A stretch of DNA of 64,000 nt from Nonlabens agnitus (GTDB lineage: Bacteria > Bacteroidota > Bacteroidia > Flavobacteriales > Flavobacteriaceae). The notes under the pieces were generated by a model that worked only from the letters and a program-made list of their open reading frames with translations, did not search any database and had not been told where the DNA came from. Both the position numbers and the translations under genes were made by a program. Shown in pieces: positions 1-64,000 of this stretch. The stretch covers positions 1,960,501 through 2,024,500 of the forward strand of contig NZ_MQUC01000003.1 in NCBI RefSeq assembly GCF_002994045.1, given 5' to 3'. Position 1 is the first letter of the stretch. Each line of letters starts with the position of its first letter.

Positions 1-25
1 TCTAATATTGAGAATACATTAACCT

Positions 26-55
26 AAGCCGTTTCTTACAAGGACGGCTTTTTTT
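26..55 (+). terminator. Rho-independent terminator
   Basis: A 7-bp stem (AAGCCGT at 26-32, ACGGCTT at 44-50) is followed directly by a run of seven T. It would end a plus-strand transcript entering from the left of the window and insulate the VOC gene that starts at 69. Confidence 0.7.
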
Positions 56-68
56 ATACATTTAGAAC

Positions 69-485
69 ATGAGTCTAACACCATTTCACCTAGCGATTCC
101 CGTGAGGGAAATCACTACCACCAGAGCATTTTACCGTGACACCTTGGGCATGAAAGAAGGCCGCAGTAGTGACCATTGGGTGGACTTTGACTTCTTTGGC
201 CACCAACTCGTCATTCACGTGAGCGACAATATTGCACCAGAGGTTTCCAACGCTGTAGATGGAAAGTCTGTACCAGTTCCTCATTTTGGTGTGGTACTGG
301 AATGGGATGATTTCCACGCTTTCGCGAAAGCGTTACAAAACAAAAACATCGAATTTATAATCGAGCCCTACATACGATTTGAAGGATTACCGGGCGAGCA
401 GGCCACGATGTTCTTCAAAGATCCTAGCGGAAATGCGCTGGAATTCAAATCGTTCAAGGATTTCAACCAAATTTTTGCAACATGA
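69..485 (+). CDS. VOC family (glyoxalase/dioxygenase fold) protein
   Basis: A 138-residue single-domain protein of the vicinal oxygen chelate superfamily. The start HLAIPVRE with FYRDTLGM, and the end [14 protein letters not shown], are the paired beta-alpha-beta-beta-beta signatures of the fold; His8, the His in HQLVIH near residue 50 and the Glu in ALEFK near 126 are plausible metal ligands. The substrate cannot be told from sequence; VOC members include glyoxalase I, dioxygenases and resistance proteins. The last bases overlap the next gene by 4 bp (ATGA), so the two are probably co-translated. Residues AFAKA in the middle are encoded by the dispersed palindrome at 317-332. Confidence 0.85.
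317..332. repeat. Dispersed 16-bp palindrome CGCTTTCGCGAAAGCG
   Basis: Perfect copy inside the VOC gene, read as AFAKA. Confidence 0.95.
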
Positions 486-919
486 ATCTGAAAGATTTTT
501 TTACACCAGACCAAGACTATGTGCTGGAAAAAACTAATGAAACCACCACAGAAGATGTGGACGAGGTGATCAAAAGAGAAGGAAAACTGTCCTTTCTTAT
601 GTCGACGGTCAAAATGCTTAAAAAGTATTACAAACTCGTCGATGTTATGATGATGATGATCAAGGATTACCGTAAAGGTGTTTATACTGCAGTACCATGG
701 TTTACTATTGCTGCCATAGGTGGTTCTTTGCTGTACGTAATTAGTCCCTATGACCTTATTCCAGATTTTATTCCTGGGTTGGGTTATATAGATGACATTA
801 CCGTACTGACAATTGTTGTGGGCTGGATAGATTCAGACCTACACCGTTATCTAGACTGGAAAATATCCCAAGATCACACGACTCCGGATGAAATTGACAA
901 AATAGAAGAGGCTCAATAA
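482..919 (+). CDS. YkvA family (DUF1232) membrane protein
   Basis: A 145-residue protein. Residues about 75-120 carry the DUF1232/YkvA signature ([19 protein letters not shown], then a hydrophobic [10 protein letters not shown] segment), preceded by another hydrophobic stretch near residue 75, so it is likely inserted in the inner membrane. The molecular role of the family is unknown. The start ATG overlaps the stop of the VOC gene. Its 3' end overlaps the convergent amidohydrolase gene by 7 bp, leaving no room for a terminator between them. Confidence 0.85.
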
Positions 920-2547
920 ACCTTTTCACCATTGATATAAGTTCCAACTACTTTAAGGTTGGGCACATTTTGAATCGGCATGTTCATGAGGTCTTCCTTA
1001 AGAATCATGAAATCTGCCGATTTTCCTTTTTCCAGACTTCCTTTTTCCTCTTCTTCAAAATTGGAATAAGCTGCCCAGATAGTCATGCCTCGCAAAGCAT
1101 CTTCTCGAGAGATAGCATCCTGCGGATTAAAACCACCTTCAGGATAACCAGTGGTGTCCTGTCTGGCAACTGCGGCATAAAAAGTTAAAAAAGGATTGAC
1201 CTGTTCTACAGGATAATCAGTTCCCAAAGCGAGCATTCCTGACTGATCCAACAATTTTTGATAGGCATAGGCACCTTTAATGCGCTCTGCACCTACTCGA
1301 TCCTGAGCCCAGTACATATCACTTGTGGCATGAGTAGGTTGTACCGATGGTAAAATCCTATCGCGATCAAAATATTCAAAATCTGCTGGACTAATGATTT
1401 GCGCGTGCTCCACACGCCATCTTCTGTCTGGCATATCATTGAGTAATTCACGGTACGTCTTAAGAACAACAACATTGGCACTATCGCCTATGGCGTGTGT
1501 GTTCATTTGATAGTCTGTCGCGGCAATACGCTCTGCTGTTTTTTTGAAATCTTCCACACTACTAAGGAGTGCTCCAAAATGGTTTTCACGGTCAGAATAT
1601 TCTTCTTTCATCGCGGCACCACGAGATCCTAGAGCACCATCTGCGTAAAACTTGATAGATCTAACATTCAATCGGTCGGTTTTGATAATGCCTTTATCCA
1701 GATAGTAATCTAGGTTTTCTGGTGTGTTGCTCACCATAGCATAAATCTTCATTTTTAAAGATCCAGCCTGTTGTAGGCTATCGATCAATTCAATGGTGTT
1801 GCGATTCAAACCAGCGTCATCTACCGTTGTCAGCCCATAGCTGAAGTTGATTTCCTGAGCATCCATCAACGCTTCGATATCGGCTTCACGGCTTGCGGCA
1901 GGAAAAGTTTTTTCTATCAATTCCATGGGATTGTCCACCAATATTCCAGTAAGCTGTCCATTGATTTGCTCAATATCACCACCTGAAAAAGCCGTTTGCT
2001 CATCAATACCTGCTAGATCAAGCGCTGCTTGATTTACAATCATCGCATGTCCATCAATACGGGTAAGAGCTACAGGTGTGTTGGGGAAAAGTTCAGTCAA
2101 TTCTGCCTTTGTGGGATATTCCTTGACATCCCAATCGTTTTGATCCCAACCACGACCTATGATGTAGCTTTTATTGTTTTTGTCTTGAAAGGCTTTTACC
2201 TTATCCAGTACTTCCTGATAACTGGTCGTCCCGACCAGGTCTACTTGCTGCAATTGCTCACCAAATCTGTAAAAATGACAATGCGCGTCAATCAACCCTG
2301 GATATACATATTGACCCTCTAGATCTATAATGCTATCTGACTTCAAATTAAGAGCATCGATTTCATCTTGAGTTCCGATAGCAAAGACTTTACCGTCTTT
2401 TACTGCCATAGCCGTCGCCACGCTGAATGCGTCATCGACAGTATAGATATTACCATTGGTATAAATGGCATCGACATAATTATCTGCATTTTCATTTCTG
2501 CAGGATACCAGCACTAGAACTATTAAGAGGAAGAAGATTCTTTTCAT
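913..2547 (-). CDS. Secreted amidohydrolase (YtcJ-like, amidohydrolase_3), lipoprotein
   Basis: A 544-residue metal-dependent hydrolase. It begins MKRIFFLLIVLVLVSC, a lipoprotein signal with a Cys after the hydrophobic core, so it is probably anchored in the envelope. Family marks are the N-terminal strand YTNGNIYTVDD, the metal-binding HCHF after PGLIDA, HAIGD and VEHAQ in the middle, and LGTDYPVEQVNPF near the end with the conserved Asp. Related YtcJ enzymes hydrolyse amides or cyclic amides; the substrate here is unknown. An upstream GTG at 2565 would add six residues before the signal peptide, so the ATG at 2547 is preferred. Confidence 0.88.
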   Translation of the reverse strand: MKRIFFLLIVLVLVSCRNENADNYVDAIYTNGNIYTVDDAFSVATAMAVKDGKVFAIGTQDEIDALNLKSDSIIDLEGQYVYPGLIDAHCHFYRFGEQLQQVDLVGTTSYQEVLDKVKAFQDKNNKSYIIGRGWDQNDWDVKEYPTKAELTELFPNTPVALTRIDGHAMIVNQAALDLAGIDEQTAFSGGDIEQINGQLTGILVDNPMELIEKTFPAASREADIEALMDAQEINFSYGLTTVDDAGLNRNTIELIDSLQQAGSLKMKIYAMVSNTPENLDYYLDKGIIKTDRLNVRSIKFYADGALGSRGAAMKEEYSDRENHFGALLSSVEDFKKTAERIAATDYQMNTHAIGDSANVVVLKTYRELLNDMPDRRWRVEHAQIISPADFEYFDRDRILPSVQPTHATSDMYWAQDRVGAERIKGAYAYQKLLDQSGMLALGTDYPVEQVNPFLTFYAAVARQDTTGYPEGGFNPQDAISREDALRGMTIWAAYSNFEEEEKGSLEKGKSADFMILKEDLMNMPIQNVPNLKVVGTYINGEKVY

Positions 2548-2594
2548 GGCATAAAAATAAGACACAAAATTTTGAGATCTCCTATAAAATCAAA

Positions 2595-2625
2595 AGAAGC
2601 TACCTTAATAGATAGCTTCTTTTTT
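2595..2625 (-). terminator. Terminator after the barrel gene
   Basis: An 8-bp stem (AGAAGCTA at 2595-2602, TAGCTTCT at 2613-2620) lies downstream of the minus-strand barrel gene that ends at 2695. T-rich sequence flanks it on both sides, so it may work in both directions. It also lies just upstream of the amidohydrolase start. Confidence 0.6.
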
Positions 2626-2694
2626 CCTTCTCTAGAGTTGTGTTATTGCCACTTTCGCGCTTTCATTTAGGCAAACAGGAAAGCCAACATATTT

Positions 2695-4431
2695 TTAAAA
2701 ATCAAATTTATAAACCGCTCCACCCAATACCTGTAAATCCTGCACTGGATAGTCCAAGTAATATTGATAGTTGCCGCCTGTCAAGTTGTTTCCTCTCAAA
2801 AAGACCGTCAATCTAGGGTTGATCTTGTAATTAGCATCCACATTAAGGTCCACAAAACTGTCCAGAGATTCCACACCCAAACCAGTTCTATATACATCGC
2901 GTTCCCCTACAAAATAGACCGTTGTACCTATATCCAACTTATCAGTGATTTGATAGGTTCCTACCACATCTGCAGTGAATTCTGGAAGTTGTGAAGCCGT
3001 GTTCTCTATATCTGCAGCATTTGTGACATCATAATTCATGCTGCGACCGTTGAGCGTCATATTGAACTTAGAACTTATGTCTACACTCAAAGATCCACCA
3101 AAAAAGGTCGTGGCAACATCTGCATACTCCGTGAAAAACACGTTACCCAATTCATCCTTGGGAGCTTGTGCTGCAATCACGCGACCTACATCCTTAGTGT
3201 AGAGGTAGCGGTCGTTCTCTTTTTTGTAACCACCGTAAAATTTATAACCTACGTTGTTGGTGATTTTTCCTTTCAAACCTAGTTGTGCGTCGATGACGCG
3301 GTTAGTAGGTTTGATATCAATAGCTGGAGCTAGAAAAACGTTCTCGTCTGCAAACTGCTGCAAGCTATTCATGTCCAGACCACCATAAATCTGGGTGTAA
3401 GCAATAATCTGATCATCCAACAATTTGTAGGTCGCAAGAATATCTGGATAGATATTAAGTTGACCGTCGCTATTTTCAATATCAGATAAGTAATTCACGG
3501 TCGCGCCCAACTCTACTTTATAAAGATCACCATACAAATTGATGCTAGGATTGATCCCTGAACTTACATAAGAGTAATTTGTTTGTGCTGGTAAACGACC
3601 TTGATCATCAAAACTACCTGATAGATAATCTACCGAAACTCCCAATTCTACTTCAGTTCCCTCGATGTCAAAAGCAAGCTGTGGCTCAATCATCGCACGT
3701 ATCTCACTGCCATCCATATTACTGGTGATCCCAGTCACTTTAGCCTGTAAACTTTTAAAAACCGAATCAAAGAAATCAAGATTACCGCCCAAACCATAAG
3801 AAAGGTAATTCACGCCTACATCCTTGTCGTCCAGATCTTGATTGATCAATTGCTGTGTAAAGAAAGGGTTCACACCATATAGATTTGCACCTTGGTATCT
3901 AGCGCCAGCCGTGATGCTATAACTAGCAGATCTAGATCGATGACCAAATGAAAGGTCCAATGCCGTATCTAGGTAAGAATCATCAAGAAGCACCTCATCA
4001 ATACCACCTAGAGAGGAATTGTGATTGAGGAATATACCAAAATCACTGTCTTTATCCACTTCAATATTCCCTGCAAATTCTGCCACAATGTTGCCGTAGT
4101 TACCAAAGCCCAAACGAGCATAATTATCGTAATAGGTAGGTCGTTGTCTAGGCTTCAATCTTGACAGCTTTCCTTTTGCTGGTGTAAAGGTTGATGCCAC
4201 AGGAACAGAAAATATGCTGTAGGTAACAGCTTTCTTCTGGATTTTTGTGGTGTCATTTAATTGTGGTGTACTCTTTACTTTAAAAGCATCTGCCACAGAT
4301 GGATCGTAAGCCTTGACAACCGTGATCGTACCACCGTTGAGTTTGTCCTCTTCAGTTGTTTGAGCGCTTGCGATGTTTGCAATCAGAGCAACAGCAACTG
4401 CTGTCGTTATATATTTCAAGTTCTGGAACAT
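2695..4431 (-). CDS. Outer-membrane beta-barrel protein (TonB-receptor-like, no plug seen)
   Basis: A 578-residue exported protein. Signal peptide MFQNLKYITTAVAVALIANIASAQ; a proline-rich segment around residues 70-95; then many alternating amphipathic strands with aromatic ends (YARLGFGNYGN, YKFYGGYKKEN, FLRGNNLTGGNYQYYLDYP) and a final VYKFDF that resembles a barrel-insertion signal. The C-terminal part resembles TonB-dependent receptors, but I see no complete plug domain or TonB box. One base separates it from the upstream TPR gene, so the two are co-transcribed and probably act together in the outer membrane. Function is otherwise unknown. Confidence 0.75.
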   Translation of the reverse strand: MFQNLKYITTAVAVALIANIASAQTTEEDKLNGGTITVVKAYDPSVADAFKVKSTPQLNDTTKIQKKAVTYSIFSVPVASTFTPAKGKLSRLKPRQRPTYYDNYARLGFGNYGNIVAEFAGNIEVDKDSDFGIFLNHNSSLGGIDEVLLDDSYLDTALDLSFGHRSRSASYSITAGARYQGANLYGVNPFFTQQLINQDLDDKDVGVNYLSYGLGGNLDFFDSVFKSLQAKVTGITSNMDGSEIRAMIEPQLAFDIEGTEVELGVSVDYLSGSFDDQGRLPAQTNYSYVSSGINPSINLYGDLYKVELGATVNYLSDIENSDGQLNIYPDILATYKLLDDQIIAYTQIYGGLDMNSLQQFADENVFLAPAIDIKPTNRVIDAQLGLKGKITNNVGYKFYGGYKKENDRYLYTKDVGRVIAAQAPKDELGNVFFTEYADVATTFFGGSLSVDISSKFNMTLNGRSMNYDVTNAADIENTASQLPEFTADVVGTYQITDKLDIGTTVYFVGERDVYRTGLGVESLDSFVDLNVDANYKINPRLTVFLRGNNLTGGNYQYYLDYPVQDLQVLGGAVYKFDF

Positions 4432-4432
4432 A

Positions 4433-7400
4433 TTAATTATTTGATGGAGCTATGGAAGAATTAGTTTTGGCTTGTACCGCTTTGATGCGGTTCAGTTCGG
4501 TTTTTGCGTTGGCAACTACTTCTCGATATTGAGAGAAATTATCGATCACGCCTTGCAGTAGGGTCACGGCATTCAACGTCTGGTTGGTCGCGTCATAGCT
4601 TTTTGCCATCACGACCAGACCTTTGGCACTCCATAATTTATAGCTACCGTAGTTTTTGGATAAGCCTTGAACGGTATTGATTGCCTGCTCGTGCTTGCCA
4701 TCTTGATTCTCAAAATAGGCTTTGTAATAGGTAGCCTCTGCAGCTATGGCACCATTCGCGCTTTTCAACACCTGGGCATATCCACTTTTTGCTGCGCTCG
4801 TGTTACCGTTTTTGAAAGCAGATCTTGCGATGATCACCTCTGCATCACTGCGCACGGTACTGTCTGTGCCGCTGTCACGCAACACCTTGTTGGCATAACT
4901 TTCAGCCTTGTCGTATTGTTCGGTTTCATAGTAGGCTTTCATCAGGTTGGATTGTGCATAGGCCTTGTTTTGTGGGAAATCTGCCGTGGCTTCCAGTTTG
5001 ATTAATACGGGTATCGCTTTCGCGAAAGCGGACTTTCTATCCACACCGTCGCTCACCGCATCATTGAGGAATAACTCACTCAATCGCGCCAGTGCCTGCT
5101 CGGAATACTCGCTGCGCTCGCGGTTTGCCACGTACTCATAATGCGGTATGCTGGCTTTTTTATTGCCTTCAGAAAAGTAGGCTTGCGCCAGATTGAAATG
5201 CGCCTGCAATGCATATTTCCCGTTAGGGAATTGCTCCAAATATTTGTTGAGCTCGCGTATCGCACTGCTCATATTTCCCTGTAAAAATGGACGCTCTGCA
5301 CTCTCATAAGCCGTGTCGTCCAGCTCACTGTCGCTCACGTCAATGAAATCGAGACCGCGCACCCAGTTGGCATATTCCGCAGTTTTTCCCTGATCGATGT
5401 ACACCAATCTGGCACTGCTCACAGCCTCAACCGCTTGCGGCGTACCTGCATATTTTGAAGCCACTTGCTTAAACACACCCAAAGCCTCATCCAACCTGTT
5501 ATCATTGTAGAACTGCAGGCCTTTACGCATCATGGCTGGTGCCGTGTATCGGCTGTTAGGAAACTCTGAAATCAATCGATCATAGGTCTTGATACCATTA
5601 TTGACCTGACCGTTGTTGATGTAGGTATTTCCCAACTCATACATCACATCGTCGCGATATTGCGAGGTTTTGTAATTGCTTAAGAATTTATTGAGCTCTT
5701 CAATCTTACTTTCCACGCGCTGGATAAAACCGTATGACATTCCTTTTTGGAAACTGGCATAATCTGCGCTGGAACCACCAGCTTTTATGGCTTCATTATA
5801 GGACTCGATGGCTGGCCAGTATTTTTTTGAAACAAAATTTGCATCGCCTATGCGCATGTAGGCGTCGTTTTTTCTTACAGGGTCATTGGCACTAGCCACA
5901 AATCGTTGCATGGCATTAATGCTGGCATCATAATCCTGCAATTTAAAATAGGTGTAACCCATGTCGTAATCCAACAGATCGTCCTCTTCTATACGGGCAT
6001 TGCTACTTTTGACACGGTCAAATTCTGCAATCGCGCCCTTGAAATCATTCAGTTGGTACAAACTTTCGGCTCTCCAGAATCTTGCCTTTTTCTTGAGGTC
6101 GTTTTCTTCTAAATACTTGATCGCCTTATCTAGACTGGTTTGGGCTTCTTTATAATCGCCAGCCGTGAATTGATTGAGGCCGTGATATAGCGCTACTTTA
6201 CCGTACACATTCTCATTACCTCTTATGCGACCATCTTCCAGAAGTTCTAGTGCCTCTGCATAATTCTTTGAGGTAAAGTACGAGTCGATGAGATAGGTGT
6301 TCATCTCGTCCTTATTGTCAGCATCTGGATAGGCTTCCATGTAATTAAGGATCACCTGTGGCACGCTTTCATAAGGATTGCCGTTCTCATAACTAAGCTT
6401 TGCATAGTTGTACATGGCATCCTTGGTAATTTCTTCGTCAAGTGCAATCTCACTTGCTTTTTTGAAGGCGTTGAGTGCGTCCTCGCTGCGGTTGAGTTTG
6501 ATGTAGCTCTGCCCAAGATGGTAATAGGCGTTCTGTGCCGTTTTGTTCTCGCCATCAATAATTTTATTGAATGTGGCAACTGCATTTTCAAAATCGTTGA
6601 GTTTGTAATAGGTATAACCCAACTGATAGTAATCATTGTTGTTCCACTTACCACGAGTACCTTCATAGGCTTGTAGGTAAGGCAGAGCTTCCGCATACTT
6701 TTCCTGATTGAAAAGTGATTGTCCTATAATACGATTGAGTTGGGATTGTTCCTGACGGTTGGAACTGGACATTTGCTTTTGTGCCAAAGCAATAGCCTCA
6801 TCAAAACGTCCCAATTTATAATTTAAATCTGCCTGATAATAGGACAGCTTATCGTCTGTCTCTGGCGCTTGCTCTACCTCGCTAAAGAGTTCATCTGCTG
6901 TTTCCAGATCATCACCTTCATAAGCGATGTAACCCAGGTAATATTTGGCTTGCGATCCATAGGTTGGATCGTCACTAACTCTGTTCAAAAATGGCTTTGC
7001 TTCATCAAACTTCTTGCTTTGTACCAAGGTGTACCCGTTGTTGAAGTAGAATTTTGTTTTTTGCTCACGAGAAAGGTTTCTCTCATCTACCTTTTCATAC
7101 CATTGCGCAGACTTGCGGTAATCACCGTTCTCAAAATAATAATCCGCCACGTCTATAAAAGCGCTATTGCGTTTTGTGGAAGTTGGGTATTGTTCTACAA
7201 AACTCTCCACCATTTCATCTGCATTACGCTGGTTTAATCTCACGGCACAATTAGCCGCATAGTAAGCCGCATTGCCTTTGATCGTCTCGTCTGCAGACTG
7301 GTCAATGACCTGCTCAAAAAGACGTTGCGCCGCAACATATTGATCTTCCTGATAGAGATCTACTGCCGTGTTATAGTTGCGCAACTGGTCTGTAAAAATT

Positions 7401-7468
7401 TTGGATTGCTGGGCAAATCCAGCCGTAAAGAATCCCATTGCTAGGGCTGCGAGTGCAAATTTCCTCAT
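4433..7468 (-). CDS. Periplasmic tetratricopeptide repeat protein (1011 aa)
   Basis: Signal peptide MRKFALAALAMGFFTAGFAQ followed by about 950 residues of tandem TPR/Sel1-type helices, for example NAYYHLGQSYIKLNRSEDALNAFKKA and DVMYELGNTYINNGQVNNGIKTYDRLI. Such solenoids are protein-binding scaffolds; the YbgF-like spacing suggests a periplasmic or envelope role. It is the first gene of a two-gene unit with the outer-membrane barrel (1-bp gap), so a partnership at the outer membrane is the best inference. No enzyme motif is visible. The palindrome at 5015-5030 encodes AFAKA inside one helix (KSAFAKAIPV). Confidence 0.85.
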   Translation of the reverse strand: MRKFALAALAMGFFTAGFAQQSKIFTDQLRNYNTAVDLYQEDQYVAAQRLFEQVIDQSADETIKGNAAYYAANCAVRLNQRNADEMVESFVEQYPTSTKRNSAFIDVADYYFENGDYRKSAQWYEKVDERNLSREQKTKFYFNNGYTLVQSKKFDEAKPFLNRVSDDPTYGSQAKYYLGYIAYEGDDLETADELFSEVEQAPETDDKLSYYQADLNYKLGRFDEAIALAQKQMSSSNRQEQSQLNRIIGQSLFNQEKYAEALPYLQAYEGTRGKWNNNDYYQLGYTYYKLNDFENAVATFNKIIDGENKTAQNAYYHLGQSYIKLNRSEDALNAFKKASEIALDEEITKDAMYNYAKLSYENGNPYESVPQVILNYMEAYPDADNKDEMNTYLIDSYFTSKNYAEALELLEDGRIRGNENVYGKVALYHGLNQFTAGDYKEAQTSLDKAIKYLEENDLKKKARFWRAESLYQLNDFKGAIAEFDRVKSSNARIEEDDLLDYDMGYTYFKLQDYDASINAMQRFVASANDPVRKNDAYMRIGDANFVSKKYWPAIESYNEAIKAGGSSADYASFQKGMSYGFIQRVESKIEELNKFLSNYKTSQYRDDVMYELGNTYINNGQVNNGIKTYDRLISEFPNSRYTAPAMMRKGLQFYNDNRLDEALGVFKQVASKYAGTPQAVEAVSSARLVYIDQGKTAEYANWVRGLDFIDVSDSELDDTAYESAERPFLQGNMSSAIRELNKYLEQFPNGKYALQAHFNLAQAYFSEGNKKASIPHYEYVANRERSEYSEQALARLSELFLNDAVSDGVDRKSAFAKAIPVLIKLEATADFPQNKAYAQSNLMKAYYETEQYDKAESYANKVLRDSGTDSTVRSDAEVIIARSAFKNGNTSAAKSGYAQVLKSANGAIAAEATYYKAYFENQDGKHEQAINTVQGLSKNYGSYKLWSAKGLVVMAKSYDATNQTLNAVTLLQGVIDNFSQYREVVANAKTELNRIKAVQAKTNSSIAPSNN
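5015..5030. repeat. Dispersed 16-bp palindrome CGCTTTCGCGAAAGCG
   Basis: Perfect copy inside the TPR gene, read as AFAKA on the minus strand. Confidence 0.95.
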
Positions 7469-7593
7469 GTGAGTTATCGTTAGTCTAAGTTGGTAAAATT
7501 AAAATCCTACACAATGTTAACGGCGCTTTTACGATTTAATTATGCGCGAGGTTATCCACAGCTTTGTGTATTTTTACCCATCAAATGAATACT

Positions 7594-8277
7594 ATGTCAA
7601 ACCACGTGCTTTCACTATCAGAGGTCGATATCTTCCAACGGGACAACTTGATCCTTAAAGATGTGAACCTCAACATTGATAAAGGTGAGTTTGTCTACCT
7701 CATCGGGAAAACCGGTAGCGGTAAAAGTTCCCTGATGAAGACCTTGTACGGCGACATACCGCTTAAAAAGGGAAAAGGTAGCATTGTAGATTTTGATTTA
7801 TCTCGCTTACGCGAAAGCGAAATTCCCTACCTGCGTCGCAAACTAGGCGTCGTCTTTCAAGACTTCAAATTGCTTACGGACAGGACGATTCAAGACAATT
7901 TAAAGTTTGTTTTGAAAGCCACTGGCTGGAAAAACAAAACCGAAATGCAGGACCGTATCGATGCGGTTCTTGATAAAGTAGGCATGAAAACCAAAGGCTT
8001 TAAATTCCCACACGAGCTTTCTGGTGGTGAGCAACAACGTGTGGCCATTGCAAGAGCTCTATTGAACGACCCAGAACTCATCATAGCAGATGAGCCTACT
8101 GGAAACCTGGACCCACAAACCAGCGTGGAAATCATGGAAGTGCTCCAGACGATCAATAAAAATGGCAATACGATTCTCATGGCAACCCACGATTATGCCT
8201 TGATCCTAAAGTATCCATCAAAAACACTCAAATGTGACGATGGTGAAGTGTTTGAGGTGGTTCAAAAAACGGTTTGA
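7594..8277 (+). CDS. ftsE: Cell-division ABC transporter ATPase FtsE
   Basis: A 227-residue ABC ATPase. Walker [10 protein letters not shown] at 38-46, Q-loop VFQDFKLL near 87-94, signature LSGGEQQ at 142-148, Walker B LIIADEP at 162-168 and switch His199. The length, short linker and sequence around the Q-loop fit FtsE, which with FtsX regulates peptidoglycan hydrolases at the septum. No ftsX is adjacent, as often in this phylum. Upstream in-frame starts exist at 7585 and a TTG at 7564; 7594 is chosen because MSNHVLSL fits the usual N-terminus. Residues RLRES are encoded by a one-mismatch copy of the palindrome. Confidence 0.85.
7804..7819. repeat. Palindrome variant (1 mismatch)
   Basis: CGCTTACGCGAAAGCG within ftsE, read as RLRES; differs from the 16-mer by one base. 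Confidence 0.8.
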
Positions 8278-8291
8278 TCGATTACTGAAAA

Positions 8292-9035
8292 ATGATCCAA
8301 TCGCTACCATTTTTCAGTATAATTATCCCAACCTACAATGTCAAATCAACTATAGAAGTTGCTATAAAAAGCATTCTAGATCAATCATTTAAGGATTTTG
8401 AAATACTGATCCTAGATGGTAAATCTACTGACGGTACCATTGAAATAATCAAGGAGTTTCAATCCAAAGACGATAGAATTCGCATTCATTCAGAAGATGA
8501 TACAGGCGTTTATGACGCCATGAATAAAGGGATTGCCATCAGTAAAGGTTTATTTCTATACTTTTTGGGAGCTGATGATTATTTAGTGGACCCAGAAGTT
8601 TTGGCAGATGTAAGAAGAACTCTAGATCAATCAAACATATTTGTTCTTTATGGTAACGTCAACAGTCCTGTTCTAGGACACCAATATGATGGCATTTTTA
8701 GCGACGCTAAAATCTTTCATAAAAACATCGCCCATCAAGCTATTTTTTACAAAAAGAACGTATTTGAAAAAGTTGGAATCTATCCTTTACAATTCAAAGT
8801 ACATGCCGACTGGGCATTGAATCTCAAGTGGTTTTTTGATCCAACGGTCTCACATCATTATTTTGAAAGGTCGATAGCCTTCTTTGCGCCAGGTGGCTTG
8901 AGCTCGAGAAAAGTTGACAATTCTTTTAGAGTAGAGATGATAACAATGTATTATCTTTTGGCAAGATCTCGTCACAGTATTATCGGTACTCTTTCGTTAA
9001 TGTTAAGAGGTTTATTCTCTAGACTTACCAGATAA
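8292..9035 (+). CDS. Family 2 glycosyltransferase
   Basis: A 247-residue GT-A fold enzyme. SIIIPTYNVKSTIEVAIKSILDQS opens the nucleotide-sugar-binding domain; LDGKSTDGT and YDAMNKGIAISKG follow; FLGADDY at about 95-101 carries the DxD-like metal motif. The length and the VYDAMNKG sequence resemble the WcaE-type transferases of exopolysaccharide clusters. It starts 14 bp after ftsE and ends 4 bp before the next transferase, so the two GT genes are likely one transcript. Donor and acceptor sugars cannot be inferred. Confidence 0.88.
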   Translation: MIQSLPFFSIIIPTYNVKSTIEVAIKSILDQSFKDFEILILDGKSTDGTIEIIKEFQSKDDRIRIHSEDDTGVYDAMNKGIAISKGLFLYFLGADDYLVDPEVLADVRRTLDQSNIFVLYGNVNSPVLGHQYDGIFSDAKIFHKNIAHQAIFYKKNVFEKVGIYPLQFKVHADWALNLKWFFDPTVSHHYFERSIAFFAPGGLSSRKVDNSFRVEMITMYYLLARSRHSIIGTLSLMLRGLFSRLTR

Positions 9036-9039
9036 ATTT

Positions 9040-9975
9040 ATGAACATACTCATTGTAATTCCACTATATAATAAAGCTGATACGATTAAAAGAGCAGTAG
9101 AGTCTGCATTAGGTCAAACGGTGGCTTGCGACATTTTGGTCGTCGATGATGGCTCAACAGATGCAAGTCTAGCTAATTTATCAGAAATTAAGAATGATAG
9201 AATTACTGTAATTCAGCAATCAAACCATGGCGTGAGTCATGCTCGCAATATTGGGATCAAAAATGCTAAAAAAAATGAGTATGATTTTGTAGCCTTTCTG
9301 GATGCTGACGATTACTGGATGCCGGATCATTTGACCGAGATTTCTTCGTGCATGGCCGCTTTTCCCAGCGCTCAAATTATAGCAAACAACTATAAGCTCA
9401 AGTTTAGCCCCAAGAAATTTTCAAAGACAAAGTTCTCCAACTGGAATGCCGACGAACCCAAGATTCTAGATTCCTTTTTTGATTATAATGGGCTCAACTC
9501 CATACTCAGTTCGTCTAGTTTCGCAATGTCTGTTCAAAATGAAGATCCTTTATTTTACGAAGAGAACCTCACACATACTGAGGATACAGACTTTATGATT
9601 AGAGCTGGTCTTGAAAAGAAGATTGTGTTTAACCCAACAACCACCGTAATCATAGATAAAACAGGAAAAAACAGATCTGGAAATGTTCCATTAAAACAAA
9701 GAACTATCACCGATTATGATCAATATGAGGAAAAATATCCTGAAGTTCCTGGTTTGAAAAAGTTTCTGGACATCAATCGCTTTTCTGTTGCTATAGGTTA
9801 CCGACTTCAAAACGATATCAAAAATGCTGCGTTGTATCAACACAAAATAGACACCAACAATCTCACGGGAAAACAGCAAAATTTGTTGACCATGAGCAGC
9901 AGACAATTAAAAGCGCTCAAACGGACGCAACGTATTTTAGGAAATCTAGGGTTTAGACTAAGAACGGGTCGCTAG
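9040..9975 (+). CDS. Family 2 glycosyltransferase
   Basis: A 311-residue GT-A enzyme: ILIVIPLYNKADTIKRAVESALGQT, VVDDGSTD, HGVSHARNIGI and FLDADDYW are the successive conserved motifs, with the last providing metal binding. The C-terminal 100 residues are basic and less conserved and probably bind the acceptor or membrane. It is preceded by another transferase 4 bp upstream. Its last 18 bp overlap the convergent FdtA-like gene, so the two coding ends share sequence on opposite strands. Confidence 0.88.
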   Translation: MNILIVIPLYNKADTIKRAVESALGQTVACDILVVDDGSTDASLANLSEIKNDRITVIQQSNHGVSHARNIGIKNAKKNEYDFVAFLDADDYWMPDHLTEISSCMAAFPSAQIIANNYKLKFSPKKFSKTKFSNWNADEPKILDSFFDYNGLNSILSSSSFAMSVQNEDPLFYEENLTHTEDTDFMIRAGLEKKIVFNPTTTVIIDKTGKNRSGNVPLKQRTITDYDQYEEKYPEVPGLKKFLDINRFSVAIGYRLQNDIKNAALYQHKIDTNNLTGKQQNLLTMSSRQLKALKRTQRILGNLGFRLRTGR

Positions 9976-10353
9976 TTCAAATTCCTCCAATTCCCTGATA
10001 TAATCTGATTCATTAAAATTGTGCGATGCGATGGATAAGCAAACGGCACCGCTGGAAAAATCTTCTAATTCTCTCCATAGCATGGTGGGAATAAGCAAAC
10101 CTTTATCTGGTTTATTCAATAATATACTTTTCCATTTGTTGCCATCGTAAAGCTTGACGGTAAAACTACCGCTCAACGGTATCAATACAGATCGACAGAC
10201 CTTATGCGCATGACCGCCGCGATGACTATCACTGGGTACATCAAAAAGATAATAGATGCGCTTGATCTCAAAAGGTATAGTATCACCTTCCACCACCGCT
10301 AGATTTCCGCGTGGGTCTGTGATTTTAGGTATATCGATGATTTGATAGTTCAT
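9958..10353 (-). CDS. Sugar 3,4-ketoisomerase, FdtA/WxcM-like cupin
   Basis: A 131-residue single cupin. DPRGNLAVVE near the N-terminus, RIYYLFDVP, and RGGHAHK at about 45-51 (the conserved His pair used as acid/base) are typical of FdtA/QdtA enzymes, which convert dTDP-4-keto-6-deoxyglucose to its 3-keto isomer on the way to Fuc3NAc- or Qui3NAc-type sugars. The aminotransferase and acetyltransferase that normally follow are not in the window. It lies 12 bp after a glycosyltransferase gene on the same strand and overlaps the convergent GT gene by 18 bp. Confidence 0.85.
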   Translation of the reverse strand: MNYQIIDIPKITDPRGNLAVVEGDTIPFEIKRIYYLFDVPSDSHRGGHAHKVCRSVLIPLSGSFTVKLYDGNKWKSILLNKPDKGLLIPTMLWRELEDFSSGAVCLSIASHNFNESDYIRELEEFELATRS

Positions 10354-10365
10354 ATCTCAAATATA

Positions 10366-11217
10366 CTATAGATCTAGATGGAGATTGCGGTGTCCCTCAA
10401 AACCGGTAGCATAATCTTCTACTCCATGATCAAAAAGCCAGTATGCCTCAATCAATTTGCTCCAGTTTTTGACATAACCCTTGCGCCATAAAAAAAAGAC
10501 GTATTTAAAATTGAGAAAGATGGCTTTAAGTTGATTGCTATGCGCGGCGACTGCGCCACGGGCATAAATGGTTTTCTTACTGGTTGGATCTATTCCACTA
10601 CTCACTTCATCATGTTGCACGATAAATTCAGGGATAAATCGTCCCTGCTCTCCAGCATGAAGCAAATCTGTAAACAAAACCTGCTCTTCACCTAGTGGAA
10701 ATTGTGCTCCTAAACCAAATCGTTGATTGAAACGCACACCTGACGTTTGCATTCGTTTCACGTTAAGAACGATTTCAATGGATGCTGGTCCATGCGAGAG
10801 ATGTGTTTTGCGGTATTCAAATTCTTCTGCGGCATATGACCTTTTAGGCTTGCCATTAGGTAATTGCATTTTGAAAGTCAAGGCAGCGGTATCAGGATGT
10901 TTATGGATCGCTTGAAGGATATGAGTCATTGCAGTCGGTAATATTTGAACATCGTCGTCCAGTATCCAGACATATTTGCGAGTGGCATTTTCTAGCGCAA
11001 TGTTTCTGCTTCTGGACAATCCATAATTCGCGTCATTAATTACTCTGATAGAATCGATGTTGCTCGACAGTTGCCGCGTTTTACTTTGATTCACGATAAG
11101 TATAGGTTGCGTGATCTGACTCACCGGCAACGAAAAGATCCGCTCCAAAAAAGATAGATCCTCACGATCCATGGTCGCGATGAGAATTTCAATATCGTCT
11201 GTGGTGTAACTCGCCAA
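10366..11217 (-). CDS. Family 2 glycosyltransferase
   Basis: A GT-A type transferase: IEILIATMDREDLSFLERIF forms the first strand and helix, NYGLSRSRNIALENATRKYVWILDDDVQI carries the DDD metal motif, and GLGAQFPLGEEQVLFTDLL is the downstream acidic motif. The open frame reaches an ATG at 11286, but that start would overlap by 39 bp the opposite-strand gene beginning at 11248; I chose the TTG at 11217, which keeps the essential first strand and leaves a 30-bp divergent gap. The true start is uncertain. It precedes the FdtA-like gene by 12 bp. Confidence 0.75.
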   Translation of the reverse strand: MASYTTDDIEILIATMDREDLSFLERIFSLPVSQITQPILIVNQSKTRQLSSNIDSIRVINDANYGLSRSRNIALENATRKYVWILDDDVQILPTAMTHILQAIHKHPDTAALTFKMQLPNGKPKRSYAAEEFEYRKTHLSHGPASIEIVLNVKRMQTSGVRFNQRFGLGAQFPLGEEQVLFTDLLHAGEQGRFIPEFIVQHDEVSSGIDPTSKKTIYARGAVAAHSNQLKAIFLNFKYVFFLWRKGYVKNWSKLIEAYWLFDHGVEDYATGFEGHRNLHLDL

Positions 11218-11247
11218 GGCCTTATCTTTAACCCAAAGGTACTTTTT

Positions 11248-12387
11248 ATGCGCATCTTGCTGGTAGGCGAGTACAGTAATTTCCACAACTCACTCAAATA
11301 TGGGTTGGAATTTTTAGGACATGAGGTCACCATCATAGGCGATGGCGATGGTTTCAAGCGGTTTCCCGTAGATATTAATATCGGGAACGATTTCTTGGAA
11401 CGCTCTTGGTTCACGCGCAAGCTCAAGGTTGGATTATGGAAAATCACGGGCTACCATCTAGCAGATTATTTAAAGTTATCTCGCTTTCGCGAAAGCGAAC
11501 CTCTTCTCAAGCATTATGATATCGTACAGTTCATCAATTCCAATCCATTTAATTGTGGTGCACGTACGGAGCGGAAAATGTTAGAATCGATTATCGCTCA
11601 AAACAAAAGGTTTTTTCTTGCTGCCTGCGGTGATGATCACGAATATGTAAAATACCTCACAGAAGAGCACCAAGGCTACAGCATTCTTGAAGCCGTCAAG
11701 CACGGCAAGCAGCAACAAACAGATTTTCAATACTCCTATAAATACCTGAAACCTGCCTATCGAGACAACTATTACCGCCTAGTTGATGTGGCTACACATG
11801 TGATACCTAGCAATGTGGATTATGCCATGGCGCTAACTCATAACCCTAAAGCTATTCCTATCATACCAGCGGCCATCAACTGTGGTGCATTACATCTGGA
11901 TCAAAACGCAGACCTAAGCGTTATCAAAATCTTTGTGGGAATCAATAGGTCCAACTATTGGAAAAAAGGAATCAATTATTTTGAAGAAACTCTAGAAATT
12001 ATAAAGAAAAAATATGGCTCTAAGGTAGAAGTCATGACAGCAGAAAATCTGCCATATAACGAGTATGTAAAGATTTACAAGAAGGCGCATATCTTACTGG
12101 ATCAAGTGCTTTGCTATGATCAAGGTTACAATGCTCTGGAGGCGATGTTACAGGGAAAAGTGGTTTTTAGCGGTGCCGGAGAAGTTTATCTAACCGCGCA
12201 TCAACTTACCAGTGTACCCGCAATAGACGCGCAACCAGATGTAGATTACCTAGTAGGAAAATTATCTGAACTCATTGACCATCCTATTTCCATTCTTGAA
12301 ATAGGTCGTACCGCCCGCAATCATGTATTACAACATCATGAAAGTGTCATGATTGCAGAGCGCTATTTGCAATACTATCAGGAATAA
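11248..12387 (+). CDS. Glycosyltransferase, GT-B-like
   Basis: A 379-residue protein starting MRILLVGEYSNFHNSLKYGLEFLGHEV, a Rossmann-type N-terminus of GT-B transferases. The C-terminal half has IFVGINRSNYWKKG, a substrate-binding helix region DQVLCYDQGYNALEAMLQGKVVFSG in the place of the usual ExxxE motif, and a terminal helix ERYLQYYQE. It is diverged from classical GT4 enzymes but fits a surface-glycan role among its neighbours. Residues RFRESE (79-84) come from the palindrome at 11482-11497, placed between the N-terminal helix pair and the next strand. Confidence 0.75.
   Translation: MRILLVGEYSNFHNSLKYGLEFLGHEVTIIGDGDGFKRFPVDINIGNDFLERSWFTRKLKVGLWKITGYHLADYLKLSRFRESEPLLKHYDIVQFINSNPFNCGARTERKMLESIIAQNKRFFLAACGDDHEYVKYLTEEHQGYSILEAVKHGKQQQTDFQYSYKYLKPAYRDNYYRLVDVATHVIPSNVDYAMALTHNPKAIPIIPAAINCGALHLDQNADLSVIKIFVGINRSNYWKKGINYFEETLEIIKKKYGSKVEVMTAENLPYNEYVKIYKKAHILLDQVLCYDQGYNALEAMLQGKVVFSGAGEVYLTAHQLTSVPAIDAQPDVDYLVGKLSELIDHPISILEIGRTARNHVLQHHESVMIAERYLQYYQE
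11482..11497. repeat. Dispersed 16-bp palindrome CGCTTTCGCGAAAGCG
   Basis: Perfect copy inside a glycosyltransferase gene, read as RFRES. Confidence 0.95.
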
Positions 12388-12425
12388 GCAAAGGCTACAT
12401 CCTTGTGCCTTTTGCTTTTATTTAT
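12386..12425. terminator. Bidirectional terminator between convergent genes
   Basis: AAGCAAAGGC at 12386-12395 pairs with GCCTTTTGCTT at 12407-12417 (one bulged T), followed by a T-rich stretch on the plus strand. It overlaps the end of the plus-strand glycosyltransferase gene and the end of the minus-strand small gene. Confidence 0.65.
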
Positions 12426-12702
12426 TCTTCCACTGGATGTCGATACCTTGAAAATCCTCGGCCGCTTTTTCCTTAGCCTGGCTGGGAATCATGAATTCAA
12501 ATTCCATAATAACTTCAAGATCATCGTCAAAATAGAACAGCATGGTTTCTTCTCCATCATAATCGCATATGGTCAACGCATGAACGTCATGCTCTACAAA
12601 ATATTCATCCTTGACTTTTTGGGGTTCTAGAAACTCAAAGTAATGCAGGACTTTTGCGCCTTTGAAATAGTCGAAATCTTCTAGATATAATTGATCTGCC
12701 AT
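12418..12702 (-). CDS. Hypothetical small acidic protein
   Basis: A 94-residue acidic soluble protein rich in Asp, Glu, Phe and Tyr (MADQLYLEDFDYFKGAKVLHYFEFLEP; CDYDGEETMLFYFDDDLEVIMEFEF). No signal peptide or membrane segment. I do not recognise the family; the alternation suggests a small beta-rich fold. An upstream ATG at 12726 would add eight residues; the start at 12702 is preferred because MADQ gives a cleaner N-terminus. It lies downstream of the E2 gene on the same strand, but a terminator separates them. Confidence 0.7.
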   Translation of the reverse strand: MADQLYLEDFDYFKGAKVLHYFEFLEPQKVKDEYFVEHDVHALTICDYDGEETMLFYFDDDLEVIMEFEFMIPSQAKEKAAEDFQGIDIQWKNK

Positions 12703-12730
12703 ATTGTAAAAATACGTTTTAAGCATTTAA

Positions 12731-12762
12731 TAAAGATAAAGCCAGTCGAGTGTGACTGGCTT
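12731..12762 (-). terminator. Terminator after the E2 gene
   Basis: A 9-bp stem (AAGCCAGTC at 12739-12747, GACTGGCTT at 12754-12762) followed on the minus strand by TTTATCTTTATT-like sequence. It would end the E2 transcript. Confidence 0.65.
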
Positions 12763-12786
12763 GTGATTCTTTATAGGTCATTGTTT

Positions 12787-12802
12787 CGCTTTCGCGAAAG
12801 CG
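12787..12802. repeat. Dispersed 16-bp palindrome CGCTTTCGCGAAAGCG
   Basis: Perfect intergenic copy whose symmetry extends outwards (TTCGC...GCGAA plus flanking TTG/CAA) so that it could form a long hairpin after the E2 gene. Confidence 0.95.
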
Positions 12803-12824
12803 AAAACAAATCATCATTAAAATT

Positions 12825-14183
12825 TTAAATGGATCTATCTGGATCAAATCCTTCCAACAGTTGAGCCACTCGTTGGACGAACTGACCGCCCAAGGCGCCA
12901 TTAACCACACGATGGTCATAACTGTGCGATAAGAACATCTTCATACGTATCCCGATAAAATCACCTGATGGTGTTTCTACTACGGCAGGTACTTTCCTGA
13001 TGGCACCAAGTGCGAGTATTGCGACCTGTGGCTGATTGATTATAGGGGTTCCCATAATCGATCCAAAGGTTCCCACATTAGTAACCGTATAAGTGCCGCC
13101 TTGAGTATCGTCTGGTTTCAATTTCCCATCACGAGCTCTTGTTGCAAGATCGTTCACGGCTTTGGCCATTCCAACAAGATTCAGCTGGTCTGCATTCTTG
13201 ATGACTGGTACGATCAAATTGCCATCTGGTAATGCCGCAGCCATACCTAAATTGATGTTTTTTCGCTTGATGATCTTATCTCCATCCAGAGAAATATTTA
13301 TCATTGGGAACTCCTTGATGGCCTGCGCCACGGCTTCCATAAAAATAGGTGTAAACGTGAGGTTCTCACCTTCGCGCTTTTGGAACGCTTCTTTATGTTT
13401 CTTTCTCCAGTTCCAGATGTTTGTAACATCGCACTCAATGAAACTTTGCACATGGGCGCTAGTTTGCACGGACGCTACCATGTGATGAGAAATCATTTTA
13501 CCCATGCGGCTCATCTCTATGATCTCGTCTCCACCGTTGACGGATATAGGTGCAGCCTTAGGAGCTTGTTTAGGTGCTGCACTGTGACTTGCTGGTGAGG
13601 CTGGACTTTGAGGGGCAGTAGAAGTTTGCTTGACTTTACCACTTTTTCTATCGTCAACAAATTTGAGAATATCATTTTTGGTCACTCGTCCATCTTTACC
13701 AGTACCGGCAATGGATTCAAGCTCTTCTATAGAAATGTTCTCTTCTTTCGCAATATTTTTTACAAGTGGTGAGTAGAAGGATTCACTTGAAGAGTAATCA
13801 TTCTTACCAGCGGTTTGCATTCCTTTATCGACTTGAGCTTCGGCAGTTTTTGTGGCCTCTTGAGCATATCCTGCTGGAGCGCCATCTTCTACTGTTACCT
13901 CATCTACCTCGCTACTTTCATCGCTGGTCTCTGATTCTTCTCCATCTGTTTCAATGATGGCTATAACTTGTCCTACTTGGACCACGTCATCAACTTCAAA
14001 AAGAATTTCTACGAGTTTGCCATCCACTTCACTGGGAACTTCACTGTCCACTTTATCTGTGGCGATTTCCAGAACAGGTTCGTCCATTTCAATGGCATCT
14101 CCTACATTCTTGAGCCATGAGGTAATGGTAGCTTCTGCTACGGATTCTCCCATTTTGGGCAATTTCAATTCAAATCGAGCCAT
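12825..14183 (-). CDS. 2-oxoacid dehydrogenase complex E2 (dihydrolipoyl acyltransferase)
   Basis: A 452-residue acyltransferase of a 2-oxoacid dehydrogenase complex. Lipoyl domain at 1-80 with the lipoylation site Lys44 in TDKVDSE; acidic linker; peripheral-subunit-binding domain about 133-172 (SPLVKNIAKEENISIEELESI, GKDGRVTKNDIL); linker rich in Ala and Pro; catalytic domain from about 220 to the end. The active-site His is H424 in DHRVVNGALGG; this motif is usually DHRxxDG, so the Asp is replaced by Asn here. Which complex it belongs to (branched-chain, 2-oxoglutarate or pyruvate) cannot be settled, as E1 and E3 are not adjacent; the N-terminus favours a branched-chain type. Confidence 0.9.
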   Translation of the reverse strand: MARFELKLPKMGESVAEATITSWLKNVGDAIEMDEPVLEIATDKVDSEVPSEVDGKLVEILFEVDDVVQVGQVIAIIETDGEESETSDESSEVDEVTVEDGAPAGYAQEATKTAEAQVDKGMQTAGKNDYSSSESFYSPLVKNIAKEENISIEELESIAGTGKDGRVTKNDILKFVDDRKSGKVKQTSTAPQSPASPASHSAAPKQAPKAAPISVNGGDEIIEMSRMGKMISHHMVASVQTSAHVQSFIECDVTNIWNWRKKHKEAFQKREGENLTFTPIFMEAVAQAIKEFPMINISLDGDKIIKRKNINLGMAAALPDGNLIVPVIKNADQLNLVGMAKAVNDLATRARDGKLKPDDTQGGTYTVTNVGTFGSIMGTPIINQPQVAILALGAIRKVPAVVETPSGDFIGIRMKMFLSHSYDHRVVNGALGGQFVQRVAQLLEGFDPDRSI

Positions 14184-14312
14184 ATCTTGAAAACTTGGTT
14201 GTTTTAATATTTTGCAAAAGTACTAATAATACCCAACTGATTATGAATATCGCATTGTGATAGGAAATATTTAAGATATCAATCGTAATACCTCAAAAAT
14301 CTTCCTTAATCC

Positions 14313-15488
14313 TTAAAGTATTCTCACCTCGCCACGTTCTGTGCTGGTATCACTGCCCGCATAAGCGGTTCTATTCCAGGTCAAGAATCGATATTGACCT
14401 TGATTATTAGAAGTTGAAGCTAGGGTTTCTATCAGCTTGTCAATTTCTAATGAGCCTAAATCAAAAATATATTTAGAGCTGCTCATGCCTTCTTGAATAA
14501 ATTCTTTGAAGGAAATGGATCGTGAGGCCCAATCTGGTTGATAAGCAGCATCATTGGTAACGCAAACAACAGGTAATTCCTTTGTAATAGATGCAATATC
14601 TGTATCGCGACTTTTGAAAAATCTGGTCATGTACCGCAAAAGACCGGTCAACCATTTTCCCTTAGGGTAATGTTTTTCATAGTAAAGATGCATGGCTCCA
14701 TAAAATCGCTCAAAATACTTAGCATCCTTTATGGTGCTTTCTCCTTTGAAATGAATAGCCGTCTGTGATCCCAAATAATAATTTTGAAGCCCATCTTTAA
14801 TCGCAGTAAAACTTAAGTCGATATCTTCTCCATACATAAAATAACGCTCATCCAGACCTCCCAAACGATTATAAACTTCTCGTTTCCCCATCAAGAAAGC
14901 GCCTACCAGCACTTCAGTCGGGCCGTCTTGATTCTGTTCGAGTCGCTGATCGTAGTAGCTGCCCGAAAAGCCAAGGATCTTTTTTAAGATCCCAGTTCGG
15001 GTAGGAACGCGACGCTTACTTTCTGGTAAATAGGTTCCTTTTCCATCAATAAGTTGGATTCCTAGAAAGCCTATTTGAGAGTTCGCTTTCGTACCTCGAC
15101 TACGCTCGGTATGAACTTCTTTATCGCTTTGCTCAAGGAAAGCGGTTTCCCCATCAACCTCCAGTGCCTTACTTTGAAAGAAATCCAGGCAATTTGCAAA
15201 TACCTTTTCACCTACAATTACATCTGGGTTGACGAGACATACGTGCGTACCTCTTGCTTGTTCTACAGCGACATTGTTCCCTTTGGAAAACCCGTAGTTG
15301 TCATCCAACCGAATCACTTTTACCTGAGGAAATGCCTTGAGAAGTCGCTCTACACTATCATCTGTAGAATCATTGTCTGCAACAATGACCTCTGCATGGA
15401 GATTTTCAGTAGCTCTCAGGACGCTAGCAACGCATAGTTCCAGAAAAACCCTTGCGTTGTAATTCAATATGATGACAGAAAGGTCCAT
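14313..15488 (-). CDS. Family 2 glycosyltransferase with repeat-derived insert
   Basis: A 391-residue GT-A enzyme resembling rhamnosyltransferases: SVIILNYNARVFLELCVASV, VIVADNDSTDDSV, YGFSKGNNVAVEQA, CLVNPDV, and MYGEDIDLSFTAIKDG are the ordered motifs. One base separates its start from the end of recR upstream, so the two are co-transcribed. Residues about 115-136 (from AFLEQ to TKANS) interrupt a region that is normally short between the second helix and IGFLGIQLIDG; the DNA here is the palindrome split by another repeat (15082-15145). Activity may survive since the insert lies in a surface loop. Confidence 0.85.
   Translation of the reverse strand: MDLSVIILNYNARVFLELCVASVLRATENLHAEVIVADNDSTDDSVERLLKAFPQVKVIRLDDNYGFSKGNNVAVEQARGTHVCLVNPDVIVGEKVFANCLDFFQSKALEVDGETAFLEQSDKEVHTERSRGTKANSQIGFLGIQLIDGKGTYLPESKRRVPTRTGILKKILGFSGSYYDQRLEQNQDGPTEVLVGAFLMGKREVYNRLGGLDERYFMYGEDIDLSFTAIKDGLQNYYLGSQTAIHFKGESTIKDAKYFERFYGAMHLYYEKHYPKGKWLTGLLRYMTRFFKSRDTDIASITKELPVVCVTNDAAYQPDWASRSISFKEFIQEGMSSSKYIFDLGSLEIDKLIETLASTSNNQGQYRFLTWNRTAYAGSDTSTERGEVRIL
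15082..15145. repeat. Palindrome split by a second repeat
   Basis: TTCGCTTTC at 15082-15090 and GAAAGCGG at 15138-15145 are the two halves of the dispersed palindrome. Between them is a 47-bp stretch that includes GTACCTCGACTACGCTCGGT (15091-15110), a sequence resembling short REP-like repeats that I recall from flavobacterial genomes. The reading frame of the glycosyltransferase is kept. Confidence 0.6.
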
Positions 15489-15489
15489 T

Positions 15490-16107
15490 CTAATTTTTCA
15501 ATGAATTCTCATATGGGACTCTATGCAGGATACTGCGTCCCAACGTGACCTCATCTGCAAATTCCAGCTCATCTCCTACCGCAATACCACGAGCAATCGT
15601 TGACGTATTAATCTGTAAGCCATCCAGCTGTTTGAATATATAGAAGTTTGTGGTATCGCCTTCTATCGTAGGACTTAAGGCAAAAATGATTTCTTTCACT
15701 CCATCTTCTTTAACGCGTCTTACCAATGAGCCAACTTTCAAATCCTGCGGCCCAACACCATCCATCGGGCTGATTTTACCACCCAAAACATGATACAATC
15801 CACGATACTGGCTGGTGTTTTCAATCGCCATCACGTCACGAATATCTTCTACCACACAAACAATGGTCTCGTCACGGCTGTTGCTGGCGCAAATCTCACA
15901 AAGATCTGTATCACTGACGTTGTGGCATTTTTTACAAAACTGTAGATCATGGCGCATCTTAAGTAAGGCATCTGACAACAGGTCTGTATTTTGCTCTGGT
16001 TGTCGCATAAGGTGTAATACTAGTCTTAATGCGGTACGCTTGCCTATTCCAGGTAACTGAGAAACCTGATTTACGGCTTCTTCCAGGATTTTTGAGGAGA
16101 AATTCAT
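15490..16107 (-). CDS. recR: Recombination mediator protein RecR
   Basis: A 205-residue protein with all RecR parts: N-terminal helix-hairpin-helix ([17 protein letters not shown], 17-33), a four-Cys zinc finger with C58, C61, C70 and C73 ([17 protein letters not shown]), a Toprim domain from about 80 ([34 protein letters not shown]) and the C-terminal [20 protein letters not shown]alker-B-like segment. It helps load RecA at gapped DNA with RecO. It heads a two-gene unit with the glycosyltransferase (1-bp gap). A TATATTTG -7 element lies just upstream at 16114-16121. Confidence 0.96.
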
Positions 16108-16113
16108 GTCCTA

Positions 16114-16121
16114 CAAATATA
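16114..16121 (-). promoter_or_regulatory. Putative -7 element of the recR promoter
   Basis: TATATTTG on the minus strand matches the Bacteroidetes -7 consensus TAnnTTTG seven bases before the recR start. No TTTG is seen 18-19 bases further upstream, so support is partial. Confidence 0.35.
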
Positions 16122-16201
16122 CACACTCGCGCAAGTTTCTAATAGAAGGCGATTACCAATAGACGCTAGAATAATATTAATTTAGCCACAAAACCAAAAC
16201 A

Positions 16202-17683
16202 TTGACTTCTACCCAAATTTTAATCACTATCGCCGTTTATTTTGCGGTTCTCGTTGGGATTTCATTTATCGTGGGCCGCAAGAGCGACAGCGCCACTTTT
16301 TTTAGAGGTAATCGTAGCTCGCCTTGGTACATTGTAGCATTTGGAATGATAGGTGCCTCATTGAGCGGCGTAACCTTTATCTCAGTTCCTGGTGCCGTTG
16401 AAGCTGGCGCGATGAATTATTTTCAGGTCGTCCTCGGGTATATCGTGGGCTATGCAGTGATTGGGTTGGTTTTAATGCCATTGTACTACCGCATGAATCT
16501 CACTTCCATTTACAGTTATCTAGGTGATCGTTATGGCAGCGCCGCGCAATATACCGGCAGTAGCTTTTTTCTCTTGTCGCGCATCGTAGGCGCAAGCTTT
16601 AGATTGTATCTCGTGGCTGGTGTTTTGCAAACTTTCGTATTTGACCAGATGGACATAGCATTCTGGCAGACAGTGACCTTTACCGTTTTGTTGATTTGGC
16701 TATACACTTTTAAATCAGGAATCAAGACCATTGTCTGGACAGATACGTTGCAAACCCTTTTTATGCTCATTGCTTTGGGTGCCGCGATATATTTTATATC
16801 AGATAGTTTGGATTTGGGCGGTTTTAGTGGTGTCGTGAATTTTGTCAATGATAGCGACCTGTCTCAAATCTTCTTTTGGGACGATTGGAAAAGCGATCAG
16901 TATTTTGTCAAGCAATTCCTTGCAGGTGCGTTTATAGCTATCGTGATGACCGGGCTGGACCAAGACATGATGCAAAAAAACCTAACCTGTCGCAGCCTTC
17001 AGGATGCTCAAAAGAACATTTTCTGGTTCACACTTGTTTTAACAGCAGTCAACTTTGTTTTTTTAGCCCTAGGCGTGCTGCTTACCGCTTTCGCGAAAGC
17101 GGAATCCATAACAGCCACAAAGGACGATTTATTTCCTGCGATTGCCATTAACGGTGGCCTGGGAATAGGTATGGGATTGGTGTTTCTGCTAGGATTGATC
17201 GCCGCGGCCTATTCCAGTGCAGACAGCGCACTGACCTCACTCACCACATCTTTTTCTGTAGATATCGTAAAAATCGAAACCAGATTCACAGAGCGACGCC
17301 AGCAATTGCTGCGCAAATTGTTTCACATCGGGTTTTCTGTGATTTTGATATTGGTGATCGTGAGTTTTGAATATGTCATCAAGGACGCGAGTGTGATCAA
17401 CAAATTGTTTGTATTTGCAGGATATACCTACGGACCGCTGTTGGGATTATTTGGGTTTGGGATATTGACAAAAAGGAGTGTTTACCACAAAATCATTCCG
17501 TTTATTGCGATTGCATCACCATTCCTCACCTACCTTATCAGTTATCTATCATCCACGTATAGTGGCTTTGAGTTTGGTTTCTTTGTGTTGCTGTTGAATG
17601 GTGCCGTTACCTTTATAGGCTTATTGGTGGCTAGTTTGTTTAGTCCTCAAGCTAACGCTGAGCCACTTGCTGCTCATTCTTAG
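16202..17683 (+). CDS. Sodium:solute symporter (SSS family)
   Basis: A 493-residue integral membrane protein with about 13 hydrophobic segments, including YFAVLVGISFIVGRKS at the N-terminus, GASLSGVTFISVPG in TM2, and AAYSSADSALTSLTTSFSVDI in TM8, the typical sodium-site region with Ser/Thr residues. SSS members import sugars, amino acids or vitamins with Na+; the substrate is not evident. The start is a TTG; the next in-frame Met is within TM2, so TTG is needed to include TM1. Residues AFAKAE in a loop are encoded by the palindrome at 17086-17101. Confidence 0.88.
   Translation: MTSTQILITIAVYFAVLVGISFIVGRKSDSATFFRGNRSSPWYIVAFGMIGASLSGVTFISVPGAVEAGAMNYFQVVLGYIVGYAVIGLVLMPLYYRMNLTSIYSYLGDRYGSAAQYTGSSFFLLSRIVGASFRLYLVAGVLQTFVFDQMDIAFWQTVTFTVLLIWLYTFKSGIKTIVWTDTLQTLFMLIALGAAIYFISDSLDLGGFSGVVNFVNDSDLSQIFFWDDWKSDQYFVKQFLAGAFIAIVMTGLDQDMMQKNLTCRSLQDAQKNIFWFTLVLTAVNFVFLALGVLLTAFAKAESITATKDDLFPAIAINGGLGIGMGLVFLLGLIAAAYSSADSALTSLTTSFSVDIVKIETRFTERRQQLLRKLFHIGFSVILILVIVSFEYVIKDASVINKLFVFAGYTYGPLLGLFGFGILTKRSVYHKIIPFIAIASPFLTYLISYLSSTYSGFEFGFFVLLLNGAVTFIGLLVASLFSPQANAEPLAAHS
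17086..17101. repeat. Dispersed 16-bp palindrome CGCTTTCGCGAAAGCG
   Basis: Perfect copy in the SSS symporter gene, read as AFAKA. Confidence 0.95.
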
Positions 17684-17696
17684 AGTTTTAAGGGAT

Positions 17697-17722
17697 GAGG
17701 TATTAGGTATGAGGTATGAGGT
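17697..17722. repeat. Short 7-bp tandem repeat (AGGTATG-like)
   Basis: About three and a half units of AGGTATK right after the symporter gene. The unit differs by one base from the 7-bp unit at 63281-63343 (AGGAATG in the same register). The rest of 17723-17887 shows no gene or clear signal. Confidence 0.6.
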
Positions 17723-17887
17723 AAACTTCAATAATTGTAAATACCTGTGAAATTTACACGGCAAGATAGAGGCTGATTGCTAAAATAAATTCACTCATAT
17801 CCAGCCTTTACGATAGCTTCCCCGTCATAGGATTAGTAGCTTGCTAAACTCGAGCAAATCTAGAATTGGCAATTTTTTCCTTTTCCA

Positions 17888-18133
17888 TTACTTCTTCTTC
17901 AATTTAGAATCGGCAAAATCCAGAAGGATTTCAAAACCCCAAAACAGATAAAGAGGCACACATAGGATCAGCGGAAAGTAAAGAAAATTCAAACTCCAAC
18001 CATTGACAAATTCAACACCTAGAGATATGTTGCCAAAATAGGCTAAACCTGCAGCCACTAAAGCAATTACTGTAAAGTAGAGTGTCTTGCGTTGCTCGCT
18101 GTTTTTAGTTTGCTTTTTGATTTCGATTCTAAT
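17888..18133 (-). CDS. Possible small two-TM membrane protein without a standard start
   Basis: An 81-codon open frame ending TAA at 17888. A basic N-terminus (KKQTKNSEQRK) is followed by two hydrophobic segments (LYFTVIALVAAGLAYFGNISLG; LNFLYFPLILCVPLYLFWGFEILL) and a Lys-rich tail, a convincing membrane-protein pattern. There is no ATG, GTG or TTG before the first segment; an ATT at 18133-18131 overlaps the stop codon of the upstream CoA-binding gene, so initiation at ATT by translational coupling, or a lost start, are the options. The family is not recognised. Confidence 0.45.
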   Translation of the reverse strand: MRIEIKKQTKNSEQRKTLYFTVIALVAAGLAYFGNISLGVEFVNGWSLNFLYFPLILCVPLYLFWGFEILLDFADSKLKKK

Positions 18134-18491
18134 ATTGCTTGGTACTCAACATCACCAGCGTGCAAGCGACCTCAACTTCAATGTCGTTGTTCTCCAGCAT
18201 CTGGTAAAACTCTGGATTTTCAGTACCAGGATTAAAAATGACACGGCTGGGTTTCAAGCTTAAAATATAATCATAGTAAGGCACCTGACGCTGCGGATTC
18301 AAATACAAGGTCACTGTATCGATGTCTGTAAAAGGCACCAGTTCTGTATGAATTTTGACGTCATCTACAATTCCAGATCGTAAGCCTATAGCTACCGTAT
18401 CATTATTGAATTTTCTCAACCGGTAAATGGCAACATTTGAATAACGTTGTTCCTTAAGCGATGCTCCCAACACCAGTGTTTTCTTTGACAT
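18129..18491 (-). CDS. CoA-binding domain protein (YccU-like)
   Basis: A 120-residue single Rossmann domain: KKTLVLGASLKEQRYSNVAIYRL at the N-terminus and SRVIFNPGTENPEFYQML in the middle, with the pattern of the CoA_binding_2 family. Related small proteins bind CoA; their cellular role is unknown. It seems to be followed directly by the small membrane ORF at 17888. Confidence 0.85.
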   Translation of the reverse strand: MSKKTLVLGASLKEQRYSNVAIYRLRKFNNDTVAIGLRSGIVDDVKIHTELVPFTDIDTVTLYLNPQRQVPYYDYILSLKPSRVIFNPGTENPEFYQMLENNDIEVEVACTLVMLSTKQY

Positions 18492-18580
18492 AATTTTAAT
18501 GATCTTACTGTAACAATTGCGTTTATGACTCGTCTATTACGTGAAGGTAGTGATTATCCTTTATTGATTTATTTGATAAG

Positions 18581-18704
18581 TAACTAGGCATGCGTCTGAT
18601 TAACCATGCCTCATGTTAATAACCAAATAACTCATAATTAATGGTTAGTGTTATTATTTGGTTACTAGAAATCCCGAGCTTGCAGGCTCGGGATTTTGTT
18701 TTTT
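18581..18704 (+). other. Structured intergenic region, candidate small RNA
   Basis: Three hairpins in a row on the plus strand: AGGCATG 18586-18592 with CATGCCT 18605-18611; TAACCAAATAA 18620-18630 with TTATTTGGTTA 18654-18664 (11 bp, perfect); then a strong terminator at 18671-18704. No open frame of note precedes the terminator on this strand. This could be a small RNA, or a structured 3' region; transcription is not shown by the sequence alone. Confidence 0.35.
18671..18704 (+). terminator. Strong Rho-independent terminator
   Basis: ATCCCGAGC (18671-18679) pairs with GCTCGGGAT (18686-18694), followed by TTTGTTTTTT on the plus strand. On the minus strand, where the FabH-like gene ends at 18728, the T tract is poor, although it may still serve that gene. 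Confidence 0.75.
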
Positions 18705-18727
18705 AATCGTAATGCTCGTGAGGCTTA

Positions 18728-19735
18728 TTACCACTTTATAACGGCACTACCCCAAGTAAACCCACTACCAAAAGCTGCTAGCACAACCGTATCACCTTCT
18801 TTAATTTTACCTTCTTCCCAGGCTTCAGTAAGCGCAATAGGAATTGATGCTGCCGTGGTATTACCGTATTTCTGGATGTTGTTGTACATCTGGTCGTCGC
18901 TCAATTGGAATTTCTTCTGAATAAACTGAGAGATGCGCAAGTTCGCCTGGTGCGGTATCAGCATATCGATGTCGCTTACTTGCAGGTTGTTTGTTTTTAA
19001 ACCTTCCATGATCACTTCACTAAAACGTACCACGGCATTTTTAAATACAAACTGTCCGTTCATGTATGGATAATATGGAATATCCTCTTGCGGATCATCT
19101 TCAATAATTTGAGGCACCCAGTATTCTGTAGATGGACCTTTTAGTGAAAGTTCCAACGCGTGTTTTCCTTCACTATGAAGGTGCGTCGATAGAATACCAT
19201 GACCTTCTTTTTCTGATCTGGTCAAGATCGCTGCTCCTGCACCATCGCCAAAAATTACACTCACACTTCTACCACGTGTCGTAAAGTCCAGACCACCACT
19301 GTGGTTCTCTGATCCTATTACTAGAACATTCTTGTACATTCCAGTCTTGATAAATTGATCTGCGACAGACAACCCGTAGATAAAACCACTACACTGATTA
19401 CGCACGTCCAGCGCTGGACACGTGTGGATATCCAGCAATTCTTGTACTTGAACACCACAACCAGGAAAATAATAATCTGGAGAAAGTGTGGCAAAAACAA
19501 TCAGATCTACATCATCCTTAGAAATACCAGCTCTTTCCAGGGCAATTTTGGCCGCTTTCACGCCCATGGTTGCCGTACTGTTGTCGTCACCTTTCTGGAT
19601 ATGGCGACGTTCCTTGATACCGGTGCGCTCTTGAATCCACGCATCATTGGTATCCATTATGCTCGCTAGATCGTCATTAGTGACGACATTTTCTGGAACA
19701 TACTTGCCCATTCCGGCAATTCTTGAAGTGTACAT
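18728..19735 (-). CDS. 3-oxoacyl-ACP synthase III family protein (FabH-like)
   Basis: A 335-residue thiolase-fold condensing enzyme. The catalytic triad is visible: Cys115 in NQCSGF, His262 in PHQAN and Asn292 in GNTTAAS; GDGAGAAIL and the C-terminal AFGSGFTWGSAVIKW are also typical. KAS III enzymes start fatty acid synthesis by joining acetyl-CoA and malonyl-ACP; several paralogues in this phylum act in other acyl pathways, so the exact substrate is open. An upstream TTG at 19759 would add eight residues; the ATG at 19735 fits the family (MYTSRIAGMGKYVPE). It is divergent from alkB with a 75-bp gap. Confidence 0.88.
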   Translation of the reverse strand: MYTSRIAGMGKYVPENVVTNDDLASIMDTNDAWIQERTGIKERRHIQKGDDNSTATMGVKAAKIALERAGISKDDVDLIVFATLSPDYYFPGCGVQVQELLDIHTCPALDVRNQCSGFIYGLSVADQFIKTGMYKNVLVIGSENHSGGLDFTTRGRSVSVIFGDGAGAAILTRSEKEGHGILSTHLHSEGKHALELSLKGPSTEYWVPQIIEDDPQEDIPYYPYMNGQFVFKNAVVRFSEVIMEGLKTNNLQVSDIDMLIPHQANLRISQFIQKKFQLSDDQMYNNIQKYGNTTAASIPIALTEAWEEGKIKEGDTVVLAAFGSGFTWGSAVIKW

Positions 19736-19810
19736 ATTGTATTTTTGAATGTCTGGCAAGATACGCCTAGACCCATCATTGCCCTAGAAAACCACTTTAT
19801 TTTAGTATGC

Positions 19811-20422
19811 ATGCATAACAAGTCCAACTCACTTATTGAACTCGAGATTCCTGATGCTCAAGTGTACTATGATGAAGGATTTTTCGCTTTCGCGAAAGCG
19901 AAACAACTTTTCACCACCTTGCAAGAACAAACGCCATGGCGACAAAATAAGATTACCGTTTTTGGCAAGACCTATGACGAGCCACGACTCACGCAACTCT
20001 ATGGTGACGATCAAATGGAATACAGTTACAGTGGCATTACCTTCAAAGCGCTGGAATGGTCGCCATTGCTACAATCAATCAAAGAAGATGTTGAAGCTGC
20101 AACTGGTCATCAATTCAATATTTGCCTGGTCAACCTATACAGAACCGGTGCAGATTCCAACGGCTGGCATGCCGATAATGAACCAGAACTGGGCAAGAAT
20201 CCGGTGATCGCATCTGTAAGTCTAGGACAGGAACGCTTCTTTCACTTGCGCCACAGTGAGAATAAGGAATGGAGGTACAAATTCCCGCTCAAAAATGGTA
20301 GCCTGCTACTCATGGCTGGTGCGACCCAACACACTTACAAACACCAGATTGCCAAAACCAAACGTGATATCCGACCACGTATTAACCTGACCTTTAGAAA
20401 AGTCGTGGATGCCAGTGTTTAA
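19811..20422 (+). CDS. AlkB-like 2-oxoglutarate/Fe(II) dioxygenase
   Basis: A 203-residue oxygenase of the AlkB family, which removes methyl groups from damaged bases by oxidation. The iron ligands are H120 and D122 in GWHADNEPELG, with H178 in TYKHQIAK as the distal His; RPRINLTFR holds the 2-oxoglutarate-binding Arg and a second conserved Arg. ITVFGKTYDEPRLTQLYGD is the nucleotide-recognition lid. The open frame begins at a TTG at 19745, but the ATG at 19811 matches the usual length. AFAKAK at 26-31 is encoded by the palindrome. Confidence 0.9.
   Translation: MHNKSNSLIELEIPDAQVYYDEGFFAFAKAKQLFTTLQEQTPWRQNKITVFGKTYDEPRLTQLYGDDQMEYSYSGITFKALEWSPLLQSIKEDVEAATGHQFNICLVNLYRTGADSNGWHADNEPELGKNPVIASVSLGQERFFHLRHSENKEWRYKFPLKNGSLLLMAGATQHTYKHQIAKTKRDIRPRINLTFRKVVDASV
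19885..19900. repeat. Dispersed 16-bp palindrome CGCTTTCGCGAAAGCG
   Basis: Perfect copy in the alkB-like gene, read as AFAKA; flanks extend the symmetry (TTTTCGC...GCGAAA). Confidence 0.95.
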
Positions 20423-20465
20423 ATTTGTATTGTAATCCAACGGCAGCTGCCACGACTACAACATT

Positions 20466-20762
20466 ATGGCCAGAGCAAAAGAACTTATAGCAGACCTAGA
20501 CGAACGTTCCATCGACCGCATCATTGAAATGGCGTGGGAAGACCGCACACCTTTTAGCGCGATAGAATTCCAATTTGGCGTCACTGAAGCAGAAGTAATC
20601 AAGATCATGCGCGACCAGATGAAGCCCAGTAGCTTTAGAATGTGGCGCGCCAGAGTTCAGGACAGACCTACAAAACATGTGGCACTGCGCGATCCAGAAA
20701 TGGACCGATTTAAATGCAGCCGCCAACGCCATATTACACACAATAAGATTTCTAAGAGGTAG
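20466..20762 (+). CDS. TIGR03643 family (DUF2805) protein
   Basis: A 98-residue basic protein: DERSIDRIIEMAWEDRTPFSAIEFQFGVTEAEVIKIMRDQMKPSSFRMWRARVQDRPTKH. The helix-turn-helix-like centre and the RMWRxRV motif match the TIGR03643 family, whose function is unknown but which often sits beside photolyase or DNA-repair genes. Here it follows the AlkB gene by 43 bp on the same strand, which agrees with a DNA-associated role as inference only. Confidence 0.8.
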   Translation: MARAKELIADLDERSIDRIIEMAWEDRTPFSAIEFQFGVTEAEVIKIMRDQMKPSSFRMWRARVQDRPTKHVALRDPEMDRFKCSRQRHITHNKISKR

Positions 20763-20871
20763 TTTTTCATAGCTTCTCCTCTTTTATCTTTCGATTCACA
20801 TTACATTTATACATTGGCATAGGCATTGCTTTAAGTGATGCATCGTCATGTGCTGTTAAAAATACTCACCA

Positions 20872-21819
20872 ATGAATAAATTAATTCTACTGTTGTTACT
20901 TCCATTTTTTGCCTTAGGGCAAAATGCCTTTAAAATGGACAAGCAGGAAACGACCACCGATCCATCTGTCGTGGACATTAATGAATTTATAAAAGGTACA
21001 CTCTGGACTCCTGAAGGTGCAGATCAAGTTCCATTAGTTATCTTATTTACAGGTAGTGGTCCCAACGATCGCAACGGGAACAGCATGATGACCCGCAATG
21101 ATTCCCACAAGCAATTGGCTAAAGTCCTAATGGAAAATGGAATCGCCACCTATCGCTATGATAAGCGCAGCTTTACACTAGTTAAAGAAAGAAAACCTAC
21201 AGACGACATTAGCTTCAACGATTTTGTAACTGACGCTCAAACTGTCGTGGCTCATTTTGCTAATGACGAGAGATTTTCCAAGATCATTCTGGCTGGTCAC
21301 AGTCAAGGGTCTCTGGTAGCCTTACTATCCATAGATAAAAATGTAGATGGCTTTATATCGCTTGCTGGTGCAGCAGATCCTATTGATCAAATCATAGTCC
21401 AGCAAATTGCGGCCCAAGCGCCTGGACTGGACAAAGAAGCAGCAGCTGTTTTTGCCCAGATGAAAACCCAAGACAGCGTGGTTACTAAAGTCAATCCGTA
21501 CCTTATGTCTGTAGTTGGTCCTGGCATACAACCTTTTATGAAATCGTGGATGGCGTATCATCCTACTGATCTCATCAAAGATGTTGCCGTACCAACCTTG
21601 ATCCTAAATGGAACTAGAGATCGTCAAGTAAGCATCGATCAAGCTGAAAAACTTCATAATGCATTACCAGAATCAAAATTGGTCATCATTGAAGGAATGG
21701 ACCATCTTTTTAAAAAGGTAGGTAACGATGATATTGAGGCCGCCAAGAGCTATACAGATCCCAGTTTCCCATTGCACCCAGAACTGGTTGAGGAGATCTT
21801 AGCTTTTGTCAAGCAATAA
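20872..21819 (+). CDS. Secreted alpha/beta hydrolase
   Basis: A 315-residue exported enzyme. MNKLILLLLLPFFALG is a signal peptide. The fold is shown by LVILFTGSGPNDRNGNSM (oxyanion strand), the nucleophile elbow GHSQGSLVA with its Ser, LILNGTRDRQV carrying the catalytic Asp, and EGMDHLFK with the His. It resembles the YqiA/dienelactone-hydrolase-like esterases of flavobacteria. The substrate is unknown. A weak hairpin (AAGAGG...CCTCTT) lies upstream between it and the preceding gene. Confidence 0.88.
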   Translation: MNKLILLLLLPFFALGQNAFKMDKQETTTDPSVVDINEFIKGTLWTPEGADQVPLVILFTGSGPNDRNGNSMMTRNDSHKQLAKVLMENGIATYRYDKRSFTLVKERKPTDDISFNDFVTDAQTVVAHFANDERFSKIILAGHSQGSLVALLSIDKNVDGFISLAGAADPIDQIIVQQIAAQAPGLDKEAAAVFAQMKTQDSVVTKVNPYLMSVVGPGIQPFMKSWMAYHPTDLIKDVAVPTLILNGTRDRQVSIDQAEKLHNALPESKLVIIEGMDHLFKKVGNDDIEAAKSYTDPSFPLHPELVEEILAFVKQ

Positions 21820-21833
21820 TGTTTTAAAGAGTT

Positions 21834-21849
21834 CGCTTTCGCGAAAGCG
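21834..21849. repeat. Dispersed 16-bp palindrome CGCTTTCGCGAAAGCG
   Basis: Perfect intergenic copy 15 bp after the hydrolase stop codon and 69 bp before the DUF819 gene. Confidence 0.95.
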
Positions 21850-21918
21850 TGCCCCATTACAATTTCTACCTACTTATAGCTGGCTAAAATCGTATTTTTC
21901 CGGTTTAAGCAGATTTTT

Positions 21919-23235
21919 ATGAATTTTCAGGACGCATTAGTGGATACATCACCCATCATTACACAAGACACGATCGTGTTTGGATTATTGATGGCGGCGC
22001 TGGGTTTTGTATTCTACACCTCATCAAAAACAACTGGATTCTGGCAGAAATTCTACAAAGTAGTTCCTGCTCTGTTGATGTTTTATTTGATACCGTCCAT
22101 ATTGAGTTCTACCGGGTTGATTGCCTCAGAATGGAAAACCGTTGAGGACGGACAGCTGGTTGAAAACAGTTCCTCATTGTATTTCATGGCTTCTCGTTAT
22201 CTGTTGCCCGCAGCACTAGTTTTGATGACCCTAAGTATTGACCTAAAAGCTGTTTTCAATTTAGGTCCCAAAGCATTGATCATGTTTCTAACGGGAACTT
22301 TAGGAATCGTTATAGGTGGTCCTATCGCCATATTGATCGTATCTACCTTTAGCCCAGAAACTGTTGGTGGTGCTGGTCCAGATGCCGTCTGGCGTGGATT
22401 GAGTACGATTGCCGGTAGCTGGATAGGTGGTGGCGCTAATCAGGCTGCAATGCTCGAAGTCTATCAATTCAACGATGATCTTTATGGCGGTATGGTGCTC
22501 GTGGACATTGTAGTAGCAAACATCTGGATGGCGATTCTTCTATTGGGAATAGGCTATGCAGCAAGGTTTGATAAATGGACTGGTGCCGATGTGAAATCCA
22601 TTGAAACGCTCAAGAAAAAAATCACTGACTATTCGTTAAGCGTCAAACGCGAGGCCACTTTAACTGATATTATGGTGATGTTGGGTCTAAGTTTCGGAGC
22701 TGTGAGTTTGGCTCATTTTGGAGGCAATTATTTATCGGCCTGGATGGAAGGCATCGATTCCATAAGTAAGAATATTTATTTAAGCTTTTTAACGAGCCAA
22801 TTCTTTTGGTTGATTTCCATAGCCACTATCATAGGAATTATTTTATCCTATACACCCGTAAAGAAATATGAAGGTACAGGCGCATCCAGAATAGGTAGCA
22901 TTTTTATCTACATATTGGTTGCCACCATTGGTGTCAAAATGGACCTGAGACAGATTTTGGAAAACCCTTGGTTGATCTTGGTAGGCTTGATATGGATTTC
23001 CATCCATGCAGGGTTGCTCATACTTGTCGCAAAATTGACCAGATCACCGTATTTCTTTATGGCCGTAGGTAGCCAAGCCAATGTTGGTGGCGCTGCGAGC
23101 GCACCTGTCGTCGCTGCAGAATTTCATCCATCGCTAACGACAGTAGGTGTTCTTCTAGCGGTTTTTGGTTATGTGGTAGGAACCGTTGGTGCTATTTTAT
23201 GTACGATCTTAATGCAAATAGCCGCACCTGCATAA
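21919..23235 (+). CDS. DUF819 family membrane protein
   Basis: A 438-residue integral membrane protein with about ten to eleven hydrophobic segments. GSWIGGGANQAAMLEVY and MAVGSQANVGGAASAPVVAAEFHPSL are repeated Gly-rich half-motifs of the two inverted halves of the DUF819 family, a likely transporter family related to the sodium/bile-acid type folds. Substrate unknown. It starts about 100 bp after the hydrolase and precedes a lipoprotein gene by 43 bp. Confidence 0.85.
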   Translation: MNFQDALVDTSPIITQDTIVFGLLMAALGFVFYTSSKTTGFWQKFYKVVPALLMFYLIPSILSSTGLIASEWKTVEDGQLVENSSSLYFMASRYLLPAALVLMTLSIDLKAVFNLGPKALIMFLTGTLGIVIGGPIAILIVSTFSPETVGGAGPDAVWRGLSTIAGSWIGGGANQAAMLEVYQFNDDLYGGMVLVDIVVANIWMAILLLGIGYAARFDKWTGADVKSIETLKKKITDYSLSVKREATLTDIMVMLGLSFGAVSLAHFGGNYLSAWMEGIDSISKNIYLSFLTSQFFWLISIATIIGIILSYTPVKKYEGTGASRIGSIFIYILVATIGVKMDLRQILENPWLILVGLIWISIHAGLLILVAKLTRSPYFFMAVGSQANVGGAASAPVVAAEFHPSLTTVGVLLAVFGYVVGTVGAILCTILMQIAAPA

Positions 23236-23278
23236 ATTTTAAAAGTTTGCTGCATATTTGCAGCCCTAATTGAAAAGC

Positions 23279-23989
23279 ATGAGATCTACCCTAATTCTAT
23301 TCGTTTCCATTTTGATGTTGAGCTCATGTGAGCCAGAAACCCAAAACAACTTTGTCGTTCAAGGAACCATTGAAGGTTTGAAGGTAGGAACCATAGCATT
23401 ACAAAAGGTTCAAGATTCTACATTAATCACCTTAGACAGCGTTGTTCTAGATGGCCAAAGCGATTATAAGCTTACCTACAGTCTTGAGGAACCCGAGCTT
23501 TTATATCTATATCTTGATGTCAAGGACGGTTCCAAATACGACGACCGCATCGCCTTTTTTGCAGAGGACACCATCATGACTATCAACTCCAATCTCAAGA
23601 ACTATGAAAAAGATGCCGTCATTTCAGGATCCAAAAATCAGGAATTGCTGGAAGCCTTCAAGGCAAACACCTCAAAATTGAATCTCGTTTATACAGATTT
23701 GATGAGACGTAGCATGGAGTTGAGCAAAGTAGAAGATCCTGCGACCGCAGACATTGAGGCGTTGAACACAGAATACGACAAGTATCTTAGAAAACGCATT
23801 TTATATGCCCTTAACTATGCCAGCGTTCACAAGGAAAATGAAGTGGCGCCTTTTATTTTATTGCAGGAAGGCTTTGATGCCAACCCTAAATTGCTGGACA
23901 GCATCTATAATATGATGCCAAAAAAAATTCAGACAAGTTTTTATGGAAAAGGCTTGTCTGAAATGATTCAAAAAGCAAAACTTAATTAG
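23279..23989 (+). CDS. DUF4369 domain lipoprotein
   Basis: A 236-residue lipoprotein: MRSTLILFVSILMLSSCEPE gives a lipobox LSSC. Residues about 28-120 (FVVQGTIEGLKVGTIALQKVQDSTLITLDSVVLDG) match the DUF4369 domain that often precedes thioredoxin-like domains in Bacteroidetes; the thioredoxin part is absent and replaced by a helical C-terminus (LLEAFKANTSKLNLVYTDLM). The role is unknown; an envelope location is likely. A TTG three codons upstream is a possible but less likely start. The end overlaps the convergent small gene by 4 bp. Confidence 0.8.
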   Translation: MRSTLILFVSILMLSSCEPETQNNFVVQGTIEGLKVGTIALQKVQDSTLITLDSVVLDGQSDYKLTYSLEEPELLYLYLDVKDGSKYDDRIAFFAEDTIMTINSNLKNYEKDAVISGSKNQELLEAFKANTSKLNLVYTDLMRRSMELSKVEDPATADIEALNTEYDKYLRKRILYALNYASVHKENEVAPFILLQEGFDANPKLLDSIYNMMPKKIQTSFYGKGLSEMIQKAKLN

Positions 23990-24252
23990 AGTTTATTCAC
24001 TCGTTCAATAAGCTTTTTACCTTCAGTTTCTAAGTCTGCACGCACTTGCTTTAAGTGGGCAGCTCTGTTTTCTACTTTCTTATCATTGACTCTCGCGATC
24101 AATTCGTCAAATGTTTCGATGCTGTCGTCAACGATCTTTTCAGCTTCAGCTTCATTCTTTTCAGGATTTACTGCCTGTGAAATAAGCGCCGCTTCAATAA
24201 TATCTCCTAGAACATAATTGATGTCCTGTTTGAGGTCTCTTATACTTGCCAT
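23986..24252 (-). CDS. Hypothetical helical protein, conserved-looking
   Basis: An 88-residue, charged and almost entirely helical protein (MASIRDLKQDINYVLGDIIEAALISQAV; ETFDELIARVNDKKVENRAAHLKQVRADLETEGKKL). No signal, membrane segment or known motif. It follows manA on the same strand by 39 bp and may be the last gene of the idi-queD-manA unit. Family not recognised with certainty. Confidence 0.75.
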   Translation of the reverse strand: MASIRDLKQDINYVLGDIIEAALISQAVNPEKNEAEAEKIVDDSIETFDELIARVNDKKVENRAAHLKQVRADLETEGKKLIERVNKL

Positions 24253-24291
24253 GGGTTTTCAAATTTGATGCAAAAATACGCAATTATTGTG

Positions 24292-25266
24292 CTATACAGA
24301 CACAACCAATAATTTGCCTTCGCCATGAGGCGTGACGCTTATGTTCTCCACAGCGGCAGGTATCAAATAAGTTTGTACAGATTCAAATACATAGGTTTTT
24401 CCAGCGTGGACCAGCTCGCAGGACGCACCTACATTCATAAGAATCGTGAAGCTGAAACCTGTCGACAGCTCAATGGGGCACGCTTCTTTAAATCGAAGGA
24501 TATCTGTTTTAAAATATATTGTTTTGACTAACTGTTGACGGTCGTATTGATCCTCGTTATAGTGCAATTGATAGTCGCTGGCCTTGCTATAATCTGCAGC
24601 GGCGATCGCTTCTTGAACGTGCAAATCGCGCTGGTTACCATGAGCATCTTCACGACCATAATCGTGGACGCGGTAAGTGATATCGCTGCTTTGCTGTATT
24701 TCGGCTAGCGTGATTCCTGCGCCGATGGCATGTACAAAACCTGGCTTGATCACAAAAGACTCACCTGGTGTAACTTGATGCCTGTTCAATAAATTAAGCA
24801 GTTGATTGGATGTTATCGCTTTCGCGAAAGCGAACTCATCACTAGCTTCTTTAAAACCCAACGTGAGTTGTGCCTCTGGACTTGCATCCATGATGTACCA
24901 CATCTCTGTCTTGCCAAAGCTGTCGTGTTTATTTTGTGCCAGTTGATCGTCTGGATGCAGCTGGATGGATAGGTCCTGCGCGGTATCGATGTATTTGATC
25001 AATAAAGGAAACCTAGAGCCGAATCTTTCAAAAACAGGTTTACCCAGAAGTTCGCTACCATGAAGCTCAAGTAATTCTTTGATTGAAGTGCCGGCAAGTA
25101 CTCCATTCTTTACGATGGAAATAGTATCGTCTACATCGCTTATTTCCCAGCTTTCGCCTAGGTTTGAAATAGCAGGATCAATGGATTTGAGCTCGTTAAG
25201 CTTACTGCCGCCCCATATTTTTTCCTTATAAATGGGCTCAAATATAAGCGGGTACCATTCCATCAT
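24292..25266 (-). CDS. manA: Type I mannose-6-phosphate isomerase
   Basis: A 324-residue class I phosphomannose isomerase, which converts fructose-6-phosphate and mannose-6-phosphate. The cupin zinc ligands are visible in QLHPDD (Gln and His), EMWYIM (Glu) and PGFVHAIGAG (His); YRVHDYGRED is the conserved downstream strand. It supplies GDP-mannose and thus fits the surface-glycan genes elsewhere in the window. It overlaps queD by ATGA. AFAKAI is encoded by the palindrome at 24817-24832. Confidence 0.92.
   Translation of the reverse strand: MMEWYPLIFEPIYKEKIWGGSKLNELKSIDPAISNLGESWEISDVDDTISIVKNGVLAGTSIKELLELHGSELLGKPVFERFGSRFPLLIKYIDTAQDLSIQLHPDDQLAQNKHDSFGKTEMWYIMDASPEAQLTLGFKEASDEFAFAKAITSNQLLNLLNRHQVTPGESFVIKPGFVHAIGAGITLAEIQQSSDITYRVHDYGREDAHGNQRDLHVQEAIAAADYSKASDYQLHYNEDQYDRQQLVKTIYFKTDILRFKEACPIELSTGFSFTILMNVGASCELVHAGKTYVFESVQTYLIPAAVENISVTPHGEGKLLVVSV
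24817..24832. repeat. Dispersed 16-bp palindrome CGCTTTCGCGAAAGCG
   Basis: Perfect copy in manA, read as AFAKA. Confidence 0.95.
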
Positions 25267-25673
25267 TCACCTCTGTAAACCACAAAATTACGTGGTGTCT
25301 CGTACAATTTAACTTCTAGATCGTACTTAGGATCCAACTGCTCTTTTATTTTGTTGTAGATAACGTACGCGATATTTTCTGCCGTAGGATTCAAATTTTT
25401 GAACTCTGCAACTTGCTCGTTGAGATTTTTGTGATCTAGAGCATCCTCTACGTGTTCCTTAATGATGTCCTTGAGAATTTTTAAATCGATCAAAAAACCA
25501 GTTTCAGGATCTACCGTTCCGCTCACACCAACTTCAAGATCGTAGTTATGACCGTGATAATGTGGGTTGCTGCATTTACCAAAAACCTCTAGGTTTTTTT
25601 GATCATCCCAATCCTTGCGGTATAAACGGTGCGCGGCATTGAAATGGGCTTTTCTATAGGCTGTAATTCTCAT
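25263..25673 (-). CDS. queD: 6-carboxytetrahydropterin synthase (QueD/PTPS family)
   Basis: A 136-residue member of the 6-pyruvoyl-tetrahydropterin synthase family. Zinc ligands are H15 in FNAAHR and H40 and H42 in HYHGHNY; C34 in GKCSNPH is the catalytic Cys of QueD-type enzymes; DALDHKNLNE carries the Asp-His pair. The usual product is 6-carboxytetrahydropterin for queuosine. The other queuosine genes are not in the window. Start and stop overlap its neighbours idi and manA by 4 bp each, so the three are translationally coupled. Confidence 0.9.
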   Translation of the reverse strand: MRITAYRKAHFNAAHRLYRKDWDDQKNLEVFGKCSNPHYHGHNYDLEVGVSGTVDPETGFLIDLKILKDIIKEHVEDALDHKNLNEQVAEFKNLNPTAENIAYVIYNKIKEQLDPKYDLEVKLYETPRNFVVYRGE

Positions 25674-26182
25674 GAGATGTGATTATAATATTGATCAAAG
25701 ATGATCTTGAACCACTCGGTATAGATCTCAGGTTGTTGTTCCATATCGGCCTTAATATCACTAGCGGTCATCCATTTCCAGTCTGCCACTTCATGTGGGT
25801 TTAGATTGGGTTCATCATTAAATGTACCTACCATGACATGATCCAGCTCATGTTCTGTCAATCCATTATCAAAGGGTGCAATGTAGATAAAATGGAAAAG
25901 CTCTTTAAGCTCTGTAGTAAAGCCCATTTCTTCCATCAAGCGACGTTTACCAGCAGCTATATTTGATTCTCCTTCACGCTGGTGACTGCAACATGTGTTG
26001 GTCCACAATCCTGGTGAGTGGTATTTTTCATGAGCTCGCTGCTGGAGCATGATTTCGTTCTGGTCATTCACGACAAAAACAGAAAATGCCCTATGCAATA
26101 AAGCCTTTTCATGCGCCTCTATCTTTTCCATGAGCCCTATTTGCTCATCCTTTTCATTAACGAGTATAACTTTTTCTTCCAA
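25670..26182 (-). CDS. idi: Isopentenyl-diphosphate delta-isomerase, type 1
   Basis: A 170-residue Nudix-fold isomerase that interconverts isopentenyl and dimethylallyl diphosphate for isoprenoid synthesis. The active-site Cys is in NTCCSHQREGE, the Nudix-like helix is AAGKRRLMEEMGF, and ELDHVMVG carries the catalytic Glu and metal ligand. First gene of the idi-queD-manA unit. A TATTTTTG element lies 18 bp upstream on the minus strand. Confidence 0.95.
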   Translation of the reverse strand: MEEKVILVNEKDEQIGLMEKIEAHEKALLHRAFSVFVVNDQNEIMLQQRAHEKYHSPGLWTNTCCSHQREGESNIAAGKRRLMEEMGFTTELKELFHFIYIAPFDNGLTEHELDHVMVGTFNDEPNLNPHEVADWKWMTASDIKADMEQQPEIYTEWFKIIFDQYYNHIS

Positions 26183-26199
26183 TGTTTTGCTTTCAGTCT

Positions 26200-26207
26200 C
26201 AAAAATA
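26200..26207 (-). promoter_or_regulatory. Putative -7 element for idi
   Basis: TATTTTTG on the minus strand matches TAnnTTTG, 17 bases before the idi start. The -33 box is weak. Confidence 0.4.
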
Positions 26208-26292
26208 CGAAAGGATCAACTACCAATATGTATCACTTTCCTACCATGTTGTCGAAATTTTGATTGCTCTTTACAAGATCGTGCTTTAAACG

Positions 26293-26300
26293 TATTTTTG
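26293..26300 (+). promoter_or_regulatory. Putative -7 element for prfC
   Basis: TATTTTTG on the plus strand, 18 bases before the prfC ATG, matches TAnnTTTG. A weak TTTA lies 19 bases upstream. It is the divergent partner of the idi element. Confidence 0.4.
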
Positions 26301-26318
26301 CAGACGATTAAATTATCT

Positions 26319-27920
26319 ATGAAATTCAAAGATCAAATTGCCCGAAGAAGGACCTTCGGTATCATATCTCACCCAGATGCGGGAAAGACCACGCTTACTG
26401 AAAAGCTGCTTCTATACGGTGGCGCCATTCAAGAAGCTGGAGCCGTAAAGTCCAACAAAATTAAAAAAGGTGCTGCCAGTGACTTTATGGAGATTGAGAG
26501 ACAGCGTGGGATTTCTGTCGCTACCTCTGTACTTGCCTTTGAATACGACAACAAAAAAATCAATATTCTAGACACGCCAGGTCACAAAGACTTTGCTGAG
26601 GATACCTTTAGAACCTTGACAGCTGTGGATAGTGTAATTGTCGTTATCGATGTGGCAAAAGGTGTTGAGGAACAAACAGAAAAACTGGTGGAAGTTTGTC
26701 GCATGCGCAACATTCCCATTATTGTTTTTATCAATAAAATGGATCGAGAAGGTAAAGATGCCTTTGATCTCATGGATGAAATTGAGCAAAAGCTTCATTT
26801 GAGAGTGACACCTTTAAGTTTCCCAATAGGAATGGGTTATGACTTGAAAGGGATTTACAACATTGGTAAGAAAAATGTTAACCTATTCACGGGAGATTCT
26901 GTCAAACAACGCAAAAACCTTATTTCCATCAATAATCTTACAGATCCTAAACTGGATGAACTCGTAGGCAGTAGAGCCGCCGAAACCTTGCGGGAAGAAA
27001 TTGAACTTGTGGAAGGAATATATCCTGACTACGATCGTCAGGAATATCTTGATGGTAAATTACAACCTATCTTTTTTGGAAGTGCGTTGCATAATTTTGG
27101 AGTGAAAGAATTGCTTGATGGGTTTATAGATATTGCGCCTTCACCAAGGCCTAAAAAAGCAGAAGAAAGAATCGTACAGCCAGACGAGAAAGAGTTCAGT
27201 GGGTTTGTTTTTAAGATTCATGCTAACATGGATCCTAGACACAGAGACCGACTTGCCTTTGTAAAAGTTGTAAGTGGAGTTTTTGAACGTAATACTGCCT
27301 ACAAACATGTACGGCTCGATAAAAATTTGAAGTTCTCCAGCCCTAACGCCTTTTTTGCTGAAAAAAAGGAAATTGTTGATGAGTCCTTTCCTGGTGATAT
27401 CGTTGGTTTGCACGACACCGGTAATTTTAAAATAGGTGACACGCTCACGGCTGGCGAGGATCTGCATTATAAAGGAATCCCATCCTTTTCTCCAGAGCAT
27501 TTTAGATACATCAACAATGCAGACCCTATGAAGTCCAAACAACTGGCCAAAGGTGTGGACCAGCTTATGGATGAAGGCGTTGCCCAATTGTTTACTCTAG
27601 AACTGAATGGTCGCAAAGTTATAGGAACCGTAGGAGCACTACAGTTTGAGGTCATTCAATACCGTTTGGAACATGAATATGGCGCCACGTGTTCCTATGA
27701 GAATTTGAATGTCCACAAGGCATGTTGGGTGGACACTGCAGATAAAAACTCAGCTGAATTCAAGGACTTCAAGAGAGTTAAGGCTAAGTTCTTAGCTCAT
27801 GACAAACGTGGTCAACTCGTATTTTTTGCAGATTCTGCTTTCTCGTTGCAAATGACGCAACAAAAATACCCAAGCATTAAATTCCACTTTGTATCAGAGT
27901 TCGATAGTATTGCAGAATAG
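26319..27920 (+). CDS. prfC: Peptide chain release factor 3
   Basis: A 533-residue translational GTPase that recycles release factors 1 and 2. G1 HPDAGKTTLTEKLLLYGGAI, G3 DTPGHKDF, G4 NKMDREGKD; domain 2 and 3 follow with FVKVVSGVFERNTAYKHVR and GALQFEVIQYRLEHEYGA. The length is usual for RF3. The open frame continues 90 codons upstream to 26049, but that part lies antisense to idi and is not RF3; MKFKDQIARRRTFGIISHPDAG is the family N-terminus, so the start is at 26319. Confidence 0.95.
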   Translation: MKFKDQIARRRTFGIISHPDAGKTTLTEKLLLYGGAIQEAGAVKSNKIKKGAASDFMEIERQRGISVATSVLAFEYDNKKINILDTPGHKDFAEDTFRTLTAVDSVIVVIDVAKGVEEQTEKLVEVCRMRNIPIIVFINKMDREGKDAFDLMDEIEQKLHLRVTPLSFPIGMGYDLKGIYNIGKKNVNLFTGDSVKQRKNLISINNLTDPKLDELVGSRAAETLREEIELVEGIYPDYDRQEYLDGKLQPIFFGSALHNFGVKELLDGFIDIAPSPRPKKAEERIVQPDEKEFSGFVFKIHANMDPRHRDRLAFVKVVSGVFERNTAYKHVRLDKNLKFSSPNAFFAEKKEIVDESFPGDIVGLHDTGNFKIGDTLTAGEDLHYKGIPSFSPEHFRYINNADPMKSKQLAKGVDQLMDEGVAQLFTLELNGRKVIGTVGALQFEVIQYRLEHEYGATCSYENLNVHKACWVDTADKNSAEFKDFKRVKAKFLAHDKRGQLVFFADSAFSLQMTQQKYPSIKFHFVSEFDSIAE

Positions 27921-27937
27921 TAGCTTGATAGAATAAG

Positions 27938-27967
27938 AAAAAAGGCTTCCAAATGGAAGCCTTTTTT
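27938..27967. terminator. Bidirectional terminator
   Basis: A perfect 13-bp stem, AAAAAAGGCTTCC (27938-27950) and GGAAGCCTTTTTT (27955-27967) with an AAAT loop. It ends prfC from the left and the T9SS cassette from the right. Confidence 0.9.
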
Positions 27968-27991
27968 ATTTAATAAACATCTTGAAGATCA

Positions 27992-29983
27992 CTATTCACA
28001 TTCTGTATAGTTTTCCAATCCAGAAACGATGAATTCAGATCTACGGTTTAATTGGTGCTCAGCTGGAGTACATTTAACGCCATTAGAACATCTGTTCACC
28101 AGCTGTCGTTCTCCAAAACCTTTGGCTGTAATTCTATTGGCATCAATACCTTTTTCTATTAACCAGCTTCTGGTGCTTTGAGCTCTACGCTCTGATAAGG
28201 CATCATTGTAGGCATCGTTTGCACGGCTATCTGTGTGTGAACGAATCTCGATTTTGGTTTGTGGATATAATTCTAGGAACGCCTGAATTTTTGCAAGTTC
28301 TGCTGCAGCATCACTTCTGATGTTTGATTTGTCAAAGTCAAAATAGATTTGTTCGATATCAAGAATCTTAGCAAGATCATCACACTCCAGTACTGGAATC
28401 TTAGAATTAGAAAGCTCTAACGGTATGTCTAAGAAATCACTTGTTGCTGGAGTTGTAAATAGCTCTTCATCTGGAGTGTAATCTTCCTTAGCACCTCTAA
28501 CAAAGTATTGTTTATCACATTCCAGTTTAAAAACATATTTACCATTAGCTCTTGTGGTAATCTGGTCTATTTGATTGTTATTGGAATCCATAATACTGAC
28601 CACGGCTCCTTCTATAGGTTCATCGGTTTGAGCATCTGTTACCGTACCAGTTAGCAAAATCTCGCACATGTTACGCAGTTGCTCTGTTTGTTTGAAGCGG
28701 TAAATATCATCATCTCCCATTCCACCTGGACGATTTGAACTAAAATAACCTAAGTTGGTATCGTCATCTACAATAAAGCTAAAATCGTCATATGGTGTGT
28801 TGATAGGCTTACCTATATTAATGACTTCGCTCATTGTACCGTCTGCATTGATGGTACTGGCAAAAACATCTAGTCCTCCAAGACCTTGATGACCCGTACT
28901 CGCAAAATACAAGACGTTGTTCTTGCTTACAAAAGGAAAGGTTTCTCTACCATTAGTATTGATACCTTCAACATTTCTAGGTTCACTTAAAGATCCGTCT
29001 AAAGCTACATCTGCGACCCAAATATCAGATCTTGTAAATTCTTCATCTGGATCATAACCTATACTTCCTGGCATATCACTAACAAAGAATAATTTCTTCC
29101 CATCAGGCGTTAATGCTGGATGTGCTGTACTATACTCATCACTGTTGAAGCTAACCTCGACAGGTGTTGTCCAGTTATTTCCTTTGCGGGTAGATTTGAA
29201 AATCTTAAGCTTAGTTAGACCGTCTACATCTTGTCTTAATCTTCCTTTTTCAGAATTGTTCCTGGTAAAATATACGGTCTCACCATCAGTTGTAAATCCT
29301 GGAGTACTCTCGTGCCACTTTGTGTTTAATGTAGAGCTTAAACTACGGGCGTTATCCAACTTTCCATCACTATCAGCATCTGCAGTGTAAAGTTGAAGAA
29401 ATGCTTGCTCATTCCATTCATGTACCCTTTTAATGAAAGATCCAGTATCTCTTGCGGTTGCAAAAGCTACTTGGTTTTGATCATCATAAAATGAAGGTCC
29501 AAAGTCTGCCGTAAAAGAATTGATCTCTCTAGCGTTTTGAACTTCAAATCTGCCAGATTGAAAATCTATGATTTGAAGGTAATCCGGTTGCTTGGAATAA
29601 TTATCTGCTCTACTATCATAACCTTTGAAGGTGTTGAACTTAGCCATCAAGACATCTGCCTCATCATACCTTCTCACTGACTTGAGCGCCTGTGCATATC
29701 TAAAGTAATATTCTGGCTTTATGTTATCGCTGTAATTTTCAAAAAGCTGGTTATACCAATTATAACTTTCCTGCAAGTCGTCATTGAAATAGTAAGTATC
29801 TCCTAGCTTAGCCAGAATCTCTGGACTTGAGTAACCGTTTTTTACAATTCTCAAGTACAATTCCTGAGCATCTATAAAAGCGAGGTTTGCAAAGTCTTTA
29901 CTTGCCTTCTCTACTTTGCGTTCTTGAGCTACACCAGTGGTAGCGACCAGCGCTAGTAAAACAATAAATAATTTTTTCATCAT
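27992..29983 (-). CDS. OmpA/PD40 repeat outer-membrane protein of a T9SS cassette
   Basis: A 663-residue envelope protein. Signal peptide MMKKLFIVLLALVATTGVAQ; TPR-like helices about 25-135; PD40 beta-propeller blades (LTPDGKKLFFVSDMPG, FTTDGETVYFTRNN, NVLYFASTGHQGLGG, LGYFSSNRPGGMGDDDIYRF) about 165-430; a carboxypeptidase-regulatory-like domain (LTGTVTDAQTDEPIEGA) about 440-510; a C-terminal OmpA domain (IYFDFDKSNIRSDAAAEL, IRSHTDSRANDAYNDALSERRAQS) that binds peptidoglycan. Third gene of the unit, 18 bp after porP. Homologous genes sit with SprF/PorP in gliding and type IX secretion loci. Confidence 0.9.
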   Translation of the reverse strand: MMKKLFIVLLALVATTGVAQERKVEKASKDFANLAFIDAQELYLRIVKNGYSSPEILAKLGDTYYFNDDLQESYNWYNQLFENYSDNIKPEYYFRYAQALKSVRRYDEADVLMAKFNTFKGYDSRADNYSKQPDYLQIIDFQSGRFEVQNAREINSFTADFGPSFYDDQNQVAFATARDTGSFIKRVHEWNEQAFLQLYTADADSDGKLDNARSLSSTLNTKWHESTPGFTTDGETVYFTRNNSEKGRLRQDVDGLTKLKIFKSTRKGNNWTTPVEVSFNSDEYSTAHPALTPDGKKLFFVSDMPGSIGYDPDEEFTRSDIWVADVALDGSLSEPRNVEGINTNGRETFPFVSKNNVLYFASTGHQGLGGLDVFASTINADGTMSEVINIGKPINTPYDDFSFIVDDDTNLGYFSSNRPGGMGDDDIYRFKQTEQLRNMCEILLTGTVTDAQTDEPIEGAVVSIMDSNNNQIDQITTRANGKYVFKLECDKQYFVRGAKEDYTPDEELFTTPATSDFLDIPLELSNSKIPVLECDDLAKILDIEQIYFDFDKSNIRSDAAAELAKIQAFLELYPQTKIEIRSHTDSRANDAYNDALSERRAQSTRSWLIEKGIDANRITAKGFGERQLVNRCSNGVKCTPAEHQLNRRSEFIVSGLENYTECE

Positions 29984-30001
29984 AGTTTCTACATACTATT
30001 A

Positions 30002-30934
30002 TTAGAAGAATCGTGGTGTGATCAATTTGCTGTAACGGTTGAACAGTTCAAATCTAATAAAGAGTTCGTAACTACCATCGTTATATGTTGAATTTCCCAA
30101 TTCAGTAGTTTCCCTATCATACGCAAAGCCTATCATAGTTTGATCACTTATTTGAAACCCAACAAGACCTGTGACGGCAGCACTCCATCTATAAGCTGCT
30201 CCCAACGTTAATTTCTCATTGATTAAAAAGTTTGCCGTGACGTCAACTTGTAGGGGTGAACCCGCAACAGCCTTGACAAGTGTTGTAGGTTTGAACTTAA
30301 TGTTGTCATTAAGATCAAAGACGTATCCAGCGGTTGCAAAATAGTGAATTCGTTCGGTTGCAATAGCAGTTGAACTGTTATTATTGTTGGACGGGTCAAA
30401 ATGTTCGGTCTTTAACAAGTTAGGTGTACTTAATCCCACATAAAACTTATCCGTATGATAATAAGCACCAACACCTACCGTAGGCGATAACCTATTGTCG
30501 ATATTGTTTTGCAACAAGATATCAGGATCCAACGCATTCAATCTTTGAAAATCCACATTGAGGACATGTGCTCCACCTTTTAAACCTAGACTCAAATTAC
30601 CATCATAGCTAACAGGTATGGTGTAGCTAAAATCTGCTGCAAAATAAGTCTCATCTGTAGGTCCCAAAGCATCATTTACAACACTTAGCCCTAAACCTAC
30701 GCGGCTATTCTGTATAGGTGAATGGATGGATATGCTTTGTGTCCTGGGCGCTCCATCCAGGCCTACCCATTGACTGCGGTGTAATCCCACGATACTGGTA
30801 ACACCACGGTTACCGGCATACGCTGGATTCACAACAAGCGGATTATACATGTACTGACTATATTGTGGATCTTGTTGAGCTGTTACCGCTTTCGCGAAAG
30901 CGAAAACAATCAAACCTATTAACAATTTCTTCAT
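30002..30934 (-). CDS. Type IX secretion membrane protein, PorP/SprF family
   Basis: A 310-residue outer-membrane barrel. QQDPQYSQYMYNPLVVNPAYAGNRG after the signal peptide is the family hallmark; strands such as LGLKGGAHVLNVDFQRL and FGYDRETTELGNSTYNDGSYELFIRF follow. PorP/SprF proteins help retain or export partner giant adhesins carrying type B sorting domains. It lies between the giant gene (51 bp) and the OmpA gene (18 bp). The hydrophobic part of its signal peptide, VFAFAKAVTA, is encoded by the palindrome at 30887-30902. Confidence 0.93.
   Translation of the reverse strand: MKKLLIGLIVFAFAKAVTAQQDPQYSQYMYNPLVVNPAYAGNRGVTSIVGLHRSQWVGLDGAPRTQSISIHSPIQNSRVGLGLSVVNDALGPTDETYFAADFSYTIPVSYDGNLSLGLKGGAHVLNVDFQRLNALDPDILLQNNIDNRLSPTVGVGAYYHTDKFYVGLSTPNLLKTEHFDPSNNNNSSTAIATERIHYFATAGYVFDLNDNIKFKPTTLVKAVAGSPLQVDVTANFLINEKLTLGAAYRWSAAVTGLVGFQISDQTMIGFAYDRETTELGNSTYNDGSYELFIRFELFNRYSKLITPRFF
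30887..30902. repeat. Dispersed 16-bp palindrome CGCTTTCGCGAAAGCG
   Basis: Perfect copy encoding AFAKA within the PorP signal peptide. Confidence 0.95.
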
Positions 30935-30985
30935 CTTGTATGTTTTAAAATTAATCGGGCGCTATGGGGTTTGCGCCCGATTCAT

Positions 30986-33900
30986 TTATCTATTTATGTA
31001 TAAGTAGCCTGCTAGGTCAATCGTCTGGTTATTGTCATTGACATAACTAATCACATAGTAATAGGTTCCTACTGGAAGTAAATCACCTTGTGCGACGTTA
31101 GCCCTACCTTCTGAAATACCTCTGAAGACATTGTTACGGTTGTCATAGCCGTCCACATTAAACACTTCAACTCCCCAACGGTTATAGATTTTGACATTGT
31201 TCTCAAAGTTTTCAATACCTCTTATGAATAAGAAGTCATTGTCACCATCATTATTAGGCGTCAACACGTTGAAAATTTCAATATCCCTTAAGTCTGCATC
31301 TAGATAATCTGGTGTGCCATCTGCATCATTGTCATCGTCAAGGAAGTTTCCATTGCCATTTCCATCCTCAATAGCTGTTAGGATTCCATCACCATCATCA
31401 TCGATATCACGATAGTCTGGCTCGTCATCACCATCTGTATTGTTCAGATCATCTGCAGGTGAATCGACTACAACAGAGCCATTAGGATCTCCATAACCAC
31501 TGTTATCACCATCAAATGCGTCATCAAGACCATCGCCGTCTACGTCGTTTCCAGATGGAAGGATATCTGCTACACCATCGTTATCAAAATCAAATCCTTC
31601 AATGAAATCTGGAATACCATCATCATCAGAATCATCATCTAAATAATCTGGCAATCCATCGTCGTCAAAGTCAACTGGATCGATTCCTTCACCGCTTCCT
31701 GGAGTTTCTTCGTAGGCATCGTCAAGTCCATTGCCGTCACTATCAACGCCAGACGGAGCAATATAATCACCTGTTGATTGTCCCTCTACATTATCTGGTA
31801 TTCCATCATTATCACTATCCTGATCAAACGAATCAATAATACCGTCCATATCAGAATCTACATCACCTTCAATCGAGTCTGGTATACCGTCATTATCATC
31901 ATCAAGATCTACATCATCAGGGATTCCATCGTTGTCATTATCATTTGCAATCAAATAACCATCAGATAATGTCTGCACTGTCGCTCCGGCAGCTACCGTG
32001 ATCGATTCAGGGTCTGATCCTGTAGTGCTTAGGTTGAAGCCAGCGCCACCGTTCGGAAGCGTGGTCTCGTCCACGTCTACCGTATAGTCGCCTGCAGCTA
32101 CATCTGCCCTCCAGATGCCGTCAGCGCCTACTGTTACCGGTGTCACCGTTCCGTTCGCATCCGTCAGGTTCACCACGGTTCCCGCTGGGAACAAGGTGTC
32201 GATCTCAGCATCATAGGTGCCGTCACCATCCACATCATTGAAGACGAAGCCGGTGATCGTTCCAGTGGCCTGGTAACCATCTGCCGTGGTATCCACTGTC
32301 GCTCCGGCAGCTACCGTGATCGATTCAGGGTCTGATCCAGCGGTGCTCAGGTTGAAGCCTGCACCACCGTTTGGAAGCGTGGTCTCGTCCACATCTACCG
32401 TGTAGTCGCCTGCAGCTACATCTGCCGTCCAGTTTCCGTCGGCGCCTACCGTTACCGGTGTCACCGTTCCGTTCACATCCGTCAGGTTCACCACGGTTCC
32501 CACTAGGAACAAGCTGTCGATCGCCGCATCATAGGTGCCGTCACCATCCACATCATTGAAGACGAAGCCGGTGATCGTTCCAGTGGCCTGGTAACCATCT
32601 GCCGTGGTTGCATTGACCCTACCGAATTCAGAAATTACTGTTTCAGGATCAGATCCTGTGGTAGTTAAAACATAACCTACTCCTGCATTTGGTAAGGTAG
32701 TTTCATCAAGATCAACTGTGTAATTTCCAATGGCAACAACTACTGCCCAATTACCGTCGGCATTGACATCTACAGTAGTTACGATTCCATCGTTATCTGT
32801 CACATTTACTTGAGTTCCTATTGGGAACAAATTATCGACAGAAGCGTCATAAGATCCATCACCATCTACATCTTCAAAGACGAATCCTGTGATTGTACCT
32901 AATGCTTCTCTGTAATCAACTTCACCCGTTGCAGGGAAATCATCATTATTGGTATCTGCCGCTCCATTTTCCAAGTTACCATTAGGATCGCCGTAAGGAT
33001 CAGTAGCATCAACAGTTTCGTAGGCATCATCAAGTCCATTATTATTTGAATCTCCTAAGGCTACTTGTCCATCAAACGCCTCATCATTATCGGAATCTCC
33101 ATCATTATCAGAATCATTATCTAGATAATCAGGCACATCCAATCCATCAGAATTTACTGGTGTAATTCCTTCTTCAGCTCCTAGCCCAGACTGGTATACA
33201 TCGTCCAACCCATTGTTGTCTGCATCTATTCCTGATGGTGCATTGTAATCATCAGTCGATTGTGCTTCTACGTTATCTGGGATACCGTCGTTATCACTAT
33301 CAAGATCAAATGAATCGATTATACCATCGTTATCTGTGTCTAAAGTACCTTCAACACTATCCGGTATACCGTCATTGTCATCATCTAAATCGTCAACATC
33401 TGGAATACCATCACGATCATTGTCTGGAAGGTCTAGATAATCAGGGATACCATCATTATCAGAATCATCATCAGCATAATCATTGTTGTTGTTTAAATCT
33501 TCATCCACGGTAGGTATACCATCATTGTCGTCATCAACATCTCTAAAATCAAGATTATTCAATGGGCCACCAGTGGCTGCGTCACGATCATTATCATTAA
33601 GGTCATTCACTAGATTTGTAACTACTTGTAATCCATTAGGATCACCATATCCAGTAGTATCGCCGTCAAATGAATCGTCCAATCCATCTTGATCTATGTC
33701 CGCTTCCGCGAAAGCGATATCACTAACACCATCGCTATTGAAGTCAAAGGCTTCTATAAAGTCAAACACACCATCGTTGTCAGAATCGATATCTATATAG
33801 TCTGGATTACCATCACCATCTTCATTATTAGGTGTGAGTCCTTCACCATTTCCAGGTGCCGTCTCATAATTATCATCTAGACCGTTTCCATCTGCATCGT

Positions 33901-36900
33901 TACCACTAGGTGCGATGTATCCCGTTGTAGATTGAGCCTCTATATTATCTGGGATACCGTCACCGTCGGTATCCTGGTCAAATGCATCGATAATACCATC
34001 GTTGTCAAAGTCACTGGTACCTTCTACGCTATCCAGAATTCCATCGTTGTCATCATCGATGTCGATACCATCACCTATACCATCCTGATCATTGTCGTTG
34101 AAGTCAAGATAGTCTGGCACACCATCACCATCTGCATCTCCTGGATCGACGGTGTTAGGATCGCCGTCAACATCTGGATTTTCGTCAAATGTCAGTAAAC
34201 CATCATTGTCATCATCTGTATCACGATAATCTAGATCATCAGTACCGTCAGAATTATTGAGATCAAGTAAAGGGTCATTTTCAACCACGATACCATTAGG
34301 ATCGAAGTAACCTGTGGTGTCACCATCAAATGCATCGTCGATACCGTCGTTGTCTATATCCGCTTCCGCGAAAGCGATATCAGGAAGACCATCATTGTTG
34401 TAATCAAATGCTTCTATGAAATCGTCCACGTTGTCATTGTCTGAATCCACGTCGAGATAATCGGGATTACCGTCACCGTCAGTATTAACCGGTGTAATGC
34501 CTTCACCTGCGCCAGGTGTACTCTCATAAACATCGTCAAGTCCATTACTGTCTGAGTCAATACCTATCGGGAAAATATAGCCAGTTGTGGTCTGTGCCTC
34601 AATATTGTCTGGTATACCATCATTGTCAGAGTCCTGATCAAATCTATCGATGATGCCATCATTATCAAAGTCACCATCACCTTCAACACTATCAAGGATT
34701 CCATCATTATCATCATCAAGGTCAAGATTGTCTGGTATGCCATCACCGTCATTATCTGCATTGTCTGGATCTAGATAATCTGGTATTCCGTCACCGTCAG
34801 CGTCATTTGCATCATTTGCTAATCCATCACCGTTAGGGTCGTTGGACTCATCAATGGATGCGATGCCGTCGTTATCATCATCTGTATCCCTAAAATCTAA
34901 ATCATCTGCACCATCGGTATTTACTAAATCATCCAATGGATTAGATACCACTTGACTTCCGTTAGGATCTCCATATCCAGTGTTATCACCATCAAAGGAA
35001 TCGTCAAGTCCATCTTGATCCACATCACTACCAGAAGGAACGATATCTGGAATACCATTAGAGTCAAAATCAAATGCCTCAGTAGCGTCAACAATACCAT
35101 CACCATCACTATCAATATCGATGTAATCGGCAATGAGATCCATATCAGTATCTACCGTCGTCAAACCTTCACCAGAACCTGGTGTAGTTTCATAAGCATC
35201 GTCAAGACCATTGTTATCAGTATCAATTCCCAATGGAGGAAAGTATCCTGCTGTCGATTGTGCTTCAACATTATCTGGAATTCCATCGCCATCTGAGTCC
35301 TGATCCAAAGAATTAATAATTCCGTCAAGATCCGTGTCCAGTGTCCCTTCTACAACGTCGAGAATGCCATCATTATCATCGTCTATATCAACACTATCCA
35401 ATATTCCATCGCCATCAGTGTCAAGGACATCAGGATCTAAATAGTTAGGTATTCCATTTGCATCACTGTCAATCGCATCATCAGGATTACCATCACCGTT
35501 AGGATCTGCATCTTCATTGACAGTCAAGAATCCATCGCCGTCGTCATCGGTATCCAAGTAGTCCGGTGTACCGTCTCCATCGGTGTCCTGGTTGGTAGGG
35601 TCCGTGTCCCCATCGTAGTCCTCCAGGGCCGTATCCACGCCATCGCCATCATCATCGGTGTCCAGATAGTCTGGTGTACCATCGCCGTCCGTATCGTCAT
35701 TGGTAGGGTCTCTATCTGCATCCACGTCCTCCGTAAGGGTAAGTACATTGTCATTGTCATCGTCCGTATCACGGTAGTCCGGCTCGTCCGCGCCGTCCGT
35801 GTTGTTCAGCTGAACGCCTGGTGCCGCGTCCACTACAGTACCGCTAGGGTCCGTGTAGGCCGCGTTCGGGTCCGTATCGAAGTTGTCGTCGATCCCGTCA
35901 CCGTCCTGGTCGTTGCCTGACGGTAGGGTGTCTGCCACTCCATCACTGTTCACATCGAAGCCTTCCGTAGCATCCAGTACGCCGTCGTTGTCACTGTCCG
36001 TGTCAAGGTAGTCCGGCTGGTCCACGCCATCCGTGTTCTCTGGGCTGATGCCCTCGCCGGAGCCAGGCGTGTTCTCATACGCGTCATCCAACCCGTTGCC
36101 GTCAGCGTCCACTCCACTCGGCGCCGTATAGCCCGAAGTGGTCTGGCCCTCCAAGTTGTCCGGGATCCCATCGCCATCGGCGTCCTGATCCTGGAAGTTC
36201 GGGATACCATCGCCATCACTGTCCGTTGGGTCCGTATATGGGTTATTGTCCCCATCAAGGTTCGCGTCCTCCACGCTGTCCAGGATACCGTCGTTGTCGT
36301 CATCCAGGTCGGCGCTGTCCGGTACCCCATCGCCGTCCAGATCGTCCACGTCCAGATAGTCGGGTGTGCCGTCAAGGTCGGCATCTTCAGGGTTGTTGTT
36401 GTCAATGACTTCAGCATCGGTATCAACGCCATCGTTGTCATCGTCCGTGTCGCGGTAGTCCGGCTCGTCGGTACCGTCGGTGTTGTTCAGCTCGCCTGCT
36501 GGATTTGTGGTCGTTGGGGTACCGTTGGGGTCTCCATAGCCCGTGGTATCGCCATCGAAGTTGTCGTCCAGGCCGTCCTGGTCGCTATCCACATTCGCGA
36601 AAGCGATATCTGCCACTCCATCATTGTTAAAGTCCGAGGCCTCGACCACATCTGGGATGCCATCGTTGTCGCTGTCCGTGTCAAGGTAGTCCGGCTGGTC
36701 CGCACCATCCGTGTTCTCTGGTGTGATGCCGCCTGCCGGGTAGGCATCGTCCAAACCGTCGTTGTTGGCATCCACACCGTCCGGCGCCGTATAGCCCGTG
36801 GTAGGCTGGCCCTCCACGTTGTCTGGGATCCCATCGCCATCGGAGTCCTGGTCGAACTGATTGATGATACCGTCGCCATCCGTATCAAAGCTGTCCACGA

Positions 36901-39900
36901 CCCCATCGCCATTGGCATCATTGGTCGCTCCTACATCACTGAAGTTGGGGATGCCATCACCGTCAGCATCACCAAAGGGATCGATACCGCCGTTCTCCAC
37001 AGTGTCCAATATACCGTCGTTGTCGTCGTCCAGGTCAATACTGTCAGTGATACCGTCCAAGTCGCGGTCGTTACAAGCTACGCTTATGGAGTTTTCCAAA
37101 AAGTCGTAATTGCCATTTGCATTAGAATCTACTGATTCTGTATAGCCTTGACCGTTTTCGCCAGATGTTACCAGGCCATTAACATCTACCGTGACTGGAC
37201 TGGTATTACCCAGGCGTCCGTCTTCATCTGCTTTCGCGAAAGCGTCAATAAATCCTGCCTCTATACTATCGTTACAGCCGTCACCATCTGAATCAAGATC
37301 TTTGTAATCAGGGATGCCATCGCCGTCTGTATCTGGTGCGTTTGCATCTGTAAACTGGTGTGATGGGTCATTATAATTTGCCAACTCACACTCGTCAAAC
37401 AACAACGAATAGTAACGTGTAATTGCGGTACTGGTATTCTTCTTAATACCGATGGTAAAATTGAGCTGGTTGATGTCTTGCTTTTGAAAGAAGACGCGAT
37501 GTGCATTGTCTTTTGAAATAGCATTTGTTGAGCTTGCCACGACGGATCCTGTACCGTCTGCAATAAATTGTGTCACTCCAGACCCAAGATCTGAAGCCAA
37601 TATGTTTGAAGGGTTACCGATAGTGAATCCCACAATGTTGTTGACGCGGTAAAACTCACGATCGAAGCTTTCGCCATCTACGTCTTGAAAGAAACCGCCA
37701 ACACTAGGAACTACGGCACTGGTCAAGCCGCCAGCATTAACAAATCGAACATTGAAGGTTATTTGTCGATCGCCAGATGCGTTAGCATCGTATTGAATTA
37801 CTGGTTGGAATGCGCTTGCATCACCTTCTGCCTGTCCGTTTATATTGACAAGTGTAGTCCCTGCTGATTTTGCTGTAATTGTTACAATAGCATCCAATCC
37901 AGGTGCTACGGTGGTAAACCTGTATCGAGCGCCTACTTGACCAGCAGTACCAGCAATCAACGCACTGTTGGTAAACGAATAACTAGAGCCCGTGCAGATG
38001 GCAGGATCATTATCTGCAATAAACTGGTAACCTTCTAAAACGTCATCAATACCATCGTTGTCGTCGTCTCGATCTTCTATATTATCAACTCCATCACCAT
38101 CAAAGTCCAATGGGTTAAAAGCGTCACGATAGTCTACATTACCTCCTTGATTCAAATCGTTGTCCGAGTCTGGTAGTAATCTAGGATCATCTATGGTACC
38201 ATTAGGGTCTGCATAACCATCATTACGAGTATCATATGCGTTATCAAAACCATCACCATCATCGTCTAGACCCGTTAAAGCTGCGCCTACAACGCCGTCA
38301 CCATTAAGGTCAAAGGCTTCTATATTGTCTGATTCACCATCATTATCGGAATCTGTATTACGATAATCTGGATTATCTGTCTGGTCTGTATTTACAGGTA
38401 GAATACCTAGCTCCTGGCCAGCATTGTCATAGGAAACCGGCAACCCATTTGCCGTCACATCTGGTATACCGTCATTGTTACTATCCTGAGGAGCGACATA
38501 GCCCAAAGTGGTCTGTGCCTCTACATTGTCTGTAATACCATCGTTATCTGAATCTAGATCTAGATAGTCTGGAACACCATCACCGTCAGTATCAGTAGGG
38601 TTTGTTGCTGGATTGTTGTCACCATCCAGATTCAAGTCTTCACGGGTATCTATGATCCCATCATTATCATCATCAATATCTAGATTGTCAAAGACTAAAT
38701 CTCCATCTGTATCTACTGGCGGCAAACAAGCATCTGCAATACCATCATTGTCCAAGTCTGGCCCTGATTCTTGGAAGTCAGCAATGGAGTTGTTATTTCG
38801 ATCAGCTGGAGTAATGTAGCTGGCGGCCGTCACCGTACCATCGGCATCAGTAGGTGCAGGGTTTCCTGTACCGAATTGACCCGCGTCATTACCTTCTGCA
38901 TTTATTTGATCATAAGCTTCATTTGAATCACTACAACCGTCACCATCAGAGTCGAGTACCTGATAATCTGGTTGACCAACTCCATCTGAATTCACTGGAT
39001 CCTTGACAATTCCAGATTCTCCACCACCTATTTCGGCAGCATTCGGAACACCGTTAGCACCTACTGGACCATCGATCTGACCGTCATTATTAACATCAAG
39101 GTCAGATGTTCCATTTTCCACCGCGTCATAAATTCCATCATTATCACTATCTAAGTCCAAGTAGTCTGGAAGACCATCACCATCTGTATCTAAATCGCAA
39201 ATCGCTCCATTCACCAATACTGTTGGGCCTGGATTAGCAAAACTTACATTATCAAATACATAACCCGTGATACCACCTCTTTTCTTGACTGTAAAGTCAA
39301 TATTTGATGATTGTAGTAGGTCAACCGCAACCCATAGATTTTCGTCATCTGGCGAACCATCTGCATTACCTAAAAATCTTACAAATGATCCTGGATCAGA
39401 AAAGTATGATGAAGTGGAATTATTTAATGTGATGGAAGTTGCAGGTGTGCCTGAAAGGGTATAGGAAGAAATATCCTCTCGAGAAAATTCTATTCCTTCT
39501 CCAACGCCTAAATTATCAATATCTAGAAATGTAATTTCTACTGGCACCTCAATAAGTGTGTTGGTGCCCGATAGGAAAAACTCTATTTCAAATTCTGCAA
39601 ATCCATCTGCATTTGCTCCGTCCAAAATGATTGGATAATAATAGGTAATGTTTGTAGCTGTATCAGTAAACGAAAATCCAGAAATATCTACCGTTAAATT
39701 TGCAGGGCTTGAGTTGCGCAGAACAGTCAATCTTAAGTCTACATTTTGACCATTGAATGTAGTAGCATTTGTATATGTTGTAAAAGCCCCAACACCATCA
39801 CTTCCAGCGCCGTTTTGATTGAAATTAGCGTTTGCTTGAGAAAGATTTAATGTAACTGATTGTGGTTGATCTTCACATTCCTCTGTATCAAGAATACCAT

Positions 39901-40144
39901 CGTTATCATCATCTAAATCACATATATCTGATATCCCATCACCATCATTATCTGGATTACCTGAAGCTACAGCGTCACACTGATCAACGACGTTAATTTC
40001 CAATGTTGCTCGATCAGAGTTAACCCCTAAGTCATCCTGAACAGAAAATAATATGGAGGCATCACCTAAATAATCTTGAGCTGGAACAAATGTTAGGTTA
40101 CCAGACCCATCAACCGTATAGGTCCCAACACCTGGAATAATCAA
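30986..40144 (-). CDS. Giant TSP3-repeat surface protein, main part (frameshifted from its N-terminus)
   Basis: About 3,050 residues without a signal peptide; the N-terminal part is the adjoining frame at 40141-41073. Order: remainder of an Ig/cadherin-like domain (1-55), a beta-rich domain (about 96-310), a second related one (about 713-920), and otherwise eight to nine copies of a roughly 200-residue module made of thrombospondin type 3 calcium motifs (DxDxDGxxD). Three SdrD-like B repeats at about 2411-2723 follow, more TSP3, then a type B sorting domain from about 2955 ([30 protein letters not shown]) for T9SS export. TTG is only a notional start. The likely role is a Ca2+-stiffened adhesin or gliding-type surface fibre, with PorP and the OmpA protein as partners. 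Confidence 0.85.
31976..32912 (-). repeat. Three tandem SdrD-like B repeats
   Basis: Two nearly identical 318-bp units (31976-32293 and 32294-32611; 106 residues each, [19 protein letters not shown] and [13 protein letters not shown]) and a diverged third (about 32612-32912). The first two are GC-rich, the third has the AT-rich codons of the rest of the gene, so the first two look recently duplicated or acquired. Confidence 0.85.
33701..33716. repeat. Palindrome variant (1 mismatch)
   Basis: CGCTTCCGCGAAAGCG, read on the minus strand as AFAEA in a TSP3 module. Confidence 0.8.
34361..34376. repeat. Palindrome variant (1 mismatch)
   Basis: Same variant as at 33701 and at the same place of another module, AFAEA. 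Confidence 0.8.
36594..36605. repeat. Partial palindrome
   Basis: TTCGCGAAAGCG, 12 bases of the 16-mer, at the equivalent place of a third module (AFANV). Confidence 0.6.
37230..37243. repeat. Palindrome, 14-bp core
   Basis: GCTTTCGCGAAAGC, perfect 14-bp core, read as AFAKA (DAFAKADE). Confidence 0.8.
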
Positions 40145-41073
40145 CGGTTATTTAAACTTCCTCTATTTGAAGTGTCGTTGGGATCAAACAGAACAATCGT
40201 TGTTGGATCAATATTGTTTTCAGGATCTGAGGCACCATCAAGTAAGTTGGCCTGATAACTCTCATTGGAGAAAATGACATTACCTAAATTGTCGAGAACC
40301 GTAGGCGGGTTGTTTACTTGAGTCGTATTTGCCACATTAAATGTGACCTCTCCTAAGAAGCTTACAGAATTCTGTCTATTGTTACTATCGTTGGAACTAC
40401 CATTACGGAATCTGATCGAACTGATGTTGTTATAATTAATACGAACAACATATTCCGTATTGCTCTCACTAATACCTGCAGCAAAATCGACATCGCTTTG
40501 AAATCTTGTAAACTCTCCATTCTGTGACACTACCAATTCCGTAGCTGGATTAGTGCCACCTTCTAATGTATAAGAATCTGTGATAATGGCTTCAAAGAAA
40601 CCATCCACGTCAATGGCCTCTACAGTAAACGAATCTAGTCTCGCAAGTGTCCCCACGTCATTTGCATCGACGACCGTGCCATCTATAACAAACTCAACTT
40701 GCCATTCTACATATCCAATACCAGGACCCGTGTTGATGGTAGGTTCAAACCTATTGTCAAGCCCAATTACTGAATCAACAATAAACGAATCTGCTGTAGG
40801 CTCTTCTACATTGACCTTATCAATAATGGTAACGATGGCGTCTACGACAAACCCATCTTGAGAAACCTCGACGTTTTGGTAAATATACCTGGCTCCGATC
40901 TGTTCGGCTGCTGCTCCATTAGGTAGCAGTGTTGGGCCTTGCGACAGATTAAATGTAGGTCTCGCTTGACCCAAAACTGTAGGAGGTGTTATTATCGCAA
41001 TCAAGAAGAATAAGGAAAGAACGATGTTAGAAATGTAACGGCTAACAACCGTAGGAAGAGTAGGGATTTCCAT
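40141..41073 (-). CDS. N-terminal part of the giant surface protein (frameshifted)
   Basis: A 310-residue piece with a signal peptide ([22 protein letters not shown]), a beta-rich domain about 45-235 that resembles the two in the main part ([23 protein letters not shown] against [18 protein letters not shown]), and the first half of an Ig/cadherin-like domain ([38 protein letters not shown]). The second half ([23 protein letters not shown]) is in the next frame. The frames meet within 40141-40150, so one missing base would restore a single protein of about 3,360 residues. Either a real frameshift or a sequence error. Confidence 0.8.
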
Positions 41074-41304
41074 TCGTATACAATTAGTTCACCTCGTTGA
41101 GGCTCAATGAACTAATAAAATAAGCTTCTCTAAATTTAATTAGCAAAGTTTTAAGATATGTAGCACAACATATCGACGAACTACACTTTATCTGGTTATT
41201 AAAGTAGATTTGTGTTATGTAAATTGCCATTGATAACAACCTCCAAAGAGGTAAGTACTATAAAATTATGTCTAAGTATAGTTGATCAATATTTGTAGGA
41301 ATCT

Positions 41305-41320
41305 CGCTTTCGCGAAAGCG
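41305..41320. repeat. Dispersed 16-bp palindrome CGCTTTCGCGAAAGCG
   Basis: Perfect intergenic copy between the rpoC operon end and the giant gene. Confidence 0.95.
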
Positions 41321-41350
41321 AACTTGACCAACTACTTCACTACGATAAAC

Positions 41351-41384
41351 AAAAAACCCGATGAAATTCATCGGGCTTTTTCTT
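41351..41384 (-). terminator. Terminator of the rpoBC operon
   Basis: CCCGATG (41357-41363) pairs with CATCGGG (41369-41375), flanked by AAAAAA on the left (T run on the minus strand) and CTTTTTC on the right. It follows the DUF3467 stop codon and ends the long leftward operon. Confidence 0.85.
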
Positions 41385-41385
41385 A

Positions 41386-41691
41386 TTAGGCTTGACCGGT
41401 AGGTCCAAAGTTTAAAGGTATCGGCGGCTTATCATAATCTTTGATATCGCCGTGCATGGATTCAAACTTTCTCACGTTATCTGCAAGAGCCTGTGCCAGT
41501 CTCTTAGCATGTTGTGGAGTTAGTATTACCCGTGACTTCACCTTTGATTTAGGATTCCCAGGCATTATATTCACAAAATCTACCACAAATTCTGATACCG
41601 AATGGTTAATAATAGCGAGGTTGCTATATTGACCTTCAGCCACTTCAGGATCTATTTCAATGTTGATTTTATGATCTTTATTATCAGCCAT
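41386..41691 (-). CDS. DUF3467 family protein
   Basis: A 101-residue protein: EIDPEVAEGQYSNLAIINHSVSEFVVDFVNIMPGNPKSKVKSRVILTPQHAKRLAQALADNV, the whole DUF3467 signature. Function unknown. Its ATG overlaps the rpoC stop by one base (TAATG), so it is translated as the last gene of the rpoBC operon; a role near RNA polymerase is inference from position only. Confidence 0.88.
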   Translation of the reverse strand: MADNKDHKINIEIDPEVAEGQYSNLAIINHSVSEFVVDFVNIMPGNPKSKVKSRVILTPQHAKRLAQALADNVRKFESMHGDIKDYDKPPIPLNFGPTGQA

Positions 41692-44600
41692 TAGTTATAG
41701 TTCACTTGTGGTTCATCACGACGCTGTAACAATTTTTCGAACTCTTCTTTAGAGCCTACGATGATATCGTCATAATTACGCATTCCTGTTCCTGCTGGAA
41801 TTCTATGACCAACAATTACATTCTCCTTAAGACCTTCTAGAGTATCTACCTTACCGCTTACCGCAGCCTCGTTCAATACTTTTGTAGTCTCTTGGAAGGA
41901 CGCTGCACTGATAAAGGATTTAGTTTGAAGCGATGCTCGAGTAATACCTTGGAGTACTGGCTCTGCCGTTGCTGGCTCTACATCACGTGCTTCTACTAAT
42001 GCTTTATCTTCTCTCTTCAAGATGGAGTTCTCGTCACGCAATTGACGTGGTGTGATTACTTGCCCTTCTTTAAGAGTTGCAGAATCTCCTGCATTTTCCA
42101 CTACTTTCATTCCATACAAGTTGTCGTTCTCCTTGATGAAATCTTCTTTGTGAACCAATTGGTTCTCTAGGAATACTCCATCACCTGGATCAACAATCTT
42201 CACTTTTCTAAGCATTTGTCTTACAACAACTTCAAAGTGCTTATCATTGATCTTAACTCCTTGTAACCTATATACTTCTTGAACTTCATTTACCAGGTAC
42301 TGTTGAACAGCACTAGGACCTTTGATCGCAAGAATATCCTTAGGAGTAATAGATCCATCAGAAAGTGGCATACCAGCACGAACGTAGTCGTTCTCTTGTA
42401 CCAAGATCTGGTTAGAAAGTTTTACTAGATATTTCTTAACCTCGTCAGTTTTAGAAGTAACGATGATCTCACGGTTACCACGCTTGATTTTACCGAATGA
42501 AACAACACCGTCAATCTCACTTACTACAGCAGGATTAGATGGGTTACGAGCTTCAAATAGTTCAGTTACTCGTGGTAGACCTCCAGTAATATCACCTGCC
42601 TTAGCAGACTTACGTGGAATCTTAACAAGCACTTTACCTACCTTGATCTTCTCTTCATCATTCACCATTAAGTGTGCACCTACCGGTAAGTTATAACTGA
42701 TCTGAGTTTCTCCTTTAGCATCAACAATGTGAAGCGTTGGAATCAACTTCTTATCTCTTGAGTCAGAAATTACTTTCTCTTCATAACCAGTTTGCTCATC
42801 AGTCTCTACTTGGAAGGTCGTTCCTTGTATGATGTTTTCAAACTTGATCTTACCTGCAAATTCAGATATAATCACACCATTAAAGGCATCCCATTTAGCA
42901 ATCAGATCACCTTTCTTCACGGTAGAACCAACTTTAGCATAAAGTTCTGAACCGTAAGGAATGTTGTTAGAGTTCAAAAGAATTCCAGTTTTTGGGTGTA
43001 GCAACTTAGATTCTGCCGTTCTTGAAATAACAACTTCAACTGGGCTACCATCACTGCTTTCACCTTTCACTGTTTTGATATCTTCTATTTCAAGTATACC
43101 GTCATTCTTAGCAATGATTGTGTTCTCTTCAGAAACGTTACCTGCAACACCACCAACGTGGAACGTACGCAATGTCAATTGTGTTCCTGGTTCACCGATT
43201 GATTGTGCGGCGATCACACCAACAGCTTCTCCACGCATTACCATTCTATTAGTCGCTAGATTACGACCATAACATTTAGCACAAACTCCTTTATCAGCCT
43301 CACAAGTCAATGGAGATCTAACCTCTACTGACTCTAATCCAGAAGCATCAATCTGATCTGCGACTTCATTTGTAATCAACTCTCCAGCAGCTACAAGAAC
43401 ATTTTGAGAAGCTGGATCGATTACATCATTAAGGGCAGTACGTCCTACGACTCTTGCACCTAAGCGCTCCATCACCTCTTCATTCTTTTTCAATGCACTA
43501 ACATCGATACCTCTAAGTGTTTCACAATCTACCGTGTTGACGATAACATCTTGTGCAACGTCATGTAGACGACGCGTTAGGTATCCAGCATCTGCCGTTT
43601 TCAATGCGGTATCTGCAAGTCCTTTACGTGCACCGTGAGTTGAGATAAAGTATTCAAGAATCGATAGTCCTTCCTTAAAGTTGGAAAGAATCGGGTTCTC
43701 AATAATTTCTCCACCACCAGAGTTGGATTTTTTAGGCTTGGCCATCAATCCACGCATTCCAGTAAGCTGGCGAATCTGTTCTTTAGATCCACGTGCTCCA
43801 GAGTCAAGCATCATATACACAGAGTTGAACCCTTGCTGGTCCTCTCTAATGTTTTTCATCGAAAGCTCAGTCAACTGTGCGTTAGTTGCTGTCCACACAT
43901 CGATCACCTGATTGTAACGCTCGTTTTGGGTAATAAGACCCATACCGTAGTTACCACGTATCGTATCAACTTTTTTGTTTGCAGCATCAATCATGGATTG
44001 CTTTTCTTCTGGGATCATGATATCACCCAAAGAGAATGACAATCCACCACGGAATGCAAATCCATAACCTAAGTCTTTAATTTCATCAAGGAAAGCCGCT
44101 GTTCTAGGCACATCAGTCACCTTAAGAATATCACCTATAATATCTCTAAGTGCCTTTTTAGTAAGGACCTCATTGATATAACCAGCTTCATTAGGAACTT
44201 TCTCGTTAAAGATTACACGACCAGCAGTGGTCTCAATAATCTCAGCTTTATAAGAACCATCTGGTTGTAGCAAGTTGATTCTACACTTGACTGGTGCGTT
44301 GATGTCAACGCGCTTTTCATTAAATGCAATAACCAATTCTTCTGGACCGTAGAACGTCAAACCTTCACCTTTAACGATGTGGTCTGGTTCAGATCTTCTT
44401 AATTTAGTCATGTAATACAGACCCAAGACCATGTCTTGAGAAGGTACTGCGATTGGACTACCGTTCGCAGGGTTCAAAATGTTGTGTGATGCAAGCATCA
44501 ACAATTGACATTCAAGAATTGCTTCTGGTCCTAATGGTAAGTGTACCGCCATCTGGTCACCATCAAAGTCGGCATTAAATGCCGTACATACTAATGGGTG

Positions 44601-45998
44601 CAACTGGATTGCCTTACCTTCAATCAACTTAGGTTGAAAAGCCTGAATACCTAGTCTGTGCAACGTAGGAGCACGGTTCAACATCACTGGATGTCCTTTA
44701 AGAACGTTTTCCAGAATGTCCCATACTACGGGTTCCTTCTTATCTATAATTTTCTTGGCAGATTTTACCGTTTTGACAATACCACGCTCGATAAGCTTTC
44801 TAATAACGAAAGGCTTATAAAGCTCTGCAGCCATGTCTTTAGGCAATCCACACTCATACAATTTCAATTCTGGTCCAACGACGATTACAGAACGAGCCGA
44901 ATAATCTACACGCTTACCAAGTAAGTTTTGACGGAAACGTCCTTGCTTACCTTTTAAGGAGTCAGAAAGGGATTTCAATGGTCTGTTAGAATCTGTCTTA
45001 ACTGCACTAGATTTTCTAGTGTTATCCAACAATGAGTCCACAGCTTCTTGAAGCATACGCTTCTCATTACGCAAGATTACCTCTGGAGCCTTGATTTCCA
45101 TCAAACGCTTCAAACGGTTGTTACGTATGATCACACGACGATACAAGTCATTCAAGTCAGAAGTTGCGAAACGACCACCATCTAATGGTACCAATGGACG
45201 CAATTCTGGTGGAATAACTGGTACGACTTTCATGATCATCCATTCTGGATTGTTCTCACGATTCTCGTTAGATTCCTTAAGTGCTTGAACAACTTGAAGA
45301 CGTTTTAAAGCCTCCATCTTACGTTGCTTAGAAGTCTCGTTGTTTGCTTTGTGACGCAAGTCATAAGACAATGTCTCAAGATCTATACGCTGTAGCAAGT
45401 CAATTAGACACTCTGCACCCATTTTTGCAATAAACTTGTTGGGATCAGAATCATCCAGATACATATTCTCTTGCGGCAATGTATCAAGGATGTTTAGGTA
45501 CTCTTCTTCAGTAAGGAAGTCTAATTTTTGTAGCTCATCACCATCTTCATTCTTTGCGATACCTGGCTGAATTACTACGTATCTCTCGTAGTAAATGATC
45601 ATGTCCAGTTTCTTTGACGGCAATCCTAATAGGTAACCTATCTTATTAGGCAAACTACGGAAATACCAGATGTGTGCCACAGGAACCACAAGGTTGATGT
45701 GCCCTATACGGTCACGTCGCACCTTCTTTTCAGTTACCTCTACACCACATCGATCACAAACGATTCCTTTGTATCGGATTCTTTTGTATTTACCACACGC
45801 ACACTCATAATCCTTTACAGGACCAAAGATGCGCTCGCAGAACAAACCATCTCTCTCTGGTTTGTGGGTACGATAGTTAATCGTTTCAGGTTTCAAGACT
45901 TCACCTCTTGACTCTGCCAGAATGGATTCTGGAGATGCAAGACCTATGGAAATCTTTGAAAATTTCTTCTGCGTTTGGGTTTCGTTATATCTAGCCAT
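41691..45998 (-). CDS. rpoC: RNA polymerase beta' subunit
   Basis: A 1435-residue catalytic subunit. N-terminal zinc site in [23 protein letters not shown]; the catalytic magnesium loop [28 protein letters not shown] before it; the trigger-loop region [26 protein letters not shown]; second zinc site [17 protein letters not shown]. Length is usual for Bacteroidetes. rpoB ends 93 bp upstream, with a palindrome in the gap. Confidence 0.98.
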
Positions 45999-46049
45999 AT
46001 TTATGGTACTATTTTAAGTTATAATTAGTGAGGGATTGTGGATTTATTA

Positions 46050-46065
46050 CGCTTTCGCGAAAGCG
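46050..46065. repeat. Dispersed 16-bp palindrome CGCTTTCGCGAAAGCG
   Basis: Perfect copy in the spacer between rpoB and rpoC; it would be transcribed as a hairpin in the operon mRNA. Confidence 0.95.
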
Positions 46066-46091
46066 AACTCAACACAGTCCTCACTGAAAAA

Positions 46092-49000
46092 TTAATCCTC
46101 GAGTCTTAGATCCAGTCCTAGACCTTTCAACTCGTGCATTAATACATTAAACGACTCAGGAAGTCCTGGTTCTGGCATAGGCTCACCTTTCACGATCGCC
46201 TCGTAAGTCTTAGCACGTCCTACAACGTCGTCAGACTTAACGGTCAAGATCTCTCTAAGTGTGCTGGATGCTCCATAGGCCTCAAGTGCCCAAACCTCCA
46301 TCTCACCAAATCGCTGACCACCAAATTGTGCCTTACCACCTAGTGGTTGCTGGGTAATCAATGAGTATGGCCCGATAGAACGTGCATGCATCTTGTCATC
46401 TACCATGTGTCCTAGTTTCAACATGTAAATGATACCAACGGTTGCTGGTTGATCAAAACGTTCACCAGTACCACCATCATATAGATAGGTATGACCAAAT
46501 CTTGGGATTCCAGCCTCGTCAGTGTACTCATTGATTTGATCAAGAGTTGCACCATCGAAAATAGGTGTCGCAAAATTCTTGCCTAACTTCTCACCAGCCC
46601 ATCCTAGAACGGTCTCATAAATCTGACCGATGTTCATACGAGATGGTACACCTAGTGGGTTCAACACGATATCTACTGGAGTTCCATCCTCAAGGAATGG
46701 CATATCCTCTGCACGTACGATACGAGCAACGATACCTTTGTTACCGTGACGTCCCGCCATCTTATCACCTACTTTAAGCTTACGTTTCTTAGCAACGTAA
46801 ACCTTGGCAAGTTTGATAATACCAGCTGGAAGCTCATCTCCTACAGAGATGGTAAACTTCTCACGTCTCAATGAACCTTGAAGGTCGTTTTCTTTAATCT
46901 TATAGTTGTGTAACAAGTCAGCAACCGTGTCATTAGTTTCTTGAGTGGTTGTCCACGTTCCAGAAACCAAGTGTGTAAAGTCGTCAACTGAGTTCAACAT
47001 TTTAAGCGTGTACTTCTTACCTTTAGGAAGAACTTCTTCTCCTAGGTCATTAAATACACCTTGAGATGTTTTACCACTAACTATCTCGAATAACTTATCT
47101 ACAAGTCTTGTTTTAAGATCATCAAATTTAGCTTGATACTCTTGTTCCAATCTTGCGATGTCTTCTTTATCCTGTACTCTCTTCTTCTTATCCTTAACGG
47201 CACGAGAGAACAATTTTTTATCGATAACTACACCACGTAATGATGGAGAAGCTTTCAAAGAAGCATCCTTAACATCACCTGCCTTGTCTCCAAAGATGGC
47301 TCTAAGAAGTTTCTCTTCTGGTGTTGGGTCAGATTCTCCTTTAGGAGTAATCTTTCCTATCAAGATATCACCAGGCTCCACCTCTGCACCGATGCGGATC
47401 ATACCATTCTCATCAAGATCTGCCGTAGCCTCTTCTGATACGTTAGGTATATCTGGCGTCAATTCTTCATTACCCAGTTTAGTATCTCTAACTTCTAGAG
47501 AGTACTCATCTACGTGAATAGAAGTGAAAATATCTTCTCTTACTACCTTTTCAGAAATAACGATCGCATCCTCAAAGTTGTAACCTTTCCATGGCATAAA
47601 TGCCACTTTCATGTTGCGCCCTAAAGCAAGCTCTCCAGCCTCAGTTGCGTAACCTTGACAAAGTACTTGTCCTTTACTTACACGGTCACCTTTCTGTACG
47701 ATAGGCTTCAATGTAATGGAAGTACCTTGATTCGTCTTACGGAATTTGATCAAGTTGTAGCTCGTTTCATCAGGCTCAAAGCTTACCAGTTTCTCGCGAT
47801 CTGTTCTATCATACTCGATAACTATTTTTTGAGCATCAACATAAACGACAGTACCGTCGCCTTCTGCATTGATCAATACTCTAGAATCTGTTGCTACTTG
47901 ACGTTCCAGTCCTGTTCCTACGATAGGAGCATCAACTCTTAATAGTGGTACGGCCTGACGCATCATGTTTGATCCCATCAGGGCACGGTTTGCATCATCA
48001 TGCTCCAAGAACGGAATCAATGATGCAGAAATGGAAGCAATCTGGTTAGGTGCAACGTCTGCATAGACTACCTCTTTAGGGTCTACAACTGGGAAGTCAC
48101 CTTCCATACGTGCAATTACATTGTCTGCTGTAATCTTACCGTTATCAAGTGGTAAGTTTGCTTGAGCAATGTGCATTCCTTCTTCTTCTTCAGCACTTAG
48201 ATAGATTGGATCATCCTTAAGATTCACAACACCATCTTTAACTGTGCGGTATGGAGTTTCAATGAATCCCATACTGTTCACTTTCGCGAAAACTGCTAGC
48301 GAAGAGATCAAACCAATATTCGGTCCTTCAGGAGTCTCAATAGGACATAGACGACCATAGTGTGTATAATGTACGTCACGTACCTCGAATCCTGCTCTTT
48401 CACGTGAAAGTCCACCAGGTCCAAGAGCCGAAAGACGACGCTTGTGAGTAATCTCTGCCAATGGATTTGTTTGATCCATGAATTGAGATAACTGGTTAGT
48501 TCCAAAGAATGAGTTGATTACTGAAGACAATGTCTTAGCGTTGATAAGGTCAATAGGTGTAAACACCTCGTTATCCCTAACATTCATTCTCTCACGTATA
48601 GTTCTTGCCATACGAGCAAGACCAACACCAAATTGTGAACTTAATTGCTCACCTACGGTACGCACACGACGGTTTGATAGGTGGTCAATATCATCAATCT
48701 CTGCTTTAGAGTTGATCAACATGATCAAGTGCTTGATGATGGTAATGATATCTTCTTTGGTAAGCACTTGCTTGTCCATAGCGATATCAAGACCCAACTT
48801 CTTATTCATTCTGTAACGTCCTACCTCACCTAAGTTATATCTCTGGTCAGAGAAAAATAACTTATCGATAATTCCACGCGCTGTTTCTTCATCGGGCGGC
48901 TCAGCGTTACGTAATTGTCTATATATGTGCTCTACCGCTTCTTTTTCAGAGTTGGTAGGGTCTTTTTGTAGTGTATTATGGATGATCGCGTAATCTGCAG

Positions 49001-49901
49001 ACTGGTTATCTTCTTTGTGAAGAAGAATGGTTTTAGCCTGAGATTCCATGATCTCATCAATATGTTGTTTCTCTAGAATCGTATCACGATCAAGTACAAT
49101 CTCGTTACGTTCAATAGAAACAACCTCACCAGTATCTTCATCTACGAAGTCTTCGTGCCATGTTTTCAAAACACGAGCAGCAAGTTTACGGCCTAGGTAT
49201 TTCTTAAGACCTGTTTTACTTGCTTTAACTTCTTCCGCAAGGTCAAAAATTCCAAGGATATCCTTATCTCTTTCAAATCCTATCGCACGGAAAAGGGTTG
49301 TAACTGGTAACTTTTTCTTACGATCGATATAAGCGTACATAACGCTGTTGATATCTGTCGCAAATTCAATCCATGAACCTTTGAAAGGAATCACACGAGC
49401 TGAATAAAGTTTTGTTCCATTAGCATGGAACGACTGTCCAAAGAATACACCAGGTGATCTGTGTAGTTGAGAAACTACAACACGTTCTGCACCATTGATT
49501 ACGAACGTACCTGAAGAAGTCATGTAAGGAATCGTCCCTAAATAAACATCTTGTACGATAGTTTCAAAATCCTCATGTTCTGGGTCAGTACAATATAATT
49601 TAAGGCGTGATTTAAGTGGCACGCTGTAGGTAAGTCCACGCTCGATACATTCTTGTATAGAGTAACGTGGTGGGTCTACAAAGTAATCAAGAAACTCTAA
49701 TACGAACTGGTTGCGCGTATCAGTAATAGGGAAGTTTTCCATGAAGGTATTGTAGAGACCTTCTACTTCACGTCTATCAGACTTAGTTTCTAATTGAAAG
49801 AAATCCTGAAACGATTTGATTTGTATATCCAGCAGATCAGGATACTCTGCCTTAGAAGTTACCGTTGAAAAATTAATTCTTTCTGTGTTTGTTGCTAGCA
49901 T
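46092..49901 (-). CDS. rpoB: RNA polymerase beta subunit
   Basis: A 1269-residue subunit. The rifampicin pocket region [47 protein letters not shown] is intact with wild-type-looking residues; [11 protein letters not shown] and the C-terminal [24 protein letters not shown] are also present. The ATG at 49901 is chosen over a TTG one codon upstream. A strong hairpin separates it from rplL. A partial palindrome match at 48281-48291 encodes VFAKV at a site naturally close to this in RpoB and is not counted as a copy. Confidence 0.98.
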
Positions 49902-49965
49902 CAATGCACGGTATTAAATGATTAAAAAAGCGTTATCGACGACGTCTCATCTTTATACGCAAAAT

Positions 49966-50002
49966 GGTCTAGGCCTGTGGGCCTTGCCCACAGGTCTAAA
50001 CC
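49966..50002 (-). promoter_or_regulatory. Hairpin in the rplL-rpoB spacer, possible attenuator
   Basis: A long stem (CCTGTGGGC 49974-49982, GCCCACAGG 49986-49994, continuing outwards with one mismatch and one G-U pair to about 17 bp) followed by ATTTT on the minus strand. Its place matches the partial terminator known between rplL and rpoB in enterobacteria; partial termination here is inference. Confidence 0.6.
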
Positions 50003-50024
50003 GATAATGTTCAGGTAAGAAGAA

Positions 50025-50399
50025 TTACTTCAACTCAACCTCAGCACCAGCTTCTTCTAGCTGAGCCTTAAGTGCTTCTGCCTCGTCTTTAGATACACCT
50101 TCCTTGATTGGAGATGGTGCATTGTCAACAAGTTCTTTTGCATCTTTCAATCCTGCACCTGTAAGTTCTTTTACAAGTTTCACTACAGCAAGCTTAGCAC
50201 CACCTGGAGCTTTAAGGATTACATCAAATTCACTTTGCTCTTCAGCAGCTTCTCCGCCACCTGCAGCTGGTCCAGCCATAGCAACTGCCGCTGCTGCTGG
50301 TTCGATTCCATACTCTTCTTTAAGTATAGTCGCTAATTCGTTTACTTCTTTCACAGTAAGGTTAACTAACTGTTCTGCGAAATCTTTTAAATCTGCCAT
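50025..50399 (-). CDS. rplL: Ribosomal protein L7/L12
   Basis: A 124-residue protein: N-terminal dimerisation helices ([29 protein letters not shown]), an Ala/Gly-rich hinge at 33-55, and the C-terminal domain [48 protein letters not shown] that binds translation factors. Follows rplJ by 53 bp. Confidence 0.98.
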
Positions 50400-50452
50400 T
50401 TCTATCGTTTTAATAAAATTTATAAATAATTAATTGCGTACTATTTTGTGCC

Positions 50453-50968
50453 CTACTTTTCAGAAAGGGTCTTAAGAATTCCAGCCAATTTGCCACCACT
50501 TGATTTAAGTGCTGAAACAACATTTTTAGCTGGGCTTTGAAGTAGACCGATGATTTCACCGACCATCTCTTCTTTAGATTTGATATTACTTAAGGTTTCG
50601 ATCTTATCGTCTCCTACATAAATCGCCTCTTCAATATATGCTCCTTTAAGAACCGGTTTAGCCGATTTCTTTCTGAAGTTCTCAATAACCTTAGCTGGCG
50701 CGTTAGCCACCTCTGAAAGCATTATTGATGTGTTCCCTTTCAACAACTCTGGAAGCTCTCCAAAGTCTTTGTCAGAAGCCTCCATTGCTTTTGCAAGCAA
50801 AGTGTTCTTCACTACTGAAAGAGTTACGTTTGCTTTAAAACAAGCTCTACGTAAGTTCGATGTATCTGATGCATTAAGTCCAGAGATGTCTGCTAAATAA
50901 ATAGTAGAACTATCACCTAACGTTGCAGTCAAATCCTGTATAACAGTTGCTTTTTCTTCTCTTGTCAT
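50453..50968 (-). CDS. rplJ: Ribosomal protein L10
   Basis: A 171-residue stalk-base protein: MTREEKATVIQDLTATLGDSSTIYLADISGL at the N-terminus, FKANVTLSVVKNTLLAKA, and a C-terminal helix that binds L12 dimers. It is known elsewhere to repress its own operon by binding the mRNA leader. Eleven bases after rplA. Confidence 0.97.
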   Translation of the reverse strand: MTREEKATVIQDLTATLGDSSTIYLADISGLNASDTSNLRRACFKANVTLSVVKNTLLAKAMEASDKDFGELPELLKGNTSIMLSEVANAPAKVIENFRKKSAKPVLKGAYIEEAIYVGDDKIETLSNIKSKEEMVGEIIGLLQSPAKNVVSALKSSGGKLAGILKTLSEK

Positions 50969-50979
50969 GATCTAGATTT

Positions 50980-51681
50980 TTAGTCGTCTGTTGCGAAACG
51001 CTTCGTATCGATCTGGATGCTAGGACTCATGGTACTAGACATGTATATACTTTTGATATATACACCTTTCGAGGTAGTCGGTTTCAATTTGACTAACGTG
51101 TTGATTAATTCTCTTGCATTACCTGCAATTTTCTCTGCTTCAAATGAAGCTTTACCTACTGATGCATGAATGATACCAGTCTTATCAACTTTAAAGTCGA
51201 TCTTACCAGCTTTAACATCAGAAACTGCTTTTGCGACATCCATTGTTACCGTACCAGTTTTTGGATTAGGCATCAATCCTCTAGGACCCAAAACGCGTCC
51301 CAATGGTCCTAACTTACCCATCACACTAGGCATAGTAATGATAACATCTACATCAGTCCATCCACCTTTGATTTTCTCAAGGTAATCGTCCAGACCAACA
51401 TAATCTGCTCCTGCAGCTTCAGCCTCAGCAGCCTTATCCGGTGTTACTAAAGCAAGAACCTTCACATCCTTACCCGTTCCATGAGGAAGTGTAACTACAC
51501 CTCTTACCATTTGGTTGGCCTTACGTGGATCCACGTTTAGACGAACCGCTAGATCTACTGACGCATCAAAGTTTACATTTGATACTTCTTTTACTAACTT
51601 AGAAGCCTCTGCTACAGAATAAGTCGTTGACTTATCGATCTTAGCATTGGTCTCCTTTTGTTTCTTTGTCAATTTTGCCAT
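50980..51681 (-). CDS. rplA: Ribosomal protein L1
   Basis: A 233-residue L1: [46 protein letters not shown] and [20 protein letters not shown] are the family signatures. It binds 23S rRNA at the L1 stalk. Eleven bases after rplK, in the standard order. Confidence 0.98.
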
Positions 51682-51692
51682 TGTTACAAGTT

Positions 51693-52133
51693 TTAAGCAG
51701 GTGCGTTTCCGCCCTTAACATTAATACCCATTGATCTTGCAGTACCAGCAACCATTTTCATGGCGCTTTCTACTGTAAAAGCATTTAGGTCAGGCATTTT
51801 GTCTTCTGCGATCACTTTAATCTGATCCCAGCTTATGGTTCCAACTTTCTTACGGTTAGGCTCACCACTACCACCTTTTAATTTAGTCGCCTCAAGGATT
51901 TGAACTGCTGCTGGCGGAGTTTTAATGATAAAGTCAAAAGACTTATCTTTAAATACTGTGATTGCCACTGGCAATACTTTTCCTGCCTTATCTTGGGTTC
52001 TAGCATTAAACTGCTTACAGAACTCCATGATGTTAACACCAGCTGCACCTAATGCAGGCCCTACAGGTGGAGATGGGTTTGCTGCACCACCTCTAACTTG
52101 TAATTTTACAACCTTAGATACTTCTTTAGCCAT
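51693..52133 (-). CDS. rplK: Ribosomal protein L11
   Basis: A 146-residue L11: [37 protein letters not shown] with the proline pair of the thiostrepton site, and the C-terminal rRNA-binding domain ending [10 protein letters not shown]. Follows nusG by 69 bp. Confidence 0.98.
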
Positions 52134-52202
52134 TTTTAATTTATTTCAAAGTTTGACAGAAATAAAGTGGAAGCCTTATATACTGCCTATAAACTGTAAC
52201 AC

Positions 52203-52757
52203 TTATACTTTCTCTACTTGCATATAGCTCAACTCCAATGGAGTCTTGCGACCAAAAATCTTTACCATCACCTCAAGCTTGCGCTTCTCTTCATTGACCT
52301 TTTCAATAGTTCCATTGAAACCATTGAAAGGACCATCCACAACTTTGATAGTCTCACCATTCTTGAATGGTATTGCTATATTGTCCGTTTGTTCTGCAAG
52401 CTCATCAACCTTACCTAACATACGGTTTACTTCAGATTTTCTAAGTGGAACCGGCTCACCGCCTTTTGTTTCTCCTAGAAAACCTATAACCCCATTAACT
52501 GATTTAATGATGTGGGGAACCTCGCCTTCAAGACGAGCTTGAATCATAATATATCCTGGAAAATAAACCTTCTCCTTATTGATTTTTTTACCGTTGCGTA
52601 TTTGAACCACCTTTTCAGTTGGTACTAATATTTGCTGGAGGTAATCATTAAGGTTATGGTGATTGATTTCGTCCTCAATATATTCCTTGATCTTATTTTC
52701 TTGACCGCTTACAGATCGGACAACATACCACTTCATTACATCTTTTTCCTCTGTCAT
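52203..52757 (-). CDS. nusG: Transcription termination/antitermination factor NusG
   Basis: A 184-residue NusG: NGN domain WYVVRSVSGQENKIKEYIEDEI and YFPGYIMIQARL; C-terminal KOW domain IKVVDGPFNGFNGTIEKVNEEKRKLEVMVKIFGRKTPLELSYMQVEKV. Nine bases after secE. Confidence 0.97.
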   Translation of the reverse strand: MTEEKDVMKWYVVRSVSGQENKIKEYIEDEINHHNLNDYLQQILVPTEKVVQIRNGKKINKEKVYFPGYIMIQARLEGEVPHIIKSVNGVIGFLGETKGGEPVPLRKSEVNRMLGKVDELAEQTDNIAIPFKNGETIKVVDGPFNGFNGTIEKVNEEKRKLEVMVKIFGRKTPLELSYMQVEKV

Positions 52758-52766
52758 GTTGTAGTA

Positions 52767-52964
52767 TTAAGCTTGTTTAACCCATTCAAAGTAATTAGTA
52801 ATCGCGGTACTAAATACGGTATCAATACCGTAGATGATCAATGCAAAAACTACAGAAAAAACAGCAACTGTCACGGTAAGCTTTTGAGCTTCAGCCCAAG
52901 TAGGCCATGTAACGTGGTTGGTCAATTCATTGTAAGACTCCTTTACATATGTCGCTAATCCCAT
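52767..52964 (-). CDS. secE: Preprotein translocase subunit SecE
   Basis: A 65-residue single-span SecE: amphipathic helix YVKESYNELTNHVTWPTWAEAQ, then the membrane segment LTVTVAVFSVVFALIIYGIDTVF. Placed between tRNA-Trp and nusG as is standard in Bacteroidetes. Confidence 0.96.
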   Translation of the reverse strand: MGLATYVKESYNELTNHVTWPTWAEAQKLTVTVAVFSVVFALIIYGIDTVFSTAITNYFEWVKQA

Positions 52965-53066
52965 AATCTGAACGGTCTATTGTGAACTTAGTCACGTTTG
53001 ATGTTGCCTTGACAACATTTAATCTTTTTAAATAACTGCTATATCATTAGCAGCGTTCCAAATTTG

Positions 53067-53139
53067 CGCGGATTGAGAGGCTCGAACTCCCGACACCTGG
53101 TTTTGGAGACCAGTGCTCTACCAACTGAGCTAAATCCGC
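53067..53139 (-). tRNA. tRNA-Trp (CCA)
   Basis: 73 nt. Acceptor GCGGATT with AATCCGC, D-stem GCTC/GAGC, anticodon loop CTCCAAA (anticodon CCA), T-loop TTCGAGC. CCA end not encoded. Confidence 0.97.
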
Positions 53140-53172
53140 AAACTAAATTGAGTAGTTTGCTGTTGATAGTTT

Positions 53173-53188
53173 CGCTTTCGCGAAAGCG
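53173..53188. repeat. Dispersed 16-bp palindrome CGCTTTCGCGAAAGCG
   Basis: Perfect intergenic copy between tuf and tRNA-Trp, close to the tuf terminator. Confidence 0.95.
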
Positions 53189-53216
53189 CAATCAAAACAT
53201 ACTTCCCAATAAAGGG

Positions 53217-53255
53217 AAAGTATCCTGTCTAAAAAAACTTCAGACAGGATACTTT
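53217..53255 (-). terminator. Terminator after tuf
   Basis: A 14-bp perfect stem (AAAGTATCCTGTCT 53217-53230, AGACAGGATACTTT 53242-53255). The T tract after it on the minus strand is interrupted (TTTCCCTTTATT), so read-through into tRNA-Trp and secE is plausible. Confidence 0.7.
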
Positions 53256-53270
53256 ATTTATTAGATAGAA

Positions 53271-54458
53271 TTAATCTAGGATCTCAGTTACCTGACCAGC
53301 ACCTACTGTTCTACCACCTTCACGGATTGCAAAGCGTAGACCTAAGTTCAATGCGATAGGTTGGATAAGATCAACAGTGATTGTCAAGTTATCTCCAGGC
53401 ATAACCATCTCTACTCCATCAGGAAGAGCGATGTTACCAGTCACGTCAGTCGTACGTACGTAGAACTGTGGACGGTAGTTGTTATGGAATGGAGTGTGAC
53501 GTCCACCTTCTTCTTTTTTCAAGATGTAAACCTCAGCCTTAAATTTAGCGTGCGGAGTTACAGATCCTGGCTTAGTAATTACCATACCACGAGATATTTG
53601 AGACTTCTCAATACCTCTTAAAAGGATACCTGCGTTATCTCCAGCCTCACCTCTATCAAGAATCTGACGGAACATTTCAATACCAGTAATCGTAGATGTC
53701 AATTTTTGAGCACCCATACCGATGATTTCTACTGGATCACCTGTGTTAGCTACACCAGTCTCAATACGACCAGTTGCAACAGTACCACGACCTGTAATAG
53801 AGAATACATCCTCGATAGGCATCAAGAAAGGCTTGTCAACCTCACGTTGTGGCTCTTCGATCCAAGTATCAACAGCTTCCATCAACTCAAGAACTGTATT
53901 TACCCATTTTTCTTCACCATTCAATGCACCTAGAGCAGATCCAGAAACAACAGGACCATTGTCACCATCATATTCATAGAAATTCAATAGATCACGAACT
54001 TCCATATCTACTAGTTCAAGAAGCTCCTCATCATCTACCATGTCTACCTTATTAAGGAAAACAACGATACGTGGAATACCTACCTGACGTCCTAGAAGGA
54101 TGTGCTCGCGTGTTTGTGGCATAGGACCATCAGTCGCAGCAACTACAAGGATAGCACCGTCCATCTGGGCAGCACCAGTTACCATGTTCTTTACATAATC
54201 CGCGTGACCAGGACAGTCTACGTGAGCGTAGTGTCTGTTAAGCGTTTGATACTCTACGTGTGAAGAGTTGATCGTGATACCACGTTCTTTTTCTTCTGGA
54301 GCATTGTCAATTTGATCAAAACTTGTTGCCTTAGAGTAACCAGCATCTGCAAGTACTTTAGTGATTGCAGCAGTAAGAGTAGTCTTACCGTGGTCAACGT
54401 GACCAATAGTTCCTACGTTAAGGTGCGGTTTCGAACGATCGTACGTTTCTTTAGCCAT
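53271..54458 (-). CDS. tuf: Elongation factor Tu
   Basis: A 395-residue EF-Tu: [15 protein letters not shown], the effector [44 protein letters not shown], and the C-terminal [13 protein letters not shown]. It brings aminoacyl-tRNA to the ribosome. It lies between tRNA-Thr(GGT) and tRNA-Trp in a mixed tRNA/protein operon. Confidence 0.98.
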
Positions 54459-54574
54459 AATTATAATCTTAGTTTATATTAGTGTTTCAATTTAAAAACT
54501 GACACGGATACAAAACCAAATCAGCTTATACTATTTAGGGCCTCATAAAGAGACCTTTCTTTCAATTTCTATCG

Positions 54575-54646
54575 AGCCAATGACGAGATTTGAACTCGTG
54601 ACCTCTTCCTTACCAAGGAAACGCTCTACCCCTGAGCTACACCGGC
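54575..54646 (-). tRNA. tRNA-Thr (GGT)
   Basis: 72 nt. Acceptor GCCGGTG with CATTGGC, anticodon loop TTGGTAA (GGT), T-loop TTCAAAT. Precedes tuf. Confidence 0.96.
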
Positions 54647-54658
54647 TTATGATGTTAA

Positions 54659-54674
54659 CGCTTTCGCGAAAGCG
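54659..54674. repeat. Dispersed 16-bp palindrome CGCTTTCGCGAAAGCG
   Basis: Perfect copy in the spacer between tRNA-Thr(GGT) and tRNA-Gly, hence in the tRNA precursor. Confidence 0.95.
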
Positions 54675-54748
54675 AAATAGCCAAAGGCTTTTCAGAACAC
54701 GGTAAAGAAATCTCACCTAGCCTGACACCGCTATTGCGGAATAATTAG

Positions 54749-54821
54749 AGCGAGAGACCGGGTTCGAACCGGCGACATTCAGCTTGGAAGGCTGACGCTC
54801 TACCAACTGAGCTACTCTCGC
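54749..54821 (-). tRNA. tRNA-Gly (TCC)
   Basis: 73 nt. Acceptor GCGAGAG with CTCTCGC, anticodon loop CTTCCAA (TCC), T-loop TTCGAAC. Confidence 0.97.
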
Positions 54822-54853
54822 AATTACCATTTCTAGAATGGCTGTAATTAATG

Positions 54854-54934
54854 TGGGGAGAGCAGGATTCGAACCTGCGAAGGTTTCCCAACGGAGTTAC
54901 AGTCCGTCCTCGTTGGCCGCTTGAGTATCTCCCC
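54854..54934 (-). tRNA. tRNA-Tyr (GTA)
   Basis: 81 nt with the long variable arm of tRNA-Tyr. Acceptor GGGGAGA with TCTCCCC, anticodon loop CTGTAAC (GTA), T-loop TTCGAAT. Confidence 0.97.
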
Positions 54935-54965
54935 AATAATTACTTCAATTTTTCAAAAAACAAAG

Positions 54966-55039
54966 AGCCGATGGAGGGACTCGAACCCACGACCTGCTGA
55001 TTACAAATCAGCTGCTCTAGCCAGCTGAGCTACATCGGC
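54966..55039 (-). tRNA. tRNA-Thr (TGT)
   Basis: 74 nt. Acceptor GCCGATG with CATCGGC, anticodon loop TTTGTAA (TGT), T-loop TTCGAGT. First gene of the operon. Confidence 0.97.
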
Positions 55040-55088
55040 TTATGATAGATTTTAAGCGCACCACGCTCCCGTTATTTCTAACGGACTG

Positions 55089-55118
55089 CAAATGTAAGCC
55101 TATTTTTTAATTACCAAA
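55089..55118 (-). promoter_or_regulatory. Promoter of the tRNA-tuf-rpoBC block
   Basis: On the minus strand TTTG (55118-55115), 18 bases, then TACATTTG (55096-55089): an exact fit to the Bacteroidetes housekeeping promoter. It lies 50 bp before tRNA-Thr(TGT). Confidence 0.75.
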
Positions 55119-55195
55119 AAATATTTGGATAAAAATATATTGCGGAGTAATAATTTATTTTCCAACTGGACCAACACGCCTGTTTACCAAATACC

Positions 55196-56080
55196 TTAAG
55201 ACTTCTTATTGCGAGGATGCGCAGCGGCATGAACGTTTTTGAGCGCCTGCATACTGGTGTGAGTGTACACTTGAGTGCTGGCAAGGCTGGCGTGTCCCAA
55301 CAGTTCCTTGATGGCATTCAAGTCTGCTCCCTTATCCAAAAGATGAGTGGCAAATGTGTGTCGCAGCACATGCGGGCTTACCTTAGTCTTTAGGCTCACC
55401 TTCCTAAAGTAATGATTGACGATTCTATATATTAAGGATGCGTAAATAGGCTTTCCTTTTTCAGTAAGGAAAAAACTTTGGTCATTATATTGATCTACCA
55501 CTTCTCTTACCTTGAGATAATTCTTCATCACCTTAACGGTAGAATTCATAAGCGGTACAATTCTCTGCTTGTTACGCTTTCCTATTATGTTCATACGCGA
55601 GGCTTCCAGATCTACAGATGCTAATGTTAGACTTAATAATTCTGCCCTGCGCATCCCACTCACGTATAGCAATTCAATTAAGGCTCTATCTCTTACCTCA
55701 ATAAAAGAAGATAGATCATAATCTGTATCCAGTAATTCGCTTACTTCTTTTTGAGAAAATGGCACCTGAATTTTCTTGGATACCTTTAGGCTTTTATGAA
55801 GTGTCATAATATTATGTTCCACAAAACCTTGATTGCGCAGAAATTTAAAATAGGATTTTAAGGAAGACATTTTACGGGTGACACTTCTCGGACTCATCCC
55901 TTCTTCCATGAGCTGTGCCATCCACTGCCTTACCATATTATATGTCGCAGTACCTAATGCCGAATCATAATCCTCAAGAAATTCTTTGAATTGATTCAGG
56001 TCCCGCAGATAGGACTCACTAGTATGCACGCTATAGTGTTTTTCTAGCGTGAGGTAATTTTTATATTCAGGAATGTGCAT
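55196..56080 (-). CDS. Tyrosine recombinase XerC/XerD
   Basis: A 294-residue site-specific recombinase that resolves chromosome dimers at dif. Core-binding domain 1-90; catalytic residues R144 (SGMRRAEL), K168 (GKRNKQR), H237 and R240 (HVLRH), H263 (LLGHASLASTQ) and nucleophile Y272 (VYTHTS). All present, so it should be active. Its location next to rpsU and the tuf tRNAs and its length suggest the chromosomal XerC, not a mobile-element integrase. The ATG sits directly against the rpsU terminator hairpin. Confidence 0.92.
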   Translation of the reverse strand: MHIPEYKNYLTLEKHYSVHTSESYLRDLNQFKEFLEDYDSALGTATYNMVRQWMAQLMEEGMSPRSVTRKMSSLKSYFKFLRNQGFVEHNIMTLHKSLKVSKKIQVPFSQKEVSELLDTDYDLSSFIEVRDRALIELLYVSGMRRAELLSLTLASVDLEASRMNIIGKRNKQRIVPLMNSTVKVMKNYLKVREVVDQYNDQSFFLTEKGKPIYASLIYRIVNHYFRKVSLKTKVSPHVLRHTFATHLLDKGADLNAIKELLGHASLASTQVYTHTSMQALKNVHAAAHPRNKKS

Positions 56081-56120
56081 AAAAAAACGATCCGATAAAT
56101 TTAATCATTTATCGGATCGT
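56081..56120 (-). terminator. Terminator after rpsU
   Basis: A perfect 14-bp stem (56087-56100 with 56107-56120) with a TTAATC loop, followed on the minus strand by a run of seven T. The T run is contiguous with the xerC start codon. Confidence 0.9.
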
Positions 56121-56144
56121 CGTAATTAGTATTCTAATAAAAGC

Positions 56145-56339
56145 TTACATGTTCTCTGCATCTCTCAAATGCTGGATGTATTCTGCTTTGATTTTCTGTG
56201 CTCTTTTTGCAACAGATGGTTTAGTGAACTGCTGTCTTCTACGTAGTTCACGCATCTTTCCTGTACGATCAAATTTACGTTTGAAACGCTTCAGGGCTCT
56301 GTCGATATTTTCTCCGTCTTTAACTGGTATAATTAACAT
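56145..56339 (-). CDS. rpsU: Ribosomal protein S21
   Basis: A 64-residue bS21: MLIIPVKDGENIDRALKRFKRKFDRTGKMRELRRRQQFTKPSVAKRAQKIKAEYIQ, basic and helical. In Bacteroidetes bS21 helps hide the anti-Shine-Dalgarno end of 16S rRNA. Its own mRNA carries an unusually strong Shine-Dalgarno sequence here (56346-56356), in line with autoregulation reported for this phylum. Confidence 0.97.
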   Translation of the reverse strand: MLIIPVKDGENIDRALKRFKRKFDRTGKMRELRRRQQFTKPSVAKRAQKIKAEYIQHLRDAENM

Positions 56340-56345
56340 AGTGTC

Positions 56346-56356
56346 ATCACCTCCTT
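56346..56356 (-). promoter_or_regulatory. Strong Shine-Dalgarno sequence of rpsU
   Basis: AAGGAGGTGAT on the minus strand is an 11-base match to the 16S rRNA 3' end, 6 bases before the rpsU ATG. I noticed no comparable sequence in front of the other genes of the window. Confidence 0.85.
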
Positions 56357-56368
56357 TCTTTGGGACGG

Positions 56369-56398
56369 CAAAAATACATTTTTATTTATGATCCCAAA
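56369..56398 (-). promoter_or_regulatory. rpsU promoter
   Basis: On the minus strand TTTG (56398-56395), 18 bases, TATTTTTG (56376-56369): exact Bacteroidetes -33/-7 pair, same spacing as the tRNA operon promoter. Confidence 0.75.
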
Positions 56399-56415
56399 CT
56401 ATTTATATGGTTTTT

Positions 56416-56431
56416 CGCTTTCGCGAAAGCG
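56416..56431. repeat. Dispersed 16-bp palindrome CGCTTTCGCGAAAGCG
   Basis: Perfect intergenic copy just after the acyl-CoA dehydrogenase gene; symmetry extends to TTTTCGC...GCGAAA. Confidence 0.95.
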
Positions 56432-56443
56432 AAATAACTTTTT

Positions 56444-57613
56444 CTAATGTGCTGCAGGCTTATAGTCCTTACCGTCTAAAGTCATTTTTGCAATGATCTC
56501 TCTCATGATCTCGCTGGTACCACCACCTATTGGACCTAATCTACTATCACGCCACATTCTGGCTAGTGGATATTCCTCGATATATCCATAACCACCAAGG
56601 AATTGCAGGCAGCCGTAGATTACCTCATCGGCGACTTTAGTCGATAGAAGTTTTGCCATACTGGCTTCCTTTACGGGATACAGACCTTTATCCAGTTCCT
56701 CAGCAATAGAATAGTTGAAATTCTTTGCCATCTCTACCTCACTCAACATATCTGCGAGTTTGTGACGCAATGCCTGAAATTTATCGAGGGATTTACCAAA
56801 GGCTGTACGGTCTTTCATATAACCTATGGTATATTCCAACGCGTATTCTGCTCTTGCATGACCATTGATAGCCATGATCAATCGCTCTAGGGCAAAGTGC
56901 TGCATGATATATGGAAAGCCCTTACCTTCTTCACCCATAAGATTTTCAACTGGCACACGCACGTTGTCAAAACCTATCTCGCCCGTATCGCTGGCGCGCC
57001 ATCCTAATTTGTTCAATTTTGTGGCGCTTATGCCTGGCGTTTCTCTATCCATTAAGAATATGGAGATACCACGACCTTTTGCATCTGGATCGGTTTTGGC
57101 AGCTACTACTAAATAATCTGAATAAACACCATTCGTAATAAAGGTTTTTGAACCGTTAATCACATAATGATCACCATCCTTTACGGCAGTGGTTCGCATA
57201 CCTGCTACATCACTACCGCCAAAGGGTTCAGTTATACAAAGACAACCTATTTTGTCACCGGTAAGTGTAGGGACTAAGTATTCCTCCTTAATCCTATCGT
57301 CTCCTTCTTTCAATAGGTGTTGCGCACCTAAGAATGCCTGTACCCACATGGCAGCAGCAAAACCACCAGAGTTAACACGCTGCATCTCTTCTAAAAATAT
57401 AACAGTGTAGAAAAAGTCCAGATCCAGACCGCCATATTCTTCAGGGTAATACAACCCGAAGTAGCCCATGTCACCCATCTTCTTGAAAATCTCGCGATCT
57501 ATCTGGCCGGTTTCTTCCCAGCGATCCACATGAGGAACGACTTCTTTATTTAAAAAATCTCTGAAACTTTGTCTGAAGAAATTGTGTTCTTCGGTAAAAT
57601 ATTTTGAATACAT
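56444..57613 (-). CDS. Acyl-CoA dehydrogenase
   Basis: A 389-residue FAD-dependent dehydrogenase for fatty or branched-chain acyl-CoA. N-terminal helices FRQSFRDFLNKEVVPHVDRW; middle beta domain CLCITEPFGGSDVAGMRTTA and VINGSKTFITNG; C-terminal QFLGGYGYIEEYPLARMWRDSRLGPIGGGTSEIMREII, where the Glu in GGGTSEIM is at the place of the catalytic base in many members. The exact chain-length preference is open. Confidence 0.92.
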   Translation of the reverse strand: MYSKYFTEEHNFFRQSFRDFLNKEVVPHVDRWEETGQIDREIFKKMGDMGYFGLYYPEEYGGLDLDFFYTVIFLEEMQRVNSGGFAAAMWVQAFLGAQHLLKEGDDRIKEEYLVPTLTGDKIGCLCITEPFGGSDVAGMRTTAVKDGDHYVINGSKTFITNGVYSDYLVVAAKTDPDAKGRGISIFLMDRETPGISATKLNKLGWRASDTGEIGFDNVRVPVENLMGEEGKGFPYIMQHFALERLIMAINGHARAEYALEYTIGYMKDRTAFGKSLDKFQALRHKLADMLSEVEMAKNFNYSIAEELDKGLYPVKEASMAKLLSTKVADEVIYGCLQFLGGYGYIEEYPLARMWRDSRLGPIGGGTSEIMREIIAKMTLDGKDYKPAAH

Positions 57614-57636
57614 AAAATGCTTTAAATACGTTTTTT

Positions 57637-58491
57637 TTAGTCCAACGTCAAATATAGCTGAATTAAAGCCAATTTTTCCGTTGGGAATCTTGAGGTGAGC
57701 GTTACATCCTTCCAGGTTTTGAAACCATCCCGTAAGGTGCGCTGCTCTATGAGTTTATCGACAAGGTAGTCGTTAAAATATGGGATTGTTGACAGCTGGT
57801 CGCTGGTCGCGTTATTGAGCGCTAACTTTTTAAAGCCAGCCTTTGGTGTGACATAAAAGTGTTTACGCAATTCGACCATAGTAGAATCTGAAAGTCCGTA
57901 AACATCACGTACCTGCATGATGTCAATAAAACCGTCAAGTTTTTCCCGTTCTTTCACAATCCGGCCAGATAGCGCAGGTCCTATTCCATATACTTTGCGC
58001 AAATCCTCCAGCGATGCCTTGTTAATATCCATGGCAACTATTTTTCGGTCGGAGAAGTCGCTGGAGTAGCTTTTCCTAGGCTCGTTGACCCATGATGGAA
58101 ATTTGAAATAGGGCGAGATGCTATCCAGCCACTTGTCGCTTACTTTAGTGACTTGTTGAAATTGAGCAGCCGTGTTGATGAATTTTCCGCTTTCGCGAAA
58201 GCGAGACAGCCTATCCAACTCTGCTTCATTCAAACCTAAAATGTAGGCTCTATAGTCAGTGATATAATTGGGGTTGAAGGGATAAATGGTGTCCTTTCTC
58301 TTTGCCGTGGCCATCTTGATAGAATCAATTTGAGCCTGGTATTTAGAAACGTCACTCAACACGATATCTGACGTTGGTTTAGTGGCGGCATAGTATCTAA
58401 TTCCCACAACGACCACCAATAAAATGAGTAAAATAAAAATCCCTCTTTGTTGTCGCCTATTGAACAAAAAGAGGGATTTGAAATGTTTCAT
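57637..58491 (-). CDS. ComEA-like helix-hairpin-helix membrane protein
   Basis: A 284-residue protein with an N-terminal membrane anchor (GIFILLILLVVVVGIRYYA) and repeated HhH motifs: LNEAELDRLSRFRES about 90-105, DINKASLEDLRKVYGIGPALSGRIVKERE about 165-195, and LALNNATSDQLSTIPYFNDYLVDKLIEQR later. ComEA-like HhH domains bind DNA without sequence preference; a role in DNA uptake or envelope-linked DNA is possible. RFRES in the first motif is encoded by the palindrome at 58188-58203. Confidence 0.8.
   Translation of the reverse strand: MKHFKSLFLFNRRQQRGIFILLILLVVVVGIRYYAATKPTSDIVLSDVSKYQAQIDSIKMATAKRKDTIYPFNPNYITDYRAYILGLNEAELDRLSRFRESGKFINTAAQFQQVTKVSDKWLDSISPYFKFPSWVNEPRKSYSSDFSDRKIVAMDINKASLEDLRKVYGIGPALSGRIVKEREKLDGFIDIMQVRDVYGLSDSTMVELRKHFYVTPKAGFKKLALNNATSDQLSTIPYFNDYLVDKLIEQRTLRDGFKTWKDVTLTSRFPTEKLALIQLYLTLD
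58188..58203. repeat. Dispersed 16-bp palindrome CGCTTTCGCGAAAGCG
   Basis: Perfect copy in the HhH gene, read as RFRES on the minus strand. Confidence 0.95.
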
Positions 58492-58500
58492 AGCTGTTTG

Positions 58501-60585
58501 CTAGGCATCAGTCTTAAGACCTAAACTTCCTGATTTAAGCTTTTTCCAATAATCATTTAGATCGCGTCTCACCTCGCTAGACATCAATAACAACCCAATT
58601 ATATTTGGAAACGACATAGCAAGAATCATCATGTCTGAAAAGTCTAATACAGCACCTAAAGAAACAGAAGAACCTATTACTACAAACACTAAGAAAATGA
58701 CTTTGTAAACTATTTCCATGGTTCTACTTTTACCAAACAAGTATGTCCAAGCTCTCATACCGTAGTACGACCAGCTAATCATTGTACTGAATGCAAATAA
58801 GAATACTGCACCAGCAAGGACATAAGGGAACCAAGAAATAACACTACCGAAAGCATCTGAAGTAAGTTGTGCACCTGCAATGCCTTCAACCTCATGCATA
58901 CCCGTAAAAATGAGCACCAAAGCAGTCAACGTACAAACTACCACTGTGTCGATAAATGGTTCTAGTAAGGCTACAAAACCTTCAGATGGTGGATGGTGTG
59001 TTTTTGCAGCACTATGCGCAATTGCAGCAGACCCAACTCCTGCTTCATTTGAAAAAGCAGCTCTTTGAAAGCCTACGATAAGAACACCAATGATTCCTCC
59101 TTTAATTGCCGACGGACTAAAAGCCCCATCAATGATCGCACTAAACGCAGGCCCGATGTTTTCAATATTAATGATTATTACTGCAAGAGCAGCGAGAACG
59201 TAAACACTAGCCATGAAAGGAACAATTTTCTCAGTCACTTTGGCAATACTCTTAATTCCACCTATGATTACAAAACCGACCAAGATCGCGGTAACCACTC
59301 CGAACCAAAAACCATATCCATCTAAAAATTCAAACTGAGTAGCTAGACCAGCAAATGCTTGATTGGATTGAAACATATTACCTCCACCAAAAGAAGCACC
59401 AATACAAAGAACAGCAAACATAACAGCCAGAATTTTTCCAAGTCCTTTTTTATTTTGTTTTGCTAGTCCATAGCGCAAATAGTTCATTGGACCGCCGTAA
59501 ACGGAACCATCCTCTGCAATAAATCTATATTTTACACCTAGGGTACACTCAACAAATTTTGAGGACATACCTAGTAGTCCTGCAAGTATCATCCAGAATG
59601 TAGCTCCTGCACCACCTAAAGAAATGGCTACTGCAACACTAGCGATATTACCTAGTCCAACTGTCCCTGAAACTGCTGTTGCAAGGGCTTGAAAATGGGT
59701 TACCTGACCAGGTGCCGTTGGGTCATCATATTTTCCTTTTGCAAGATCAATCGAATGCTTAAATCCTCGAAAGTTTATAAAGCCCATTCTAATGGTAAAA
59801 AACAATGCCCCTAAAACCAACCATACAACGATAAAAGGAATTCCTTTTTGTTGAACATCACCATTAGGATGTAATAGAGGTACTTTATCACTGTACTCAA
59901 CTCGTGCAAATAGATGTGCTCCAGTCTCAACGACATCTCCGCTCACAGCTCCATTATAAATAACATTGCCTTCATTAAGATCTTCACCTCTACTTTGCAA
60001 GTATTGCAACGTACCATTTGATGGTGATACTACGGTAAGATCCTCACCGCCTTCTTTTGATACGATTGCGATGGGCTCGCCTACTTTAATTTGTTTGCCG
60101 TTAGGAGCCAACCAAGTTTTAAGTATGTATTTGTTAGAGTCTCCAGCCTCCCATCCTGGAATTGCTATATTCTTTCCTTCAGCGTAAACTACAGGGTCAT
60201 ACAATCCAGTTGCTGAGAACGGATCCCAAAAAAGAATACTTCCCATTGCTTCTACCGCTGGTACTGCCGCACCATTAAGGATTTCGGTGATGTGTTCTGC
60301 TTCAATTTTAAACACACCAGACGCAGAAGCACCTTGTGCATCTGTCACCTCAACTGTATAATCGATTCCTTCAGTAAGACCTCTTGCCGTGCTTGCATCG
60401 ATTGGCGTGGACTGATTTGACCATTTATAAGTATATGGCTCTTGACCTCCAGTTGCGATGATGGAAATCTCACCATCATTAATTTCTGTTGTTGGGTTTA
60501 CTTTTTTTGCAGTCAGTTCAATTTGTTGTGCATTAGTAAATGATGCAATCAACAAAAAGCTAAATAGACTTAATAGTTTGTTCAT
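58501..60585 (-). CDS. AGCS sodium:alanine symporter with extracytoplasmic N-terminal domains
   Basis: A 694-residue protein. Signal peptide [20 protein letters not shown]; a SprB-like repeat ([22 protein letters not shown]) about 22-96; a beta domain resembling biotinyl/lipoyl carriers ([48 protein letters not shown]) about 150-205 without the modified Lys; then the AGCS transporter from about 250 ([51 protein letters not shown]). AGCS members take up alanine or glycine with Na+. The added domains would lie outside the inner membrane. TTG at 60597 is an alternative start. Confidence 0.88.
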
Positions 60586-60674
60586 TTGTAGAATCAATTC
60601 GGATTAAGCAAGCAAGATGCATAAAAATCTTGCCTTTTAAAAGTTTTGTTAAGAAATAGTAAAGCTATAGCAGG

Positions 60675-61676
60675 CTACTCGTGAATTCGATAAGATTTTT
60701 GTAGCTGGGCGATCTGTTGGGAATTTCCCACAACGATGATTTTAGACCCAGTACCAATGACGGTTTCTGGACTTGGATTTACTACATATTCTCCGTCAGG
60801 AGATTTGTAACCTATAATTGTACAGCCCGTTTTTTGACGCAGGTTGAGATCGATGATAGTACATTTATTCTGGTGGTCAAACATCTGCTCAAATGAGACC
60901 TGTTCCAGATTGACCCCATCATCACCACCATAGCTCAAATTATCCCAGAATTCAATCAGATCCGGACTTACAATTAATGATGCCATATGCTGGCCACCTA
61001 TTTGGTCTGGAAGTATTACGTTGTCAGCACCAGCGAGCTTTAGTTTTTTATAACTGGTTTCTTCACTAGCTCTAGAAATGATTTTGAGATCTTTGTTAAG
61101 CTGTCTTGCACTCAAAACAATAAAAAGATTGTCTGCGTCGTCTGGAAGTGCCGTAATCAGAACAGATGCCTTACCTATCCCAGCAGATTGTAATACCTCA
61201 TCCTCATTCGCATTACCGCGGTAGAAATACTTGTTATCGAGCTGGCAATCATCAATTACCTGTTGATCCTTTTCAATGATTATGAAATCACGCTTGTAAT
61301 CCTGTAGTTTAGCCACTGCCTGTTTCCCATTACGGCCGTACCCGCAAACGATGATGTGATTTTCCATAGAGTTAAGATATTTTTTCTTTTCGCGAGCTCT
61401 TCTCGCCTGTAGCGAGTTTCTGGTTAGCAGATATTCGGAAATTACAGATACTGAATAACCTACAATCACCACACTAGTCAAGATGATGAATATGGTGAAT
61501 AGTTTGGCTTCTGGACTAGGATCTCCTATCTCACGATAACCAACGGTGGTAATAGTGATCACCGTCATGTACAAGGCATCAATCCATGACAAGCCCAGCA
61601 TGAATTTATACCCCAAACAACCTGTTACCATGACAGAGGTAAGAAGGCTTATTGCTATCGTTATTTTGTTACGCAT
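60675..61676 (-). CDS. Potassium channel with TrkA-N/RCK domain
   Basis: A 333-residue channel. Two membrane segments flank a pore loop with the filter TTVGY at 43-47 (ITITTVGYREIGD); an RCK domain starts at about 106 (HIIVCGYGRNGKQAVAKL, Rossmann GYGRNG at 112-117) and ends with a TrkA-C domain (TGCTIIGYKSPDGEYVVNPSPETVIGTGSKIIVVG). Ligand-gated K+ flux is the likely role. PspC gene 8 bp upstream. Confidence 0.92.
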   Translation of the reverse strand: MRNKITIAISLLTSVMVTGCLGYKFMLGLSWIDALYMTVITITTVGYREIGDPSPEAKLFTIFIILTSVVIVGYSVSVISEYLLTRNSLQARRAREKKKYLNSMENHIIVCGYGRNGKQAVAKLQDYKRDFIIIEKDQQVIDDCQLDNKYFYRGNANEDEVLQSAGIGKASVLITALPDDADNLFIVLSARQLNKDLKIISRASEETSYKKLKLAGADNVILPDQIGGQHMASLIVSPDLIEFWDNLSYGGDDGVNLEQVSFEQMFDHQNKCTIIDLNLRQKTGCTIIGYKSPDGEYVVNPSPETVIGTGSKIIVVGNSQQIAQLQKSYRIHE

Positions 61677-61684
61677 AGTGGTGC

Positions 61685-61912
61685 CTATAAATCAAAAACA
61701 GAACTGCGTTTGACATAAATCAAATCCTTTATGCGCAACCAAAACGCCATGATCAAATAAACTGCAAATCCAGCTCCTAGAGTAGCAAATGTAAAGTAGA
61801 TAAATGTGATGCGCACATTACGTGCACGCATGCCCAATCGGTCTGCCATTCGTGTGCTTACATAGAAACCATACTTTTCCATGTAATGTCTTAATTCTGT
61901 AACAACGCCCAT
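61685..61912 (-). CDS. PspC domain protein
   Basis: A 75-residue small membrane protein: RMADRLGMRARNVRITFIYFTFATLGAGFAVYLIMAFWLRIKDLI is the PspC pattern (short basic lead, one or two hydrophobic segments). PspC proteins act in envelope stress responses in enterobacteria; here it is linked to the K+ channel gene (8-bp gap). Function otherwise unknown. Confidence 0.8.
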   Translation of the reverse strand: MGVVTELRHYMEKYGFYVSTRMADRLGMRARNVRITFIYFTFATLGAGFAVYLIMAFWLRIKDLIYVKRSSVFDL

Positions 61913-61949
61913 ATGTCAAATGTACTCTATAGAACCTAATATTTCCTAG

Positions 61950-63221
61950 CTATTGACCGCTCATTAATCGCACACCTATATCGCATTTAAGACATAAATT
62001 CTGCTCACAATAATTAGGTTTAAGCTGCAGCACAGCCTGAGATTCCAAAGCAGTTTTAATGCCAATCAATTTCTTGAATCCTTGTGTTATCGTATTTTTT
62101 TCCATCGGGATATCGCTTATGATTCCCAGCAATTCATCGGTATTATCTTTCCCATGATGGCGAGCATAGGCAAATTTGATGGGCACGATGCAATTGATAA
62201 TTAACAGGTCGATAAAGGATTGTGTTAAGACCTTTTCTCTAGATTCGGTTTGTTTGTCAAATACATGATGCGTGTCCCAATATTTTGCAGCTTTCACGTC
62301 AAACACCGCGCTAATTTCTGCTTTGGATTTTGCCAAAATGACCTGAGCAAGCAGCATAGGATTTCTATGATACAACATAGCAAGTTGAGATAGGCGAATG
62401 GTTGGATAATTTGCTGGTCGCAACCTGAAAAACTTTAAATCTGTTGGTATAGGTTTTAATTGAAATTTCGCTTTCGCGAAAGCGAACTCCTTCTCAAGCA
62501 GGCTAAAATATCGATCTTCTCGCGGTGTGTCCAGCAATCCCAATAAGCCCATCAAAACAGATTCCAGCTGGAAAGCGTCGGCAGCCAGTTTACGCACCAC
62601 AGATTGATCCATAGCCGTTGCGATTTGCTCAAAGGCATCTGCATTTACCTTAGTTCCAAAACTGCGTGCCAGCATTTGAAAAAAGGTGGCTTCCCAGTCA
62701 TTATTGTTCTGTTTCAAGCTTTTCTCGATGCGCTGGTAGCGCTGCTCCAGTCGCTGGATGTAGACCTTTTCCAACCACATATCAACCTGAAAAGAATCCA
62801 CCTGATGGATGAGTTTCTCACAATTGATGAATTGATCGTTTTTGTAGGCGAATAGCTTTGTGTAGGTGAGAATCGCATCATCAGGCACGTATGTCGATAC
62901 CTCAAGTACTGGTATGTCGATCTCACTGCGCCTCGTGATCTCTGCATCGTGCTTCCAGACCACGTGTAGGATAACGTTGTCATAAGCTGGATCATCATCA
63001 TGGCCGTGCTTGTACCAGTCGCTGGATTTTACATGCATCTCTACATTTCCAGCCCATAATTGACCATCGATCTCTACCTGTGCATTGAAAAAATCTGGTC
63101 CAGAATGGTGATTATGATGCCCTAGGTTCTTGATCACTACCAATTGATGCTTAGTGGTACGCAGCTGTAGACCACTCAACTTTTTGAACTTCCAGAGGTA
63201 ATGGATAAAATCTTCCCGCAT
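61950..63221 (-). CDS. DUF2851 family protein
   Basis: A 423-residue protein: MREDFIHYLWKFKKL, LGHHNHHSGPDFFNAQVEIDGQLWAGNVEMHVKSSDWYKHGHDDDPAYDNVILHVVW are the conserved start of the DUF2851 family. The end has four Cys (NYCEQNLCLKCDIG) that may bind metal. The nuclease-like core pattern (H, GPDFFNA, E in NVEMH) suggests a restriction-endonuclease-like fold, which is inference. EFAFAKAKF is encoded by the palindrome at 62469-62484. Confidence 0.85.
   Translation of the reverse strand: MREDFIHYLWKFKKLSGLQLRTTKHQLVVIKNLGHHNHHSGPDFFNAQVEIDGQLWAGNVEMHVKSSDWYKHGHDDDPAYDNVILHVVWKHDAEITRRSEIDIPVLEVSTYVPDDAILTYTKLFAYKNDQFINCEKLIHQVDSFQVDMWLEKVYIQRLEQRYQRIEKSLKQNNNDWEATFFQMLARSFGTKVNADAFEQIATAMDQSVVRKLAADAFQLESVLMGLLGLLDTPREDRYFSLLEKEFAFAKAKFQLKPIPTDLKFFRLRPANYPTIRLSQLAMLYHRNPMLLAQVILAKSKAEISAVFDVKAAKYWDTHHVFDKQTESREKVLTQSFIDLLIINCIVPIKFAYARHHGKDNTDELLGIISDIPMEKNTITQGFKKLIGIKTALESQAVLQLKPNYCEQNLCLKCDIGVRLMSGQ
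62469..62484. repeat. Dispersed 16-bp palindrome CGCTTTCGCGAAAGCG
   Basis: Perfect copy in the DUF2851 gene, read as AFAKA. Confidence 0.95.
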
Positions 63222-63273
63222 GCGCCACTAGGTGAATGGACTAAGTTAAGAAGTTTTAGGATTTACGGCTCAA

Positions 63274-63350
63274 GGAATAAGGAATGAGGAATGAGGAATG
63301 AGGAATGAGGAATGAGGAATGAGGAATGAGGAATGAGGAATGAGGAAAAT
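63274..63350. repeat. 7-bp tandem repeat, GGAATGA x 9
   Basis: Nine perfect units of GGAATGA (63281-63343) with degenerate units on both sides, between DUF2851 and the cysteine-synthase-like gene. Non-coding. Confidence 0.95.
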
Positions 63351-63429
63351 TTAAAAAATCGTGCTCACAAACTTGTGCTTAGCTCTAGTGAATTTGAGAG
63401 TTATGCAAATTTTTGGGCTTGGGAACTGA

Positions 63430-63515
63430 AAATAGACAATCGGGCAACAGGTAACCGACAACTGGTAACTGATAACTAAAAACTGGCAACGGGCAACAGG
63501 CAATTAGCAACCGAC
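63430..63515. repeat. Degenerate short direct repeats (GGCAACAGG/GGTAACTG-like)
   Basis: A run of loosely repeated 9-11-bp units (for example GGGCAACAGG, GGTAACCGACAACTGG, GGCAACGGGCAACAGG) just after the end of the cysteine-synthase-like gene. No gene seen here. Confidence 0.6.
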
Positions 63516-63518
63516 AAT

Positions 63519-64000
63519 TTACTCCAGCCAGCCTTTCTCTGCCATCCATTCATCATTAAAGAATTTACCAACGTATCTGGAACCGTGATCATGGTAAAGA
63601 ATGACGACAACATCATCTTTGGTAAAGCCTACTTCTTCATGGATTTGCAACAATCCTTTGATGGCTGCGCCAGCACTGTTTCCCAGAAACATTCCTTCTT
63701 CTTTAGCCAGACGACGCGTGTAGATAGCCGCATCCTTGTCAGTGACTTTAGTAAAACCATCGATCACTTCAAAACGCACGTTTTTGGGCAAGATATCTTC
63801 GCCTATTCCTTCAGTGACGTATGGGTAGATTTCATTCTCGTCAAAAATTCCGGTTTCGTGGTATTTTTTAAATACAGATCCATAGGTATCGATTCCCCAA
63901 ATCTTAATATCTGGATTCTTGCCTTTCAAATAGGTCCCTACGCCAGAAATGGTTCCACCTGTGCCAACTCCTACTACAAAATGCGTCACTTTACCATCCG
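63519..64000 (-). CDS. PLP-dependent cysteine synthase / cystathionine beta-synthase-like, partial
   Basis: The C-terminal part of a fold type II PLP enzyme; the 5' end lies beyond the window. DGKVTHFVVGVGTGGTISGVGTYLKGKNPDIKIWGID holds the Gly-rich phosphate-binding loop, and EEGMFLGNSAGAAIKGLLQ includes the Ser that faces the PLP ring nitrogen. The sequence ending YHDHGSRYVGKFFNDEWM is common in cysteine synthase-like proteins of this phylum. Cysteine synthase and cystathionine beta-synthase cannot be told apart from this part. Confidence 0.9.
   Translation of the reverse strand, partial: DGKVTHFVVGVGTGGTISGVGTYLKGKNPDIKIWGIDTYGSVFKKYHETGIFDENEIYPYVTEGIGEDILPKNVRFEVIDGFTKVTDKDAAIYTRRLAKEEGMFLGNSAGAAIKGLLQIHEEVGFTKDDVVVILYHDHGSRYVGKFFNDEWMAEKGWLE

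Follow-up and report, generated by a model that had tools for sequence, protein, structure and literature searches.

The 16-letter sequence CGCTTTCGCGAAAGCG, a perfect DNA palindrome, is present in 676 perfect copies in the genome of Nonlabens agnitus (3,215,882 bases), about one per 4.8 kb or 210 per Mb, where some 0.0003 copies would be expected by chance in 3.216 Mb. We tentatively propose that the palindrome may be a clade-specific mark of self-DNA, with a role like that of DNA uptake sequences. A sequence-only reading of the window, the 64,000-nucleotide stretch of this genome from which the analysis started, had suggested a maintained genome-wide mark, and had called for the word to be counted in the whole genome and in relatives. 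The genome count is far from expectation, all 23 Nonlabens genomes searched have between 180 and 737 perfect copies, and the idea of a maintained mark is well supported by copy number, genus-wide presence and the conservation of sites.

In a survey of Flavobacteriaceae that sampled 237 genera, high counts outside Nonlabens were found in only two genera, one matching Dokdonia (630 copies) and the sister genus of Dokdonia (153 copies), and the palindrome is scarce in the other relatives sampled. Strong genome-wide over-representation confined to one clade is what an uptake sequence would show, and over-representation throughout the genome is also what is expected of a HIP-like word. Twenty samples of 20 kb along the chromosome contained one to eight sites each, and no gradient is evident. 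In nine other genera, screening of 40-60-kb samples for palindromic 8-14-mers and gapped inverted repeats revealed no comparable long word. In some of these nine samples TTCNGAA was 1.5-4 fold enriched and CTTCNGAAG up to 9 fold; TTCNGAA favours one codon phase, and we tentatively ascribe it to codon use. The sample of one genome, G259, which contains masked letters, has short words of its own, such as CGTTAACG (10 copies against 0.6-0.7 expected). No mention of the 12-, 14- or 16-mer forms was found in the literature searched by sequence. The string TTTCGCGAAA does occur there, one case being, in the matching excerpt, a report on absent words in animal genomes (PMC8034619), and one text in which Dokdonia and palindrome occur together concerns, in the lines that match, CRISPR and a reference (PMC3478194).

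Within the window, the 16 perfect copies are all where the sequence-only reading had placed them, their mean spacing of 4.1 kb agrees with its figure of about 4 kb, and a simple ORF caller reproduces its split into nine copies in genes and seven between them. That chance would give none also holds, since 21 places match with at most two mismatches where 100 dinucleotide shuffles predict 0. The copies at 317..332, 5015..5030 and 17086..17101, in the AFAKA frame of genes, and at 11482..11497, in the RFRES frame of a gene, are identical in two relatives, G019 and G018; the intergenic copy at 12787..12802 is missing at this place in both. Two further copies in the AFAKA frame of genes, at 19885..19900 and 24817..24832, have an outer base changed in G022. 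The intergenic copy at 21834..21849 is split by 20 additional bases in G007, and that at 56416..56431, also intergenic, lacks one base there. The AFAKA frame is found again at 30887..30902, close to the start of a gene of the PorP/SprF family, and in a gene at 62469..62484, while the copy at 58188..58203, in the RFRES frame inside a ComEA-like gene, is identical in 7/7 aligned relatives. Between genes, copies lie at 41305..41320, downstream of both rpoC and a 101-aa ORF; at 46050..46065, between rpoB and rpoC and immediately before rpoC (41691..45998, minus strand), the gene on which the tree and the orthologous region were anchored; at 53173..53188, between a tRNA and an EF-Tu gene; and at 54659..54674, between two tRNA genes. 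Three near copies that had been listed have one mismatch each, at 7804..7819 and, as the same variant within one large CHU_C (type IX secretion) gene, at 33701..33716 and 34361..34376. Two others need restating: the supposed 14-bp core at 37230 is a 16-mer with one mismatch, at an outer base, at 37229..37244, and the near copy placed at 36594 lies at 36590..36605 and has two mismatches.

Comparison of homologous places shows that the palindrome is kept intact despite large sequence divergence. In G019 (about 78% identity), 12 of 14 sites are intact against 6.8% of other 16-mers, in G018 10 of 13 against 6.6% of background 16-mers, and in G007 29 of 31 against 57.7%. Conservation was lower in some pairs (G022, 4/8; G002, 2/5; G020, 3/5; G008, 3/5). 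The 10-bp core of the site preceding rpoC is present in 21/21 carriers (19/19 Nonlabens, G250 and G234), 19 of which have the full 16-mer, and in 0/9 genomes of other genera. Hundreds of intact 16-bp copies in two genera, many of them at old homologous places, imply that something reads the palindrome.

What is selected is a 14-16-mer with its flanks and a steep fall-off, not a core of 4-6 bp. Decay is small: 464 kb sampled contained 95 perfect copies, 22 with one mismatch, 8 with two and 4 with three. It had been thought that the flanks share little beyond TT/AA; in fact they have a symmetric composition bias, with T/G and little C on the left and A/C and little G on the right. The bias reaches at least 15 bases and, weakly, 30, so that C is depleted 5' of the palindrome on each strand. 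It is present in coding and intergenic sites alike, and also in G250 and at named Dokdonia loci, and is weaker in G234. Within single copies the left flank does not covary with the right, which speaks against an extension of an RNA or DNA stem beyond the palindrome.

These features bear on the suggestion that the palindrome is a HIP1-like mark maintained together with an orphan DNA methyltransferase, which had been part of the sequence-only reading. Like HIP1, as described in the matching passages of PMC4390886, it is a palindrome iterated many times both in coding DNA and between genes. However, its unit of 14-16 bp falls off steeply, and of the two methyltransferase families tested, the C5-methylase PF00145 is missing from four of nine carriers and the N6/N4-methylase PF01555 from two of nine; G007, with 680 copies of the palindrome, has neither. 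We consider a methyltransferase-linked mark highly improbable.

The sites are placed where proteins tolerate the palindrome. Although the ORFs of a simple caller leave only about 13% of the DNA uncovered, 44 of 95 sites are intergenic, 3.5 times as many as predicted from DNA content; the other 51 lie inside ORFs, 32 of them in the AFAKA frame. Convergent, divergent and tandem gaps are occupied roughly in proportion to their length. A perfect inverted repeat that lies between ORFs in 44/95 cases might be taken for a transcription signal, either a terminator or an operator. Such a signal is very doubtful, as no type of gap is preferred, no T-run follows the hairpin, the flanks do not covary, and about half of the sites are inside ORFs and one is between two tRNAs. 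The intergenic excess of a short hairpin-forming repeat would also suit the relic of a short mobile element, such as a REP with its RAYT or a MITE, but this origin is hardly credible: 51/95 sites are in ORFs instead of being extragenic, the sites repel one another, and the site before rpoC is common to three genera. Moreover, the RAYT transposase (PF01797) is missing from five of nine carriers, the window's genome among them, and the copies share no longer unit and are not parts of one longer conserved mobile sequence, as had been concluded from the window.

Sites seldom occur within 1-2 kb of one another, and their spacing is unusually even. Over the initial 498 kb of the main contig of the window's genome, 2 of 93 gaps are shorter than 1 kb where 16.5 are expected; the corresponding numbers are 0 of 95 against 20.4 in G007 and 0 of 22 against 3.9 in G250. 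A selfish word spreading with no reader protein, which had also been considered, would not explain this repulsion or the conservation of sites. Both would follow from molecular drive if DNA uptake is biased.

Over-even spacing, dyad symmetry, symmetric flanks and deep conservation of sites would also suit the binding site of a clade-specific dimeric protein that organises the chromosome, in the nucleoid, in segregation or in division control, with one anchor per 2-5 kb; the occurrence of sites along the whole chromosome with no evident gradient in the 20 samples of 20 kb points the same way. On the other hand, known organisers of this kind have tens of sites, not hundreds, and we judge a depletion of C that fades over about 30 bases to be unusual for a protein footprint. 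No ParB-family reader specific to the carriers was found, nor a ParB paralogue common to all of them: second ParB matches occur in the carriers G019 and G014, and also in two genomes from other genera, G033 and G438. The helix-turn-helix of the chromosomal ParB is alike in the three carriers and nine genomes of other genera that were aligned, the window's own ParB being left out. We regard this possibility as rather unlikely. If it were correct, the palindrome would be an unusually dense and specific chromosome-organising site.

Two phages of Nonlabens, P12024S and P12024L, which are close relatives of each other, have 0 copies even at three mismatches, while about 7.5 are expected in each at host density. 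Some contigs of a viral collection have the palindrome near host density, e.g. 6 copies in 37 kb. In an unselected sample, four low-GC bins of 10 kb held 4 sites against 90 in 42 other bins (P 0.08), only a trend towards scarcity of the palindrome on low-GC islands; a P of 0.002 (8 sites in 10 bins, 93 in 44) was obtained when four stretches picked as site-poor or beside site-poor regions (L308-L311) were included, and falls back to 0.08 when they are removed.

Absence from these two phages, which are annotated with recombination genes of their own, would be consistent with a bidirectional Chi-like site of recombination or repair, at which an AddAB/RecBCD-type enzyme might halt and the G/T-rich 5' flanks might favour RecA loading. 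The density of about one per 4.8 kb is close to that of Chi in E. coli, and the sequence 5' of the palindrome is C-poor and G/T-rich on both strands. Nevertheless, Chi is an asymmetric word oriented with replication, and known Chi sites have 5-8 bp, whereas this palindrome is perfect and a requirement for 16 bp would be extreme; the sites repel one another, and to our knowledge repulsion is not a property of Chi. A Chi-like role is improbable.

Returning to the uptake-sequence-like mark, we argue that a symmetric DNA-binding receptor on the Riemerella-type transformation machinery (a DUF5689/DUF5017 protein, an outer-membrane protein, an HHH protein and ComEC), or a processing enzyme in it, could prefer fragments that bear the palindrome. 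Biased uptake followed by recombination would then maintain the sites, by molecular drive or by selection. One palindrome per fragment could be enough, which we propose as the reason why sites repel one another. If DNA were opened or cut at the palindrome, the strand that enters might carry the C-poor, G/T-rich 5' sequence at its 3' end.

Support for this machinery comes from the finding of ComEC and a DUF5689 protein in 18/18 genomes tested. As both are equally present where there is no high-copy palindrome, they do not explain its clade limits. No reader protein was found, and none of ParB, the two methylase families, RAYT and the pilus ATPase tracks the palindrome. Two partial stretches scanned for the gene that precedes the DUF5689 gene gave no Pfam match. 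The window encodes, at 57637..58491 on the minus strand, an HHH (helix-hairpin-helix) protein that is weakly ComEA-like, below the NCBIfam cut-off, with HHH_3 over the Pfam cut-off. It shares its domain type with an HHH protein that is essential for transformation in Riemerella, according to the relevant portion of PMC8459023. R. columbina prefers its own DNA, and the corresponding section of PMC7965970 describes the uptake motif as not known. A classical uptake sequence would be expected to go with a type IV pilus and a minor-pilin receptor, yet the pilus/T2SS ATPase (T2SSE family) exceeds the cut-off only in the window's genome, 1 of 18. The pilus/T2SS-like operon of the window's genome was rejected as an uptake pilus, its GspF-like protein being found in just 2 of 26 genomes.

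We know of only two bacterial families with DNA uptake sequences to date. It is conceivable, and we put this forward more guardedly still, that the palindrome is an uptake sequence outside these two: a dyad-symmetric word that would be read without type IV pili by the transformation machine of Bacteroidota, and opened or cut in a way that puts G/T-rich 3' ends in front in both directions. Self-recognition in transformation would then have a separate origin in Bacteroidota and rely on different machinery, and the clade would offer a testable model for why R. columbina prefers its own DNA. Whether it marks DNA for uptake or organises the chromosome, the palindrome can be used as a watermark: other genera have copies in efflux/heavy-metal and conjugation-like genes, which indicates donors within this clade.

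The palindrome shares features with several known systems. parS and Noc sites are palindromes of 14-16 bp read by dimers; the length is similar, but the palindrome here has hundreds of sites. Chi has a similar density and a G/T-rich 5' flank, whereas the palindrome is long and symmetric. HIP1 (GCGATCGC) of cyanobacteria is likewise a highly iterated palindrome in and between genes, but it is half as long, and unlike HIP1 the sites here repel one another and have no matching methylase in PF00145 or PF01555; HIP words generally reach 1000-2000 per Mb, in the passages of PMC4390886 that give densities, against 210 per Mb here. The 18-nt palindrome of Caldithrix abyssi is, in the excerpts of PMC5317091, fairly uniform, unexplained and not part of a longer unit, like ours, but it has 38 exact copies, is intergenic according to its authors and is looser in sequence. 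The DUS of Neisseriaceae and the USS of Pasteurellaceae resemble the palindrome in their hundreds to thousands of copies and intergenic excess. In the pertinent parts of the reports, DUS/USS are in excess between genes and occupy places that are permissive yet conserved, their spacing is tied to the length of fragments, and copies of other dialects occur on elements moved between genera (PMC2397512, PMC7811141, PMC7371117). Neisserial DUS are further described there as biased to the core genome, spaced to match conversion fragments and absent from recently acquired genes (PMC2397512, PMC7371117); thinness on acquired DNA is only a trend for the palindrome here. DUS/USS are words of 9-12 bp, not palindromes, and both groups use a pilus/T2SS ATPase, for which 17/18 genomes have nothing over the cut-off here, whereas the site of Nonlabens and Dokdonia is a 16-bp palindrome in Bacteroidota.

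All 16 perfect sites of the palindrome CGCTTTCGCGAAAGCG that the sequence-only reading had listed in the window (C4:1960501-2024500 of G000, where C4 is the main contig of the window's genome, G000) are present, together with four copies that deviate by one mismatch and a single copy that deviates by two. That chance would give none is borne out by 100 dinucleotide shuffles of the window, which produced no copy. The genome-wide count that it proposed gave 676 perfect copies in 3.216 Mb, against about 0.0003 expected per genome under an independent-base model, and the backward, uncomplemented reading of CGCTTTCGCGAAAGCG does not occur in this genome.

The palindrome is concentrated in two groups of genomes. 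One search found 180-737 copies in each of 23/23 genomes of the window's genus, Nonlabens, and any copy in only 1/36 genomes of other genera (four copies). A family-wide draw found at least one copy in 48/397 genomes: four of the genus itself (448-676 copies), the Dokdonia-like G250 (630), G234 of its sister genus (153) and 42 others with 1-13. Similarly, a pattern scan of named genomes returned at least 111 stretches with the palindrome, and among 80 matches listed 67 were Nonlabens (strain BBFL7 included) or Dokdonia and 13 were scattered. An RpoC tree rooted at the midpoint only pairs G250 with G234 as sisters (support 100/99) and sets Nonlabens apart as a separate clade; a single origin would be compatible with this tree.

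The sites are conserved between species. In G007, a genome 95.7% identical to the window's, 29/31 sites are intact, compared with 57.7% of background 16-mers; one base is missing from one of the remaining two and the other has 20 extra bases. One more site is intact in G007 only, the window's genome having T for C. These 20 extra bases, CTGTCTGCCGACAGGCAGGC, are partly palindromic and interrupt the centre of the G007 palindrome that corresponds to window position 21834 (locus L217). The inner 18-mer of this insert, possibly a second, rarer repeat, occurs four times in 464 kb of G000, once in 460 kb of G007 and not in smaller samples of five other genomes. Six other genomes keep 12/14 (G019), 10/13 (G018), 3/5 (G008), 2/5 (G002), 3/5 (G020) and 4/8 (G022) sites, with 6-16% of background 16-mers intact, and part of their non-intact sites are shifted sites or outer-base changes. 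Just upstream of rpoC, in the rpoB-rpoC spacer of the window, the 10-bp core is found in 19/19 Nonlabens genomes, G250 and G234, of which 19/21 have the complete 16-mer, with diverged flanks; 0/9 genomes of other genera have the core there, and some of these carry a few copies elsewhere.

Across 464 kb of G000 there are 95 perfect, 22 one-mismatch, eight two-mismatch and four three-mismatch copies, and the outer base pair is hit in 10/22 of the single-mismatch copies. This pair is relaxed in G022 (four 16-mers vs nine 14-mers in 60 kb) and G234 (seven vs 22 in 200 kb). The flanks are symmetric: C falls to 5-8% across the 15 bases 5' of the palindrome, with 10-16% at bases 16-30 and 16-21% at bases 31-40 (background 18-21%). 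This depletion is present in coding and intergenic sites taken apart, and the trend recurs at Dokdonia and other Nonlabens loci, more weakly in G234. Within copies, there is no covariation between the two flanks. At conserved sites flank identity is 0.72-0.80 within 15 bases and 0.76-0.79 at bases 16-60, a divergence rate about that of farther DNA. Since the flanks are biased yet diverge like more distant DNA, they are under compositional more than exact-sequence constraint. Loci L226-L228 of G022 also hold inverted-repeat pairs, CCAGAnnnTCTGG, GTATCnnnGATAC and TCAACnnnGTTGA, 10-15 times in 60 kb, perhaps as one gene's internal repeats.

Placement is permissive. With ORFs called by a simple script rather than an annotation pipeline, 51 of the 95 sites fall inside ORFs, which make up 87% of the DNA, and 44 between them (P 3e-15); intergenic gap types are occupied roughly in proportion to their length. 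The AFAKA frame is used by 32/51 coding sites, and the first 40 codons hold 18/51, some resembling signal peptides by eye. At window 30986-40144, a 3052-aa CHU_C (type IX secretion signal) gene contains four degenerate palindromes and no perfect one; two of the four are an identical variant, 660 bp apart.

Sites repel each other. The first 498 kb of the main contig contains 93 gaps, of which none is below 500 bp (8.6 expected), two are below 1 kb (16.5) and three below 1.5 kb (23.7), and spread samples of the same genome gave 1/74 below 1 kb (16.5). At 1 kb, G250 has 0/22 (3.9 expected) and G007 0/95 (20.4), the latter sharing many homologous sites with G000 and so not being an independent sample; G019 (1/15, 3.5 expected), G018 (0/12, 2.3) and G002 with G020 (0/7, 0.7) point in the same direction non-significantly.

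Scarcity on acquired DNA is only suggested. An unselected sample of 46 10-kb bins includes four below 38% GC, which hold four sites, while the 42 others hold 90 (P 0.08); with further stretches chosen for being site-poor or next to such a region, the counts become eight sites in 10 low-GC bins and 93 in 44 others, a comparison biased by that choice. The longest of the 93 gaps listed is 34 kb, and genes there match JetA, B, C and D (Wadjet) models (G000:C4:298001-318000, L308). Phages P12024S and P12024L, close relatives that were isolated on a Persicivirga (Nonlabens) strain and have no integrase in their annotation, have no copy with up to three mismatches allowed. A viral collection speaks against such scarcity: among 30 contigs with a copy, some come to 0.16-0.17 per kb, close to 0.21 in the host; their temperate status was judged by ORF reading alone.

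Outside the clade, we sampled 20 stretches from 12 low-copy genomes of other Flavobacteriaceae (L256-L275; 38 copies). BLAST showed 16/20 to be related clusters, together holding 33 copies, and four proteins of L256 and L257 have HMM matches to an AcrB-type pump, an outer-membrane efflux protein, a CusB-like protein and a metal P-type ATPase. Two further copies lie inside a DUF4138 gene or one related to it by BLAST, a type of gene known from Bacteroidetes conjugative elements. These locations fit export of DNA from the Nonlabens/Dokdonia clade, of which the palindrome is a possible watermark. Across several genera, copies in the efflux/heavy-metal clusters and a conjugation-like gene often keep spacings of 933, about 2446-2481 and 3460 bp, and sit in AFAKAQ stretches close to protein starts.

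What might read the palindrome? Binding by a chromosome-organising protein, which we rank second, is a somewhat doubtful explanation. One chromosomal ParB is common to all 18 genomes compared, and additional ParB-domain matches occur in two carriers and two genomes of other genera; the ParB helix-turn-helix is alike in the three carriers and nine other genomes aligned. C5-methylases, N6/N4-methylases and RAYT transposases are patchy, each being absent from some carriers. A bidirectional Chi-like site ranks third and is improbable. As for an uptake-like mark, ComEC and a DUF5689 protein are each found in 18/18 genomes, the latter with a weak DUF5017 match in the window's genome, and an HHH gene inside the window bears a conserved palindrome. 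According to PMC8459023, transformation of Riemerella anatipestifer needs a DUF5689/DUF5017 protein, an outer-membrane protein, an HHH protein, a DUF1343 protein, ComEC, DprA, ComF and RecA; its authors report that the first four resemble no machinery described before and have homologues in the majority of the family's genera that they examined. R. columbina prefers its own DNA, and its authors' k-mer search, which covered words up to 10 bp, did not settle the motif (PMC7965970). A pilus/T2SS ATPase scored above cut-off in 1/18 genomes. A pilus/T2SS-like operon with T2SSF and T2SSE domains and a pilin-like protein lies at G000:C4:329-338 kb (L309), and its GspF-like protein occurs in only 2/26 genomes searched.

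Literature searches turned up no prior description of this palindrome. The proposed kinship with HIP1 stands insofar as it belongs to the descriptive class of highly iterated palindromes, as a much longer member; the link to methylation did not hold in the two methylase families tested. It differs from DUS in having no consistent association with pilus machinery, judged by the ATPase, and since the uptake role is also putative we do not class it as a DUS proper. In being conserved while its flanks turn over freely, in the repulsion between sites and in their permissive placement, it matches the DUS/USS uptake sequences as described in PMC2397512, PMC7811141 and PMC7371117, which also report scarcity on acquired DNA, here suggested only. 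By this analogy, we tentatively rank first an uptake-sequence-like self mark.
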